DNA of 53,204 nt, taken from the NCBI RefSeq assembly GCF_002161675.1, contig NZ_NFIH01000017.1, positions 1 to 53,204 of the forward strand. The letters are read 5' to 3'. The position numbers were made by a program, and so were the translations under genes. A model generated the notes under the pieces. The model ran no database searches. It saw only the letters and a list, made by a program, of their open reading frames with translations, and was not told where the DNA came from. Positions 1-53,204 of the stretch are shown one piece after another. The stretch's first letter is position 1. Every line of letters begins with the position of its first letter. Origin of the DNA: Pseudoflavonifractor sp. An44. Its GTDB lineage: Bacteria; Bacillota; Clostridia; Oscillospirales; Oscillospiraceae.

Positions 1-35
1 CTGGGACATGTTTCCCGCAAAATGGTGAATATCAT
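1..35 (-). CDS. N-terminal fragment of a gene running off the left edge (unidentified)
   Basis: A leftward ATG at 35-33 opens a frame beginning MIFTILRETCP that stays open to the window edge. A purine-rich AAGGA lies about 8 bases upstream of it. Only eleven codons are visible, so no family can be named. The reason to call it is context: a strong leftward promoter at 222-250 carrying two iron-type operators has no other gene to serve. A different frame or start further left is equally possible. Confidence 0.3.
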   Translation of the reverse strand, partial: MIFTILRETCP

Positions 36-143
36 CTTCGCTGTCCTTCGTGACAATACCCCCTATTCCCCAGCTATTTAGAAATCTTCTCTTGACAACC
101 CTTTATAGCCGGTCTTGTATAGTGAGTCACTCCCAAAGCAGAT

Positions 144-250
144 GGTTAGCAGTAGCTAACTTATATTCAAAAAATATTCGGGATTTCTCCCGGAGGTTAG
201 CGATAGCTAACTTATGTTCTGATTTTAATATATCACATCGTGTTTGTCAA
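144..250 (-). promoter_or_regulatory. Leftward promoter with two DtxR-type operators
   Basis: On the minus strand TTGACA (250-245) and TAAAAT (227-222) are separated by 17 bp. Just downstream lie two copies of the same palindrome: GGTTAG-N6-CTAACT at 195-212 and at 144-161. Their centres are 51 bp apart, close to five helical turns, so two repressor dimers would sit on the same DNA face. The same operator occurs at feoA and at the methyltransferase promoter in this window. The promoter must serve a gene to the left; repression by iron is inferred from the shared operator. Confidence 0.75.
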
Positions 251-281
251 TAGGAAAGTTCATGGATGCATGAAATGATTA

Positions 282-311
282 GCGGGGGCCATCCAAACGG
301 AAGGCCCCCGC
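282..311 (-). terminator. Hairpin terminator of the feo operon
   Basis: A perfect 9-bp stem (GCGGGGGCC/GGCCCCCGC) with a 12-nt loop follows the last gene of the leftward feo operon and precedes the next leftward promoter. The T-tract is poor in the leftward direction and better in the rightward direction, so it may act on both strands. Confidence 0.6.
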
Positions 312-318
312 ATCTTTT

Positions 319-492
319 CTATTTCTCATGGGTACTGCAGCAGCAGTGATGCTGGTCTGCCTTTTTGGAACTGCAAGAGCATCCATCCGGGCAGCCGATA
401 CACTTCTTGCCGCTCTTTTTTGCCTTATAGACATAGAACGCGGCGGCTGCGATAATTACCACAAGAATGCCAATTACGATACAGTCGATCAT
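319..492 (-). CDS. FeoB-associated Cys-rich membrane protein
   Basis: This 57-residue peptide was read directly from the minus strand. Its ATG overlaps the feoB stop codon (ATGA arrangement), so it is translationally coupled to feoB. It has one N-terminal membrane helix (about residues 4-22, VIGILVVIIAAAAFYVY) followed by a Lys-rich stretch and a Cys-rich tail containing CIGCPDGCSC and HHCCC. This layout is that of the FeoB-associated Cys-rich membrane proteins found after feoB in many Firmicutes. The family is thought to assist Fe(II) uptake, perhaps as a FeoC substitute or metal-handling partner; the exact role is unknown. The thiol-rich tail would face the cytoplasm if the Lys-rich flank obeys the positive-inside rule. 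Confidence 0.85.
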   Translation of the reverse strand: MIDCIVIGILVVIIAAAAFYVYKAKKSGKKCIGCPDGCSCSSKKADQHHCCCSTHEK

Positions 493-2498
493 CAGGCTCT
501 CGCTCCATTCAGCGCATACTCCTGCTTCAGATCCTTATCCGCCTTCAGGCACAGCCACACCAGAACTGCGGCGAACACAATTACAGCGACAAGACCGGGG
601 ACAAAGCCGGCGCCAATGGAACCGGTGGTGATTAGGGTGCCGATCTGGTAGACCAGGAAGCCCACTGTATAGCCAGTACCCAGCTGGAGGCCGATGCCGC
701 CCCACAGCCACTTGGCGCTCTTGATCTCAGAGTGCATGGCGCCGATGGCGGCGAAGCAGGGAGGTGTGTACAGGTTGAACATTAAGTAGGCCAAAGCCGC
801 CACCTTGGTGATGGCGATGACGCCCGCCACCTCGGCGCCAGCGCCCTCCATCATCTCCAGGGCATCGGTGTCGATGAAGTTCTCAAGGCCCGCAAAGCAG
901 ACGGCCAGCGTGCCCACCACATTTTCCTTAGCAATGAAACCGGTGACGGCAGCGGCTGCCAGCTGCCAACTGAGAACACCCACGATGGGCACCAGCAGAT
1001 AGGCAAAGGGGTGGGCGATGGAGGCCAGGATGGAGCTGTCGGCGGTCTCCGCCACGGCAAAGCTCCAGTTGAAGGTCTGCATGATCTGCACGGCGGTGTT
1101 GCACAGCAGAATAATGGTGGCGGCCTTCACGATGTAAGCCCAGCCCCGGGCGCACATGGCCTTGAAGGCGAACCAGAGAGAGGGTACCTTATACTCCGGC
1201 AGCTCGATGATAAAGAAGGACTTGCGGTTCTTGTAGCCGGCAATCTTGTTGACCAGCAGGGCGCCCAGGAAAATAAGCACGATGCCGGTGAAGTACATGA
1301 GGAAGCTTACCCAGCCGGCATCGTCAAAGAAGGCACCGGCAAACAGGGCGATGACGGGGATCTTGGCGCCACAGGGCATGAAGGGGGTCAGCATGGCGGT
1401 GGCCCGGCGCTCCCGCTCGTTGCGGATGGTGCGGCTGGCCATGACGCCGGGGATGGCACAGCCGGTGCCGATGACGAAGGGGATGACAGACTTACCGGAC
1501 AGGCCCACCTTCTTGAAGATGGGGTCCAGCACTACGGACACGCGGGACATATAGCCGCAGTCCTCCAGCAGGGCGATGAGGAAGTACATGATCATCACCA
1601 AGGGAAGGAAGCCCACCACGGCGCCCACGCCGCCGATGATGCCGTCGGCCAGCAGCGCGGTCAGCAGAGGATTGGCGTCAGCCAGCAGCACCTCGCCGAC
1701 GTAGCCCTGGAAGGTCTCGATCCAGGCCACCAGCGTGTCTGCAATAAACGGCCCCACCCAGACCTGCGAGATCTGAAACACCAGGAACATGACCACGGCA
1801 AAGATGGGAATGCCCAGGAACTTGTTGGTCAGCACGGCGTCAATGGCGTCCCCCGTGCCCTTGTCCTTGGTGAGGACCTTCCGCTTCTCCACCTGGGAGA
1901 CCAGGGAATTGACAAACGCGAAACGCTTACGGTCGGCTTCCTCCACAACCTTCTTGTCAGTCAGATCAATGTCGCCCTGGACATAAGGAGCTCTTTGGAT
2001 TTTACCGCTTTGTGCAACAGCGGCATCCACTACGGCCTTCAGCCCTTCCGCGGCGGTGGAGACGGTCTCTACCACGGGACAGCCCAGTTTGGCGGAGAGA
2101 GACGCTACATCAATGACGGTCTGCTTTTTTGCATTGATATCGCTCTTGTTCAGGGCGACCACCACGGGGATGCCCAGTTCCAGCAGCTGGGTGGTGAAGA
2201 ACAGGCTGCGGCTCAGGTTGGTGGCATCCACAATGTTGATGATGGCATCGGGGTGTTCGTGCTTCACATAGGAACTGGTGATGCTTTCCTCCGATGTGAA
2301 CGGGGACATGGAGTAGGCGCCGGGCAGATCCACGGCAATCAGATCCTCCGTCCCGCTGCAGTAGGCTTTCTTAATGGGGTGCTCCTTCTTTTCAACCGTC
2401 ACGCCGGCCCAGTTGCCCACCTTCTCATTTCGCCCGGTGAGGGCGTTGTACATGGTGGTTTTGCCGGAGTTCGGGTTGCCAGTCAAGGCAATACGCAT
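492..2498 (-). CDS. feoB: Ferrous iron transporter FeoB
   Basis: FeoB is the GTP-dependent Fe(II) permease of the inner membrane. The 668-residue product starts MRIALTGNPNSGKTT: the G1 P-loop GNPNSGKTT is at residues 7-15, DLPGAYS is the G3 motif and NKSD the G4 motif. The C-terminal half is a polytopic membrane domain with two Gate-like blocks. The ATG at 2498 is chosen over the upstream in-frame start at 2540 because AAAGGAGGAAATGTC precedes it at good spacing and because FeoB proteins begin at this point. It lies downstream of feoA and is coupled to the Cys-rich peptide at 319-492. Control comes from the DtxR-type operators at 2891-2946. Confidence 0.97.
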   Translation of the reverse strand: MRIALTGNPNSGKTTMYNALTGRNEKVGNWAGVTVEKKEHPIKKAYCSGTEDLIAVDLPGAYSMSPFTSEESITSSYVKHEHPDAIINIVDATNLSRSLFFTTQLLELGIPVVVALNKSDINAKKQTVIDVASLSAKLGCPVVETVSTAAEGLKAVVDAAVAQSGKIQRAPYVQGDIDLTDKKVVEEADRKRFAFVNSLVSQVEKRKVLTKDKGTGDAIDAVLTNKFLGIPIFAVVMFLVFQISQVWVGPFIADTLVAWIETFQGYVGEVLLADANPLLTALLADGIIGGVGAVVGFLPLVMIMYFLIALLEDCGYMSRVSVVLDPIFKKVGLSGKSVIPFVIGTGCAIPGVMASRTIRNERERRATAMLTPFMPCGAKIPVIALFAGAFFDDAGWVSFLMYFTGIVLIFLGALLVNKIAGYKNRKSFFIIELPEYKVPSLWFAFKAMCARGWAYIVKAATIILLCNTAVQIMQTFNWSFAVAETADSSILASIAHPFAYLLVPIVGVLSWQLAAAAVTGFIAKENVVGTLAVCFAGLENFIDTDALEMMEGAGAEVAGVIAITKVAALAYLMFNLYTPPCFAAIGAMHSEIKSAKWLWGGIGLQLGTGYTVGFLVYQIGTLITTGSIGAGFVPGLVAVIVFAAVLVWLCLKADKDLKQEYALNGARA

Positions 2499-2595
2499 GA
2501 CATTTCCTCCTTTTCTATGTGTGCGATGTACTTTATTCACAACTCAGCGGTTGCCCTACGCTAACCGTTGGGCAGAATAAACATGAATGAATACC

Positions 2596-2636
2596 TTAGA
2601 TCTGGGGCTCTGGGGCGTAATAAGTGCTCCAGATCT
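2596..2636 (-). other. Inverted repeat in the feoA-feoB gap
   Basis: AGATCTGG (2598-2605) and CCAGATCT (2629-2636) form an 8-bp stem around a 23-nt GC-rich loop. The hairpin begins at the feoA stop codon and has no T-tract in the leftward direction. It may shape mRNA processing or the ratio of FeoA to FeoB; this is inference. Confidence 0.45.
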
Positions 2637-2848
2637 TATATCTCGATGGCCGAGGCCAGCTGGTTGTCGATATTGTAGCGGCCATCCTTGATGGAAACCA
2701 CGCAGCCGCCCTTGAGGTGGGATACCACGGTCACCGGCTCTCCCACATAGCAACCTAAAGAAAAAAGGAACGCATTCAGCTCCTCATCGTCCGTATTGAT
2801 TTGCTTGACGATATATTCCTGACCGTCCAGAGCATCCAACAATGTCAT
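2636..2848 (-). CDS. feoA: FeoA family protein
   Basis: FeoA is a small cytosolic SH3-like protein that assists FeoB. The product is 70 residues from the chosen ATG (MTLLDALDGQEY), with the core pattern SLGCYVGEPVTVVSHLKGG and a C-terminal DNQLASAIEI typical of the family. In-frame GTG (2857) and ATG (2854) codons lie just upstream. The ATG at 2848 is preferred because AAAGGTGAT lies about five bases before it, while the earlier codons would place that site too close. It is the first gene of the feo operon, and its promoter region carries two iron-type operators. Confidence 0.9.
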   Translation of the reverse strand: MTLLDALDGQEYIVKQINTDDEELNAFLFSLGCYVGEPVTVVSHLKGGCVVSIKDGRYNIDNQLASAIEI

Positions 2849-2890
2849 ATCCATCACCTTTTCAGAGTTGATTTAATCATTTTTCCACAG

Positions 2891-2982
2891 TCTGGTTAGC
2901 GATAGGAAACCAGACCGCGAAAAAATTAGGTTAGCAATATCTAACCCTCTGCTATAATATACCATGCCTAATCAATTGTCAA
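2891..2982 (-). promoter_or_regulatory. feoAB promoter with two DtxR-type operators
   Basis: On the minus strand TTGACA (2982-2977), a 17-bp spacer and TATTAT (2959-2954) form a near-consensus promoter. The operator GGTTAG-caatat-CTAACC (2929-2946) covers the predicted transcription start. A second copy with a degenerate right arm, GGTTAG-cgatag-GAAACC inside a longer TCTGGTT/AACCAGA dyad (2891-2914), lies between it and feoA. Both have the same 6-nt spacing as the other copies in the window. Binding by the divergently encoded regulator (3093-3488) would block initiation, so iron repression is predicted. Confidence 0.85.
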
Positions 2983-3051
2983 GCGGGAACCTATATTCAG
3001 CAAAGAAAATCTCCGTTTCCGATAAACAGGCTGGTTCATTTTTCCGGACTG

Positions 3052-3060
3052 TGCTATAAT
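3052..3060 (+). promoter_or_regulatory. Extended -10 promoter of the DtxR-type regulator
   Basis: TGCTATAAT gives an extended -10 (TGnTATAAT) 33 bp before the regulator's ATG. No good -35 is visible, and none of the GGTTAG-N6-CTAACC operators overlaps it, so the regulator does not look autoregulated from this site. Confidence 0.6.
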
Positions 3061-3092
3061 AATCAAAATGCTTTATCCAATGGAGGTCTTGT

Positions 3093-3488
3093 ATGGCAAT
3101 CCATGAATCTGGTCAGATGTATTTGGAGACCATTTATATTTTAAGGCAAACAAAATCCTTTGTGCGGGCCATTGACGTGGGAGAACAAATGGGCTATACC
3201 AAGCCCAGCGTCAGCCGTGCTCTGTCCATTCTAAAAAAAGACGGTTATGTGGAGGTGGACGGAGAGGGCGCAATCACCCTGACGTCAAAAGGTCTCGCCA
3301 TTGCTGAGACTATGTACACCCGGCATACGGTACTGACAGAAATGCTCAAGGGTCTTGGCGTGGATGAAAAAACAGCCGCAGAGGATGCCTGCAGGATCGA
3401 GCATGTGATCAGCGAAAAATCCTTTGCGGCGGTGCAGGCGCACTTGGAGCAGATAACGAAAATGCGGGAAGATGCGCACGGGCAATGA
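3093..3488 (+). CDS. Iron-dependent DtxR-family repressor (short form)
   Basis: A 131-residue winged-helix regulator. Residues 5-70 form the HTH domain (recognition region YTKPSVSRALSILKKDGYV) and 75-128 the dimerisation and metal domain. It is MntR-sized and lacks the C-terminal SH3 (FeoA-like) domain of classical DtxR. Its metal residues nevertheless match the iron sensors: Met9 (QMYLETIY), Cys100, Glu103 and His104 (ACRIEHVIS) correspond to DtxR Met10, Cys102, Glu105 and His106, where MntR has Asp8 and Glu99. His78 is the only clear ancillary-site ligand. Transcribed divergently from feoAB; the ATG follows TGGAGG. It presumably binds the GGTTAG-N6-CTAACC sites at feo, at the methyltransferase operon and at the left edge. 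Confidence 0.9.
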   Translation: MAIHESGQMYLETIYILRQTKSFVRAIDVGEQMGYTKPSVSRALSILKKDGYVEVDGEGAITLTSKGLAIAETMYTRHTVLTEMLKGLGVDEKTAAEDACRIEHVISEKSFAAVQAHLEQITKMREDAHGQ

Positions 3489-3566
3489 GCCTGTGCAAAT
3501 TTGGCGGACTTTGCTATCGAGCGGCAACGCGATAAGTGAATACCTGCCATTTGGCACGGAATATCA

Positions 3567-3604
3567 AATGCGGTGGAGCCTGGATATGGCCTCCACCGCA
3601 TTTT
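3567..3604 (+). terminator. Terminator after the DtxR-type regulator
   Basis: A hairpin of about 14 bp pairs AAATGCGGTGGA with TCCACCGCATTT and is followed by TTTTATGTG. It ends the rightward regulator transcript. The facing leftward operon ends 80 bp further on. Confidence 0.8.
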
Positions 3605-3685
3605 ATGTGATCTGCGCTTTTAAATCAGGAGCGACCTGCTGTGTAAGTTCACCGCCAAGCGCATCTGCTCCATAGCTCCAAACGC

Positions 3686-3829
3686 TTACGGCAGCTCATC
3701 CTTATGTGGCTGCTGGCTTTTCAAAACTTTTCGGGCAGTTTTTTTGATGTTATGGCACACGCCAAGAATAGCGATGCAAAACAGCAAAGCTGTTAATCCA
3801 TATCCAAACGACTGCATTGCCGTGTTCAT
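3686..3829 (-). CDS. Small single-span membrane protein of the metal-responsive operon
   Basis: A 47-residue peptide starting MNTAMQSFGYGLTALLF. One membrane helix spans about residues 10-26 and is followed by a basic tail (NIKKTARKVLKSQQPHKDELP) expected in the cytoplasm. The ATG at 3829 follows AAGAGGTGTGAAC; a longer in-frame frame upstream lacks this. It is the last gene of the leftward operon methyltransferase-HMA-this gene, 37 bp after the HMA stop. No named family is recognised. Small membrane proteins of this sort often accompany feo genes in Clostridia, but the function is unknown. Confidence 0.65.
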   Translation of the reverse strand: MNTAMQSFGYGLTALLFCIAILGVCHNIKKTARKVLKSQQPHKDELP

Positions 3830-3866
3830 GTTCACACCTCTTTTCTGGCCGCTGCCGCCAAGGAAC

Positions 3867-4109
3867 TCAACCGAATAGTCCTCTTTTTTTGTACGGCTCC
3901 TGCTGGATCGTGCCGACCTCATATCCCGTGCTGCGAATGGCATTCATAACAGCCTCCGTGTCCAGCTCTGTTTCAGAGAGGATCACGGTCTGGTTTTTGC
4001 TCCGGGAAGAACTCACCTTTTTGACCGGGCAGGCTTTGCGCACGGCGTCATTGACATGGGCCTCGCACATCCCGCACATCATTCCGTTGACTTCCACATG
4101 TTCTATCAC
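3867..4109 (-). CDS. Heavy-metal-associated (HMA) domain protein
   Basis: An 80-residue protein with an N-terminal HMA ferredoxin-like fold: GMMCGMC places the metal-binding CxxC at Cys12 and Cys15, followed by EAHVNDAVRKA and ending with the usual AIRSTGYEV strand. The family carries soft metals such as Cu(I) or Zn(II), delivering them to transporters. Its ATG overlaps the methyltransferase stop codon (ATGA), so the two are translationally coupled. No metal P-type ATPase is present in the window. The operon is led by a DtxR-type operator, which suggests a role in iron limitation or metal trafficking rather than simple copper resistance (inference). Confidence 0.85.
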   Translation of the reverse strand: MIEHVEVNGMMCGMCEAHVNDAVRKACPVKKVSSSRSKNQTVILSETELDTEAVMNAIRSTGYEVGTIQQEPYKKRGLFG

Positions 4110-4792
4110 TCCTTCTTGACTTTTGGATCATCGTGCTGTGCGGACCGGACGGTGGTCTGCCGTGCCGCAGTCCGTTCATCCGGGATCTTCCTGGCCATCA
4201 GACAGCACAGCGGCGCCAACGAACTTCCGAGAAGCTGATGGCGAACGATGGAATAGCCGCGCTCGGACAGGTATGCCATCAGCTCCCCGGCAGTCCAAAC
4301 ATGGTACACCCGAAAGCCTGACAGCCCCATGAACCAGAGCCGGAGTCTGGCGCTTCGGCTTTTGCCCCAGACAAAGGTGGGGGCGAACAGCCATCCCCCC
4401 GGCTTCAGAACCCGCCAGGCTTCCGCCAGGGCCTTTTCCGGGTGAGGCATGACATGGAGGGCGTTGGAGATCACCACCGCATCGAAGCTCTCCGGCCCGT
4501 AGGGCAGCTTGGTGGCGTCCTGGACGGAGAAATGGAGCCGGGACGAATGCACCTGCTTTTTGGCCTGACGGATCATCTCAGATGAAAAGTCGGTTGCCTC
4601 CCAGCTCCGGACACATGGAGACAGCGGCACGGACAGCTGGCCTGTTCCGCAGGCCAACTCCAGTACGTCCATGTCCCGTTTCAGAAAAGGACGCATTGCT
4701 TTGCAGATCTGCTGATAGGTTGTCTGAGAGCGGCGTATGAAACCAGAGTAATGCCGTGAAAACCGCTCCCAAAACTGCTTGTTGTCATCCAT
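4106..4792 (-). CDS. Class I SAM-dependent methyltransferase under DtxR-type control
   Basis: A 228-residue Rossmann-fold methyltransferase. Motif I is VLELACGTGQLSVPL (about residues 43-57), then the acidic WEATDFS strand, the LPYGPESFDAVVISNALH motif II region and VLKPGGWLFAP motif III. It resembles UbiE/COQ5-like and small-molecule enzymes; the substrate cannot be read from sequence. It has a CC pair late (APLCCLMARK) but not the three-cysteine pattern of ArsM. It is the first gene of an operon with an HMA protein and a small membrane protein, and its promoter carries an operator shared with feoAB. A role in metal handling or a metallophore-like compound is speculative. Confidence 0.85.
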   Translation of the reverse strand: MDDNKQFWERFSRHYSGFIRRSQTTYQQICKAMRPFLKRDMDVLELACGTGQLSVPLSPCVRSWEATDFSSEMIRQAKKQVHSSRLHFSVQDATKLPYGPESFDAVVISNALHVMPHPEKALAEAWRVLKPGGWLFAPTFVWGKSRSARLRLWFMGLSGFRVYHVWTAGELMAYLSERGYSIVRHQLLGSSLAPLCCLMARKIPDERTAARQTTVRSAQHDDPKVKKE

Positions 4793-4814
4793 ACAATATG
4801 GTCACCTCAATGAT

Positions 4815-4863
4815 GGTTAGTACCAGCTAACCACATCATACTCTTTGTCGCATGAAATTGCAA
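4815..4863 (-). promoter_or_regulatory. Methyltransferase operon promoter with DtxR-type operator
   Basis: On the minus strand TTGCAA (4863-4858), 17 bp and TATGAT (4840-4835) form the promoter. GGTTAG-taccag-CTAACC (4815-4832) starts two bases after the -10 and covers the start point. This is the same geometry as the proximal feoAB operator and implies co-regulation. Confidence 0.85.
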
Positions 4864-4923
4864 GATGCCGCCATATTGGTTTTGCATGTTCTCTGGGATC
4901 AATCAAGGGAAGAAGCTGGAACG

Positions 4924-4957
4924 AAGAATGACCGGGATACATCTCCCGGCCATTCTT
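4924..4957 (+). terminator. Strong hairpin upstream of the recombinase remnant
   Basis: GAATGACCGGGA and TCCCGGCCATTC pair around a TACATC loop, followed by a T-rich TTTCCGTTTCG. It looks like an intrinsic terminator, perhaps left from the lost 5' part of an integrated element. No intact gene precedes it in the rightward direction. Confidence 0.5.
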
Positions 4958-5023
4958 TCCGTTTCGTTCGGCTCACTGTGTTTACCGGCACCAACCGGTG
5001 GGATTGGAGCGGGCGGTGATGAA

Positions 5024-5788
5024 GCGGCGGTAAATGCCCTCCTCCTCCAAAAGTATCACCGCCTGATCTCCACAGTGCTGGAGCAAGCGGTGAAAGAGGG
5101 GCTTGTTCCCTTCAATGTGGCGGCACGGGCCACGCTGCCAAAGGCAGAACACAAGGACGTGAACTACTTCCAGCCGGAACAGGTGGCAGCAATCCGGGAG
5201 GCCCTGGAGCAAGAGCCAATGAAATGGAAAACCCTTGTCCACCTGCTTCTGATTACAGGGGCACGACGTGGAGAAGTGCTGGGCCTGAAATGGGACAAGG
5301 TGGACTTTGAGGGCAACCGTATTTTTATCTGCAACAACATTCTTTACCGGGCAGACGTGGGCATCTATGAGAGCAGCCCTAAAACGGAACGCTCCCGGCG
5401 GTATGTGGCCCTGCCCACGGAAACCATGCAGCTTCTCCGGCGTTACCGGGCGTGGCAAGCTGAGGAACGGCTCAGGCTGGGGGAGTACTACCAAAACCAG
5501 GGCTTTGTCTTTGCCCAGGACAACGGAAACCCCATGCACCCGGACAGCGTGACAAATTGGCTCAAGAAGTTCAGCCGCCGCCACGATCTCCCGCACATCA
5601 ACCCCCATGCGTTCCGGCATACAATGGCCTCTATGCTGTACTTCAATGGGGTGGACAGCGTGAGCATATCCAAACGGCTGGGACACGCCCAGGTGTCCAC
5701 CACGGCCAACATCTACGCCCATGTGTTGGAGGGGGCAGACCAGCGCAACGCCGACATCCTCTCAGAGATGTTCTTGAAGAAGGCTTGA
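5024..5788 (+). pseudogene. 5'-truncated tyrosine recombinase (integrase remnant)
   Basis: The frame is open from 4865, but residues before about 5024 look unrelated to any integrase and cover a terminator-like hairpin. Homology-like sequence begins inside the core-binding domain (HRLISTVLEQAVKEGLVP). The catalytic domain is complete: the first Arg in GARRGEVLGL, HAFRHTM for the HxxR box, LGHAQVSTT and the nucleophile Tyr in NIYAHV. The arm-binding N-terminal domain normally present in Tn916/phage-type integrases is missing, so it is likely inactive or a defective remnant. It lies 110 bp from the 3' end of tRNA-Lys, a common integration target. No excisionase or cargo genes remain beside it. 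Confidence 0.8.
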
Positions 5789-5852
5789 ATGTTCAGAGCG
5801 AGTGGAATTAAAGTTGAATTTTCAATCAGGTGTAATTTTCAAATATGACGAA

Positions 5853-5894
5853 AAAATGCGTTATTTCCTCCCAAAAAGAGAAAATAACGCATTT
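5853..5894 (-). terminator. Terminator of the tRNA operon
   Basis: AAATGCGTTATTT and AAATAACGCATTT form a 13-bp perfect stem directly after the tRNA-Lys CCA end. In the leftward direction it is followed by a run of Ts. Confidence 0.85.
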
Positions 5895-5898
5895 TCGA

Positions 5899-5974
5899 TG
5901 GTGACCCAGCGGGGACTCGAACCCCGGACCTTCGCCTTAAAAGGGCGTTGCTCTACCAACTGAGCTACTAGGTC
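5899..5974 (-). tRNA. tRNA-Lys (UUU)
   Basis: The minus strand folds as a 76-nt cloverleaf. The acceptor GACCTAG pairs with CTGGGTC, the D-loop is AGCTCAGTTGGTAGAGC, the anticodon loop CTTTTAA gives UUU, the T-arm contains GGTTCGAGTCC, and CCA is encoded. It is the last gene of the leftward tRNA operon. Confidence 0.97.
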
Positions 5975-6026
5975 ATATGAAGTTATTCCGCAAAGTCCCC
6001 CCGGGCGAGCCAGGGGGACAATGGTC

Positions 6027-6101
6027 TGGCTGGGATGGTTGGACTCGAACCAACGAATGCGGGAGTCAAAGTCCCGTGCCTTACCACTTGGCTACACCCC
6101 A
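6027..6101 (-). tRNA. tRNA-Gln (UUG)
   Basis: The minus strand folds as a 75-nt cloverleaf. The acceptor TGGGGTG pairs with CATCCCA, anticodon loop CTTTGAC gives UUG, the T-arm is GTTGGTTCGAGTCCAAC, the discriminator is G, and CCA is encoded. Confidence 0.97.
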
Positions 6102-6156
6102 ATGAAGAGGATGGAAGCAAGGGCCGGAGCGGACGCTCCGGCCCTTAGCCACAGTA

Positions 6157-6233
6157 TGGGGTGGGTAATGGGGCTCGAACCCACGACACCCGGAACCACA
6201 ATCCGGTGCTCTGCCAACTGAGCTATACCCACC
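6157..6233 (-). tRNA. tRNA-His (GUG)
   Basis: The minus strand folds as a cloverleaf with acceptor GTGGGTA pairing TACCCAC and anticodon loop TTGTGGT giving GUG. A genomic G lies at position -1 (6233) opposite discriminator C73, the histidine identity pair. CCA is encoded. Confidence 0.97.
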
Positions 6234-6280
6234 ATATTGACTTTGTTGCGCTTGGGACGGGGAGAGGCCCTCAAATGGGC

Positions 6281-6294
6281 TGGCACGCCTGAAG
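6281..6294 (-). repeat. Duplicate of the tRNA-Arg 3' end
   Basis: The 14 bases TGGCACGCCTGAAG are identical to 6444-6457, the CCA end, discriminator and 3' acceptor strand of tRNA-Arg. The two copies are direct repeats 163 bp apart and enclose hairpin-rich DNA with no gene. This is what a small integration at the tRNA, or its excision scar, would leave. Confidence 0.7.
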
Positions 6295-6443
6295 TTTGGC
6301 CGATCAGCGGACTTGCCGGTGGCAAGTTCGCCGGCCAAAGTCCCTTCCGCAGAAAGGGAGCCGAAGGCGAACCTTGATGCGCAACAGGAGTGCCTTCTGC
6401 CAGCAATGCAGGAATCTCATTCAGAGGCAAAACTCTAAATGAT
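6295..6443. other. Hairpin-rich spacer inside the tRNA array
   Basis: These 149 bases between the two copies of the tRNA-Arg 3' end hold no plausible gene. They include nested dyads: TTGGCCG with CGGCCAA enclosing GGACTTGCC with GGCAAGTTC. The other tRNA gaps in the array are 3 to 56 bases, so this gap looks inserted. Confidence 0.5.
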
Positions 6444-6520
<77 letters not shown>

Positions 6521-6523
6521 GTA

Positions 6524-6597
6524 TGGAGCGGGTGATGGGAATCGAACCCACGCGACCAGCTTGGAAGGCTGGGATTCTACCATTGAACTACACCCGC
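6524..6597 (-). tRNA. tRNA-Gly (UCC)
   Basis: The minus strand folds as a 74-nt cloverleaf. The acceptor GCGGGTG pairs with CACCCGC, anticodon loop CTTCCAA gives UCC, the T-arm is GTGGGTTCGATTCCCAT and CCA is encoded. It is the promoter-proximal gene of the leftward tRNA operon, three bases before tRNA-Arg. Confidence 0.97.
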
Positions 6598-6632
6598 AGG
6601 TTAAGGGTGACGCCCCAAACATCAGCCTGTGT

Positions 6633-6661
6633 ATAATAGCACAGAATGTCTGGGGTGTCAA
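6633..6661 (-). promoter_or_regulatory. tRNA operon promoter
   Basis: On the minus strand TTGACA (6661-6656), a 17-bp spacer and TATTAT (6638-6633) give a strong sigma-A promoter 36 bp before tRNA-Gly. A G/C-rich stretch follows the -10, as is usual for stable RNA promoters. Confidence 0.8.
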
Positions 6662-6682
6662 GCCCTTTTTTCAAAAAATCAA

Positions 6683-7738
6683 TTAGAGGGGTGCGTCGCA
6701 GAAGGCGCAGCAGTCCACGCCGCCGTTTTTCTTCACCAGCGGGGGCAGATAGAGCTCCGTCTGGGTGATGCACCGGGGGTTGTGGCACACGGGTTTGGTG
6801 CCGATTTCCACCGGGTCGGGAGTCTTCCGGGGCTGGTTGGCCAGATCGGACAACAGGGCCATGCGGGCAAACATGCCAAACCGGGCCTGCTGGAAATACA
6901 CGGCTCTGGGGTCGTCGTCCACGTCCACGGTGATCTCGTCCACCCGGGGCAGGGGGTGCATGATGAGCAGATTCTCCCGGGCGCGCTCCAGCTTGGACCG
7001 GGTGAGCACGTAAATGCCCTTGTTGCGCTCATACTCCAGGGGGTCCACAAACCGCTCCTTCTGCACCCGGGTCATGTACAGCACGTCCAGCTGGGGAATG
7101 ACAGCCTCCAGACCGGTGACCTCCACGAAGGGCATGTTGCGCTCCTGCATGAACTGGCGCAGGTACTGGGGGATAGCCAGGTCCCGGGGCGCGATGAGAT
7201 AGAAGCGGATGTCCTTGAACTTGGACAGAGCCTTGATGAGAGAGTGGACGGTACGTCCGTTTTTCAAATCGCCGCACAGACCGATGGACAGCCCGTCCAC
7301 ACTGCCCCGCAGGCGGGTGATGGTGGTCAGGTCGGCGGTGGTCTGGGTGGGGTGCATGTGGCCGCCGTCACCGGCGTTGATCACCGGCACATCGGCGTAG
7401 AGAGAGGCAGCCTTGGCAGCGCCCTCCCAGGGGGTGCGCATGACGATGACATCCGCGTAGTTGGATACCATCTTAATGGTGTCCTTCAACGTCTCGCCCT
7501 TGGCCACCGAGGAGGAGTTGGGGTCGGCAAAGCCGAACACCGATCCGCCCAGGCGCATCATGGCGGTTTGGAAGGAGAAGTTGGTGCGGGTGGAGGGCTC
7601 ATAGAACAGGTTGGCCGACACCTTACCGTGGCATACATCTAAATATTGTTCTGGGTTGTTGATGATTTTGTCGGCTCTCTGATAGATCTCGTCCCATTCC
7701 TGTCTACTCAAATCCCCGAAGTCAATCAAATGACGCAT
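6683..7738 (-). CDS. pyrB: Aspartate carbamoyltransferase with a PyrI-like zinc tail
   Basis: PyrB joins carbamoyl phosphate and aspartate in de novo pyrimidine synthesis. The 351-residue product shows YEPSTRTNFSF (carbamoyl-phosphate STRT), SSSVAKGET (Ser and Lys of the 80s loop), GDGGHMHPTQ and MHPLPRVDEI. Family catalytic chains are usually about 305-310 residues. The extra C-terminus carries CHNPRCITQTE, then CCAFC about 20 residues later. This matches the Cys-x4-Cys ... Cys-x2-Cys zinc ribbon of the PyrI regulatory chain but lacks its nucleotide-binding domain. The ATG at 7738 follows GCAAGGAGGGACCGAT. It is monocistronic, with its own promoter and no other pyr genes nearby. Confidence 0.95.
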   Translation of the reverse strand: MRHLIDFGDLSRQEWDEIYQRADKIINNPEQYLDVCHGKVSANLFYEPSTRTNFSFQTAMMRLGGSVFGFADPNSSSVAKGETLKDTIKMVSNYADVIVMRTPWEGAAKAASLYADVPVINAGDGGHMHPTQTTADLTTITRLRGSVDGLSIGLCGDLKNGRTVHSLIKALSKFKDIRFYLIAPRDLAIPQYLRQFMQERNMPFVEVTGLEAVIPQLDVLYMTRVQKERFVDPLEYERNKGIYVLTRSKLERARENLLIMHPLPRVDEITVDVDDDPRAVYFQQARFGMFARMALLSDLANQPRKTPDPVEIGTKPVCHNPRCITQTELYLPPLVKKNGGVDCCAFCDAPL

Positions 7739-7766
7739 ATCGGTCCCTCCTTGCAAAGTTCGATAC

Positions 7767-7795
7767 ATTGTATCACAATCCCACCGGGCAAACAA
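7767..7795 (-). promoter_or_regulatory. pyrB promoter
   Basis: On the minus strand TTGTTT (7795-7790), a 17-bp spacer and TGATACAAT (extended -10, TACAAT at 7772-7767) precede pyrB. The leader is only about 25 bases, too short for a PyrR attenuator. Confidence 0.65.
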
Positions 7796-7895
7796 CAGGT
7801 AACTGGTGGTAAATCACAGGCCGCAGAGAAAAATTTTATACACTTCATGAGAATCCCACCTTTGGGACAGACTATGCAGACGGGGAGGATGAGAT

Positions 7896-8414
7896 ATGAG
7901 CACCTGGATCTGGTATCTTTTGGTTTACAGCTTTTTGGGCTACCTGCTGGAGGTGGCCTACGCCAAGATTGTCCACGGCCGGGGCAGTGGGCGCAAGTGC
8001 CTGCTGCTGCTGCCCTTATGCCCGGTGTACGGGGTGGGGGGCGTGGCCATTGTGGCCCTCAGCGGTCCCAATCCTCAGCCCCTGTGGGTGATGGGGGTGG
8101 GCTTCGGGGCGGCCACAGTGGTGGAGCTGCTGTTTGGACTCTATTATAAATATGTGTTGGGGGTGGCCTTTTGGAATTACTCCCAAATCCGTTGGAATGT
8201 GTGCGGATTGGTTTGTTTGCCCTTTTCTTTGGCCTGGTCTGGTCTGGCTCTGGCACTGGTTTACACAGTACACCCAATTGTAAAGATTTGCGTTTCCGCC
8301 CTTCCAACCGCCTTTACCGTGCCCGCCTGGATCGTGCTGGGGGCGGACTGCCTCATTAGTAGTATTGCACTAAAACGGGAGAAAAACACAGCGGTATTAC
8401 AATGGTATCGCTAA
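7896..8414 (+). CDS. CmpB-type (PF06541-like) putative ABC transporter permease
   Basis: A 172-residue membrane protein with about five hydrophobic helices. It starts MSTWIWYLLVYSFLGYLLEV and contains LCPVYGVGG and ELLFGLYYKYVLGVAFWNYS followed by WNVCGLVCLPFSLAW. These correspond to the FLGYLLE, CPIYG and WDYS/NxxGxxCL signatures of the family annotated as putative ABC transporter permease. The actual substrate and whether it works with an ATPase are unknown, and none is adjacent. The ATG follows GGGGAGGATGAGAT. It is divergent from pyrB and just upstream of the pst promoter region. Confidence 0.75.
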   Translation: MSTWIWYLLVYSFLGYLLEVAYAKIVHGRGSGRKCLLLLPLCPVYGVGGVAIVALSGPNPQPLWVMGVGFGAATVVELLFGLYYKYVLGVAFWNYSQIRWNVCGLVCLPFSLAWSGLALALVYTVHPIVKICVSALPTAFTVPAWIVLGADCLISSIALKREKNTAVLQWYR

Positions 8415-8434
8415 GAATAGGTAGAAAAGGGCCG

Positions 8435-8475
8435 CTTTACACAGACTTTACAAAGCCCTGGACGCACTCTTTACA
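8435..8475 (+). promoter_or_regulatory. Pho boxes upstream of pstS
   Basis: CTTTACA occurs at 8435-8441, 8446-8452 and 8469-8475. The first two are exactly 11 bp apart; the third is 23 bp after the second, so one weak repeat would sit between. Eleven-bp direct repeats are the binding pattern of PhoB/PhoP-type regulators. The third repeat also forms a dyad with TTTGTAAA just downstream. The likely regulator is the PhoP-like protein at 12753-13409. Confidence 0.75.
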
Positions 8476-8549
8476 ATTCTTTTGTAAACTCAAAGCTGTT
8501 CCCAAGAGAGACAATGAAACACAACGAATATGAAATGGAGAGACAACAA

Positions 8550-9410
8550 ATGAAGAAGTTTATCGCTATGCTGATGGCTGGTGCCATGGCGTTCAGCCTG
8601 GCTGCCTGCGGCAACCAGTCCGCTGAGAACACCCAGAGCGGTTCCGACAAGACCGACGGCTCCGAGCTGTCCGGCACCGTGATGTGCCTGGGTTCCACCT
8701 CTATGTCCAAGGTCATGGGCTACCTGTCTGAGCAGTTCAGCACCGACAACTCCGGTGTCACCGTGTCCGTGGAGGGCGGCGGTTCCTCCGCTGGTGTGGA
8801 GGCTGCTGCCAACGGCACCGCTGATCTGGGCCTGGCCTCCCGCGCTCTGAAGGACGAGGAGAAGGAGCAGGGTCTGGTGGAGAACATCGTTGCTCTGGAC
8901 GGCATCGCCATCATCGTCAACGCCGACAACGCCGTGGCCGACCTGTCCGTGGAGCAGATCGCCAAGATCTTCACCGGTGAGATCACCGACTGGTCTGAGG
9001 TGGGCGGCGAGGCTGGCGACATCGCTGTGATCGGCCGTGAGGCTGGTTCCGGCACCCGTGACGGCTTCGAGTCCATCACCGAGACCGAGGATAGCTGCAA
9101 GCTGGACCAGGAGCTGACCTCCACCGGCGCTGTCATCGAGGCCGTGCGCGGCAACGCCGCTGCCATCGGCTACGCCTCTCTGTCTGAGGTGGAGGGCCAG
9201 GACGGCGTGTCCGCCATCACCGTGGACGGTGTGGAGTGCAGCGAGTCCACCATTCTGGACGGTACTTACAAGATTCAGCGTCCCTTCGTCATCGTGACCA
9301 AGGAGGGCGCCGAGATGTCCGCTCAGACTGAGGCCTTCTTTGACTGGGCTATGTCCACCGACGCCGCTGACCTCATCCGTCAGGCTGGCGCTGTGCCTAC
9401 CGCCAAGTAA
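8550..9410 (+). CDS. pstS: Phosphate ABC transporter substrate-binding lipoprotein PstS
   Basis: PstS captures phosphate outside the membrane for PstCAB. The 286-residue product begins MKKFIAMLMAGAMAFSLAAC: a lipoprotein signal with lipobox LAAC, acylated at Cys20. The mature part has the PstS phosphate-loop signatures GSTSMSKV and REAGSGTRDGFE. The ATG at 8550 follows GGAGAGACAACAA; the in-frame ATG at 8514 lacks a site and would spoil the signal peptide. It is the first gene of pstSCAB-phoU-phoPR and lies behind Pho boxes. Confidence 0.96.
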   Translation: MKKFIAMLMAGAMAFSLAACGNQSAENTQSGSDKTDGSELSGTVMCLGSTSMSKVMGYLSEQFSTDNSGVTVSVEGGGSSAGVEAAANGTADLGLASRALKDEEKEQGLVENIVALDGIAIIVNADNAVADLSVEQIAKIFTGEITDWSEVGGEAGDIAVIGREAGSGTRDGFESITETEDSCKLDQELTSTGAVIEAVRGNAAAIGYASLSEVEGQDGVSAITVDGVECSESTILDGTYKIQRPFVIVTKEGAEMSAQTEAFFDWAMSTDAADLIRQAGAVPTAK

Positions 9411-9430
9411 GAAACAAGGCTGCGGGACCA

Positions 9431-9458
9431 GCCCCCATCCCCCACACGGGATGGGGGC
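9431..9458 (+). other. Intercistronic stem-loop between pstS and pstC
   Basis: GCCCCCATCCC pairs perfectly with GGGATGGGGGC around a 6-nt loop. There is no T-tract after it. Such hairpins protect the 3' end of the pstS segment and help make binding protein in excess of permease (inference). Confidence 0.65.
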
Positions 9459-9536
9459 CGTTCCCCTGTGTAAAGGAGAATGAAAAACTTGGATAACGAG
9501 AACGTGATAACCCAAACCCCTAAGGAGGCGGTCCCC

Positions 9537-10451
9537 ATGGCGCAAGAGAAACAAAACGACCAGGCCAAGGCCCAGAAGGCCCGGCGGCTGCGGGACAGCG
9601 TAGAGTGGCTGGTGAAGAACATCTTCTTCCTGTGCGGCATCGTGGCAGTGGCCAGCGTGCTGTTCATCAGCGTCTACCTGGTGATCTCCGGTCTGCCTGC
9701 TATGCTGGAAATTGGCGTGACAGATTTCCTGTTTGGAGATACCTGGGACGGCAAAAACGGAGTGTACGGCATCCTGCCCTTCATCCTCACCTCCTTTGCC
9801 GGTACCGGCGGCGCCATTCTCATTGGCGTGCCTGTGGGTGTGCTCACCGCCATGTTCCTGGCCAAGGTGGCCAACCACCGCCTGGCGGTTGTGATTCGCT
9901 CCGCCGTGTCCCTGCTGGCTGGCATCCCCTCGGTGGTGTACGGCCTGGTGGGTATGGTGGTGCTGGTGCCCGCCATTCAGAAGGCCTTCCACCTGTCCTC
10001 CGGCGCCAACCTGCTGGCGGCCATCGTGGTACTTACCGTCATGATTCTGCCCTCCATCATCAACGTGGCTGAGACCGCTCTGCGGGCTGTGCCCAAGGAG
10101 TATGAGGAGGCCTCCCTGGCTCTGGGTGCCACCCACACCGAGACCATCTTCCGGGTCTCTCTCCCCGCCGCCCGTTCCGGTGTGGCCACCGCCATCGTGT
10201 TGGGCGTGGGCCGTGCCATCGGCGAGGCCATGGCCATCATCATGGTCTCCGGCAACGTGCCCAACATGCCCGGCAGCCTGTTTACCCCCGTGCGCTTCCT
10301 CACCACCGCCATCGCCTCCGAGATGAACTACGCCACCGTGGGCTCTCTGTGGCGGGAATCCCTCTTCTCCATTGCTCTGGTCCTCTTCCTCTTCATCATG
10401 CTCATTAACGTGGCACTCAACCTGTTTGTCAAAAATAAAAAGGAGGGTTAA
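9537..10451 (+). CDS. pstC: Phosphate ABC transporter permease PstC
   Basis: PstC is one of the two membrane subunits of the phosphate importer. The 304-residue product has six predicted helices. It carries the permease EAA loop EEASLALGATHTETIFRVSLP followed by GVGRAIGEAMAIIMVSGN. The ATG at 9537 follows AAGGAGGCGGTCCCC; an upstream in-frame ATG at 9480 has its ribosome site only one base away and is less likely. It is followed three bases later by pstA. Confidence 0.95.
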   Translation: MAQEKQNDQAKAQKARRLRDSVEWLVKNIFFLCGIVAVASVLFISVYLVISGLPAMLEIGVTDFLFGDTWDGKNGVYGILPFILTSFAGTGGAILIGVPVGVLTAMFLAKVANHRLAVVIRSAVSLLAGIPSVVYGLVGMVVLVPAIQKAFHLSSGANLLAAIVVLTVMILPSIINVAETALRAVPKEYEEASLALGATHTETIFRVSLPAARSGVATAIVLGVGRAIGEAMAIIMVSGNVPNMPGSLFTPVRFLTTAIASEMNYATVGSLWRESLFSIALVLFLFIMLINVALNLFVKNKKEG

Positions 10452-10454
10452 CTC

Positions 10455-11303
10455 GTGGAACATCTGTCTTTGCGTCGCCGCATCTATGACCGCGGCCTGC
10501 GGGGCCTGCTCTACCTGTGCGCCGCCCTCACCATCGCCCTGCTGGTGTTTATGATCGGCTACGTCTTCTACCGTGGCCTGGGCGGCATCACCTGGGAGTT
10601 CCTCACCACCCAGCGCAGCCTCATCCGTGGCACCGACGGCATTCTGCCCAACATCCTCAACACCCTGTACATCATCCTTCTGTCCATGGTCATCGTGCTC
10701 CCCCTGGGTGTGGGAGCGGCTATCTACCTCACCGAGTACGCCACCAACCACAAGCTGGTGTCCATCATCGAGTTTGCCACCGAGACCCTCACTGGCATCC
10801 CCTCCATCATCTTCGGTCTGGTGGGTATGCTCTTCTTCCAGCAGGTTCTGGGCTTTAAATACGGCATCCTGGGTGGCGGCCTCACCCTGGTCATCATGAT
10901 TCTGCCCACCATCGTGCGTACCACCCAGGAGTCTTTGAAGACCGTGCCCCAGTCCTACCGGGAGGGCGCTCTGGGCCTGGGCGCCGGCAAGTGGCGCATG
11001 GTGCGCACCGTGGTGCTGCCCAACGCCGTGGACGGCATCGTCACCGGCTGCATCCTGGCCGTTGGCCGTATCGTGGGCGAATCCGCCGCCCTGCTCTTCA
11101 CCGCCGGTATGGGCAGCGTGGTCAACAACTTCTTTGACGCCCTCACCACTTCCTCCGGCACCCTCAGCGTGGCCCTGTACGTGTACGTCAACGAAAACGG
11201 TGACGTGCAGAGCGCCCTGGCCGTGGCCGCTGTCCTGATGGTGATCACCCTGGTCATCAACCTCCTGGCCTCTGTGGCCGGCAGCCGTCTGAAGAACAAG
11301 TAA
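10455..11303 (+). CDS. pstA: Phosphate ABC transporter permease PstA
   Basis: The second membrane subunit of the Pst importer, 282 residues, pairing with PstC. Six hydrophobic helices are visible, with TETLTGIPSIIFGLVGM and the EAA-type loop REGALGLGAGKWRMVRTVVLP. The start is a GTG at 10455, three bases after the pstC stop and preceded by AGGAGGGTTAACTC. Spacing to pstB is 15 bp. Confidence 0.95.
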   Translation: MEHLSLRRRIYDRGLRGLLYLCAALTIALLVFMIGYVFYRGLGGITWEFLTTQRSLIRGTDGILPNILNTLYIILLSMVIVLPLGVGAAIYLTEYATNHKLVSIIEFATETLTGIPSIIFGLVGMLFFQQVLGFKYGILGGGLTLVIMILPTIVRTTQESLKTVPQSYREGALGLGAGKWRMVRTVVLPNAVDGIVTGCILAVGRIVGESAALLFTAGMGSVVNNFFDALTTSSGTLSVALYVYVNENGDVQSALAVAAVLMVITLVINLLASVAGSRLKNK

Positions 11304-11318
11304 AGGAGAACTGCTCCC

Positions 11319-12074
11319 ATGAACGCCATTTTAAAAACGGAGAATTTGAATCTGTGGTATGGCCAGAACCATGCCCTGAAGGATATCAATCTGGAGATGC
11401 CCCAAAACCAGGTCACCGCCCTCATCGGGCCTTCTGGCTGTGGTAAGTCCACCTTCCTCAAGACCCTGGACCGGATGAACGACCTGGTGCCCACGGTGAA
11501 GATCGAGGGCAAGGTGCTCTACCGGGACCAGAACATCTTTGACCCCCAGGTGGATGTGACTTGGCTGCGCCGTCACGTGGGCATGGTGTTCCAGAAGCCC
11601 AACCCCTTCCCCATGTCCATCTATGACAACATCGCCTATGGCCCCCGTACCCACGGCATCCACAACAAAAAGCAGCTGGATGAGATTGTGGAGAAGTCTC
11701 TGCGGGGCGCTGCCATCTGGGACGAGGTGAAGGACCGTCTGAAGAAGTCCGCCCTGTCCCTGTCCGGCGGCCAGCAGCAGCGTATCTGCATCGCCCGAGC
11801 CCTGGCCGTGGAGCCCGACGTGCTGCTCATGGACGAGGCCACCTCCGCTCTGGACCCCATCTCCACCTCCAAGATCGAAGATCTGATTGCAGAATTGAAA
11901 AAATCGTATACAATAGTAATCGTGACCCATAACATGCAGCAGGCCACCCGTGTGTCCGACCGCTGCGCCTTCTTCCTCCACGGCGAGCTGGTGGAGGCCG
12001 ACGACACCGAGAAGCTGTTCTCCGTGCCAAAGGACAAGCGCACCGAAGACTACATCACCGGACGATTCGGCTAA
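11319..12074 (+). CDS. pstB: Phosphate ABC transporter ATPase PstB
   Basis: PstB powers phosphate import by ATP hydrolysis. The 251-residue product has Walker A GPSGCGKS (about residues 36-43), the family-typical [16 protein letters not shown], signature LSGGQQQR, Walker [14 protein letters not shown] and the switch His in VTHNMQQA. The ATG follows AAAGGAGAACTGCTCCC. It forms PstCAB2 with its neighbours and is followed 13 bp later by phoU. Confidence 0.97.
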
Positions 12075-12087
12075 GGAGGGACGCTAC

Positions 12088-12732
12088 ATGAGAAAGACAT
12101 TTGATGCCGAGCTGGTGGAGCTCAGCCACGAGCTCACCGCCATGGGTACTACCACCCAGGACGCCATCGACCTGGTTACCGCCTCCCTGACCCAGGGCAA
12201 GGCGGAGGGAGCCAAGGCCACCATCGCGATGCGCAACACCATGGACCAGATGGAGCGGGACATTGAAAACCGCTGCATGTCCCTGCTCATGCGCCAGCAG
12301 CCGGTGGCCCGGGACCTGCGTACCATTTCCGCTGCCATGAAGATGGTCACCGACCTGCAGCGCATTGGAGACCAGGCCGCCAACATCGCCGAGATCTCCC
12401 TGCTCATTGCCGAGAGCGGCGACAAGCCCGACGTGCCCGAGGAGATCGTGGCCATGAGCCGCCAGGCGGGGCTGATGGTGCGCCAGGCCATTGCCGCCTA
12501 CGTGGACCGGGACGAGAACACCGCCCGGGCGGTCATCAACCTGGACGACGTGGTGGACGACCTGTTTGTCCAGCTCAAGAAGATTCTGGTGGAGCGCATT
12601 GCCTCCCGGGCCGACCACTCCGACCGCTCGGTGGACCTCATTATCATCGGCAAGTACTTGGAGCGAGTGGCCGATCACGCCGTGAACATTGCCAACTGGG
12701 CCATTTTCTGTGTCACCGGAGAAATTCAGTAA
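12088..12732 (+). CDS. phoU: Phosphate signalling regulator PhoU
   Basis: PhoU links the Pst transporter to the PhoR kinase and damps Pho signalling when phosphate is plentiful. The 214-residue all-helical protein has the two PhoU repeats: MRQQPVARDLRTISAAMKM with DLQRIGDQAANIAE, and the second with LIIIGKYLERVADHAVNIA. The ATG at 12088 follows AAGGAGGGACGCTAC. A longer in-frame extension upstream overlaps pstB and is not credible. Confidence 0.96.
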   Translation: MRKTFDAELVELSHELTAMGTTTQDAIDLVTASLTQGKAEGAKATIAMRNTMDQMERDIENRCMSLLMRQQPVARDLRTISAAMKMVTDLQRIGDQAANIAEISLLIAESGDKPDVPEEIVAMSRQAGLMVRQAIAAYVDRDENTARAVINLDDVVDDLFVQLKKILVERIASRADHSDRSVDLIIIGKYLERVADHAVNIANWAIFCVTGEIQ

Positions 12733-12752
12733 GAAAAAAGGAGAGAGGCACC

Positions 12753-13409
12753 ATGACCCTTCGTATTGCGGTGGTGGAGGACGACGAGTCCATCCGCACC
12801 ATGTTAGAGTATTATTTCAAATCTATGGGTCATGAGGTGTTGGCCTTTGAAAGCGGGGAGGACTTCTTTGACGCCGCCCCCGTGGCAGACCTGGCGCTGC
12901 TGGACGTGATGCTCCCCGGCATGGACGGGTTGGACATTGTCCGCCGTCTGAGAGGGGAGGAGGCCACGGCCAAGCTGCCCATCATCATGCTCACCGCCCG
13001 TCAGACCGAGATGGACAAGGTCACTGCCCTGGATTTGGGGGCGGACGACTACATCTCCAAGCCCTTCGGGGTCATGGAGCTGCAAGCCCGGGTCAATGCC
13101 GTCATGCGCCGGGTGGGCGATCGGGACCCCATGCTTCGCTACCGGGACCTGGTCATCGACCCCGCCGGGCGCACCGTCACCCGGGGCGGGGAGGACATCG
13201 CCCTGACCTACAAGGAGTTCGAACTGCTGTGCCTGCTGGTGCGCCGCCGAGGTACCGTCCTCACCCGGGATGAGATTCTGGCCGCCGTGTGGAACTACGA
13301 CTTCACCGGCGAGACCCGCACCGTGGACATGCACATCAAAGCCCTGCGCCAGAAGCTGGGGGAGGGCTATATCACCACGGTGCGCTCCGTGGGCTATAAG
13401 ATGGGGTGA
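12753..13409 (+). CDS. phoP: Phosphate response regulator, OmpR/PhoB class
   Basis: A 218-residue two-domain response regulator. The receiver has the acidic pair Glu9/Asp10, phospho-acceptor Asp51 (LALLDVMLPGMDG), Thr in MLTARQ and Lys in SKPFG. The C-terminal winged helix (about 125-218) ends in the usual RTVDMHIKALRQKLGEG and VRSVGYKMG. The position after phoU and before a PhoR-like kinase, plus Pho boxes at pstS, support the phosphate assignment (PhoB/PhoP). The ATG follows AAAGGAGAGAGGCACC. Confidence 0.93.
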   Translation: MTLRIAVVEDDESIRTMLEYYFKSMGHEVLAFESGEDFFDAAPVADLALLDVMLPGMDGLDIVRRLRGEEATAKLPIIMLTARQTEMDKVTALDLGADDYISKPFGVMELQARVNAVMRRVGDRDPMLRYRDLVIDPAGRTVTRGGEDIALTYKEFELLCLLVRRRGTVLTRDEILAAVWNYDFTGETRTVDMHIKALRQKLGEGYITTVRSVGYKMG

Positions 13410-13415
13410 GAACCG

Positions 13416-14681
13416 ATGAAGAAGAAACTGACCATATCCATTTTCCTCATTGCCGCTCTGTCGGTGCTGCTCTCTGGGGTGGTGGGTATCTGGACCTTCC
13501 ACCAGCGGGAGATGGACACTGCCCGAGAAAACCTCACCGAGCTGCTGGCCCTCATGGACGCCCAGAACTACGAGACCTGGACGGAGGAGCTGCTGGAGCA
13601 GTTCACCAAGGCGGCCCCGGAAAAGCGACTGACTATTATTTCCCCGGACGGCACCGTGCTGGGCGATACGGACAAGGAGTCCCGGGAGAACCACGCCACC
13701 CGTCCTGAGGTGGTGGAGGCCAAGGAAAACGGGGTGGGAGAGGACGTGCGCCGCTCCGCCACCACCGGCATCTACACCATTTACGTGGCCCGGGTGTTCA
13801 CCGACGGCTACATCGGACGGGCGGCCATGTCCCTGTCCACCGTGGACACCCTGGTGGCTCAGACTGCTGTGGGCCTTGTGGCGGCTGCGGTGCTGTCTCT
13901 GGCGCTGGCTCTGCTGCTGGCCCGCCGCCTGGCGGCCTCTACCGCCAAGCCGGTGGAGGAGGCCGAGGTGGCGGTGCGTCAAGTGGACGAGACCCTGCAA
14001 TCGGCGCGCAGTGAGTTCACCGCCAACGTCACCCACGAGTTGAAAACTCCCCTCACTTCCATCAAGGGCTTTACCGACATGCTCTCCTCCGGGATGGTCA
14101 CCAAGCCGGAGGATCAACAGCGGTTTTTGACCATGATTTCGGTGGAGGTGGACCGGCTGTCCAATCTGGTGGACGACATTCTCACCGTCTCCGAGCTGGA
14201 GACCGTGGCGGGAGCCACCGGCACCGAGCGGGCCCCGCTGAAGAGCATTGCCCAGGAGGTGCAGACCATCCTCCAGCCCCAGGCGGACAAGGCCGGGGTG
14301 AAGCTCAACGTCACCGGCGGCGAGGTGGTGGCCTGCATTGCCCCCGACCGCTTCAAGGAAGTGGCCATCAACCTGGTGGAGAACGCCATCAAGTACAACC
14401 GCAAGGGGGGACGGGTCACCGTCACCGTGGGCGTGGCAGAAGGTATGGCCCGCTTTGTGGTGGCGGACACCGGCATCGGCATCCCCGAGGAGAGCCAGAG
14501 CCGTGTCTTTGAGCGGTTCTACCGGGTGGATAAGGGCCGCAGTCGTGCCGCTGGCGGCACGGGACTGGGCCTGGCCATTGTCAAGCACATCGTGGCCCTG
14601 TACCAGGGCCAGATCAAGCTGGCCAGCGTGGTGGGCTCCGGCACCACTGTGTCGGTGACCCTGCCTCTGGCTAAGAACTGA
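13416..14681 (+). CDS. phoR: Phosphate sensor histidine kinase PhoR
   Basis: A 421-residue membrane kinase. An N-terminal helix (about 6-26) and a second (about 148-170) bracket an extracytoplasmic segment. A short HAMP-like linker leads to the HisKA motif FTANVTHELKTPLTS with phospho-acceptor His207, then the N, G1 (VVADTGIGIPEE), F and G2 (GGTGLGLAIVKHI) boxes. It follows the regulator by six bases and ends at a strong terminator. The cytoplasmic PAS domain present in many PhoR proteins is not evident; its size fits the short form. Confidence 0.92.
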   Translation: MKKKLTISIFLIAALSVLLSGVVGIWTFHQREMDTARENLTELLALMDAQNYETWTEELLEQFTKAAPEKRLTIISPDGTVLGDTDKESRENHATRPEVVEAKENGVGEDVRRSATTGIYTIYVARVFTDGYIGRAAMSLSTVDTLVAQTAVGLVAAAVLSLALALLLARRLAASTAKPVEEAEVAVRQVDETLQSARSEFTANVTHELKTPLTSIKGFTDMLSSGMVTKPEDQQRFLTMISVEVDRLSNLVDDILTVSELETVAGATGTERAPLKSIAQEVQTILQPQADKAGVKLNVTGGEVVACIAPDRFKEVAINLVENAIKYNRKGGRVTVTVGVAEGMARFVVADTGIGIPEESQSRVFERFYRVDKGRSRAAGGTGLGLAIVKHIVALYQGQIKLASVVGSGTTVSVTLPLAKN

Positions 14682-14689
14682 ATACGTAC

Positions 14690-14726
14690 AAAAGAAGGGC
14701 TGTCCACGGGGGACAGCCCTTCTTTT
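14690..14726 (+). terminator. Terminator of the pst-pho operon
   Basis: AAAAGAAGGGCTGTCC pairs with GGACAGCCCTTCTTTT around a 5-nt loop. The A and T runs on either side let it work in both directions. Confidence 0.95.
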
Positions 14727-14780
14727 GAGTAAATCTTCATTTCATATCCATGAGGTGGAGGAATGAACGCTCTAACCGCC

Positions 14781-15338
14781 CATGGTTCCGGCTTGCCAGC
14801 CTGGTGGGGACGCTTCCCGCTGGGGGTTCCTTTTGCTCGGTCAAAAGGAACCAAAACCCGCTTAGGGCGTTCCCCCCTAAGGACCTCCCTGGGGTACGAG
14901 GCTGGACCTGCGTCAAGTCTCGATTCGGCCCGTCACCCTTGCTGTGGCGCCTAGTCGTGCCACCACACCAGGCTATTCTGGGCAACTGGCCCTATGGCTA
15001 GGTGGTTTCCACAGCCGGGCCTACCCTGGAGAAGCGGCGTTCCCGCCGCCGATCGCTGGGAACAGCGGCCCACCAGAGTAAGGCCCTGGAGGTAGAAGTT
15101 TATTTGCCATAGAAGTTGAAACTTACAATAGAATTGCCATGCCATCTATGTGGCCCCACCAGTCCAAGGGCCGAAAAGAGGAAGGTGCACGCTTCAACCA
15201 GTACCGGCGGGGTGGATTCCACAAGGCGGGGGAAGGCCCCGCCTTTGGCGGCCTTTGGTGACTTTCTGGCGGCAGAAAGTCACCCCAGCGGAGCGTCCCC
15301 ACCGGGGGCGCAGGTTTCCGTCTGAGAAATCGGAGGAG
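14781..15338 (-). repeat. Structured intergenic element, copy 1 (inverted)
   Basis: The non-coding stretch between the converging phoR and permease genes holds one copy of a three-member family; the others are 20521-21105 and 40549-41130. Read on the minus strand it starts with the 17-bp end GGGGACGCTCCGCTGGG (15300-15284) and finishes with a slightly altered inverted copy (14806-14824). Inside the first end is a stem GTGACTTTCTG/CAGAAAGTCAC; inside the second, GGTTCCTTTTG/CAAAAGGAACC. The segment in between includes GGCGGCGGGAACGCCGC and CTTAGGG...CCCTAAG hairpins shared with the other copies. Short frames over it look like chance reading of repeat DNA. Outside the core, both ends keep a weaker match including GATTTCTC. 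Confidence 0.9.
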
Positions 15339-15366
15339 TACAATCCTTCTGTATACAAGAAATCGG

Positions 15367-17988
15367 TTACAAATTCTCGTTTTTCAGCGCCTCCACCAGC
15401 TGCTGCTTGCCAACCGTTCGGGCGGCGTAGGCCATGGTGGCAAACACCACCAGGAACACGCTCAGACAGGCGATGCCCAGGGGAATCCAGGGCACTTGGA
15501 AGGGGAGGGGATAGCCTTGGGCGATGGCGTCAAAGATGAGGTAGCTGAGGAAGATGGACACGGGAATGCCCAGAATCAAGGCCCGGGTGCCGTAGAGCAC
15601 ACACTCAAAGCCCAGCATCCGCCGCATCTCCCGCGCCGTCATGCCCACCGACTGGAGCATGGCAAAGTCCCGGGTGCGGAGCATCACGTTGGTGGAAATG
15701 GTGTTGAACACATTGGTCATGGCCACCAGGGAGATGAGGGCGATGAACCCATAGGAGAACACATTGATGATGGTGATGAGGTTCCGGTTGGACTCGTCAT
15801 ATTCGGCGTTGTTAAACAGGTTGCCGGGACGCAGTTGCTGCTTGCCCAGCAAGTCCTTGATATCCTGCTCCGCTTGCTGGTGGTCCGAGGCCATTATATA
15901 GAAGTAATAGCTTCCCCGGGAGAGGTCCACGGGGAACTCCTCCAGCTGGGACATGGGATAGAGCACCGTCACAAGTCCCCCGTTGGAGAGAAAATAGGGC
16001 CATTCTTTCTCCACCAAGGTCACCTCTATGGGTGTGATGTGGGCCACATCCTCCAGCGGGTAGAGGGTGGGCGTGCCGTTATCCGCATCAATATAGGGCA
16101 CTTGGACGGTTCCGTCCAGCCCCTCCACGGGGGAGTCAGGGTAGTGGTTGGCCACCTGGTCAAAGGTGAGGGCCGACATGGACAGGGAGGAGGCTTCCAG
16201 CTGGTACAGGTACACGTATTTCTCTTGTTGAGAATCGAATTCCGTGATGCCGTCAAAGGCGATGCCGGAGGTGGCGGCGGGGTCCAGCTTCCGCGCTGCA
16301 CACAGGGCCTGGTAGGTGTCGTCGTCTACAAAGCTCAGATCGAAGGGCTGGTAAATCGTCCCGTCCACCGGAGTGGACAGCGCTTGCATGTCCTGGCTCA
16401 AATCCTCCGGGCGGAAGCCACCGGTGAGCTGGAAGCTCAGAACATAGGCGGAGTCGTCCACGCTGTCCAACCCCCGCAGCTGGTCCAGCAGGGTGTCGGG
16501 GGATAGGTCGGTGTCCTCGGTGTAAAAGGGAAAAGACAGGTCGTAGGTGTCCCCGCCAAAGGCTCCGCCCACGGATTTGGCCAGGGAGGAGGAAAAGGAG
16601 GAGGCGGAGACAAAGAGCACCACGCTGAGGAAGAGACTGAACACGGTGGTGCGATACTTTTTAGCGCTGCGCTTGTAGTACTTCACCCCCAGCACACCGG
16701 GCAGGCCGAAGAGCTTTCGGGTGAGCAGCGAGGGGCGCACCAGTTTTTTTGTGCCGTGGATGTCCTGGGACTGTCGGATGGCCTCCATGGCGGACACTTT
16801 GGTGGCTCGCCGGGAGGGAATCCAGGCGGAGAGGAGCACGGTCACCACACCCAGCACCACCGCAACCAGAATGCCTACCCAGGACACATGGAGTCTCATG
16901 GCCACTCCCCCTTGGGTGCTGGAGAAAGCAAAGAGTTTTCCCACAAAGTGGAGGGTAACCCCAATGCCCAGGATGCCGGACAGGATGCCCAGGGGGACGC
17001 CAATGGCGCTGAGGGCCAGGGCCTCAAAGCGCACCATGTTCCGCATCTGTTTTTTGGTGGCTCCCAGAGAGGAGAGCAGGCCGAACTGCCGGGTGCGCTC
17101 GGACACCGAGATGGCAAAGGCGTTGTAGATGAGAATCACCGAGGCGGCGATGATAATGACCATGACAATGGCGGCCAGACGGTAGAGGACGGTGTAAAAC
17201 GTGTCGTATTCGGATACGCCGGAGTACATCAGCACGTTGCGATTGTCCTGCTCTAAATCGTGGGCCTGTTGGAAGTCGTAGGCCTGGGTCATGTCCTCCA
17301 TGGCCAGGTACACGTCGCACGTGGCGTCCTCGGCCAGATTGGAGTCGGCCACGGTGAAGGCGGTATATCCTGGGGCGGAGTAATTCTCCATGCCCCACCG
17401 TTGGCAGATACCCACCACCGTGTAGGTGCGGGTGTCGGTCACCTCCAGAGTCTCCTCTGTGTCAAGGCTGAACGGGTTGTTTTGCCCCAGGGCGAAGCCC
17501 TCGGACATACGCTGGCCCAGCTCCAGGGTAAGGGTGTCCCCCACCTGATAGCGCTGGGTGGAGTTGTCAAAAAAGTGTTGGGGGAGCACGATTTCATCGG
17601 GAGAAGTGGGCATACGGCCCTGGGTGAGGTGGATGGGGAGCAGATCGGCCCCCATATCGGACAGGCCCAGCACATAGAAATAGGGTTTGTACTCGTTGAA
17701 ACTGCCCTCTGCCTGGGCATAGCCCAGGTGCTGCAAATAGACGGCTTCCGCCACGCCGTCGGCTTGGGACAGCTGCTGATATTCGCTGTAAGTGGTATCC
17801 TTCTGGCCCACATGCCAGCTGCCGGAGGAGTACACACTGTCGTCCAGCATAAACTGCTGGAAGCTGGTGGTGAAGGTGGTCACGGCGCACAGCATGGCGG
17901 TGGACAGGATGATACCGATAATGGTGACAATGGTGCGGGTGCGGTTTTGCTTGAGGGCCTGGAGGGTGAGCTTGTGCAGCACGTTCAT
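15367..17988 (-). CDS. FtsX-type ABC transporter permease (large, duplicated domains)
   Basis: An 873-residue membrane protein of the MacB/FtsX superfamily. One N-terminal helix (RTIVTIIGIILSTAMLCAV) is followed by a large extracytoplasmic domain and three helices (about 275-400, with FGLLSSLGATKKQMRNMV). A second half then repeats the plan: helix near 445-465, extracytoplasmic region, and three C-terminal helices with FAMLQSVGMTAREMRRML. Such permeases export or sense antimicrobial peptides, lipids or lipoproteins; the substrate is unknown. Its ATG overlaps the ATPase stop by 4 bp, and the pair follows a two-component system, as in peptide-resistance modules. Confidence 0.9.
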   Translation of the reverse strand: MNVLHKLTLQALKQNRTRTIVTIIGIILSTAMLCAVTTFTTSFQQFMLDDSVYSSGSWHVGQKDTTYSEYQQLSQADGVAEAVYLQHLGYAQAEGSFNEYKPYFYVLGLSDMGADLLPIHLTQGRMPTSPDEIVLPQHFFDNSTQRYQVGDTLTLELGQRMSEGFALGQNNPFSLDTEETLEVTDTRTYTVVGICQRWGMENYSAPGYTAFTVADSNLAEDATCDVYLAMEDMTQAYDFQQAHDLEQDNRNVLMYSGVSEYDTFYTVLYRLAAIVMVIIIAASVILIYNAFAISVSERTRQFGLLSSLGATKKQMRNMVRFEALALSAIGVPLGILSGILGIGVTLHFVGKLFAFSSTQGGVAMRLHVSWVGILVAVVLGVVTVLLSAWIPSRRATKVSAMEAIRQSQDIHGTKKLVRPSLLTRKLFGLPGVLGVKYYKRSAKKYRTTVFSLFLSVVLFVSASSFSSSLAKSVGGAFGGDTYDLSFPFYTEDTDLSPDTLLDQLRGLDSVDDSAYVLSFQLTGGFRPEDLSQDMQALSTPVDGTIYQPFDLSFVDDDTYQALCAARKLDPAATSGIAFDGITEFDSQQEKYVYLYQLEASSLSMSALTFDQVANHYPDSPVEGLDGTVQVPYIDADNGTPTLYPLEDVAHITPIEVTLVEKEWPYFLSNGGLVTVLYPMSQLEEFPVDLSRGSYYFYIMASDHQQAEQDIKDLLGKQQLRPGNLFNNAEYDESNRNLITIINVFSYGFIALISLVAMTNVFNTISTNVMLRTRDFAMLQSVGMTAREMRRMLGFECVLYGTRALILGIPVSIFLSYLIFDAIAQGYPLPFQVPWIPLGIACLSVFLVVFATMAYAARTVGKQQLVEALKNENL

Positions 17989-18668
17989 GGGCGAATCACC
18001 TCGTCCCGCACAATTTTACCGTCCTCAATGGCGATGATGCGGTCGGCCTGGAGGGCCAGCTGTTCATCGTGGGTGATGACAATGAGGGTCTGGTGATAGG
18101 TGCGGTTGGACAGCCGCAGCAGCTCCACGATCTCCTGGCTGTTTTTGGAGTCCAGGTTGCCGGTGGGCTCGTCGGCCAGCACCACCGCCGGGGCGTTCAT
18201 CAACGCCCGACCGATGGACACCCGCTGCTGCTGGCCGCCGGAGAGCTGGTTGGGCAGGTGCCGCTCCCGGCCCCGCAGCCCTAAGGTGTCCAGCAGTTCA
18301 TTCAGCCGCTTTTGGTTCACCTTCTGCCCGTCCAGCTGGACGGGGAGGGTCATATTCTCCACCACGTCCAGCACGGGGATGAGGTTGTAAAACTGGTAGA
18401 TCAGCCCCACCTGACGGCGGCGGAAGATGGCCAGCTTCTCCTCGTTTTGGGCGTACACGTCGCAGCCGTCCACATACACCTTGCCGCTGGTGGGTTTGTC
18501 CACGCCGCCCAGCAGGTGCAGCAGGGTGGACTTGCCCGACCCGGAGGGGCCGATGATGGCCACAAATTCCCCTCTGTTTACGGAAAAGGACACGTCATCC
18601 AGGGCTTTGACTTGATTTTCCCCGGTGCCGTAGGTTTTGCACAAATGCTCCACACGAAGCAGTTCCAT
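17985..18668 (-). CDS. ABC transporter ATPase (MacB/LolD/BceA type)
   Basis: A 227-residue ATPase with Walker A GPSGSGKST, Q-loop IYQFYNLIPVLDVVENM, signature LSGGQQQR, Walker B VVLADEPTGNLDS and the switch His in VITHDEQ. The EPTGNLDS Walker B context is characteristic of the MacB/LolD/BceA branch. The second ATG (18668) is preferred over 18674 because AAAGGAGGAATGAAC precedes it at normal spacing. It pairs with the downstream FtsX-type permease. Three 11-bp-spaced repeats at 18714-18741 lie just upstream. Confidence 0.94.
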   Translation of the reverse strand: MELLRVEHLCKTYGTGENQVKALDDVSFSVNRGEFVAIIGPSGSGKSTLLHLLGGVDKPTSGKVYVDGCDVYAQNEEKLAIFRRRQVGLIYQFYNLIPVLDVVENMTLPVQLDGQKVNQKRLNELLDTLGLRGRERHLPNQLSGGQQQRVSIGRALMNAPAVVLADEPTGNLDSKNSQEIVELLRLSNRTYHQTLIVITHDEQLALQADRIIAIEDGKIVRDEVIRP

Positions 18669-18713
18669 GTTCATTCCTCCTTTGGGATTGTGGCTTTATG
18701 ATATCAGACCCAG

Positions 18714-18741
18714 GTGACAGGGCTGTGACTTTCCAGTGACA
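18714..18741 (-). promoter_or_regulatory. Probable response-regulator binding repeats before the ABC operon
   Basis: On the minus strand TGTCAC, AGTCAC and TGTCAC recur at exact 11-bp steps (18741-18736, 18730-18725, 18719-18714). Downstream is an extended -10-like TGATATCAT. Eleven-bp direct repeats suit an OmpR/PhoB-class regulator, and one is encoded just upstream (19759-20433). Its activation of the ABC transporter through this site is inferred. Confidence 0.7.
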
Positions 18742-18751
18742 GATCCGTCAC

Positions 18752-18779
18752 AAAAGGGACCGCCCATCAGACGGTCCCC
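18752..18779 (-). terminator. Hairpin at the end of the kinase gene
   Basis: GGGACCG and CGGTCCC pair around a 9-nt loop, and on the minus strand TTTT follows. The kinase stop codon lies inside the hairpin. It would partly separate the RR-HK transcript from the ABC genes. Confidence 0.65.
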
Positions 18780-19762
18780 TTGTAAAAGCGTAACACGAAT
18801 TGTGCCCCCTGGGGGGTGCGGTTGCGGGCCTGGATGGTGCCGCCCTGTCCGGTGACAATGCGCTGGGTCAGGGACAGGCCGATGCCAAAGCCGTGGGACG
18901 TGCGGGAGGTGCCCCGGTAGAACCGCTCAAAGAGGTGGGGCAGGTCCTGAGGGTCAATCCCCGGCCCGGTGTCCTCCACCACCAGCTCACTAAAGAGGGC
19001 ATTTTCCCGCCCACGAACGGTAATAGAACCCCCGGCAGGAGTGTGCTCCATGGCGTTTTTGATGAGATTGCCAACTCCTTCCGCCGTCCAGTGCACATCT
19101 CCAATAAAGGAGCCGGAACAGTCCACAGAAAACGTCTGTTCCCGCAGCTCCATGGGGATGAGAAAGGGGGCGGCGGCTTGGCGCACCACCTCCTCCAGGG
19201 GGACGGTGTCCGAGCGGAAGGGGATGGTGCCCGCCTCCAGCTTAGAGAGTTTCAGAAGGGTGGTCACCAGCCAGTCCATCTGGCTGAGCAGCTGATAGAG
19301 CTCCCGGCACAGCTTGGCCCGCCGCTGGGGGGTGAGGTCCTCTTTGTACAGTAGCTCCGCCACCAGATTCATGGAGGTGAGGGGGGTGCGCAGCTGGTGG
19401 GACAGGTCGGCCAGGGAGTTGGCCAGATACACCTTGTCCGCTTGCAGGGCCTGCTGCTGCTCCCGCAGCCGCACCGTCATCTTGTGAATTTCACTGCGCA
19501 GGATGCCCAATTCTCCCTCGCTGTATTCCTCCACCCCCAGGTGCTCCTCCCCGTGGAGAATGCGGTTGAGGGTCTGGGAGAGCTGGGCCAGTTCCCGGTC
19601 GGTGCGGGCGGCGTTCCACTCCGCCAAGCCCCAAAAGCCCAGGCACAGGGGGAGAAGGAGCAACCCCTGGAGTCCGCCCAGGTACCACCCGAACCCGGTG
19701 GCAGCCCCGGTGAGGGCCAGATACAGCAGCCGGGTGACGGTCTTGTGTTCCAAGGGATTCAC
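18767..19762 (-). CDS. Sensor histidine kinase of the ABC-transporter two-component system
   Basis: A 331-residue kinase. Two closely spaced N-terminal helices (about 12-30 and 33-48) leave almost no extracellular loop, so it may sense within the membrane or through the transporter. A dimerisation region with phospho-acceptor His122 (LADLSHQLRTPLTSMN) is followed by ATPase boxes VEDTGPGIDPQDLP and GFGIGLSLTQRIV. It overlaps the response-regulator stop by 4 bp. The neighbouring ABC genes suggest a Bce/VraSR-like envelope-stress or peptide-resistance module; the signal is unknown. Confidence 0.92.
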   Translation of the reverse strand: MNPLEHKTVTRLLYLALTGAATGFGWYLGGLQGLLLLPLCLGFWGLAEWNAARTDRELAQLSQTLNRILHGEEHLGVEEYSEGELGILRSEIHKMTVRLREQQQALQADKVYLANSLADLSHQLRTPLTSMNLVAELLYKEDLTPQRRAKLCRELYQLLSQMDWLVTTLLKLSKLEAGTIPFRSDTVPLEEVVRQAAAPFLIPMELREQTFSVDCSGSFIGDVHWTAEGVGNLIKNAMEHTPAGGSITVRGRENALFSELVVEDTGPGIDPQDLPHLFERFYRGTSRTSHGFGIGLSLTQRIVTGQGGTIQARNRTPQGAQFVLRFYKGTV

Positions 19763-20433
19763 CTCATTTCCGCCTTATAGCCCAGACCCCGCACGGTCTT
19801 GATGAGGGTGGGGCTTTGGGGGTCGTCCTCGATTTTCTCCCGCAGCCGCTTGATGTACACCGTCAGGGTGTTGTCGTTGACAAAGTCCCCGGCAATGTCC
19901 CAGATGCCCTCCAGCAGCTGGCTTCGGGTGAGCACGGCCCCGGGGTGGTTGAGGAACATCAGCAGCAGCCGATACTCCAGAGCGGACAGGTTCAGGTCCC
20001 GGCCGTCCTTGGTGGCGGTGCCTCGCACGGTGTCCACTTCCACACGGCCCAGGCGCACCAGCCCGCCGCCGCTGCCTGTGCGCCGCAGCACATTTTTGAT
20101 GCGCATGAGCAGTTCCCGGGGGCGGAAGGGCTTGGGAATGTAGTCGTCCGCCCCCACCTCGAACCCGGTGACGGTGCTGTACTCGTCCCCGGAGGCGGTG
20201 AGGAAAATCACCGGAAGGTGGTATAGGGCCTTGACCGCCGAGCACACCGCAAAGCCGTTGCCGTCGGAGAGGGAGATGTCCAGCAGGATGAGGTCGAACT
20301 GCTCTTGTTCCAGCCGCTCCAGAGCCCCGGCCTGGCCCGATGCACTGCATACCCGGAAGCCCTCCCCCTCCAGATACTCGGTGAGGTTGTCCACAATGTG
20401 TCTGTCGTCTTCCACTAAGAGAATGGATTGCAT
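19759..20433 (-). CDS. Response regulator of the ABC-transporter two-component system
   Basis: A 224-residue OmpR-class regulator starting MQSILLVEDDRHIVDNL. The receiver has Asp9/Asp10, phospho-acceptor Asp52 (LILLDISLSDGNG), Thr/Ser in FLTASGDE and Lys in PKPFRP. The C-terminal winged helix ends TLTVYIKRLREKIEDD and VRGLGYK. Upstream in-frame starts extend into repeat element 2 and are rejected. The likely target is the repeat cluster at 18714-18741. Confidence 0.93.
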   Translation of the reverse strand: MQSILLVEDDRHIVDNLTEYLEGEGFRVCSASGQAGALERLEQEQFDLILLDISLSDGNGFAVCSAVKALYHLPVIFLTASGDEYSTVTGFEVGADDYIPKPFRPRELLMRIKNVLRRTGSGGGLVRLGRVEVDTVRGTATKDGRDLNLSALEYRLLLMFLNHPGAVLTRSQLLEGIWDIAGDFVNDNTLTVYIKRLREKIEDDPQSPTLIKTVRGLGYKAEMR

Positions 20434-20520
20434 AGTTTCACCCGCCTTTTTTGTCATGATACCATACATGCATGCCTTTTTCCAGGGAGAAACATGCCAA
20501 GAGTAACAGGAAGGCTTTCT

Positions 20521-21105
20521 CTTCTCCAATTTCTCAGGAGAATGTCCCCATCTTGGCGGGGACGCTCCGCTGGGCCCAATTTCTCAGCGATGAGAAATTG
20601 GGGAAAGAATCGCCAAAGGCGGGGCCTTCCCCCGCCTTGTGGAATCCACCCCGCGGTACTGGATGGGTGTGCAACCTCCTCTGTTCGGCCCTTGGCCCGG
20701 TGGGGTCACATAGATGGCATGGAATTTCCACAGAATGCACCTGCTTGTTGTGGAACATTATGCTTCTACCGCCAGGGCCTTACCCTGGTGTGCAACTGTT
20801 CCCAGTTGCCGGAGGTTTGGCTCCCGGCGGCGGGAACGCCGCTTCTCCAGAGTAGGCCCGGAGGTGGAAACCACCCAGTCATAGGGCCAGTTGCCATGGT
20901 GGCTTGGTGTGGTGGCAGAGACAGGGGCCACAGCAAGGGTGACGGGCCGAACACCAGCTTGACGCATTGACAGCCTCGTACCCCAAGGGAGGTACCTAGG
21001 GGGGAACGCCCTAGGCGGGTTTTGGTGACTTTTGCCCGAACAAAAGTCACCCCAGCGGAGCGTCCCCGGCTGGGACGCAGGTTTGCGCCGGAGAAATCGG
21101 AGAAG
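20521..21105 (+). repeat. Structured intergenic element, copy 2
   Basis: This copy fills the divergent gap between the response regulator and metN. It has perfect inverted ends, GGGGACGCTCCGCTGGG at 20558-20574 and its complement at 21051-21067. Weaker outer matches (CTTCTCC plus ATTTCTC) extend to 20521 and 21105. Stems next to the ends are CAATTTCTC/GAGAAATTG (left) and GGTGACTTTTG/CAAAAGTCACC (right). Internal stems include GCAACTG/CAGTTGC, GGCG...CGCC and CCTAGGG...CCCTAGG. Its right half matches copy 1 closely through the motif GGTGACGGGCCGAA. No credible gene is present. Confidence 0.92.
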
Positions 21106-21151
21106 TAGAGACTTCTAAAGCAGAGGAGGAGACAATGGGATGTATGCCCTA

Positions 21152-21180
21152 TTGACACAGTAGGAAAATTGTCATAGAAT
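21152..21180 (+). promoter_or_regulatory. metNI promoter
   Basis: TTGACA (21152-21157), a 17-bp spacer and TAGAAT (21175-21180) precede metN by 36 bp. The leader is too short for a T-box or SAM riboswitch, unlike the metQ leader. Confidence 0.8.
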
Positions 21181-21215
21181 CAAACCACTGTTTGAAAACA
21201 AAGGGAGAAGATCCT

Positions 21216-22220
21216 ATGATTGAGTTAAAACATATCACAAAACGCTTCCCCACCCCGGAGGGGGAGCTCACCGCCTTGCACGACGTGTCCCTGACCATTG
21301 GAGATGGGGATATCTTCGGCATTGTGGGCATGAGCGGGGCGGGCAAGTCCACCCTGGTGCGCTGCCTGAACCTGCTGGAGCGGCCCAGTGAGGGCCAGGT
21401 GGTCATTGACGGGGAGGACCTGTGCGCCATGTCCCAAAAGGAGCTGACCCTGCGCCGCCGCTCCATCAGCATGATCTTCCAGCACTTCAACCTGCTCATG
21501 CAGCGCACCTGCCTGGACAACATCTGTTTCCCCATGGAGATTGCGGGGAAGAAGGGGCCTGAGGTGAAGAAAAAGGCCCGGGAGCTGCTGGACATTGTGG
21601 GCCTGCCCGACAAGGCGGACGCCTACCCCGCCCAACTCTCCGGCGGCCAGAAGCAGCGCATTGCCATCGCCCGTGCCCTGGCCTCCGACCCTAAGATTTT
21701 GCTGTGCGACGAGGCCACCTCCGCCCTGGACCCTAAGACCACCCGGGACATTCTGCGCCTCATTCAGGACATCAACCGCCGCCTGGGTATCACCGTGGTC
21801 ATCATCACCCACGAGATGGGGGTTATCGAGGAGATCTGCTCCCATGTGGCCATTCTGGACCACGGCGTGCTCCAGGAGACGGGGACGGTGGAGGAGACCT
21901 TCTCCAACCCCAAGACCGAGGCGGGCCGCCGTCTGGTGTACCCCGACGGGGTCATCATCGACCAGCTGCCTGCGGCCAATGTCATCCGCATCGCCTTCAA
22001 CGGCAGCTCCTCCTATGAGCCCCTCATCGCCTCCCTGGCCATGGACTGCCAGGTGAAGGTGAATATCCTGGGTGCCGACACCCGCAACGTGGACGGCAAG
22101 GCCTTCGGCACCATGCTGCTGGGCCTGCCGGAAAACGCAGAGGAGCGGGAGCGGGCCATCCAGTACATCAAGAATCAACCCAATGTGACCATGGAGGAGG
22201 TGCACGACTATCATGGATGA
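21216..22220 (+). CDS. metN: Methionine ABC transporter ATPase MetN
   Basis: MetN drives methionine import with MetI and MetQ. The 334-residue product has Walker [10 protein letters not shown], signature LSGGQKQR, Walker [14 protein letters not shown] and switch His in IITHEMG. The C-terminal NIL/ACT-like domain (about 255-334, [17 protein letters not shown]) is the methionine-sensing domain specific to MetN. The ATG at 21216 follows AAAGGGAGAAGATCCT. The last 8 bp overlap metI. Confidence 0.96.
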
Positions 22221-22980
22221 ACTGTTTGGAACCCTGTTCGGCAACACGCCCCTGAGCCAACAGCTCATGTATCTGCAAATGGAGCTGGGCACCGCCATCT
22301 GGGAGACCATCTACTCCACCATCGTGGCCACCTTCTTCTCCTACGTCATCGGCCTGCCCCTGGGCGTCATTCTGGTCACCGGGGAGAAGGGCGGCGTGCG
22401 CCCCCTGCCCGGTTGGCTGATGAAGGTGCTCAACACCGTGGTAAACCTCCTGCGCTCCGTGCCCTTCCTCATCCTCATGGTTATGGTTATCCCCCTGTCC
22501 CGGATGATTCTGGGCACTTCGGTGGGCACCACCGCCTCCATCATCCCCCTGATCTGTGCCGCCTTCCCCTTTGTGGCACGCCTGGTGGAGGCCTCCCTGC
22601 GGGAGACCGACAAGGGCATTCTGGAGGCCGCCCAGGCTATGGGCTGCACCCCCATGCAGATCATCCGCAAGGTGATGCTGCCGGAGGCCCTGCCCTCCCT
22701 CCTCATCGGCTTCACCACCGCCTTTATCACCATTTTGAGCTATGGCGCCATGTCCGGCGCCATCGGCGGCGGCGGTCTGGGCAGCCTGGCCATCAACTAC
22801 GGCTACCAGCGCAAGATGTATTTCATCCTCTATGTGTCCGTGGTGATTTTGGTGGTCATGGTCCAGGTGTTCCAGTCCCTGGGCACCCATTTCGCTGTGG
22901 CTCTGGACCGCCGGGTCACCAACAAGCGAGGTAAGTCTGCCCGGAAAGCACACCGGGGCGAGAAGGCCGGACTCCAATAA
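22213..22980 (+). CDS. metI: Methionine ABC transporter permease MetI
   Basis: A 255-residue permease with five or six helices and an EAA loop at EAAQAMGCTPMQIIRKVMLPEALP, split across helices typical of MetI. SVPFLILMVMVIPLSRMI is the family's conserved segment. It is translationally coupled to metN by an 8-bp overlap and is followed at once by a strong terminator, so metQ is transcribed separately. Confidence 0.96.
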   Translation: MDELFGTLFGNTPLSQQLMYLQMELGTAIWETIYSTIVATFFSYVIGLPLGVILVTGEKGGVRPLPGWLMKVLNTVVNLLRSVPFLILMVMVIPLSRMILGTSVGTTASIIPLICAAFPFVARLVEASLRETDKGILEAAQAMGCTPMQIIRKVMLPEALPSLLIGFTTAFITILSYGAMSGAIGGGGLGSLAINYGYQRKMYFILYVSVVILVVMVQVFQSLGTHFAVALDRRVTNKRGKSARKAHRGEKAGLQ

Positions 22981-22987
22981 AATGTAT

Positions 22988-23027
22988 AACACCGAGAGAG
23001 CGTGCCGCTCTCTCGGTGTTCGTTTTT
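22988..23027 (+). terminator. Terminator after metNI
   Basis: AACACCGAGAGAGC pairs with GCTCTCTCGGTGTT around a 5-nt loop, followed by CGTTTTTG. Confidence 0.93.
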
Positions 23028-23041
23028 GTGCAATCTGCTGG

Positions 23042-23070
23042 TTGACTTTTTCCCAACGGGTAGCTATACT
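23042..23070 (+). promoter_or_regulatory. Promoter of the metQ T-box leader
   Basis: TTGACT (23042-23047), 17 bp and TATACT (23065-23070) lie directly upstream of the T-box. Confidence 0.75.
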
Positions 23071-23089
23071 CTTGCCCAGTAAAACAAAA

Positions 23090-23398
23090 TACGGTTTCAC
23101 AAAGGCAATGAAGAGAAGAGTAGACGTGAAGATACGGCACAGAGAGCCCGGGTAGCTGCAAACGGGTACGGAAGGTCACGGTGAACATGGTCTCGGAGCT
23201 GCGCACCGACTGCAAGGGCCCTTGCATAGGCTGCGACGGGAGTGCCCGTCATCGCACAGGAGTATCGGATGGTAGTAGCTCACCCTCCCGCACTCTGTAA
23301 GGCTTTCATCGTGAGGTGAAAGTGAACCAAGGTGGTACCACGAAGCGAAGGCTCTCGTCCTTGACAGAATTGGATTTCTGTTAAGGGCGTTTTGTTTT
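23090..23398 (+). promoter_or_regulatory. T-box leader (methionine) controlling metQ
   Basis: The leader carries the T-box core AACCAAGGTGGTACCACG (23325-23342) with bulge TGGT to pair with an uncharged NCCA end. The stem I motif AGAGAGCCCGGGTAGCTG follows the start, and an ATG specifier lies at 23187-23189 inside GTGAACATGGTCTCGG. A terminator stem (CGTCCTTGACAGAA with TTCTGTTAAGGGCG, 23356-23389) ends in TTTTGTTTT. Uncharged tRNA-Met should stabilise the antiterminator and switch metQ on. The variable base T of the TGGT bulge fits discriminator A of tRNA-Met. Confidence 0.95.
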
Positions 23399-23428
23399 AT
23401 GCAGATGAATGATGAAGGAGAAATTACC

Positions 23429-24238
23429 ATGAAAAAGAAGATTTTGGCTCTGACCCTGGCCGCTGCGGCCTCCCTGTCCCTGCTGGCTGGCTGCGGCGGC
23501 AAGAAAGACGACAAGACCGTGGTGGTAGGCGCTTCCCCCACCCCCCACGCCGGCATTTTGGAGGTGGCCAAGGACATCATGGCCGAAGAGGGATACACCC
23601 TGGAGATCAAGACCTTCAACGACTACATCATGCCCAACGAGGCGGTGGAGGACGGCTCCATTGACGCCAACTACTTCCAGCACATCACCTACATGAACGA
23701 CTTCAATGCCAGCAATGGCACCCACCTGGTGAGCGTGGCCGAGATCCACTACGAGCCCTTCGGCCTGTACGCTGGCAAGACCGCTTCCATTGACGCTCTG
23801 CCCGACGGCGCTCAGATCGCCGTGCCCAACGACGCCACCAACGAGGCCCGGGCTCTGCTGCTGCTGGAGCAGGAGGGGCTCATCACCCTGAACAAGGACG
23901 CCGGCATCAACGCCACCATCCTGGACATTGTGGATAACCCCAAGAACCTGGACATCGTGGAGCTGGAGGCCGCCCAGATTCCCTCCCGTCTGGCGGACGT
24001 GGACCTGGCGGTTATCAACGGCAACTATGCCATCGGGGCTGGCCTGAAGGTGTCCGACGCCTTGGCCATTGAGTCCGCCGACGGTGCTGCCGCTACCGCC
24101 TATGTCAACGTCCTGGCGGTGAAGGAGGGCCGGGAGAACGACGAGGCCATCCAGGCCCTGGTGAAGGCCCTCAAGTCCGACGAGGTGAAGGAGTACATGG
24201 AGGAGACCTATCAGGGCTCTGTGGTGCCCGTATTCTAA
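23429..24238 (+). CDS. metQ: Methionine-binding lipoprotein MetQ
   Basis: A 269-residue NlpA-family binding protein. The signal MKKKILALTLAAAASLSLLAGC has lipobox LAGC with Cys22. The mature chain shows the family's VVVGASPTPHAGILE, DYIMPNEAVEDGSIDANYFQH and AVINGNYAIGAGL. The ATG at 23429 follows GAAGGAGAAATTACC. It supplies the MetNI transporter encoded 450 bp upstream but is separately controlled by the T-box leader. Confidence 0.96.
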   Translation: MKKKILALTLAAAASLSLLAGCGGKKDDKTVVVGASPTPHAGILEVAKDIMAEEGYTLEIKTFNDYIMPNEAVEDGSIDANYFQHITYMNDFNASNGTHLVSVAEIHYEPFGLYAGKTASIDALPDGAQIAVPNDATNEARALLLLEQEGLITLNKDAGINATILDIVDNPKNLDIVELEAAQIPSRLADVDLAVINGNYAIGAGLKVSDALAIESADGAAATAYVNVLAVKEGRENDEAIQALVKALKSDEVKEYMEETYQGSVVPVF

Positions 24239-24243
24239 GGCCC

Positions 24244-24867
24244 TTACCCCTGGAACTTCTGCACCAGATTGTCCCACCACTCCAGAACCTTAAAGCGCAG
24301 GACGTATTCTCCGTCCTGGCCGGAGATGAGGGAGATCTGGTCCTCACTGAGTACCCCGGAGGCGGAGGTCTCCACGCTCTCCTCACTCACTGACCCCACG
24401 CACAGAGGAGGGTACACCACGCACCACCAGTTGTGGCCCACCCCATCCCCCAGAATCACCTGGAGGGAGCGGTAGGTGCCGGCGGGCAGCGCGAAGTCGG
24501 TGTACTCCCGGGTGGGAAACCACACGTCCTGAATGGACACGGTGATGGGGTAGTCCATCCCCGTTTCACGGAGTACCTGCGCCCCCGCCTGGGCCAGCTC
24601 GTTGAGGTGGGGCTCCAGGGCCTGCTGGGCTTGCTGCTGACCCTGTACCCCATCCAGATAGGGGGTGGCGGCGGAGAGAATGGCGTCCCGCACCTGGAGC
24701 TTCACCGCCTGGTCGGCGTCGCTGTCCGAGTTGGCCACCACGTGGAGGCGCAGCACCTCGTCGGCCAGAGCGCTTTGGGTGACGCTGGCCCACATGCCGA
24801 TGGTGAGGAGGATGGCGAAGGCCATGAGAAGGGCTGCTTCCCAGCGGTACAAACGATGGGTATACAT
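24244..24867 (-). CDS. spoIIR: Stage II sporulation protein R (SpoIIR)
   Basis: SpoIIR is the forespore-made signal that triggers SpoIIGA processing of pro-sigma-E in the mother cell. The 207-residue product has an N-terminal membrane/signal helix (WEAALLMAFAILLTIGMWA). It is followed by the family signatures LRLHVVANSDSDADQAVK and VRDAIL, and GHNWWCVVYPPLC. The ATG at 24867 lacks a good ribosome site, and an inverted repeat ends just before it; a longer in-frame extension to 24951 crosses that repeat. The start is therefore less sure than the identity. It is the clearest sign that the organism can sporulate. Confidence 0.9.
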   Translation of the reverse strand: MYTHRLYRWEAALLMAFAILLTIGMWASVTQSALADEVLRLHVVANSDSDADQAVKLQVRDAILSAATPYLDGVQGQQQAQQALEPHLNELAQAGAQVLRETGMDYPITVSIQDVWFPTREYTDFALPAGTYRSLQVILGDGVGHNWWCVVYPPLCVGSVSEESVETSASGVLSEDQISLISGQDGEYVLRFKVLEWWDNLVQKFQG

Positions 24868-24870
24868 AAA

Positions 24871-24924
24871 AAACACCGTCCTAAGTAAGAGATTGAAGTC
24901 TCTTACAGTATGGACGGTGTTTTT
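24871..24924. repeat. Inverted repeat abutting the spoIIR start
   Basis: AACACCGTCC (24872-24881) and GGACGGTGTT (24912-24921) enclose a second stem TAAGAGA/TCTCTTA. In both directions the outer stem is followed by a T run. It acts as a bidirectional terminator, or holds the spoIIR ribosome-binding region in a hairpin. Confidence 0.75.
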
Positions 24925-25045
24925 ATTGTTTAGTCCAAAAAATGCAAGCATTTTTTGGAGGGGATGCAGCCATGAGAGAATTATAATTTGTGCCGCTGTG
25001 GCGGCACACCATAATTATTCATTATTCACTATTCATTCTTCATTA

Positions 25046-25066
25046 CATCCTGACTGTGTCAGGATG
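25046..25066 (-). terminator. Hairpin after ispE
   Basis: CATCCTGAC/GTCAGGATG forms a 9-bp stem directly after the ispE stop. Beyond it lies an AT-rich imperfect repeat of ATTCATT units (25008-25045) and another hairpin, GTGCCGC/GCGGCAC, at 24989-25007. There is no good T-tract. Confidence 0.45.
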
Positions 25067-25906
25067 TCAGACCGGCTGGCACACAAACACGTCTTTGTAC
25101 TGCTCCCCCAGCACCTGGGCGGCCTTGCGGGCGGTGCCCTCGTCCTGGTAGAGCCCAAACACGGTGGGGCCGCTGCCCGACATGACAGCCCCCAGAGCGC
25201 CGTACTCAATGAGGGTGGACTTGATTTCGTCCACCGTTTGGCGGTGGCGGGGCTCCAGCACGTCCTCAAAGACGTTGTACAGCCGCCGCGCCACCCCCTG
25301 CAAGTCGCCCGCCTCCAGGGCCTTCACCAGACCCTGAGTGTCGGGGCGACAGGTGATTTTCTTCACATTCACCCGGCCAAACAGCTGGGGGGTGGAGATG
25401 GGGAAGGGGGGCTTGCACACCACGATATAGCAGGGGGGCAGAGGGGAGATGGGGGTGACCCGCTCCCCTCGGCCCTCCACCAGGGCGGTGCTCCCCACCA
25501 CGCAGTAGGGCACGTCGGAGCCCACGGTGGCTCCAATGTCCGCCAGCTCCAGGGGGGACAGATTGGTGTGGTACATCTCATTCATGGCCCGCAGCACGGC
25601 GGCGGCGTCAGAGCTGCCCCCCGCCATGCCCGCACACACGGGGATGTGCTTGTCAATGTGGATGTCCAGCACCTCCCCCTGCCCGGTGGCCGAGCGGAAG
25701 GCAGCGGCGGCCTTTTGGGCCAGGTTGCTGTCGTCGGAGGGGAGAAAGGACAGGTTGGTGGACATGCTACCCTCACCGGGGGTGAGGGTGAGGGTGTCGG
25801 TGAGGTCGATGGACACCATCACCATCTGCAAGTCGTGGAAGCCATCGTCCCGGCGGCGGAGAATGTCCAGGGACAGATTCAGCTTGGCATAGGCTTGTTT
25901 CTCCAT
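25067..25906 (-). CDS. ispE: 4-diphosphocytidyl-2-C-methyl-D-erythritol kinase
   Basis: IspE phosphorylates CDP-methylerythritol in the MEP route to isoprenoids. The 279-residue GHMP kinase begins MEKQAYAKLNLSLDI, with the typical N-terminal KLNL. The ATP loop is IPVCAGMAGGSSDAAAVLRA, and the C-terminal motif is GAVMSGSGPTVFGL. The ATG at 25906 follows GCGGAGGATGCAC. It is the last gene of a leftward run after thrH, separated by 16 bp; a shared transcript is likely. Confidence 0.95.
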   Translation of the reverse strand: MEKQAYAKLNLSLDILRRRDDGFHDLQMVMVSIDLTDTLTLTPGEGSMSTNLSFLPSDDSNLAQKAAAAFRSATGQGEVLDIHIDKHIPVCAGMAGGSSDAAAVLRAMNEMYHTNLSPLELADIGATVGSDVPYCVVGSTALVEGRGERVTPISPLPPCYIVVCKPPFPISTPQLFGRVNVKKITCRPDTQGLVKALEAGDLQGVARRLYNVFEDVLEPRHRQTVDEIKSTLIEYGALGAVMSGSGPTVFGLYQDEGTARKAAQVLGEQYKDVFVCQPV

Positions 25907-25922
25907 GTGCATCCTCCGCCCT

Positions 25923-26525
25923 TTAGTCCATGGCGGCCTCAATGGCCTCCAGCAACTGGTCGTACTCCTCCAGGGCGGGCACTTCGGGGTGCTCGGCCTG
26001 GATGGCGGGGGTGCTCTTGAAGAGGAACCCGGCCTTGCTGGCCCCGATCATGCCCAGGTCGTTGTAGCTGTCCCCAGCGGCGATGGTGGTAAAGCCCGCC
26101 GACTGGAGAGCCTTCACCGTGGTGAGCTTGGACTGGGGGCAGCGCATCTGGTGCCCGGTGATGGTGCCGTCCGGGGCCACCTCCAGGGTGTTGCAGAAGA
26201 TGGTGGGCCAGCCCAATTTTTTCATCAGGGGCTGGGCAAACTGCTCGAAGGTGTCGCTGAGGATGATGACCTGGGTCTTCTCCCGCAGAGCGTCCAGGAA
26301 CTCCTTGGCCCCGGGCAGAGGGTCCAGGGTGGCGATGGTCTCCTGGATGTCGGACAGTTTCAGCCCGTGCTGGGCCAGAATATCCAGGCGATAGCGCATC
26401 AGCTTGTCGTAGTCCGGTTCGTCCCGGGTGGTGCGCTCCAGCTCGGGGATGCCCCGGGCCTGGGCGAAGGCAATCCAGATCTCAGGGACCAGCACGCCCT
26501 CCAAATCCAGACAGGTGATGTACAT
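25923..26525 (-). CDS. thrH: ThrH-type phosphoserine phosphatase / homoserine phosphotransferase
   Basis: A 200-residue HAD-family enzyme. The nucleophile motif is CLDLEGVLVPEIW, where the family has DxEGVLVPE in place of the usual DxDxT. Further motifs are IILSDTFEQFAQPL (motif II Ser), a Lys in QSKLTTVKAL and AAGDSYNDLGMIG (motif IV acids). ThrH makes phosphohomoserine by transfer from phosphoserine and also acts as phosphoserine phosphatase. The ATG at 26525 follows AAGGAGGAACCGGCT. It is 27 bp downstream of an aminotransferase gene, which suggests an amino-acid operon. Confidence 0.9.
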   Translation of the reverse strand: MYITCLDLEGVLVPEIWIAFAQARGIPELERTTRDEPDYDKLMRYRLDILAQHGLKLSDIQETIATLDPLPGAKEFLDALREKTQVIILSDTFEQFAQPLMKKLGWPTIFCNTLEVAPDGTITGHQMRCPQSKLTTVKALQSAGFTTIAAGDSYNDLGMIGASKAGFLFKSTPAIQAEHPEVPALEEYDQLLEAIEAAMD

Positions 26526-26552
26526 AGCCGGTTCCTCCTTTTTCATATATGG

Positions 26553-27719
26553 TTACAGGGTGCCCAAGAACCGCTCCAGGCGGGTGAGGGCCTCGGTGAG
26601 GTTTTTCATGGAGGCGGCGTAGCAGGCCCGTACAAAGCCCTCGCCGCCGGGTCCGAAGGCAGAGCCGGGGATCACCGCCACGTGCTCCTGCTCCAGGAAC
26701 CGGTCGCAGAACTCCTCGCTGGACAGTCCGGTGGAGCGGATGCAGGGGAAGACGTAGAAGGCACCCCGGGGCTCGAAGCAGTCCAGCCCCAGCTGGCGGA
26801 AGCCATCCACCAGGAAACGGCGGCGGCCGTCGTACTCCTGCTTCATGGTCTCAATGTCCCGGTCCCCGTGTTCCATGGCCTCGATGGCGGCGTACTGGCT
26901 GGTGGTGGGAGCGGACATGATGCCGTACTGGTGCAGCTTGGTCATGGCGGCGATGAGCTCCTTGGGTCCGCACACGTACCCCATACGCCAGCCGGTCATA
27001 GAATATGCCTTGGAGAAGCCGTTGATGACAATGGTGCGCTCGTACATGTCGGGAATGTTGGCCATGGACACGTGGTGCTGGCCATAGGTGAGCTCGGCAT
27101 AGATCTCGTCGGACACCACCATAATATTGGTACCCCGCAGCACCTCCGCCAGGGCCTCCAAATCCTCCCGGTGCATGATGCCGCCGGTGGGGTTGTTGGG
27201 GAAGGGGAGCACCAGAATCTTGGTGCGGGGGGTGATGGCGGCTTTCAGCTCCTCGGGGGTGAGGCGGAACTCGTTTTCCACCTTGGTCTCCACGTACACG
27301 GGTACGCCGTGAATCATGGACACCAGGGGCCCATAGCACACGAAGGAGGGGGTGGGGATGATGACCTCGTCCCCCGGCTCCAGCAGACAGCGGAAGGCCA
27401 AATCCAGGCCCTCACTGCCGCCCACGGTGACCAGGGTCTGGCCGATGGGCTGATACTCCAGGTCAAACCGCCGCTTCAGATAGCGGCAGATGGCCCGGCG
27501 CAGGTCGGAGAGTCCGGCGTTGGGGGTGTACTTGGTAAAGCCCTTTTCCAGGGAGTAGATACCCGCATCCCGGATGTGCCAGGGGGTCTGGAAGTCCGGC
27601 TCTCCCACGCCCAGGGAGATGGCGTCGTCCATCTCCGCCATGATGTCGAAGTATTTCCGAATGCCGGAGGGAGGCACTTCCTGAATGCGCTGGCTTAAAA
27701 TCTGTTTATAATCCATCAT
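26553..27719 (-). CDS. Class I/II PLP aminotransferase
   Basis: A 388-residue fold-type I aminotransferase of the aspartate/MalY-PatB-related group. It shows SLGVGEPDFQTPWHI, YTPNAGLSDLRRAI, PFPNNPTGGIM (Asn and Asp/Tyr binding PLP), SDEIYAEL and NGFSKAYSMTGWRMGY, which carries the Schiff-base Lys; the C-terminal RACYAAS holds the substrate Arg. Likely substrates are aromatic or aspartate-type amino acids; sequence alone does not decide. Its start overlaps the stop of the Lrp-like regulator (aATGA), so the two are coupled. Confidence 0.92.
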   Translation of the reverse strand: MMDYKQILSQRIQEVPPSGIRKYFDIMAEMDDAISLGVGEPDFQTPWHIRDAGIYSLEKGFTKYTPNAGLSDLRRAICRYLKRRFDLEYQPIGQTLVTVGGSEGLDLAFRCLLEPGDEVIIPTPSFVCYGPLVSMIHGVPVYVETKVENEFRLTPEELKAAITPRTKILVLPFPNNPTGGIMHREDLEALAEVLRGTNIMVVSDEIYAELTYGQHHVSMANIPDMYERTIVINGFSKAYSMTGWRMGYVCGPKELIAAMTKLHQYGIMSAPTTSQYAAIEAMEHGDRDIETMKQEYDGRRRFLVDGFRQLGLDCFEPRGAFYVFPCIRSTGLSSEEFCDRFLEQEHVAVIPGSAFGPGGEGFVRACYAASMKNLTEALTRLERFLGTL

Positions 27720-28195
27720 TCCAATACGAACCTCTCTTCCTGTTCCTCCTGCACCGGGAAAATCAGGTGCTTCTCTTTGTATTTCTTCAGGATGAAGTGG
27801 GTGGCGGTGCCGGTGACGCCCTCCATGGGGGCCAGCTTCTCACCCACGAACCGGGCCACCTCCTGCAAGGTGCGTCCCGAGATGATGACGGTGAAGTCGA
27901 AGGAACCGCTCATCAAAAAGAGGGATTCCACTTCATCATATTGGTAAATGCGCTGGGCAATGCGGTCGAAGCCGTCGCCCCGCTGGGGGGTGACCTTCAC
28001 CTCAATGAGGGCGGTGACAGACTCCCGGTGGGTACGGTCCCAGTCCACAATGGCCTTGTAGCCCAGAATCACACGATTCTTCTCGTAGTCGGCAATGGCT
28101 GCTGCCACGTCCTCCTGGGTAGAACCGGTCATAGATGCCAATTGAGCGGGGGTGAGGGTGCAATCATTTTCCAAAAGTTGCAGCAGCTGTTTCAT
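27716..28195 (-). CDS. Lrp/AsnC-family transcriptional regulator
   Basis: A 159-residue regulator with an N-terminal helix-turn-helix (MKQLLQLLENDCTLTPAQLASMTG, about residues 1-55). The C-terminal RAM/AsnC ligand-binding domain runs about 65-145 (ALIEVKVTPQRGDGFDRIA, LMSGSFDFTVIISG). The ATG at 28195 follows AAAGGAGGACGTACC; a much longer in-frame extension upstream overlaps its own promoter. It is translationally coupled to the aminotransferase, which it probably controls in response to an amino acid. Confidence 0.92.
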   Translation of the reverse strand: MKQLLQLLENDCTLTPAQLASMTGSTQEDVAAAIADYEKNRVILGYKAIVDWDRTHRESVTALIEVKVTPQRGDGFDRIAQRIYQYDEVESLFLMSGSFDFTVIISGRTLQEVARFVGEKLAPMEGVTGTATHFILKKYKEKHLIFPVQEEQEERFVLE

Positions 28196-28274
28196 GGTAC
28201 GTCCTCCTTTGCTTATTTCACCGCTTTTTCTCCCTGCAACCCGGGGGTTGTATGGAGAAATGTGGTTGAAACGT

Positions 28275-28303
28275 ATTATACACTTTACCATAGTGCAATG
28301 CAA
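28275..28303 (-). promoter_or_regulatory. Promoter of the lrp-aminotransferase-thrH-ispE run
   Basis: On the minus strand TTGCAT (28303-28298), a 17-bp spacer and TATAAT (28280-28275) precede the Lrp-like gene by about 80 bp. Confidence 0.75.
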
Positions 28304-28384
28304 TCCCCATTGTGGGGCGGAGAAAGGTGGGATTTTGCTTCTTGCAAGATTTGTAAAAAGGTGCTTCCCATGGTGGGAGGGGAG

Positions 28385-28393
28385 TGGTATAAT
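28385..28393 (+). promoter_or_regulatory. Promoter of the V-type ATPase operon
   Basis: TGGTATAAT is an extended -10 element 62 bp before the first ATPase gene. The -35 region is weak. It is divergent from the Lrp promoter. Confidence 0.6.
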
Positions 28394-28454
28394 ATGCAGT
28401 TGTGTGAATTGATACAAATTCATGGTGCAATTTAGAAAGAAGGAGGCAGTGTGG

Positions 28455-28775
28455 ATGGACTATACCATGCTAATTGACCGAATTCTGGAAGCAGAACGAT
28501 CTGCCCGGGATGTAGCGGAAGAGGTAAAGACCCAGAAAGCCAATTTCGAGGCAGAATTGGAGCAGGAAAAGGCTGCAATTCGACAGAAGTATCTGGATCG
28601 CGCCAAAGCCTGGCTGGAGGAGCTGAAAAGCCAGGAGGAAGAGAAGAAAGAGCAGCTGATTGCTGCCCAGAAGGTGCGTTTGGATGACGCAAACGCCAAA
28701 ATGGAGCGGGCGTACACTCGGTATGGGGACAACTGGGTGCATACGTTGTTCCACCAGACGGTTGACATTCCGTGA
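28455..28775 (+). CDS. V-type ATPase peripheral-stalk subunit G/H
   Basis: A 106-residue, highly charged, almost entirely helical protein (ERSARDVAEEVKTQKANFEA, then AKAWLEELKSQEEEKKEQL). This is the coiled-coil expected of the peripheral stalk subunit that pairs with subunit E. The ATG at 28455 follows AAGGAGGCAGTGTGG. It is the first gene of the ATPase operon and overlaps subunit C by 4 bp. The assignment rests mainly on coiled-coil character and position. Confidence 0.8.
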   Translation: MDYTMLIDRILEAERSARDVAEEVKTQKANFEAELEQEKAAIRQKYLDRAKAWLEELKSQEEEKKEQLIAAQKVRLDDANAKMERAYTRYGDNWVHTLFHQTVDIP

Positions 28776-29806
28776 GCGCCGGATATGAGGCCCTGGCCAC
28801 CAAGGCCAAGGCCATCTATGGCAAGCGCATCACCCGGCAGGACCTGGAGCATCTGGCCGGGATGCGCTCGGTGGACGACGTGCTGGCCGAGCTGCGCCAG
28901 CTGCCTGGGTGGAGCCATGCAGCGGAGCATCTGCCCCAAGATGCTCTCTTGACCCGTGCCACCCTGGAGACCGCTCTGCGGGAGCAGATTCGCCGGGAAT
29001 ACCTGAGCTTGATGGCCTTTGTGCCCCACAAGGACCGGGCCGTCATGGGCTTTCCCATTATGCGGGCGGGGATGGACGAGATCTTGGCCGCCCTGCGCCA
29101 CCTCCACGCCAGTATTTATAAGGAAGTGGAGCCGCTTCCCCCGGCCTTTATGAGCCACACCCGGGTGGATGTGCAGGCCCTGCGCCGCTGCACCACCTAT
29201 GACGGGCTGGTGGAGGCCACACGGGGGAGTATCTACCACGACGCCCTGGAGCGGCTGCGCTCCGCCGACGGTGCTCTGCCCGACTACGGCGTCACCGAGG
29301 CGCTGCTCAACGGGGTATACTACCAAAAGCTCCAGTCCATCATCCGCCGGAAATACGACGGAGATGTGCGCCGGATTATGGAGAAATCCGTGGGCAGTCA
29401 GGTGGATATGCTCAACCTCATGCACATTTTGCGCATGAAGCGGTATTTCCCCCAGGAGGACAACTACCTGCCGGTGCTGCTGCCCTACCACTACAAGCTC
29501 AAACCCCAGATGATTCACGCCATGTGTGCCGCCCCCAACGCTGAGGCGGTGCTGGAGCTGGCCCAGCAGACCCCCTATGGCCGCATCTTTGACCAGCATA
29601 GCGGGGAGGACTTGAATTATCTCTACACCGCCACCATTTACCGCACCAGCCGCCGCCAGCTGATGATGGGCAAACCCTCCATTTACAGCGCCGTGGCGCT
29701 GATGAACCTGCGAGAGATCGAGCTCAAAGCGGTGGTGTCCGCGGTGGAGGCGGCAAAATACCAGATGGCCCTGAATCCGTCCATACTGGACATGATGGAC
29801 CGCTGA
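28772..29806 (+). CDS. V-type ATPase subunit C
   Basis: A 344-residue protein of the AC39/subunit C family, the helical funnel that couples the central shaft to the membrane rotor ring. It contains three similar helical segments, for example QVDMLNLMHILRMKRYF and ATIYRTSRRQLMMGKPSI. The start is a GTG at 28772 overlapping the preceding stop (GTGA). Placement before subunit I is unusual, since in many Firmicutes operons C follows E. Confidence 0.88.
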   Translation: MSAGYEALATKAKAIYGKRITRQDLEHLAGMRSVDDVLAELRQLPGWSHAAEHLPQDALLTRATLETALREQIRREYLSLMAFVPHKDRAVMGFPIMRAGMDEILAALRHLHASIYKEVEPLPPAFMSHTRVDVQALRRCTTYDGLVEATRGSIYHDALERLRSADGALPDYGVTEALLNGVYYQKLQSIIRRKYDGDVRRIMEKSVGSQVDMLNLMHILRMKRYFPQEDNYLPVLLPYHYKLKPQMIHAMCAAPNAEAVLELAQQTPYGRIFDQHSGEDLNYLYTATIYRTSRRQLMMGKPSIYSAVALMNLREIELKAVVSAVEAAKYQMALNPSILDMMDR

Positions 29807-29817
29807 GGAGGGAGTAC

Positions 29818-31719
29818 ATGTCTGTTCAAGCAATGAAGTTTGTCACGGTCACAGGCCCGCTGCCGGAATTTGAAGCGGTGGTGCGCCAGTGTGTCGTGGA
29901 CCGACCGTTTCACCCGGAGAGCGTGTTACAGGTGATGCACCGCAACAACCACCTGCGGTCCCTGAACATGCCCAACCAGGTGATGCCTCTGCTGCGGCAA
30001 GCAGAGGAAGTGCTCACCCGGCTGGAATTGGAGCCGGAATACCGCCCCTTTGCCGAGGGGGCAGACCTGGAAGAGGGCCAGAGATACCTGGATGACCTCA
30101 CCCAGCAGCTGGACCAGATGGACCAGTGGGAGGAGGCCCTGCGCCAGGAGGAGGCGGACGACCGCTCTTCCGTGTCCCAGCTGGAGAAGCTGGCTGGCAT
30201 CTCGGTGCAGCTGGACACCCTGCGCAACATGGACCACCTGTCCTTCCGCTTCGGGCACCTGCCTGAGGACAGCTACCGCACCTTCTCCGAGGTGCTGGAC
30301 AAGCGAGAGGACTGCTTCTTCTTCCCCACCCACACGGAGAACAACCAAGTGTACGGCTGTTACTTCGCCCTCAAGGCCCGGGAGGAGAAGGTGGACGCCC
30401 TCTTCGACTCCATGCACTTTGTGCCTGTGCCCCTGGACGAGCGCCTGGGCGGCACCGCTCAGGAGGCCATTGAGGCCCTGCGCCACGAGATGGAGGACGA
30501 CGAGCAGACCCTGGGACAGCTGAAAAACCAGCGCCAGGACCTGGCCCGGCAGCAGAAGGACCACCTTTTGAGCCTGCGGTCCTGGCTGTGCCGGGAAAAC
30601 CAGGTCATGGAGATGCGCCGCTTCGGCGCCCGCTCCAAAGAGACCTTCTACCTCATGGGCTGGGTGCCCGAGGACGATCTGCCCGAGTTCTTGGCCCGGG
30701 TGGACGCCTATGGCAAGCTGGACTATGTGGTGGACAAGGCAGAGGAGACCGAGCTGACCCCGCCCACCAAGCTGAAAAATTCCCTGTTGGGCCGGATTTT
30801 CGAGCCCTTCCTGCGGATGTACGGCCTGCCCAACTACCACGAGTATGACCCGTCTTCCTTTATGGCCATCACCTACTGCATCTTCTTCGGCATCATGTTC
30901 GGAGACGTGGGGCAGGGCATTGGCCTGGCCCTCATCGGCCTGTTTTTAGCCACCAAAAAGCACATGTGGCTGGGGAAGATCATCGTCTGCTGCGGCATTT
31001 CCTCCACGATATTTGGATTTGTCTACGGCTCTGTGTTTGGCTTTGAGGACATCCTCCCAGGCTTTAAAATCCTGGAGGGCAACAACGTGGTGTACCTGCT
31101 GGTGGCCTCTCTGGCCATGGGCGTGGTGATGTTGGCCTTTGTGATGGTGCTCAATGTGCTAAACGGCATCCGTCAGCACGACTTTGACAAGATTTTCTTT
31201 GGCCCCAACGGCCTGGCCGGGATGGTGTTCTATTTAGGCCTCATCATTGCCGCTATGGTGACTCTGCTCACCGGGTTCAGCCTGTTCCGGGTGTGGTACG
31301 TCCTGCCGGTGCTGGTGCTGCCCCTGGTCCTCATCCTGTTCCGGGAGCCCCTGTCCGCGCTGGCAGAGGGAAAAGAGGATTGGAAGCCCGAATCCCTGGG
31401 GGCCTTGCTGGTCTCCGGCTTCTTCGAGCTGTTTGAGACCCTGCTGTCCTTCCTCACCAACACCCTGTCCTTCCTGCGTGTGGGCGCCTATGCCATCACC
31501 CACGTGTGTCTGATGCTGGTCATCCACACCATGGCAGGGGCCAACCTCAATCCCATCGTCCTCATTCTGGGCAACCTGTTTGTCATGGGCTTTGAGGGCC
31601 TGCTGGTGGGCATCCAGGTGCTGCGTCTGGAATTCTACGAGCTGTTCGGCCGGTTCTATCAGGACAGCGGCCGGGAGTATAGCCCCCGCATCATTGACTA
31701 TACGGCGAAAAATTCTTAA
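29818..31719 (+). CDS. V-type ATPase subunit I (a subunit)
   Basis: A 633-residue protein. The N-terminal half (1-330) is cytosolic and rich in coiled-coil; the C-terminal half has about seven or eight helices forming the ion half-channels. Family landmarks are PNYHEYDPSSFMAITYCIFFGIMFGDVGQG near 345, and SFLRVGAYAITHVCLM and FVMGFEGLLVGIQVLRLEFYEFF-like (here LEFYELFGRFY) at the C-terminus, which contain the ion-pathway region. The ATG follows GGAGGGAGTAC. Confidence 0.95.
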   Translation: MSVQAMKFVTVTGPLPEFEAVVRQCVVDRPFHPESVLQVMHRNNHLRSLNMPNQVMPLLRQAEEVLTRLELEPEYRPFAEGADLEEGQRYLDDLTQQLDQMDQWEEALRQEEADDRSSVSQLEKLAGISVQLDTLRNMDHLSFRFGHLPEDSYRTFSEVLDKREDCFFFPTHTENNQVYGCYFALKAREEKVDALFDSMHFVPVPLDERLGGTAQEAIEALRHEMEDDEQTLGQLKNQRQDLARQQKDHLLSLRSWLCRENQVMEMRRFGARSKETFYLMGWVPEDDLPEFLARVDAYGKLDYVVDKAEETELTPPTKLKNSLLGRIFEPFLRMYGLPNYHEYDPSSFMAITYCIFFGIMFGDVGQGIGLALIGLFLATKKHMWLGKIIVCCGISSTIFGFVYGSVFGFEDILPGFKILEGNNVVYLLVASLAMGVVMLAFVMVLNVLNGIRQHDFDKIFFGPNGLAGMVFYLGLIIAAMVTLLTGFSLFRVWYVLPVLVLPLVLILFREPLSALAEGKEDWKPESLGALLVSGFFELFETLLSFLTNTLSFLRVGAYAITHVCLMLVIHTMAGANLNPIVLILGNLFVMGFEGLLVGIQVLRLEFYELFGRFYQDSGREYSPRIIDYTAKNS

Positions 31720-32190
<471 letters not shown>

Positions 32191-32211
32191 TGGGGAAGCG
32201 GGGAGCGAACC

Positions 32212-32517
32212 ATGCGTTACTTTGTCATCTCCGATAATACGGACACCCAAGTGGGTCTGCGCCTGGCGGGCGTGGAGGGCGTGGTAGCCCGCAGCAAAGA
32301 GGAGGCGGAGAAGGCCATTCAAAAGGCTCTGGCCGACGACACGGTGGGCATTCTGCTCATCACCGAGAGCCTGGCCCAGCTGTGTGCCGACCAGCTGGGG
32401 GATTGGAAGATGAGTGGCCGCACCCCCCTGGTGGTGGAGATTCCAGACCGACATGGAACTCGCAACCACGATGCCATTGGCCGATACATCCGGGAGGCCA
32501 TTGGAGTCAAGCTCTAA
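32212..32517 (+). CDS. V-type ATPase subunit F
   Basis: A 101-residue Rossmann-like central-stalk subunit. It begins MRYFVISDNTDTQVGLRLAG and contains the family pattern GILLITESLA (ILIT in the consensus) and PLVVEIPD. The ATG at 32212 lies 21 bp after subunit K. It links rotor subunits D and C. Confidence 0.92.
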   Translation: MRYFVISDNTDTQVGLRLAGVEGVVARSKEEAEKAIQKALADDTVGILLITESLAQLCADQLGDWKMSGRTPLVVEIPDRHGTRNHDAIGRYIREAIGVKL

Positions 32518-32557
32518 CTGGACAGGCAAGTCCCATATGACAAGGAGGGATCTCAAC

Positions 32558-33175
32558 ATGCCAGAACAAACCGAAAAGCTGCTTCACTTCACCGAAGAGG
32601 TGGTGCGCAACGCCGCCCAGCAGAGTGAGCAGATGAAGAAAGAATTGGAAGAGCAGCGGGCTGCCGCTCTGGCAGAGGCCAAAATTGAGGCCAAGGACGC
32701 TGCCCGGTCCTATTACGATAAGGAGGCCGCCCGTATCCGGGCGGAGTCCGGCCGGGAGGTGTCCCGGCACCTGATGGACAGCAAGCGCCAGATTTACCTG
32801 CGCCGCAAGGAGATCACCCAGGAAGTGTTTGAGCAGGTGTGTGAGCGCATCCGCACCTTCACCGGCACCCCTGACTACTATGACCACATGGTGCAGATGC
32901 TCCGCCGTGCCATGGAGCAGCTGCCCGGGGCTCAGGAGGTGACGGTGCAGCTGCGGGGGGAGGACATGTCCTTCGCCCCCAAGCTCTCCGCCGCCCTGGC
33001 CCCGGTAAAGGTGGAGTGCCAGGAGGGAAGCTTCTCCCTGGGCGGCTTCATCCTCCAGTGCAGCCAGTTAGGGCTGCGGGTGGACTGCTCCTTCGACAAC
33101 CGGCTGGACGAGTTGGCCGGCCACTTCGCCGAGTCCTTCGGGCTGTCCCTGTCCGATGACTTGGACGAGATGTAA
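32558..33175 (+). CDS. V-type ATPase subunit E
   Basis: A 205-residue peripheral-stalk subunit. The N-terminal 80 residues are a long charged helix (SEQMKKELEEQRAAALAEAK) that should pair with the G/H subunit; a globular C-terminal domain follows. The ATG at 32558 follows AAGGAGGGATCTCAAC. A longer in-frame extension overlaps subunit F and is rejected. Here E lies after F and directly before A, away from its usual place near K. Confidence 0.88.
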   Translation: MPEQTEKLLHFTEEVVRNAAQQSEQMKKELEEQRAAALAEAKIEAKDAARSYYDKEAARIRAESGREVSRHLMDSKRQIYLRRKEITQEVFEQVCERIRTFTGTPDYYDHMVQMLRRAMEQLPGAQEVTVQLRGEDMSFAPKLSAALAPVKVECQEGSFSLGGFILQCSQLGLRVDCSFDNRLDELAGHFAESFGLSLSDDLDEM

Positions 33176-33190
33176 GGAGGGGGAAGTGGA

Positions 33191-34954
33191 ATGAGTGAAT
33201 ATCGCATTTACAGTGTCAACGGCCCTGTGGTAAAGGTAGTGGGTGGCAAAGGCCTGGCCATGATGGACATGGTGTTTGCCGGCGACCAGCAGCTCATCGG
33301 CGAAGTGGTGGGCGTGGAAGGGGACATGACCACCGTGCAGGTGTACGAGGACACCGCCGGACTGGCCCCCGGTCAGCCGGTCACCACCACCGGGTCCCCC
33401 ATGGCCCTGATGCTGGGCCCCGGCCTGCTGGGCAACATCTTTGACGGCATTGCCCGCCCCTTGAAGAGCCTGGAGGCCATTTCCGGCCCCTTCCTGGGCC
33501 GAGGGGTCAACATCCCCGCCCTGGACCTCTCCAAGAAATGGGACGTGGAGATCACCGTGAAAGAGGGAGACCCGGTCAAGCCCGGCACCCTCTACGCCCA
33601 GTGCCAGGAGACCTCCGCCATCCTCCACCGCTGCCTCACCCCCGCCGGACTCAACGGCACCGTCACCCGGGTGATGCCCAATGGCCCTTACACCGTGGAG
33701 GACGTGCTGGTGGAGGTCACCGATGCCCGAGGCAAGGTGACGAGTCTGAAACTGGCCACCCGGTGCACCATCCGAGGCGCCCGGCCCATCGCCCAGCGTC
33801 TGCCCATCCACCGCCCCCTCATCACGGGTCAGCGGATTTTGGACACCCTCTTCCCCATCGGCAAGGGGGGCGCCGCCGCCATCCCCGGCCCCTTCGGCGC
33901 AGGCAAGACCATGACCCAGCACCAGCTGGCCAAGTGGTCGGACGCAGACATCATCGTCTACTTAGGCTGCGGCGAGCGTGGCAACGAGATGACCCAGGCC
34001 CTGGAGGAGTTCTCCGAGCTGAAGGACCCCCGCACCGGGCTGCCCCTGATGAACCGTACCATCTTGATTGCCAATACGTCCAATATGCCGGTGGCTGCCC
34101 GTGAGGCTTCGGTGTACACCGGCATGACCATTGCCGAGTACTACCGGGACATGGGCTACCACGTGGCCCTCATGGCCGACTCCACCTCCCGCTGGGCCGA
34201 GGCGCTCCGTGAGATCTCCGGCCGCCTGGAGGAGATGCCCGCCGAAGAGGGCTTCCCCGCCTACCTGGCCTCCCGCCTGGCCGAGTTCTACGAGCGGGCG
34301 GGCTACGTGGAGACCCTGGAGGGCAAGGAGGGCTCCGTCACCGTCATCGGCGCCGTGTCCCCCCAGGGCGGCGACTTCTCCGAGCCGGTGACCCAGAACA
34401 CCAAGCGCTTTGTCCGCTGCTTCTGGGCCCTGGACCGAAGCCTGGCCTACGCCCGGCACTTCCCCTCCATCAACTGGCTCAACTCCTACTCGGAGTACAC
34501 CGTGGATTTCAAAGACTGGTACAGTGAGAACGTCTCCCCGGACTTCGCCCCCTGCCGTCAGCGCATTGCCAACCTGCTGCGGGAGGAGAGCCAGCTGATG
34601 GAGATCGTCAAGCTCATTGGCTCGGACATTCTCCCTGAAAACCAGAAGCTCATCATGGAGACCGCCCGCCTCATCCGCCTGGGCTTCCTCCAGCAGAACT
34701 CCTATAACCCTGTGGACACCTATGTGCCCCTGAAAAAGCAGCTGCTGATGATGCAGACCATTCTGCGCCTCTACGACGGGGTGAAGGAGGGTATTGACCG
34801 CTCCATTCCCCTGTCCCAGTACACCGCCACCGGCATCTTCGACACGGTGGTGAAGATGAAGTACGAGATTCCCAACGAAGACCTGTCCAAGTTCGACGAC
34901 TACGCCGCCATGATCGACAAAGCCCTGGAGCAGGTCAACACTGCCAATAGCTGA
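33191..34954 (+). CDS. V-type ATPase catalytic subunit A
   Basis: A 587-residue catalytic subunit. The P-loop is GPFGAGKTM (about residue 236), preceded by the non-homologous insert typical of V-type A subunits (about 110-190). The catalytic Glu lies in [28 protein letters not shown] is the conserved motif downstream, and the arginine-rich interface region follows. The ATG follows AAGGAGGGGGAAGTGGA. Confidence 0.97.
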
Positions 34955-34964
34955 GGTGACTGCC

Positions 34965-36362
34965 ATGAGATTGGAATATACCGGACTATCTGACCTGAAC
35001 GGCTCCCTGGTGGCCCTGGAAGGGGTCTCCGGCGTGTCTTACGACGAGATGGCCGAGCTGGTGATGGCCGACGGCTCCCGCCGCTATGGCCGTGTCATTC
35101 TCATCGAGGGCGACCGGGCGGTGCTCCAGGTGTTTGAGGGCACCCGTGGCATCTCTCTGGAGAACACCTCCACCCACTTCACCGGAAAGCCCATGGACAT
35201 TGCCCTGTCCAAGGAGATGCTGGGCCGTGTCTTTGACGGCGCGGGCCGCCCCATTGACGGCCTGGGCGAGCTGTACCCCGACGAGCGGCGCAACATCAAC
35301 GGCTCCGCCATCAACCCGGTGAGCCGCCAGTACCCCCGCAGCTGCATCTACACCGGCGTGTCCGCCATCGACGGCACGTCTACCCTGATTCGTGGCCAGA
35401 AGCTGCCCATCTTCTCCGGCGCTGGTATGGCTCACAATGAGCTGGCCGCCCAGATGGTGCGCCAGGCCCACGTGGCCGGGGACGACGGGGAGTTCGCCAT
35501 CGTCTTTGCCGCCATGGGCGTGAAAAACGACGTGGCCGAGTTCTTCCGCCGCAACTTTGAGGAGTCCGGGGCTCTGCCCCGGGTGGCCATGTTCCTGAAC
35601 TTGGCCTCCGACCCCATCATTGAGCGTATCCTCACCCCCCGCTGCGCCCTCACCGCCGCCGAGTATCTGGCCTTCAACCACGGCTACCACGTGCTGGTGG
35701 TGATGACCGACATGACCTCCTACTGCGAGGCCGTCCGTGAGTTCTCCTCCTCCAAGGGCGAGATTCCCTCCCGTAAGGGCTTCCCCGCCTACCTGTACTC
35801 CGATTTGGCCTCCCTCTACGAGCGGGCGGGCATGATCGTGGGCAAGAAGGGCTCGGTGACCCAGGTGCCCATCCTCACCATGCCCAACGACGACATCACC
35901 CACCCCATCCCCGACCTGACGGGCTACATCACTGAGGGCCAGATCGTGTTGGACCGGAACATGGACCAGTCCGGGGTCTATCCCCCCATCAACATCCTGT
36001 CCTCTCTGTCCCGTCTGATGAAGGACGGCATCGGCGAGGGCTACACCCGGGCCGACCATCCCGCCCTGTCCAACCAGCTGTTTGCCTCCTACTCCAAGGT
36101 ACAGGACGCCCGCAGCCTGGCCTCGGTCATCGGCGAGGATGAGCTGTCCCCCCTGGACCAGCAGTACCTGCGCTTTGGCCGGGCCTTCGAGCAGTACTTT
36201 GTCCGCCAGGGCCAGCAGGAGGACCGCACCCTGGAGCAGACCCTGGAGCTGGGCTGGGCCCTGCTGTCCATCCTGCCCAAAGGCGAGCTGGACCGCATCA
36301 GCGACAAGGAGCTGGAAGAGCACTACAAGGAAGGGGCCTTCGAGTCCCTGGGCGAGCTGTAA
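34965..36362 (+). CDS. V-type ATPase subunit B
   Basis: A 465-residue non-catalytic subunit. It shows the B-type degenerate nucleotide site [20 protein letters not shown] in place of a P-loop, [15 protein letters not shown], and the family motif [23 protein letters not shown] with the arginine finger near the middle. The ATG at 34965 follows GAGGTGACTGCC; an in-frame GTG at 34956 is a less likely start. Confidence 0.96.
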
Positions 36363-36392
36363 TGGGACACGTGACGGAAAGGGGGTGGCCCA

Positions 36393-37001
36393 ATGGCTGC
36401 CATTCTGCCCACCAAGGGTAACCTCATGGCCGCCAAGCGCTCCCGGGCGCTGGCAACCACCGGCTATGAGCTGATGGACCGGAAGCGGAACATTCTGGTC
36501 CGTGAAATGATGACACTGATGGAGGACGCCTCCCGCATCCAGCGGGAGATTGACCAGGTCTTCCAGTCCGCCTATATCGCCCTGGCCAAGGCAAACATCG
36601 AGCTGGGCCTGTGCGACCGCATCGCGGAGGGCGTGGAGCCGGACAACAGTCTGGACGTGCGCTGGCGCTCGGTGATGGGGGTGGAGCTGCCCCACATCCC
36701 CGACAACACCCCGCCCCTGAGCCCCACCTATGGCTTTGCCTATACGTCCCCCGCCTTCGACCAGGCCTACATTCAGTTTGCCAAGGTCAAGGATTTGACC
36801 CGGCGTATGGCGGAGGTGGAGATCTCCATCTACCGCCTGGCCCAGGCCATCAAGAAGGCCCAGAAGCGGGCCAACGCCCTGAAAAACATCGTCATCCCCG
36901 ACCTGGACAACACCATTCGCTTCATCACTGAGGCGTTGGAGGAAAAGGAACGGGAGGAGTTTGTGCGTCTGAAGGTCATCAAGCGCCAGACGGGCAAATA
37001 A
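36393..37001 (+). CDS. V-type ATPase central-shaft subunit D
   Basis: A 202-residue protein of two long helices that form the rotating shaft. It starts near MAAILPTKGNLMAAKRSRALA, with the conserved PTKxNL and a Lys/Arg-rich first helix, and ends in the second long helix (RRMAEVEISIYRLAQAIKKAQKRANAL). It closes the operon 30 bp after subunit B and is followed by a terminator. Confidence 0.94.
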   Translation: MAAILPTKGNLMAAKRSRALATTGYELMDRKRNILVREMMTLMEDASRIQREIDQVFQSAYIALAKANIELGLCDRIAEGVEPDNSLDVRWRSVMGVELPHIPDNTPPLSPTYGFAYTSPAFDQAYIQFAKVKDLTRRMAEVEISIYRLAQAIKKAQKRANALKNIVIPDLDNTIRFITEALEEKEREEFVRLKVIKRQTGK

Positions 37002-37002
37002 C

Positions 37003-37051
37003 CGAAAAAAATACCCCTGAGACGCACAAACAAGTCTCAGGGGTATTTTTC
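37003..37051. terminator. Bidirectional terminator between the ATPase operon and the lipoprotein gene
   Basis: AATACCCCTGAGAC pairs with GTCTCAGGGGTATT around a 10-nt loop, with A and T runs outside. Two genes converge here. Confidence 0.93.
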
Positions 37052-37054
37052 TGC

Positions 37055-37570
37055 TTATTCGCTTCGGATGGTGTCCTGATTGGTGTTCTGGATGCCGTTC
37101 TCGTCCTGGGTGACGGTGATGGCATAGTCGTGAATCTCCCACAGGGAGGCAGCAGCTGGGATGGACAGATCCAGGGACAGGTGGACCACATTCCCTTCCA
37201 GGGTGATGCCGTCCTCCTCCCGGTAGACGGTGTAGGAGTCTTGGGCCAGCTCCAACTGCTGGGTCACGCCGTTGTCGCCCAGAAGGAACAGGGTGGAGGA
37301 GGAGCCGCTCTCGGTGTCTTTGGCGATGACAGCCGCATGGATGGGGGTGGTGTCTAGGCTGCCCACGGCGTAGTCCAGCAGCTCATAGCCGGGGTGGTCC
37401 TGGGAGAAGGTCTCCACAAAGGCCTCCGCCTCCTCCTCATAGGGGTTGGGCGTGGGGGCCACCGTGGGGGTGGGCGTAGGGGTAGGGGTGGGAGTGCCAA
37501 GGGTACAGCCGGGCAGCGCCACCAGAAGAGCGGCGGAGAGAGCCGCTGCACAGAGCTTGTATTTGTCCAT
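37055..37570 (-). CDS. Predicted lipoprotein of unknown function with a Thr-Pro spacer
   Basis: A 171-residue exported protein. MDKYKLCAAALSAALLVALPGC is a lipoprotein signal (LPGC). It is followed by a low-complexity spacer of TP repeats (TPTPTPTPTVAPTP) that would hold the folded part off the membrane. The remaining 120 residues, with YAVGSLDTTPIHAAVIAKD and SLWEIHDYAITV, form a mostly beta domain I do not recognise. The ATG at 37570 follows GAGGTGTGAAC. It has its own promoter and is convergent with the ATPase operon. Confidence 0.8.
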   Translation of the reverse strand: MDKYKLCAAALSAALLVALPGCTLGTPTPTPTPTPTVAPTPNPYEEEAEAFVETFSQDHPGYELLDYAVGSLDTTPIHAAVIAKDTESGSSSTLFLLGDNGVTQQLELAQDSYTVYREEDGITLEGNVVHLSLDLSIPAAASLWEIHDYAITVTQDENGIQNTNQDTIRSE

Positions 37571-37603
37571 GTTCACACCTCGTTGTTTTCAGATTTACGG
37601 GGT

Positions 37604-37633
37604 ATTGTATCAGACTTGGGGTGGAAAAGTCAA
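37604..37633 (-). promoter_or_regulatory. Promoter of the lipoprotein gene
   Basis: On the minus strand TTGACT (37633-37628), 18 bp and TGATACAAT (extended -10, TACAAT at 37609-37604). Confidence 0.7.
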
Positions 37634-37656
37634 CACAACCGGGTCGAAAGGGGGTA

Positions 37657-37697
37657 CAAAAAGGGTGCGCCTTCCCGATGTTTGGGAGGCGCACCCT
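37657..37697 (-). terminator. Terminator of the Spo0A-domain gene
   Basis: AGGGTGCGCCTCCC pairs with GGAAGGCGCACCCT; on the minus strand TTTTTG follows. Confidence 0.9.
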
Positions 37698-37701
37698 GGG
37701 G

Positions 37702-38019
37702 TCATTCTGCCAGTTGCTTCACCAGTCCGTGGAGAAATTCGGTCACCGTGGGCCGGGCCTTGCCTTCGCACATCTGGGAGACCTGGGCCTGGCACCGGGT
37801 ACAGCACAGGGAGATGGCGGTGCGCATGGCGCTGTCCACCGCTCCGGGGTTCATGCCGAAGAACCGGGCCACCTCGGGGTAGAGCCGCTTGGTGGCCATG
37901 TCCAGGTAGGTGTCGTCGGCCTGAATGAGATGCACGCTGTACACCAGACAGTGGTACCCCTGATAGTTTCCCATCAGGCCTAGGGAGCGCAGCTTATTCT
38001 CAACAGTCGGATCTACCAT
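37702..38019 (-). CDS. Stand-alone Spo0A C-terminal-domain-like DNA-binding protein
   Basis: A 105-residue, wholly helical protein. LRSLGLMGNYQGYHCLVYSV, TKRLYPEVARFFGMNPGAVDSAMRTAI and PTVTEFLHGLVKQL follow the pattern of the Spo0A effector domain. There the GYxYL, LYPxVA and VERAIRHAIE segments form the DNA-binding helices and KPTNSEFIA the C-terminal helix. No receiver domain is present, so it cannot be phosphorylated like Spo0A. Three or more cysteines (LCCTRCQAQ, MCEG) sit where Spo0A has its tryptophan/arginine segment, possibly binding metal or sensing redox (speculative). It has its own terminator. Confidence 0.75.
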   Translation of the reverse strand: MVDPTVENKLRSLGLMGNYQGYHCLVYSVHLIQADDTYLDMATKRLYPEVARFFGMNPGAVDSAMRTAISLCCTRCQAQVSQMCEGKARPTVTEFLHGLVKQLAE

Positions 38020-38091
38020 GGTCTCTCGCTTCTTTCTCTCTGTTTGAATCTTATGTTACAGGGGGAAAGTGGGAATGTCAAGGGGTGGGGG

Positions 38092-39180
38092 TTAGGACAG
38101 GGTCAGGTCTCCCTCCCGAATCCAGCCAATCCGGCGCAGCAGCAGGCCGAAGGCCCAGGTGAGCACGGCGGGGAGGATGAAGCAGAGGAGGGCCATGGCC
38201 ACCCAGTCCATGGCGGTGATGGCGGCTTTGGCCCCGTTGGCCACATCGTTGACCCATCCGGCGTATACCCCAATGGGGCCCACCATGCCGCAGGTGCCCA
38301 TGCCCGAGGCCACGCCGCCGGAGGGGTCATTCATCTGGAACTGGAACACGCAGGTGGCCAGAGGTCCCGTGATGGCGGAGGTGAAAATGGCGGGCAGCCA
38401 GATGCGGGGGTTGCGGACGATGTTGCCCATTTGCAGCATGGAGGTGCCCAGGCCCTGGCTGATGAGGCCGCCCCACCGGTTTTCCCGGAAGGAGAGGAAG
38501 GCAAAGCCCACCATGTTGGCGCAGCAGCCTGCCACCGCAGCGCCGCCCGCCAGTCCGGTCAGGCCAATGGCGGCGCAGATGGCCGCCGAGGAGATGGGGA
38601 GGGTGAGGGCCACGCCAATGACCACAGACACCAGAATGCCCATCCAGAAGGGCTGGAGCACAGTGGCCCACTCCACAAAGTCACCCACGGAGGAGGCGGC
38701 GGTGCCGATGGCGGGGGCCCACCAGGCGGACAGGCCCACACCCACCAGAATGGTCACCAGGGGGGTGACCAGAATGTCAATTTTGGTCTCTTTGCTCACC
38801 AGCTTGCCCAGCTCGGCGGCGATAATGGCGATGAACAGCACCGCCAGGGGACCGCCGGCTCCCGACCCGCCGTCCAGAGTGGTAGAGCCCAGGGCGTTGG
38901 CGGCGTAGCCCACAGTGACCAGGGAGAAGAGCACCAGGGAAGGGGCTTTCAGGGCGTAGCCGATGGCCACGGCCATGGCCGCCCCGCTCATGGCGGAGGC
39001 GTAGCCGCCTACCGTCACCAGCACCTCCAGCCCCAGCTGTTTGCCTAAGGTATTTAAGATGGTACCGATGAGCAGGGAGCAGAACAGGCCTTGGGCCATG
39101 GCCCCCAGGGCGTCAATGCCGTACCGCTTGCCCGAGATGACAACGTCCTTTCGGGCCAAAAACTCCTTGAATTTGGACAT
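38092..39180 (-). CDS. PfoR / PTS EIIC-2 family membrane protein
   Basis: A 362-residue polytopic protein with about ten helices. It starts MSKFKEFLARKDVVISGKRYGIDALGAMAQGLF and has GLGTSMLQMGN, RNPRIWLPAIFTSAITGPLAT and SGMGTCGMVGPIGVYAGW. These match the PfoR-like EIIC proteins annotated as PTS transporter subunit IIC or toxin regulator. No EIIA or EIIB gene is adjacent, which is usual for the family, and the substrate is unknown. The ATG follows AAGGAGGAAATCCC. Its promoter carries a perfect palindrome. Confidence 0.85.
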   Translation of the reverse strand: MSKFKEFLARKDVVISGKRYGIDALGAMAQGLFCSLLIGTILNTLGKQLGLEVLVTVGGYASAMSGAAMAVAIGYALKAPSLVLFSLVTVGYAANALGSTTLDGGSGAGGPLAVLFIAIIAAELGKLVSKETKIDILVTPLVTILVGVGLSAWWAPAIGTAASSVGDFVEWATVLQPFWMGILVSVVIGVALTLPISSAAICAAIGLTGLAGGAAVAGCCANMVGFAFLSFRENRWGGLISQGLGTSMLQMGNIVRNPRIWLPAIFTSAITGPLATCVFQFQMNDPSGGVASGMGTCGMVGPIGVYAGWVNDVANGAKAAITAMDWVAMALLCFILPAVLTWAFGLLLRRIGWIREGDLTLS

Positions 39181-39210
39181 GGGATTTCCTCCTTCTTTCT
39201 ATCCATACAG

Positions 39211-39261
39211 GTGTCATGACACAAGTGGGTTTTATTATACGAGATTTTTTTCCCTTGTCAA
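39211..39261 (-). promoter_or_regulatory. Promoter and palindromic operator of the PfoR-like gene
   Basis: On the minus strand TTGACA (39261-39256), 16 bp and TATAAT (39239-39234) form a strong promoter. The perfect 12-bp palindrome GTGTCATGACAC (39211-39222) lies just past the start point, suited to a repressor. The regulator is not evident in the window. Confidence 0.75.
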
Positions 39262-39283
39262 TGTGCATGTTTCACAACTCTCC

Positions 39284-39313
39284 TTGCCAGGGGCGGCGGA
39301 AGCGTGCTATACT
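39284..39313 (+). promoter_or_regulatory. Promoter of the DUF4317 gene
   Basis: TTGCCA (39284-39289), an 18-bp spacer and TATACT (39308-39313), 51 bp before the ATG. Confidence 0.6.
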
Positions 39314-39364
39314 GATATTCCCCCGCTGTGGGGGTTGATACCGAGTTATAAGGAGTATTCCACC

Positions 39365-40498
39365 ATGAATGAGAAGGAAATCGGCGAAATTCGCCGCCGC
39401 TTTAAAGATGACCGCAATGCCATCGGCTCCATCCGGGGCTGTTATGTCAATGAACTCAAGCACATTGTATCCCAGTTCAACCAGCCCTTGTCCATGCTCA
39501 GCGAGGACGAGCGGGACATGTTCCTGGGGGTGCTGCGCAAGACCCTCTCGGGCAAGCTGGGGAAGAACCTGCTGCCCATGGAGTTTGAGACCCAGCAGGT
39601 GGCCTATGGGGAGGAGCACAAGCTGCTGATGACGGTGCGGGACTCCGCCTTGAAGGATGACGCCGCCGTGGAGGAGCTGTTCCGCCGCATTGTGGAGACG
39701 GTGGAGCTGGAGGGCAGCTATCTCATTCTGCTCATTCAGGACAGCTACGACGTGCCCTACCGGGGCAAGGACGGCAGCCGCCAGGACGATGGGGGCAACG
39801 AGGTGTACCGCTATATTATGTGCTCCATCTGTCCCGTGAAGGAGACCAAGCCTGCCTTGAGCTACTACATGCGGGAAAATGAGTTTCACAACCGCCAGAT
39901 GAACCACCTGGTCAGTCCCCCCGCTCTGGGCTTTTTGTTCCCCGCCTTTGACGAGCGCAGCACCAACCTGTATGGGGCGCTCTTTTACACCAAGGACACC
40001 AAGGCCAGCCAGGAGGCTATGTGGAGCGAGCTGTTCCGCTGCCAGCCTCCCATGCCTGCCCAGGCCCAGAAGGAGACCTTCCAGACCATTTTCAGCGAGG
40101 CCCTGGAGGGACAGGGCAGCTACGAGGTGGTGGAAGGGGTGCACCAGCAGCTGCGAGAGATGATGGAGGTCCATAAGGAGAGCCACGAGCCGGAGCCTCT
40201 GACCCTGAACCATGGGGAGATGGCGGGTGTACTGCGTTCCTGCGGGGTGCCCGCCCACTGCGCCGAGGAGTTCGGACGCAAGTTCCAGGAGGCCTTTGGG
40301 GAGGAGACCGCCATCAACCCCGCCAACGTCATCCAGCCCAAGCAGGTGGAGGTGGCCGCCGCCGACGTGACGGTGCGTCTGCCCGCCGAGCAGAGCGACC
40401 TGGTGTCCACCCGGGTCATTGACGGGGTAAAGTACATTTTGATCCGTGCCCAGGACGGGGTGCAGGTCAACGGCGTAGACATTGCCATTGAGGAATAA
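39365..40498 (+). CDS. DUF4317 family protein, function unknown
   Basis: A 377-residue soluble protein. It starts MNEKEIGEIRRRFKDDRNAI, with the family's GCYVNE near residue 28, LLIQDSYDVPYRG and YIMCSICPVKETKPALSYY. This matches the DUF4317 proteins common in gut Clostridia. There is no signal peptide or membrane helix. The ATG at 39365 follows AAGGAGTATTCCACC; a longer in-frame stretch upstream runs through the promoter. No function is known; it is single-gene, with its own terminator. Confidence 0.85.
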   Translation: MNEKEIGEIRRRFKDDRNAIGSIRGCYVNELKHIVSQFNQPLSMLSEDERDMFLGVLRKTLSGKLGKNLLPMEFETQQVAYGEEHKLLMTVRDSALKDDAAVEELFRRIVETVELEGSYLILLIQDSYDVPYRGKDGSRQDDGGNEVYRYIMCSICPVKETKPALSYYMRENEFHNRQMNHLVSPPALGFLFPAFDERSTNLYGALFYTKDTKASQEAMWSELFRCQPPMPAQAQKETFQTIFSEALEGQGSYEVVEGVHQQLREMMEVHKESHEPEPLTLNHGEMAGVLRSCGVPAHCAEEFGRKFQEAFGEETAINPANVIQPKQVEVAAADVTVRLPAEQSDLVSTRVIDGVKYILIRAQDGVQVNGVDIAIEE

Positions 40499-40501
40499 GA
40501 G

Positions 40502-40532
40502 AAGGAGGAAGCTGTGTGCTTCCTCCTTTTTC
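40502..40532 (+). terminator. Terminator after the DUF4317 gene
   Basis: AAGGAGGAAGC pairs with GCTTCCTCCTT around a 5-nt loop, followed by TTT. Confidence 0.92.
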
Positions 40533-40548
40533 TTAGGAAGAAGAGTTG

Positions 40549-41130
40549 CTTCTCCGATTTCCTCGGCAGAAACCAGCGCCCCTCCAGGGACGCTCCGCTG
40601 GGCCCGATTTCTCAGCGATGAGAAATCGGGGAAAGAATCGCCAAAGGCGGGGCCTTCCCCCGCCTTGTGGAATCCACCCCGCGGTACTGGGAGTCCCTGC
40701 GTCCTCCTTGTTTCGGCCCTTAGCCTGGTGGGGTCACATAGATGACTTGTCGTTCTATGGTTTGTATTTACTCCTCTGTTCGTGTGTCCTTCTACTGCCA
40801 GGGCCTTACCTTGGAATGCAACTGTTCCCAGTTGCCGGAGGCCTGGCTCCCGGCGGCGGAAACGCCGCACACCGGGGTGAGGCCCTGGAAACAGAGGTAC
40901 AGTCTCACAGAGAAGGAAATGCTTGCTATAGACTTGCCAGGCCATCTATGTGACCCCACCGGGGCCAGGGCCGGCCATAGGATTGACGCAGTTCCAGCCT
41001 CGTACCCCAGGGGGGTCCTTAGGGGGGAACGCCCTAAGCGGGTTTTGGTTCCTTTTGACCGAGCAAAAGGAACCCCAAGCGGGGAGCGTCCCCGCCTGGC
41101 TGGCAAGCCTGTGCCAAGGAGAAACAGGAG
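40549..41130 (+). repeat. Structured intergenic element, copy 3
   Basis: It lies between the DUF4317 terminator and the acpP promoter, in the same orientation as copy 2. The left end GGGACGCTCCGCTGGG is at 40587-40602; the right end, 41073-41093, is an altered complement. End stems are CGATTTCTC/GAGAAATCG and GGTTCCTTTTG/CAAAAGGAACC. Shared internal hairpins are GCAACTG/CAGTTGC, GGCGGCGGAAACGCCGC and CTTAGGG...CCCTAAG. Its centre differs from copies 1 and 2. It holds a second, inverted copy of an 18-bp internal motif (40727-40744 versus 40943-40960), as if assembled from parts of two elements. No credible gene is present. Confidence 0.92.
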
Positions 41131-41276
41131 GGCAATCTCCCGCGAAAGGGAGAGGGGGCAGGGAAGTTCGCAACCAGCAACTTCCCCACCTGGGAATTTT
41201 TGTTGTGCACCTCCACTATGATAAAACGTCGAACTTTATGGAACCTGCATGAATCTGTAAAACTTAAAATCACCCC

Positions 41277-41333
41277 TTGACTTTGAGGGCGATGGTGCTA
41301 CAATGTACTTAAATTATTTTACTTAAATAATTT
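41277..41333 (+). promoter_or_regulatory. Promoter and candidate operator of the FAS-II operon
   Basis: TTGACT (41277-41282), 16 bp and TACAAT (41299-41304). Just downstream AAATTATTT (41311-41319) and AAATAATTT (41325-41333) form a perfect inverted repeat with a 5-nt spacer, covering the early transcribed region. An AT-rich dyad here suits a MarR-type FabT-like repressor, and one is encoded at the operon end (50503-50955). The link is inferred. Confidence 0.7.
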
Positions 41334-41374
41334 TAACTAAATTCAAAAAACACAAATTTAAAGGAGCTGTCAAT

Positions 41375-41605
41375 ATGGATTTCGAGCAGATTCGCGACAT
41401 CATTGTGGAGACTCTCAACTGTGACGCCGACAAGGTGACCATGGACGCCCGTCTGGCTGAGGACCTGGACGCCGATTCCCTGGCTGCTGTGGAGCTGTCC
41501 ATGGCTCTGGAGGAGGCCTTCGGTGTGACCATCGAGGACGAGGCTCTGCCCCAGATGAAGACCGTGGGCGACCTGGTGAACTATCTGGAGAGCCACCAGG
41601 GCTAA
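41375..41605 (+). CDS. acpP: Acyl carrier protein
   Basis: A 76-residue acidic helical protein that carries growing acyl chains. The phosphopantetheine attachment Ser is in LDADSLAAVELSMALEE (DSL motif). The ATG follows TAAAGGAGCTGTCAAT. It is the first gene of the FAS-II operon and is followed by an intrinsic hairpin before accB, so much of the transcript may stop here and give ACP in excess. Confidence 0.97.
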   Translation: MDFEQIRDIIVETLNCDADKVTMDARLAEDLDADSLAAVELSMALEEAFGVTIEDEALPQMKTVGDLVNYLESHQG

Positions 41606-41624
41606 TCGAAAGAGGAAAAGCAAT

Positions 41625-41651
41625 GGCACCGGGGACCCCGGTGCCTTTTTT
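41625..41651 (+). terminator. Hairpin terminator between acpP and accB
   Basis: GGCACCGG pairs with CCGGTGCC around GGACC, followed by TTTTTT. All downstream FAS genes lack another visible promoter, so it is probably a partial terminator. Confidence 0.85.
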
Positions 41652-41666
41652 CCAAAAGGAGGAGCT

Positions 41667-42095
41667 ATGACCAATCAAGAAATTTACGAGCTGATGGCTC
41701 GTTTTGACCAGAGTGGGCTGACCACTCTCAAGGTGACCCGCAAGGACTTTTCCCTGGAGCTGGGCAAGAACGTGACGGTGGCCGCCGCCTCTGTGGTGGC
41801 TCCTGTGGCCGCTCCCGCCGCGGCTGCTGCCCCTGTGGCAGAGCCTGTGGAAGAGGGCACCTTTGTCACCGCCCCCCTGGTGGGCACCTTCTATGCCGCC
41901 TCCGCCCCCGGGGAAGAGCCCTACGTCAAGCCGGGGCAGAAGGTGCAAAAGGGCGACGTGCTGTGCCTGGTGGAGGCCATGAAGACCATGAACGAGATCA
42001 AGGCCCCCTGTGACTGCGTGGTGGAGGAGGTACTGGCCCAGGATGGCGACCTGGTGTCCTATGGCCAGAACCTGATTCGCTACCGGGAAGGGTGA
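41667..42095 (+). CDS. accB: Biotin carboxyl carrier protein of acetyl-CoA carboxylase
   Basis: A 142-residue BCCP. An N-terminal segment (1-35) is joined by an Ala/Pro/Val-rich linker to a biotinyl domain (about 62-142) with the biotinylated Lys106 in EAMKTMNE. The usual form is EAMKMMN, so Thr replaces the first Met after Lys. The ATG follows AAAAGGAGGAGCT. It shuttles carboxybiotin between AccC and AccDA. Confidence 0.95.
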   Translation: MTNQEIYELMARFDQSGLTTLKVTRKDFSLELGKNVTVAAASVVAPVAAPAAAAAPVAEPVEEGTFVTAPLVGTFYAASAPGEEPYVKPGQKVQKGDVLCLVEAMKTMNEIKAPCDCVVEEVLAQDGDLVSYGQNLIRYREG

Positions 42096-42100
42096 GCGGC

Positions 42101-43486
42101 ATGTTTCGACGCATTCTCATTGCCAACCGGGGCGAGATCGCCGTGCGCATCTTCCGGGCCTGCCGGGAGATGAACATCCAGCCCGTGGTGGTATACTCCC
42201 AGGGAGACGCCGACGCCCTCCACGTGCAGCTGGCCGAGGAGGCCTACTGCATTGGCCCCGCCCGCTCTGCCGACAGCTACTTAAATATGAACGCCATTCT
42301 CACCGTGGCCAAGCAGACCGGCTGTGACGCCCTCCACCCCGGGTACGGCTTTTTGTCGGAGAACGCCGACTTTGCCGATGCCTGTGCTCAGGCGGGCATC
42401 ACCTTCATCGGCCCCTCCGGGGACGTCATCCGCAACATGGGCAACAAGGCCGCCGCCCGCAAGCTGATGCAGCAGGCCGGGGTGCCTGTGGTGCCCGGCT
42501 CCGACGGAGCGGTGGACACCCCTGAGCAGGCCAAGGCCCTGGCGGATGCCATGGGCTACCCCGTGCTCATCAAGGCCGCCGCCGGCGGCGGCGGACGGGG
42601 CATGCGCCGGGTCTACGAGCCCGACCAGCTTATCCCTCTGTTCCAGGAGGCACGCAGCGAGTCCATTGCCTGCTTTGGCAGCGACGAGATGTACCTGGAA
42701 AAGCTCATCGTCAACCCCCGCCACATCGAGTTCCAGATCATGGCCGATGGGCAGGGCAACGTCATCCAGCTGGGGGAGCGGGACTGCTCCATCCAGCGGC
42801 GCAACCAGAAGATGTTGGAGGAATCCCCCTCCAAGGCCCTCACCCCTGAGCTGCGGGAGAAGATGGGGGCGGCGGCGGTGGCGGCGGCCAAGGCGGCCGG
42901 ATACGTCAACGCCGGTACGGTAGAATTTGTTCTCTCTCCGGAAGGAGAGTTTTACTTCATAGAGATGAACACCCGTATCCAGGTGGAGCACCCGGTCACC
43001 GAGATGGTCACCGGGCTGGACCTGGTACGGGAGCAGATTCGGGTGGCCTCCGGGCTGCCCCTGTCGGTGACCCAGGACCAGGTGCAGCTCCATGGCCACG
43101 CCATTGAGTGCCGCATCAACGCCGAGGACCCCACCCACGACTTCCGACCTACCCCCGGCCACGTGGACTTTCTCCACATGCCCGGCGGCTGCGGGGTGCG
43201 GGTGGACAGCGGCCTGTACGGCGGCTACGACCTGCCCCCCTACTACGACTCCATGATGGCCAAGATCATCGTCCACGCCCCCACCCGGCTGGACGCCATC
43301 CGACGCATGCGCCGGGCCCTGGAGGAGCTGGTCATTGAGGGCACCACCAACAACATTGATCTGCTCCACCAGATCTTGTACCACCCCGACTTTGTCCGGG
43401 GCAGCTATCACACCGGGTTCATGGATGCCAATCTGGACACCCTGCTGGCCTGGAGCAATCCTGCTGAGGAGGAGAAGAAGGCATGA
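42101..43486 (+). CDS. accC: Biotin carboxylase of acetyl-CoA carboxylase
   Basis: A 461-residue ATP-grasp enzyme that carboxylates biotin on AccB. It begins [20 protein letters not shown] and has [14 protein letters not shown], the glycine-rich ATP lid [12 protein letters not shown], and [14 protein letters not shown] with the catalytic Glu and Arg. The ATG at 42101 is preferred over an in-frame GTG at 42092 that overlaps the accB stop. It overlaps accD by 4 bp. Confidence 0.97.
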
Positions 43487-44352
43487 GTTCTGTGTTTCAA
43501 CGGCGCAGACAGAAGCTGCTGGCCCTGAAGGCCATGCACAGCGTGTCCGCCTCGGTACAGCCCCACAGCAGTGAGGTGTGCAAAAATTGCGGTGGAGAGG
43601 TGCCCCATCGGGACCTGGTGGCGGCGGGGTACGTGTGCCCCCTGTGCGGCTACCACCACCCCATTGGCGCCTACTACCGCCTGAGTCAGATTCTGGACCG
43701 GGGCAGCTTCCGGGAGCTGGACGAGGAGCTGGCCTCCGCCGACCCCCTGGACTTCCCCGGCTATCGCCAGAAGCTGACCAAGGCCCAGGCCAAGACCGGC
43801 ATGAACGAGGGCGTGGTCACCGCTCTGGGCCGCATCGGCGGCACGAAAGTGGCGGTGGGCGTGCTGGACAGCCGCTTCTTTATGGGCAGCATGAGCGCCG
43901 CCCTGGGTGAAAAGGTCACCCGGCTGGTGGAGCAGGCCGCCAAGTCCCGCCTGCCCCTCATCCTCTTTGCCGCCAGCGGCGGAGCCCGGATGCAGGAGGG
44001 CATTTTGTCCCTGATGCAGATGGCCAAGACCTCGGCGGCCCTGGAGCGGTTCTCCCGCCGGGGCGGCCTGTACATCTCGGTGCTCACCCACCCCACCACC
44101 GGCGGCGTCACCGCCTCCTTTGCCAGCCTGGGCGACATCATGCTGGCCGAGCCGGGGGCTCTCATCGGCTTTGCCGGGCCCCGGGTCATTGAGCAGACCA
44201 TCGGCCAGGAGCTGCCCGAGGGCTTCCAGAGCGCAGAATATTTGTTGGAGCACGGCTTTTTGGACGCTGTGGTTCCCCGCAGTCAGATGCGGGAGACCCT
44301 CATCCGGCTGCTGAAGCTCCATGGAAAGGCAGGTGCAAACCGGGATGGCTGA
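43483..44352 (+). CDS. accD: Acetyl-CoA carboxylase carboxyltransferase beta subunit
   Basis: A 289-residue crotonase-fold subunit with the N-terminal zinc ribbon CKNC ... CPLCGYH (about residues 28-52), characteristic of Acc[20 protein letters not shown] and [16 protein letters not shown] form the acyl-CoA-binding loops. It pairs with AccA to pass carboxyl to acetyl-CoA. The ATG overlaps the accC stop (ATGA). Confidence 0.96.
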
Positions 44353-45163
44353 GTATACTGCTGCTGAGCGCGTGGCGCTGGCCCGCAACACCGCCCGTCC
44401 CGGGGTGGTGGACTATGTCCAGGGCCTGTTTGGCGACTTTTTTGAGCAGAAAGGGGACCGCCTGTGCGGGGAGGACCCCAGTATTTTCGGCGGCATCGGC
44501 CTGTTCCACGGCCGTCCCGTCACCGTCATCGGCCACCGCAAGGGCAAGGACCTGGCCGAGCGCATGGCCTGCCGCTTCGGCATGCCCAACCCCGAGGGAT
44601 ACCGCAAGGCCGGACGGCTCATGGACCAGGCGGAGAAGTTTGGCCGCCCGGTGATCACCTTCATCGACACCCCCGGCGCCTACCCCGGCCTGGAGGCGGA
44701 GGCCAGAGGCCAGGGCGAGGCCATCGCCCGGATGCTGGCCAAGATGTCCGCCCTCACCGTGCCCACCATCGCCATTGTCACCGGAGAGGGTGGCAGCGGC
44801 GGCGCCCTGGCCCTGGGCGTGGGCAACCGGGTGCTGATGCTGGAAAACGCCGTGTATTCCGTCCTCTCTCCCGAGGGCTTTGCGGCCATCTTGTGGAAGG
44901 ATGCCTCTCGCAGTGACGAGGCCTGCGAGGTGATGAAGCTCACCGCCGCCGACCTCTTGGAGCTGGGGGTCATCGACCGGGTGATCCCTGAGCCCGCTGG
45001 CGGAGCCCACACCGATGTGGCCGCTATGGTACACACCTTGGACCGGGTGCTCCAGGAGGAGTTGGCAGGCCTGAGCCGCATGAGCGGCCACGCCCTGTTC
45101 ACCGGTCGATATGAAAAATTTAGAGCCATGGGCGCAAAGGCCCTGAGAAAGGAGCGCACATGA
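44345..45163 (+). CDS. accA: Acetyl-CoA carboxylase carboxyltransferase alpha subunit
   Basis: A 272-residue subunit starting [15 protein letters not shown], with [37 protein letters not shown] and [17 protein letters not shown], which provide the biotin and oxyanion sites. The ATG at 44345, overlapping accD by 8 bp, fits the family's N-terminus; an earlier in-frame ATG at 44321 is possible. Its stop overlaps fabH (ATGA). Confidence 0.96.
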
Positions 45164-46116
45164 GTGGCATCAAATTGCTGGCCACGGGCAGTGCCCTGCC
45201 CCAGCATGTCATAACCAACCAGGATTTTGAGAAAATTGTGGACACCAGCGACGAGTGGATTCGCACCCGCACCGGCATCGGTGCCCGCCACCACTGCCGG
45301 GGGGAGGAGTGCCACACCAGCCTGTGTCTGGACGCCGCCCGCAAGGCCCTGGAGCGGGGGGGCATTGACCCCCAGCAGATCGGGGTGTGCCTGGTGGCCA
45401 CCCTCACCCAGGATCACCTGACCCCCGCCACCGCCTGCGTGCTGCAAAAGGAGCTGGGGTTCCAGGAGGACACCATCTGCTTTGACTTGAATGCCGCCTG
45501 TTCCGGCTTTGTCTACGCCCTGCACACGGCCGAGTGCCTGCTGGCTGCCGCAAAGCGCAAGTACGCCCTGGTGCTGGGGGCTGAGGTGCTCAGCCGGGTC
45601 ATGGACCTGACGGACCGCAGCACCTGCGTGCTCTTCGGAGACGGCGCTGGCGCTGCCCTGGTTCAGTGGCGGGAGGACTACCCCTCCATCCACGCCGTTC
45701 TGGGCTGCCGGGGCAACGACCGGGTGCTCACCATCCCCGGGGTCAACAAGGGTGAGCCCTCTGTGATTCACATGGAGGGACAGGATGTGTTCCGCTTCGC
45801 CGTGGAGGCCCTGCCCCGGTGCGCCCGGGAAGTAGCCGAGAAGGCGGGCATCACCCTGGATGAGGTGGACCGCTTTGTGCTCCACCAGGCCAACCAGAGA
45901 ATCATCAATTTTGCCGTGAAGAAGCTGGGGGTAGACCCGGCCAAGTGCACCGGCAATATCGAACATACCGCCAACACCTCGGCGGCCAGCGTACCCATTT
46001 TGCTGGACGAGCTGGTGCAAAACGGAGACGTGAAGCCCGGAGATAAGGTCCTGTGCGTGGGCTTCGGCGGCGGACTGACCTGGGCGGGCGCTCTGCTGGA
46101 AGTGGCCCAGGGCTGA
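45160..46116 (+). CDS. fabH: 3-oxoacyl-ACP synthase III
   Basis: FabH starts fatty-acid synthesis by condensing an acyl-CoA with malonyl-ACP. The 318-residue thiolase-fold enzyme has catalytic Cys114 in DLNAACSGF, His in VLHQANQRI and Asn in TANTSAASVP. TRTGIGARH is the N-terminal CoA-binding signature. Whether it prefers acetyl or branched primers cannot be told. The ATG overlaps accA. Confidence 0.96.
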   Translation: MSGIKLLATGSALPQHVITNQDFEKIVDTSDEWIRTRTGIGARHHCRGEECHTSLCLDAARKALERGGIDPQQIGVCLVATLTQDHLTPATACVLQKELGFQEDTICFDLNAACSGFVYALHTAECLLAAAKRKYALVLGAEVLSRVMDLTDRSTCVLFGDGAGAALVQWREDYPSIHAVLGCRGNDRVLTIPGVNKGEPSVIHMEGQDVFRFAVEALPRCAREVAEKAGITLDEVDRFVLHQANQRIINFAVKKLGVDPAKCTGNIEHTANTSAASVPILLDELVQNGDVKPGDKVLCVGFGGGLTWAGALLEVAQG

Positions 46117-46136
46117 GAATGGAGGATTGAACAGAT

Positions 46137-47063
46137 ATGAAGTTAAATGAACTGCTGGGAATTGAGTTTCCTTTGATTCAGGGCGGCATGGCCAACATCG
46201 CCACCGGCGCCTTCGCCGCCGCTGTGTCCAACGCTGGCGCTCTGGGCCTGGTGGGCTCCGGCGGCTGGGACGCTGAGACCCTGCGCCGTGAAATTCGCAT
46301 CGCCAAGGAGCACACCGACAAGCCCTTCGGCGTCAACCTCATGCTCATGAACCCCCACATCGACGACCTGGCCAAGGTCGTGGTGGAGGAGGGGGTGGCC
46401 GTGGTCACCACTGGCGCCGGCAACCCCGGCAAGTACGTCCCCGCCTGGAAAGAGGCTGGCATCCGGGTCTTCCCCGTGGTGGCGGCTCCCATCCTGGCCA
46501 AGCGCCTGGAGCGTCTGGGTGTGGACGGCTTCATCGCCGAGGGCACCGAGAGCGGCGGACATGTGGGTGAGATGACCACCATGGCCCTGGTGCCCCAGGT
46601 GGTGGACACCGTGTCCGTCCCCGTCATCGCCGCCGGCGGCATTGCCGACGGCCGTCAGCTGGCCGCTGCCTTTGCCCTGGGCGCCTGCGGCGCTCAGATC
46701 GGCACTTGCCTGCTGGCCAGCGAGGAGTGCCCCATCCATGAAAACTACAAGAAGGCGGTCATCAAGGCCAGCGCCACCGACACCATCGTCACCGGCCGCA
46801 CCACTGGCGCTCCCGTGCGGGTGCTGAAGAACAAGATGGCCCGGGAGTATGTGCGCATGGAGAAGGATCACCTGCCCCTGGAGGAGCTGGAGAAGCTGAC
46901 CCTGGGCTCTCTGCGCCGGGCTGTGTTTGACGGCGACGTGGACACCGGCAGCTTCATGGCCGGTCAGGTGGCCGGTATGGTCCATGAGGTGCGCCCCCTG
47001 CGCCAGATCTTTGAGGATCTGATGGCAGGCTATGACAAGACCGTAAAGGAGATGCAGGGATGA
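46137..47063 (+). CDS. fabK: Enoyl-ACP reductase II (FMN-dependent FabK)
   Basis: A 308-residue TIM-barrel flavoprotein of the nitronate monooxygenase superfamily that reduces enoyl-ACP. It begins MKLNELLGIEFPLIQGGMA, has the FMN-binding and catalytic His in AEGTESGGHVG and the phosphate loop PVIAAGGIADGRQL, and GTCLLASEECP. It stands where FabI would be in other bacteria and is the only enoyl reductase in the operon, so resistance to FabI inhibitors such as triclosan is expected. Confidence 0.95.
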   Translation: MKLNELLGIEFPLIQGGMANIATGAFAAAVSNAGALGLVGSGGWDAETLRREIRIAKEHTDKPFGVNLMLMNPHIDDLAKVVVEEGVAVVTTGAGNPGKYVPAWKEAGIRVFPVVAAPILAKRLERLGVDGFIAEGTESGGHVGEMTTMALVPQVVDTVSVPVIAAGGIADGRQLAAAFALGACGAQIGTCLLASEECPIHENYKKAVIKASATDTIVTGRTTGAPVRVLKNKMAREYVRMEKDHLPLEELEKLTLGSLRRAVFDGDVDTGSFMAGQVAGMVHEVRPLRQIFEDLMAGYDKTVKEMQG

Positions 47064-47983
47064 GCATTGCGTTTTTGTATGCCGGACAGGGCAGCCAGCA
47101 CCCGGGCATGGGTGCCGACCTGTACGAGACCTACCCCCAGTTCCGGGCCGTGCTGGACGGGGCAGACCTGGACTTTGATGTCAAAGAGGTCAGCTTCCAG
47201 GACAGCCAGGGGGTTTTGAATGAGACCCGGTACACCCAGCCCTGCATGGTGGCCTTTGCCGTGGGCGTCACCCAGATTCTCAACCATGAGGGCATCCGCC
47301 CCGACTACGTGGCGGGCCTGAGCCTGGGCGAGTACTCCGCCCTCCAGGCCGCCGGGGTGTTCAACCCTCAGCAGGCCATCTCCCTGGTGGCCTTCCGGGG
47401 CAAGGTGATGGCCGAGGCCGCCAAGGACGTGCCCTGCGGCATGACCGCCGTGCTGGGCCTGGACCGGGAAAAGCTGGAGCAGGCCTGTGACGAGGCCAGC
47501 GCTCTGGGTGTGGTGTGCATCGCCAACTACAACTGCCCCGGCCAGCTGGTCATCGGCGGCCACCAGGCTGCTGTGGACGAGGCCGCTCGCCTGGCCAAGG
47601 AGATGGGTGCCCGCCGCTGCATGCCCCTGAAGGTCAGCGGACCCTTCCACACCCCTCTGTTGAAGCCCGCCGGGGACGCCCTGGCCGAGAAGTTCAAGGG
47701 GGAGACCTTTGGCGAGATGCAGGTGCCGGTGCTCTTCAACTGTCTGGGCCGTGAGAAGGGCCCCGACGACACCATTCCCGCCCTGCTGGAGCGCCAGGTG
47801 CAGTCCTCCGTGTACATGGAGGACACCATTCGCCGTCTGGCTGAGTTGGGTGTGGACACCATCGTAGAAATCGGACCGGGGAAGGTGCTCAGCGGCTTTG
47901 TGCGCAAGACCACCCCCGAGATCAAGACTTATGCCGTGGAGACTGTGGCCGACGTTCAGGCCCTGGTCCAGGCACTGAAATGA
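47060..47983 (+). CDS. fabD: Malonyl-CoA:ACP transacylase
   Basis: A 307-residue transacylase loading malonyl onto ACP. The start MSIAFLYAGQGSQHPGMG is typical. The nucleophile is Ser88 in GLSLGEYSAL, Arg is in VAFRGKVM, and the catalytic His is in VSGPFHTPLL. It overlaps fabK by 4 bp. Confidence 0.96.
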   Translation: MSIAFLYAGQGSQHPGMGADLYETYPQFRAVLDGADLDFDVKEVSFQDSQGVLNETRYTQPCMVAFAVGVTQILNHEGIRPDYVAGLSLGEYSALQAAGVFNPQQAISLVAFRGKVMAEAAKDVPCGMTAVLGLDREKLEQACDEASALGVVCIANYNCPGQLVIGGHQAAVDEAARLAKEMGARRCMPLKVSGPFHTPLLKPAGDALAEKFKGETFGEMQVPVLFNCLGREKGPDDTIPALLERQVQSSVYMEDTIRRLAELGVDTIVEIGPGKVLSGFVRKTTPEIKTYAVETVADVQALVQALK

Positions 47984-47994
47984 GGGATTCGACC

Positions 47995-48738
47995 ATGTCA
48001 TTGAAGGGAAAAGTGGCCATCGTCACCGGCGGCAGCCGGGGCATTGGCCGAGCCATCTGCCTGGAACTGGCCGCCCAGGGGGCCAATGTGGTGTTCTCCT
48101 ACGCCGGCAACGATGCCGCCGCTCAGGAGACCCTGGCCGCCCTCACCCAGCTGGGTGTGGAGGCGCGCAGCTTCAAGGGTGACGTCACCGACGCCGAGGC
48201 CGTGAAGAACCTGGTGGACACCGCCGTGAAAGAGCTGGGCGGGGTGCACATCCTGGTCAACAACGCCGGAATTACCCGGGACGGCCTGGCCATGACCATG
48301 AAGGAAGAGGACTTTGACGCCGTGGTGAGCACCAACCTGAAAGGCACCTTTTTGTGCATGAAGGCGGTGACCCGGCCCATGATGAAGGCCAAGTATGGCC
48401 GCATCGTCAACCTCAGCTCCGTGGTGGCCCTGCGGGGCAACCCCGGCCAGGTCAACTACTGCGCCAGCAAGGCTGGCGTCATCGGTATGACCAAGTCCCT
48501 GGCCAAGGAGCTGGCCGGACGGGGCATCACCGTCAACGCTGTGGCCCCCGGCTACATCGCCACCGATATGACCGCCGCCCTGCCCGAACAGGCCCGGGAG
48601 GCCATGCTCACCACCATCCCCGCCCGCCGGGCAGGCACCCCCGAAGATGTGGCCAAGGCCGTGGCCTTCCTGGCCAGCGACGGGGCCGGATACATCACCG
48701 GCCAGGTGCTCAGCGTGGACGGCGGCATGGGCATGTGA
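47995..48738 (+). CDS. fabG: 3-oxoacyl-ACP reductase
   Basis: A 247-residue short-chain dehydrogenase using NADPH. The cofactor loop is TGGSRGIGRAI, then NNAGITRDGL. Catalytic Ser is in NLSSVVALRGNPGQVNY with Tyr-x3-Lys in YCASKAG, and PGYIATDMT follows. The ATG at 47995 follows TGAGGGATTCGACC, 11 bp after fabD. Confidence 0.97.
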   Translation: MSLKGKVAIVTGGSRGIGRAICLELAAQGANVVFSYAGNDAAAQETLAALTQLGVEARSFKGDVTDAEAVKNLVDTAVKELGGVHILVNNAGITRDGLAMTMKEEDFDAVVSTNLKGTFLCMKAVTRPMMKAKYGRIVNLSSVVALRGNPGQVNYCASKAGVIGMTKSLAKELAGRGITVNAVAPGYIATDMTAALPEQAREAMLTTIPARRAGTPEDVAKAVAFLASDGAGYITGQVLSVDGGMGM

Positions 48739-48756
48739 CCAGACAAGGAGGAAATT

Positions 48757-50001
48757 ATGGGAAACAAACGCAGAGTTGTCATCACTGGCATGGGCACTGT
48801 CAACCCCCTGGGCCACAACGTGGCGGAGAGCTGGCAGGCAGTGCAGGAGGGCGTGTGCGGCATCGACACCATTACCCTCTATGACCCCACCGACCGCAAG
48901 GTGAAGCTGGCCGCCGAGGTGAAGAACTGGGACCCCACCACCGTGCTGGATAAGCGGGAGGTCAAGCACATGGCCCGCTATGCCCAGTTTGCCATGGTGG
49001 CCGCCCGGGAGGCCTTTGCCGACAGCGGCCTGGAGAAGGAGAAGCTGGACCTGACCCAGTGCGGTGTCATCGTCTCCAGCGGCGTGGGCGGCATCGGCAC
49101 CACCGAGGCCGAGCAGACCCGTGGCTTGGAGAAGGGCTTCGACCGGGTCAACCCCTACTACATCCCCGAGGCCATTGCCAACATGGGCGCCGGCCTCATT
49201 GCCATCGACCTGGGTTTTAAGGGCATGTGCACTTGCCCCGTCACCGCCTGTGCCGGCGGCTCCAACGCCGTGGGCGACGCCTTCCGCCACATCCGGGACG
49301 GCTACGCCACCGTGATGGTGTGCGGCGGTGCCGAGGCCGCCGTGACCCCTCTGTCCATCGGCGGCTTTACCACCATGCGGGCTCTCCACACCGGAGAGGA
49401 CAAGAACGCCGCTTCCGTGCCCTTTGATGCCCGCCGCAGCGGCTTTGTCATGGGCGAGGGCGCTGGTATCCTGGTGCTGGAGGAGCTGGAGCACGCTCTG
49501 GCCCGTGGCGCCAAGATTTACGCCGAGATGGTGGGCTATGGCGTCACCTGTGACGCCTACCACATGACCGCACCCGCCCCCAACGGCGAGGGCGGCGCCC
49601 GTGCCATGGCTCAGGCCCTGGCCGACGGAGACATGAAGCCGGAGGACGTGGACTACATCAACGCCCACGGCACCTCCACCCCCCTCAACGACTCCGGCGA
49701 GACCGCCGCCATCAAGACCGTGTTCGGCGACCACGCCTACAAGCTGGCCGTGAGCTCCACCAAGTCCATGACCGGCCATATGCTGGGCGCTGCCGGCGGC
49801 GTGGAGGCCATCTTCACCGCTCTGGCTGTGAAGGAGGACTACATCCCCGCCACCATCAACTACAAAGAGCCCGACCCCGCCTGTGACCTGGACATCGTGC
49901 CCAACCAGGGCCGCCACGCTACCGTGCGCTGCGCGCTGTCCAACTCTCTGGGCTTCGGCGGCCACAACGCCTGCGTGCTCATGAAGAAGTGGGAGGGCTA
50001 A
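48757..50001 (+). CDS. fabF: 3-oxoacyl-ACP synthase II
   Basis: A 414-residue elongating condensing enzyme. It shows the active-site Cys in VTACAGGSNAVGDA, the two His in NAHGTSTPLND and MTGHMLGAAGG, and the C-terminal NSLGFGGHNACV. The ATG follows ACAAGGAGGAAATT. No FabB is present, so FabF carries all elongation from this operon. Confidence 0.97.
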   Translation: MGNKRRVVITGMGTVNPLGHNVAESWQAVQEGVCGIDTITLYDPTDRKVKLAAEVKNWDPTTVLDKREVKHMARYAQFAMVAAREAFADSGLEKEKLDLTQCGVIVSSGVGGIGTTEAEQTRGLEKGFDRVNPYYIPEAIANMGAGLIAIDLGFKGMCTCPVTACAGGSNAVGDAFRHIRDGYATVMVCGGAEAAVTPLSIGGFTTMRALHTGEDKNAASVPFDARRSGFVMGEGAGILVLEELEHALARGAKIYAEMVGYGVTCDAYHMTAPAPNGEGGARAMAQALADGDMKPEDVDYINAHGTSTPLNDSGETAAIKTVFGDHAYKLAVSSTKSMTGHMLGAAGGVEAIFTALAVKEDYIPATINYKEPDPACDLDIVPNQGRHATVRCALSNSLGFGGHNACVLMKKWEG

Positions 50002-50006
50002 AGGCT

Positions 50007-50435
50007 ATGCAGTACAATTCCAATGAGATCGCCCAGATCATGCCTCACCGCTACCCCTTCGCCCTGGTGGACAAGATCGTGGACGGAGAAGAGGGCAAGT
50101 GGGCCAAGGGAATCAAGTGCGTCACCGTCAACGAGCCCTTCTTCCAGGGCCACTTCCCCCAGTACCACGTGATGCCCGGTGTGCTCATTCTGGAGGCCCT
50201 GGCCCAGGTGGCTGGCATCACCGTGCTGTCCATGGAGGAGAATCGGGGCAAGCTGGGCTTCTTCGGCGGCATCAAGAACGCCCGCTTCCGCCGCCAGGTG
50301 GTGCCCGGCGACGTGCTGGAGCTGGAGTGCACCATCATCAAGCAGAAAGGCCCCGTGGCCGTGGCGGAAGCCAAGGCTGTGGTGGACGGCCAGGTGGCCG
50401 TCACCGCCGAGCTCACCCTGGCGCTGGGTAAGTAA
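50007..50435 (+). CDS. fabZ: 3-hydroxyacyl-ACP dehydratase
   Basis: A 142-residue hot-dog-fold dehydratase. PHRYPFALVDKI is the N-terminal signature; catalytic His lies in GHFPQYHVMPGVLILEALAQ, which also carries the catalytic Glu. The ATG at 50007 begins MQYNSNEIAQ; an in-frame ATG at 49989 overlaps fabF and is less likely. No FabA/FabM partner is present, so unsaturated fatty-acid synthesis must rely on other genes. Confidence 0.96.
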   Translation: MQYNSNEIAQIMPHRYPFALVDKIVDGEEGKWAKGIKCVTVNEPFFQGHFPQYHVMPGVLILEALAQVAGITVLSMEENRGKLGFFGGIKNARFRRQVVPGDVLELECTIIKQKGPVAVAEAKAVVDGQVAVTAELTLALGK

Positions 50436-50502
50436 ATTACCGGGCTTTTGTGTGAAATCTGGAACTATGTACCATAAAACAGACGGACACGGAGGCAACG
50501 GA

Positions 50503-50955
50503 ATGTTGGAGGAGCGATTCGGAGCGGTGTATACCAAGTTTAAGCTCCATTTTTACCAGGAGATTTTCGCCCATTTTCAGAATCGGGAGGCCAGCCTGAC
50601 CACGGTGGAGACCTTCGCCATGGAGACCATCCAGGCCCTGGGCACCCCCACCGTCAACGAGTTTGCCACCTTTATGCGCATCTCACCCCCCAATGCGGCC
50701 TATAAGATCAACAGTCTGGTGCGCAAGGGGTACCTGACCAAGGTGCAGTCGGAGCAGGATAAGCGGGAATACCACCTGCAAGTGACCCAGAAATACCGGG
50801 ATTACTGCAATGTCAGCACCGACTACATTCGAAAGGTCATGGAGCGCATCAAAGAGCGCTTTAGCCCGGAGGAGTGCGACAAGCTGGAGGAGATGCTGGC
50901 CATCGTCAGCCAGGAGCTGATGCCGGAGGTCAACCTCCCCGGCGAGACGGGCTGA
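50503..50955 (+). CDS. MarR-family regulator of fatty-acid synthesis (FabT-like)
   Basis: A 150-residue winged-helix protein. N-terminal helices (about 1-35) lead to an HTH (TVNEFATFMRISPPNAAYKINSLVRKGYLTKVQ) and a wing with EQDKREYHLQVT, the DxR pattern of MarR proteins. A long C-terminal helix follows for dimerisation. The ATG at 50503 follows GGAGGCAACGGA, 67 bp after fabZ. Streptococcal FabT is a MarR protein in the fab cluster that represses it with acyl-ACP as co-repressor; by position this is a likely counterpart, and the AT-rich dyad at 41311-41333 is a candidate operator. Confidence 0.85.
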   Translation: MLEERFGAVYTKFKLHFYQEIFAHFQNREASLTTVETFAMETIQALGTPTVNEFATFMRISPPNAAYKINSLVRKGYLTKVQSEQDKREYHLQVTQKYRDYCNVSTDYIRKVMERIKERFSPEECDKLEEMLAIVSQELMPEVNLPGETG

Positions 50956-50982
50956 GCCCCTCACTGACAAGCAAACACTGGG

Positions 50983-51014
50983 AAAAAGACCCGCCGATGG
51001 CGGGTCTTTTTTTG
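50983..51014 (+). terminator. Terminator of the FAS-II operon
   Basis: AAAAAGACCCGCC pairs with GGCGGGTCTTTTT around a tight 4-nt loop, with further Ts. Confidence 0.95.
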
Positions 51015-51073
51015 CCCTTTTTTCCGGGACAGAGGACAAAACCCAATAAAAGCTGACATTTTGTGGGGAAATG

Positions 51074-51102
51074 TTGACAACCTGGTGATGTCGTGGTAAA
51101 CT
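51074..51102 (+). promoter_or_regulatory. Promoter of the GH20 gene
   Basis: TTGACA (51074-51079), a 17-bp spacer and TAAACT (51097-51102). It leaves a leader of about 240 nt. Confidence 0.7.
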
Positions 51103-51348
51103 ATACCAGAATTACCATGGAGATTTATGCGTTTCCACTAGTTTCATATGGGGGAAGGCAGCTGCAACTTCCAGGTAAGGTAGGTGAAGGATGGAGAATG
51201 GAAGGGGGAGCGCGGACCGGCGTTCCCGATGATGTGCACGGCTTTGCCCCAGGCCACAGAGCAGCCATAGAGCGACGGCTCGGGCTGTGATGATTGATAA
51301 AACGTGCGTAGGTAAAGGAAGTTTATGTACCACAAGGAGGTAAGAGTA
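51103..51348 (+). other. Long untranslated leader of the GH20 gene
   Basis: No gene is visible in these 246 bases. The sequence is purine-rich in the middle with GC-rich blocks near 51210-51290. I do not recognise a known riboswitch core, T-box, or terminator/antiterminator pair in it. Confidence 0.4.
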
Positions 51349-53204
51349 GTGAAACTATTCAAACGGGCTATGCCCATCCTGCTGTCTGCTGCAATGGCTG
51401 CCAGCATGCTGCTCCCCGCCGCTGCCGCCAATCAGGGCAGTGGGGAGACCACCACAACCGCCACTGAGGGCTCTTACGACAAGTCCATCGTCATGGTGGA
51501 CGCTGGCCGTAAGTATTTCTCCGTGGACAGCCTGAAGTCCATCATCGACAGCGCTTCTTCCGCTGGCATGCACTATGTGATGCTGGGTCTGGGCAACGAC
51601 GGTATGCGTTTCCTGCTGGACGACATGTCCCTGACTGTGGGTGACACCACCTACACCAGCGAAGAGGTGTCCACCGCCATCCACGCTGGCAACGAGGCTT
51701 ACAGCGACTTTGAGGTGGACGAGCTCACCGAGGACGACATGGACGCCATCATGTCCCATGCCGATTCCAAGGGCGTGGAGATCATCCCCCTGATCAACAC
51801 CCCCGGCCACATGGACGCCATCCTGGACACCGCTGAGGCCCTCACCGGCGTGGACTGCGCCTATGGCTCCTCTCAGCGCACCATTGACATCACCAACGAG
51901 ACTGCCACCAGCTTTACCAAGGCGTTCCTCCAGAAGTACATCACCTACTTCGCCGACAAGGGCTGCACCCTCTTCAACATGGGTGTGGACGAGTACGCCA
52001 ACGATGCCGGCGGCATGGGCTTCCCCAAGCTGGTGGCCAATGGCCAGTACGACGACTTTATCAAGTACGTCAATGAGGTGTCCGCCATGGTCAAGGAGGC
52101 CGGCATGACTCCCATGGCCTTCAACGACGGCATCTACTACGACAACACCACCGATCAGGGCACCTTCGACCAGGACATCATCATCTGCTATTGGTCCTCC
52201 GGTTGGTGGGGCTATGACGTGGCCAAGCCCGCCTTCCTGGCTGAGCAGGGCCACCAGCTGGTGAACACCCACGGCGACTGGTATTGGATCGTGGGCGGCA
52301 ACAAGTGCACCGCCGAGAAGGCCAGCCAGTTTAACATCAACAGCTTCATGAGCGGCACCATCGAGGACCCCGTGGGCGCCATGTTCTGCATCTGGAGCGA
52401 CGTGCCCCAGGCTCAGACCGATGCCAGCGTGGCAGAAGAAGTGGCCGACGTCATCGCCGCCTTTGGCTCCGCTCTGCCCGAGACTCCCGAGCGCCACGTC
52501 CACGGCGACGCCTCTCTCAACGAGTATGACAAGTCCTTTGTCATGGTGGACGCTGGCCGGAAGTACTTCTCCGTGGACAGCCTGAAGTCCATCATCGACA
52601 GCGCTTCTTCCGCTGGCATGCACTATGTGATGCTGGGTCTGGGCAACGACGGTATGCGCTTCCTGCTGGACGACATGACCCTGACCGTGGGCGGCACTAC
52701 CTACACCGACAAGCAGGTCTCCGACGCCATCCACGCTGGCAACGAGGCTTACAGCGACTTTGAGGTGGACGAGCTCACCGAGGCCGAGATGAACGAGATC
52801 CTGTCCTACGCCGCCACCAAGGGCGTGGAGATCGTGCCTCTGATCAACACCCCCGGCCACATGGACTCCATCCTGGACGCTGCCGAGGCCCTCACTGGTG
52901 TGGACTGCGCCTATGGCACCTCTCAGCGCACCATTGACATCACCAACGAGACCGCCACCAGCTTCACCAAGGCGTTCCTCCAGAAGTACATCACCTACTT
53001 CGCCAGCAAGGGCTGCACCCTCTTCAACATGGGTGTGGACGAGTACGCCAACGATGCCGGCGGCATGGGCTTCCCCAAGCTGGTAGCCAATGGCCAGTAC
53101 GACGACTTTATCAAGTACGTCAATGAGGTGTCCGCCATGGTCAAGGAGGCCGGCATGACTCCCATGGCCTTCAACGACGGCATCTACTACGACAACACCA
53201 CCGA
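51349..53204 (+). CDS. Secreted GH20 hexosaminidase with tandem catalytic domains (partial)
   Basis: The frame opens at a GTG (51349) after AAGGAGGTAAGA and stays open to the window edge, 618 codons so far. An N-terminal signal (LFKRAMPILLSAAMAASMLLPAAAA) implies secretion. It is followed by a Thr-rich stretch and a GH20 domain: VDAGRKYFSVDSLKSIIDS, INTPGHMDAIL and NMGVDEYANDAGG, where the Asp-Glu pair is the polarising and acid/base dyad. A second domain starts near 52528 and repeats the first almost exactly. The strongest resemblance is to lacto-N-biosidase/N-acetylhexosaminidase enzymes acting on mucin or milk glycans. An earlier in-frame ATG at 51325 precedes the ribosome site and is rejected. 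Confidence 0.9.
   Translation, partial: MKLFKRAMPILLSAAMAASMLLPAAAANQGSGETTTTATEGSYDKSIVMVDAGRKYFSVDSLKSIIDSASSAGMHYVMLGLGNDGMRFLLDDMSLTVGDTTYTSEEVSTAIHAGNEAYSDFEVDELTEDDMDAIMSHADSKGVEIIPLINTPGHMDAILDTAEALTGVDCAYGSSQRTIDITNETATSFTKAFLQKYITYFADKGCTLFNMGVDEYANDAGGMGFPKLVANGQYDDFIKYVNEVSAMVKEAGMTPMAFNDGIYYDNTTDQGTFDQDIIICYWSSGWWGYDVAKPAFLAEQGHQLVNTHGDWYWIVGGNKCTAEKASQFNINSFMSGTIEDPVGAMFCIWSDVPQAQTDASVAEEVADVIAAFGSALPETPERHVHGDASLNEYDKSFVMVDAGRKYFSVDSLKSIIDSASSAGMHYVMLGLGNDGMRFLLDDMTLTVGGTTYTDKQVSDAIHAGNEAYSDFEVDELTEAEMNEILSYAATKGVEIVPLINTPGHMDSILDAAEALTGVDCAYGTSQRTIDITNETATSFTKAFLQKYITYFASKGCTLFNMGVDEYANDAGGMGFPKLVANGQYDDFIKYVNEVSAMVKEAGMTPMAFNDGIYYDNTT
51478..53204 (+). repeat. 1,050-bp in-frame tandem duplication within the GH20 gene
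   Basis: The segment from ATGGTGGACGCTGGCCG at 51493 recurs at 52543, an offset of 1,050 bp (350 codons). Long stretches are identical at the nucleotide level, including silent positions, for example from the AACATGGGTGTGGACGAG blocks (51917 onward and 52967 onward). The second unit is cut by the window edge. Confidence 0.92.

Follow-up and report, generated by a model that had tools for sequence, protein, structure and literature searches.

Three intergenic gaps in the window, the 53,204-nucleotide stretch of Pseudoflavonifractor sp. An44 DNA that we analyzed, are occupied by copies of a non-coding element of about 560-585 bp (Table 1). The initial annotation had read these gaps as copies of one element, and the whole-length alignment of copies 1, 2, and 3, in which matching blocks are 78-93% alike and a 44-nt block is 100% identical throughout, bears this out. 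Copy 2 carries a perfect 17-bp terminal motif, GGGGACGCTCCGCTGGG, at each end, and copy 1 carries it unchanged at a single end; beyond the four ends given in Table 1 the motif is altered at the two remaining ends (one each in copies 1 and 3), so that the earlier description of its inverted occurrences stands. A simple codon score places copy 1 between convergent, copy 2 between divergent, and copy 3 between tandem genes, the unrelated contexts that had been noted. The absence of a plausible protein likewise held: a stop interrupts each of the six interior frames in 53-59 of 59 aligned copies, and with no common open frame we rejected a coding role, though uninterrupted stretches of 77-199 codons occur in single copies. 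The single-stranded DNA fold of copy 2 is 8.9 SD better than those of its own shuffles, of which 0/100 were as good. The three-copy observation is confirmed and is larger than was reported, since copies across the genome exclude chance.

Table 1. Element copies, 17-bp inverted repeats, and end modules within the window
Feature	Coordinates	Strand	Remarks
Copy 1, type I	14781..15338	-	G006 has the same copy at the same site
Copy 2, type I	20521..21105	+	G006 orthologous site: flipped, different interior
Copy 3, type I	40549..41130	+	Orthologous sites in G006 and G024 occupied
17-bp inverted repeat, copy 2 left end	20558..20574	+	0 mismatches
17-bp inverted repeat, copy 2 right end	21051..21067	-	0 mismatches
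17-bp inverted repeat, one copy 1 end	15284..15300	-	0 mismatches
17-bp inverted repeat, copy 3 left end	40586..40602	+	1 mismatch
End module, copy 2 left	20575..20613	+	Loop GCGAT, A-rich spacer, pairing word ATCGC; 5-base pairing
End module, copy 2 right	21015..21051	-	Loop CGGG, pairing word CCCG; 4-base pairing
End module, copy 3 left	40603..40641	+	Loop GCGAT, pairing word ATCGC; 5-base pairing
End module, copy 3 right	41038..41074	-	3-base pairing only, CGG/CCG
End module, copy 1 low-coordinate end	14825..14861	+	3-base pairing only
End module, copy 1 high-coordinate end	15247..15284	-	Loop GCCGCC; exception class, pairs unlike others

A dispersed family with inverted end modules

The host genome (2.75 Mb) holds 83 stretches that match the element, a lower bound because 40 of 87 candidates were scored, and these include at least 37 near-full copies in addition to fragments and hybrids. 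All 37 near-full copies used for analysis are intergenic, and by the simple codon score none lies within a gene. They sit mostly downstream of genes, often past terminator-like hairpins; only 3/33 fall between divergent genes, and their orientation relative to neighboring genes is inconsistent. The inverted termini comprise the 17-bp motif and an end module internal to it, and in most copies arms of 40-50 bp, in two versions, extend beyond the motif. Copies within the genome are mosaics of one another. Of 65 near-full copies, 6 were kept out of the type I alignment because one 60-mer was already represented (four were second fetches of the same copy, and two were copies from another genome); a further alignment, A5, included 150 of 159 matches.

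The end module consists of a hairpin of ~11 bp, an A-rich spacer, and 4-5 bases complementary to the hairpin loop, arranged as in an H-type pseudoknot. Stem words covary, as do loop and spacer words, and the stems are nearly perfect Watson-Crick helices. Of 85 distinct ends, 72 have a loop and spacer complementary over at least 4 bases, where shuffling gave at most 37; in the family set, a reversed-spacer control was also high (40/68 versus 48/68 for the real spacer). Within the window, three ends out of six have 3-base pairing or pair unlike the other ends. These pseudoknot-like ends seem to be conserved by pairing and not by sequence.

A search across Oscillospiraceae genomes, which the initial annotation had proposed, extended the family well beyond its host. 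A covariance model of the end, in which loop/spacer pairing is not encoded, matched related ends in 49 of 150 genomes, many with at least 10 matches, and found none in the other 101. In the examined loci of other genera, loop/spacer pairing is kept in 53 of 65 distinct ends (shuffles: mean 13, maximum 23), many matches are inverted pairs about 380-800 bp apart with the same architecture, and the end layout is conserved across 40 genera. Genome G099 was considered as a place to find clean, recent boundaries and rejected, its copies being mosaic as well and mostly 73-93% alike between loci.

Occupancy and exchange at orthologous sites

Comparison among related species reveals shared sites whose interiors have been flipped or replaced. 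The interior is flipped at 4 of 13 orthologous sites, usually as another copy, and identity at flipped sites ends at the inner edge of the 17-bp motif. Flipped interiors are 79-88% identical, ranking 49, 53, 19, 4, 57, and 6 of 60, and only two flipped sites have well-preserved outer arms. Some sites are kept across species. Empty sites, which had been suggested as evidence to look for, appear in near-empty form at three places in sister species: that of copy 1 in G001, L029 in G020, and L011 in G001. In G006, the nearest species tested, 0/14 sites were empty (10 had an insert between matching flanks and 4 were unresolved), so no recent insertion was seen.

Target duplications, also named in the initial annotation as something to look for, were not evident by eye in the flanks of the 37 copies, and the sequence beside empty sites is too diverged to give exact ends. 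No autonomous parent with the same ends was seen among the fetched loci; of two larger gaps considered as autonomous copies, the one at L158 is an element interrupted in its middle by other sequence, and the one at L159 holds two ordinary open reading frames and no element match. Copy 2 had no match in phages or plasmids, and one element 30-mer had no exact match in viral contigs.

A proposed folded-DNA element and the alternatives to it

The explanation that we tentatively prefer, at somewhat less than an even chance, is a non-autonomous, MITE-like palindromic element that is recognized as folded DNA and whose interiors are exchanged between copies. An enzyme acting in trans would recognize the folded, probably single-stranded, ends and would carry the element into gaps, for the most part those downstream of genes. 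After insertion, the site and, where they are clear, the outer arms would remain. The interior, beginning with the hairpin, would be exchanged between copies in either orientation, presumably by recombination in or close to the 17-bp inverted repeats. The family, the end module with its covariation, the lack of an RNA-type strand bias in the larger sets, and the shared sites with flipped or replaced interiors are observations; the mobility, the enzyme, the single-stranded form, and the recombination route are inferred. The earlier interpretation finds partial support. Its MITE-like half agrees with inverted ends and dispersed, non-coding, intergenic copies with some sites empty or differently filled, although neither a target duplication nor a parent transposase turned up. 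A broader reading, possible but doubtful, is that these copies belong to a widespread kind of bacterial mobile DNA. Its two inverted ends would be DNA pseudoknots, in which spacer and stem might form a purine triplex; they would be recognized by their shape, since few letters of the outer stem or of the loop/spacer word are fixed. The interior would be a cassette that is swapped among fixed docking sites.

The initial annotation had also allowed for a structured RNA, and here its structural half gained pseudoknot-like, covarying ends beyond what that first reading could show, while the evidence favors DNA as the structured molecule. The larger sets carry no RNA-type strand bias. End modules contain 12 G-U against 23 A-C mismatches in about 2,690 pair cells, a count that sets aside four outer stem pairs misaligned by 1-base shifts (G-U 20, A-C 97), and type I helices predicted on both strands contain 157 G-U against 184 A-C. 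The fold energies of the two strands are nearly equal (-326.6 and -328.5). This equal folding and the lack of a G-U excess over A-C in these two sets point to DNA rather than RNA. A structured non-coding RNA family, transcribed from the gaps and with pseudoknots that bind protein or act in RNA metabolism, is quite unlikely in our estimation. The smaller type II set does lean to G-U (87 versus 54 A-C), type I strand-specific helices include 12 G-U-majority pairs in plus-only helices against 4 A-C-majority pairs in those of the other strand only, and an A-rich third strand in an H-type layout is typical of RNA pseudoknots. The ends are inverted, however, so no transcript would carry both in sense orientation, and the inconsistent orientation to genes and the flips at orthologous sites fit such an RNA poorly. 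The proposed Rfam search gave nothing relevant: only tRNAs in the window at gathering score and, for two of the copies with the limit relaxed to E = 5, matches at chance level; the initial annotation had not recognized a named family either.

A passive palindromic repeat family, spread in the distant past and with perfect hairpins maintained by mutation itself, through template switching in quasi-palindromes, and by ectopic gene conversion, would need neither an enzyme nor selection acting on structure today. In its favor are mosaic copies, interiors swapped among sites, and nearly perfect stems, as well as a difference of only 1.5-fold in private mutations between columns that pair and columns that do not. 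Template switching can account for perfect stems; it does not account for dozens of different loop/spacer words that match over 4-5 bases across an 11-bp stem, and the conservation of layout over so many genera is left unexplained; we consider this reading unlikely. We think it very improbable that the element is an invertible or insulating host device, its interior inverted by a recombinase acting at the 17-bp repeats so that neighboring genes are switched or shielded. Flips bounded by the inverted repeat, placement past gene ends and terminator-like hairpins, and the retention of sites across species accord with such a device, whereas most flipped interiors are a different copy rather than the resident one turned around, divergent gene pairs rarely flank the element, sister species have empty sites, and most genomes of the family are without a match.

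If the folded mobile element that we prefer is real, a large part of the intergenic DNA that goes unannotated in gut Oscillospiraceae belongs to a single superfamily of mobile palindromes. Such a superfamily would be defined by a covarying DNA fold and not by sequence, and this would account for its having escaped repeat finders that work from sequence. It looks like an uncharacterized kind of mobile DNA. To our knowledge, naturally selected DNA pseudoknots are hardly documented; the loop/spacer covariation yields a direct prediction that oligonucleotides can test, and in the swapping of interiors while sites stay fixed a mode of genome change becomes visible between species.

Relation to known mobile elements

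Bacterial MITEs share with this element a short, non-coding body, terminal inverted repeats, many dispersed intergenic copies, and some empty orthologous sites; for the present element, no target duplication was evident and no parent transposase was seen among the loci searched. Covarying pseudoknot-like ends and exchanged interiors fall outside the usual definition of a MITE. The ends of IS200/IS605 elements bear subterminal hairpins and a short, nearby base-pairing word, as here, and are not known to be inverted repeats of each other. Base pairing through a tetranucleotide is mentioned in the abstract of PMC5934647. No Y1 gene was seen beside the present ends in the loci checked, a point on which they differ from IS200/IS605.

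REP, REPIN, and BIME sequences, which are associated with the RAYT (Y1) transposase, are likewise multicopy, extragenic, mosaic palindromes, and the present element, at its full length, is far longer. We know of no loop/spacer pairing as a REP feature. REP-type sequences may themselves be recognized as folded single-stranded DNA, according to the abstracts of PMC2817692, PMC3116915, and PMC8266576. We rejected RAYT/Y1 as the driver of the present family because it does not consistently accompany the element: no Y1 transposase (PF01797) reached E<=0.001 in three genomes rich in the element, G006, G010, and G018, the last with at least 28 matches (the search left out G020 and G024), the host genome has one weak partial match, and the 20 loci fetched in the Y1 check contain no element end motif within 2 mismatches and no Y1 gene beside ends.

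Among the open-licence PMC papers that our searches listed, no title or abstract opening describes the element. The sections of PMC11109978 available to us count 250 mobile/repeat sequence candidates (MRSC), covarying, multicopy, mobile-looking motifs that, like the present element, may act as DNA, and our element might be among them. One of these, MRSC-65-2, is described there as a single long stem with a UYCCGG repeat and no pseudoknot, and by that description it is set apart from the element here, with its pseudoknot-like end modules.

Anatomy and range of the element family

The proposal of the initial annotation that three gaps of the window are copies of one element is borne out by their mutual alignment. 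The Pseudoflavonifractor sp. An44 genome comprises 51 contigs and 2.75 Mb, and contig C9 is the window. Copy 2 has matches in at least 83 stretches of this genome, a lower bound that comes from scoring 40 of 87 candidates; the near-full copies analyzed number 37. The outermost part of a typical copy is an arm of 40 to 50 bp; this arm comes in two versions, and each version has a small hairpin of its own. Next inward is a 17-bp motif (GGGGACGCTCCGCTGGG), and then a hairpin of ~11 bp with stem letters that vary from copy to copy. Beyond this hairpin come an A-rich spacer and a second hairpin, and the interior that follows is made up of many hairpins. The two strands of a 59-copy alignment have predicted fold energies of −326.6 and −328.5 kcal/mol, and copy 2 folded as single-stranded DNA gives a z of −8.9. 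The same ends enclose other interiors in this genome, including a second class (type II), further interiors, and hybrids; end-only remnants also occur, and some copies are broken up by other repeats or by an apparent insertion sequence. At both ends of the 8.25-kb contig C36 of this genome, the element is interrupted by such a sequence, which by eye we take to be of the IS30 type, in the left-end hairpin (loci L105, L079, and L093). Within copy 3 an internal arm of 36 nt is duplicated in inverted orientation, the two being 83% complementary; because the same copy in the relative G006 shows the duplication too, this rearrangement predates the species split.

Nine of the 40 genomes searched, our own included, match the element, and all nine belong to the same genus; the match is weak or fragmentary in two of them (G009 and G019). 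An exact 30-mer from the left interior was found in 65 stretches of five named genomes within an 84,980-species collection that may omit our own genome: Candidatus Enterenecus avicola, Pseudoflavonifractor capillosus An386a, and three uncultured Oscillospiraceae. On these two grounds, the subfamily is limited to one small clade. Viral contigs held no exact match to the 30-mer, and phages and plasmids held no match to copy 2.

Coordinates of the element copies, of other features of the window, and of one locus in another genome
Feature	Position	Strand	Remarks
Copy 1	14781-15338	minus	type I
Copy 2	20521-21105	plus	type I
Copy 3	40549-41130	plus	type I
Inverted duplication within copy 3	40714-40749 and 40938-40973		
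Cluster of five tRNA genes	5902-6597	minus	
Direct repeat, two copies of 300 nt, 90% identical	51475-51774 and 52525-52824		inside minus-strand frame; either a repeated domain or a duplication
Long open frame enclosing both 300-nt repeats	51355-52860	minus	
Inverted ends, locus L379	G513 C44:96881-97925		1,045 bp apart

Pairing of loop and spacer in the end module

Hairpin, spacer, and loop-pairing word form an end module that stands inverted at the two ends. Among the loci collected, we listed 139 distinct modules with a stem that is free of mismatches over 9 bp or more and is followed by the second hairpin. The last bases of the spacer are complementary to the hairpin loop and both change together, as CGGG/CCCG, CGAT/ATCG, TGGG/CCCA, TGGC/GCCA, and CGGC/GCCG, and in more distant genomes as CGTG/CACG, CGAC/GTCG, and GATTC/GAATC. 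Of 85 distinct loop/spacer pairs, 72 have at least four complementary bases (mean 25.1 and maximum 37 over 2,000 shuffles; such figures are not probabilities, because relatedness among ends survives shuffling). Fixed-position scoring found 4/4 paired in 110 of 137 ends, two others having failed to parse, and the 24 distinct combinations hold 61 Watson-Crick pairs in total (shuffle mean 45.3, maximum 60). The pyrimidine run of the stem and the purine run of the spacer likewise covary, TTTT with AAAA and TTTCT with AAAGA; the runs match over at least four bases in 102 of 109 cases (shuffle mean 51.6, maximum 67), a result in which only the correlation counts, since the filter itself let through only modules whose stem has a T-run and whose spacer contains AAA or AAG. 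Within the window, pairing is weaker or absent at three of six ends, one of which has an apparently inverted loop.

A covariance model of the two hairpins (R1), built from 39 ends and with the loop/spacer pairing left unencoded, has matches within the bacterial family in 49 of 150 genomes (40 of 106 genera), in a class sample in 12 of 391, and in a phylum sample in 8 of 398, our own genome counted each time. At least 15 loci in other genera have matches that face each other, inverted, ~380 to 800 bp apart, the same architecture written in different letters. From full-length matches in other genera we picked ends by hand, excluding partial ones, duplicates of one locus, and some of the weakest; complementarity was found in 53 of the 65 distinct ends with a hairpin of at least 8 bp (shuffle mean 13.2, maximum 23), and six picked matches lacked such a hairpin. 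A rerun on all aligned matches with the A-rich stretch removed gave 48/68 for the family, 47/62 for the genus, and 8/22 for class plus phylum, a set that contains one own-genome locus (shuffle maxima 19, 32, and 6). The reversed-spacer control was high too (40/68, 28/62, and 6/22), owing at least partly, we think, to the near mirror symmetry of many words; over the three sets pooled, 63 cases are ties, and in 69 of the 89 others the antiparallel match is longer than the reversed. The stretch upstream of the stem, taken as a control, scored 17/70, 14/64, and 1/22, where the spacer scored 54, 51, and 10. Judged from these alignments, the pairing is real beyond chance, and the layout is that of a putative H-type pseudoknot, perhaps including a triplex.

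Locus L379, in another family of the class, has two equal-scoring inverted ends with a third, interrupted end between them; the interval also holds a 59-aa open reading frame that by eye resembles a small DNA-binding protein.

Lasting sites and exchanged interiors

By codon score, all 37 own copies are outside genes. The gene pairs around the 33 copies with both neighbors called are convergent in 13 cases, tandem in 17, and divergent in 3, and a terminator-like hairpin with a T-run directly precedes several copies. By their flanks, 13 sites are shared with sister species, and the element is flipped at four. When the orientations differ, some other copy is mostly nearer than the ortholog (ortholog ranks 49, 53, 19, 4, 57, and 6 of 60); among the 15 same-orientation comparisons, the ortholog holds first rank 10 times and a rank from second to fifth 5 times. 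Between copy 2 and its G006 counterpart, the left flank and arm differ by one base until identity breaks off at the inward side of the 17-bp motif; the right arm is 87% identical, and the interior 88% in flipped orientation only. At site L028 the interior was replaced, since the arms of G020 and G006 are 93 to 97% identical but the flipped interior only 79%. The remaining two flipped sites have arms 76 to 80% alike and give a one-sided picture. Interiors are replaced without a flip as well (L004/L056: arms 96 to 97%, interior 87%). The pairs listed for these comparisons number 20, and all were scored except three, which have no motif.

Searching 14 joined-flank queries in seven relatives, we found no empty site among the 10 resolved in G006, where inserts measure 590 to 680 bp at six sites, 440 bp at L058, and more at L020, L057, and L060. 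Matching flanks are separated by only 7 bp at the copy 1 site in G001, 8 bp at L029 in G020, and 11 bp at L011 in G001; the sequence beside the element is too diverged for its exact ends to be read there. The copy 1 site is occupied in G018 by a different repeat and in G020 by a pair of other hairpin repeats. By these joined-flank results, the sites last among close species and their occupants change.

A second hairpin repeat, of the TCCCTCCG..GGGAGG type (about 55 to 65 bp) and unrelated to the element, often adjoins it; of the genomes searched, G006, G020, and G024 hold many matches to this repeat. It lies at the right flanks of own copies such as L002, L007, L021, and L023, at L147 (G020 C59), and at query positions 1834 to 1890 of the joined-flank search, and in G020 an inverted pair of it stands where copy 1 of the element would be. 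A third repeat, about 230 to 300 bp, occupies orthologous sites L146 (G018 C179) and L153 (G020 C65); at the copy 1 site in G018 it is flanked on both sides by a terminator hairpin, as if insertion-duplicated.

Functional form and proposed mechanism

In a functional RNA, G-U should far outnumber A-C mismatches as replacements for Watson-Crick pairs on the transcribed strand. The larger sets have no such bias: those type I helices that both strands are predicted to form hold 157 G-U and 184 A-C, and the end modules (seven inner stem pairs plus seven second-hairpin pairs) hold 12 G-U, 23 A-C, 18 others, and 2,639 Watson-Crick cells, the stems behind the model having been chosen perfect, which may mask weak ones. 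Type II has 87 G-U versus 54 A-C, in 24 rows of which some are overlapping versions of one copy; this is a lean toward RNA that has not been explained away. Because the ends are mutually inverted, no single transcript could hold both in sense orientation. DNA is the more likely functional form.

Across 59 copies, paired columns have a total diversity of 0.141 and unpaired columns one of 0.315. Private mutations per site and copy, counted in 44 copies after removal of 15 orthologs, differ less (0.0122 versus 0.0185), which fits selection acting mainly at the spread or exchange of copies, with weaker constraint on single ones. Our preferred reading, held tentatively, is a nonautonomous mobile palindrome that would move by transposition, an enzyme acting in trans recognizing its folded DNA in a single-stranded form, with interiors afterwards swapped between copies. 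The data above show the family, its end module, the missing RNA-type bias of the larger sets, and the swapping of interiors, whereas the enzyme, the transposition, and the single-stranded form are inferences. Such an element would work like a MITE or a REPIN; three element-rich genomes yielded no protein qualifying as a REPIN-type RAYT, Rfam held no matching family, and our searches found no autonomous parent element. The chief rival, a passive repeat whose form is due to template switching and gene conversion, seems to us less likely. Closest to the mobile palindrome among published notions are the mobile or repeat sequence candidates, possibly acting as DNA, of which PMC11109978 counts 250 and which may include ours; the one candidate detailed there is a single stem, unlike our element.
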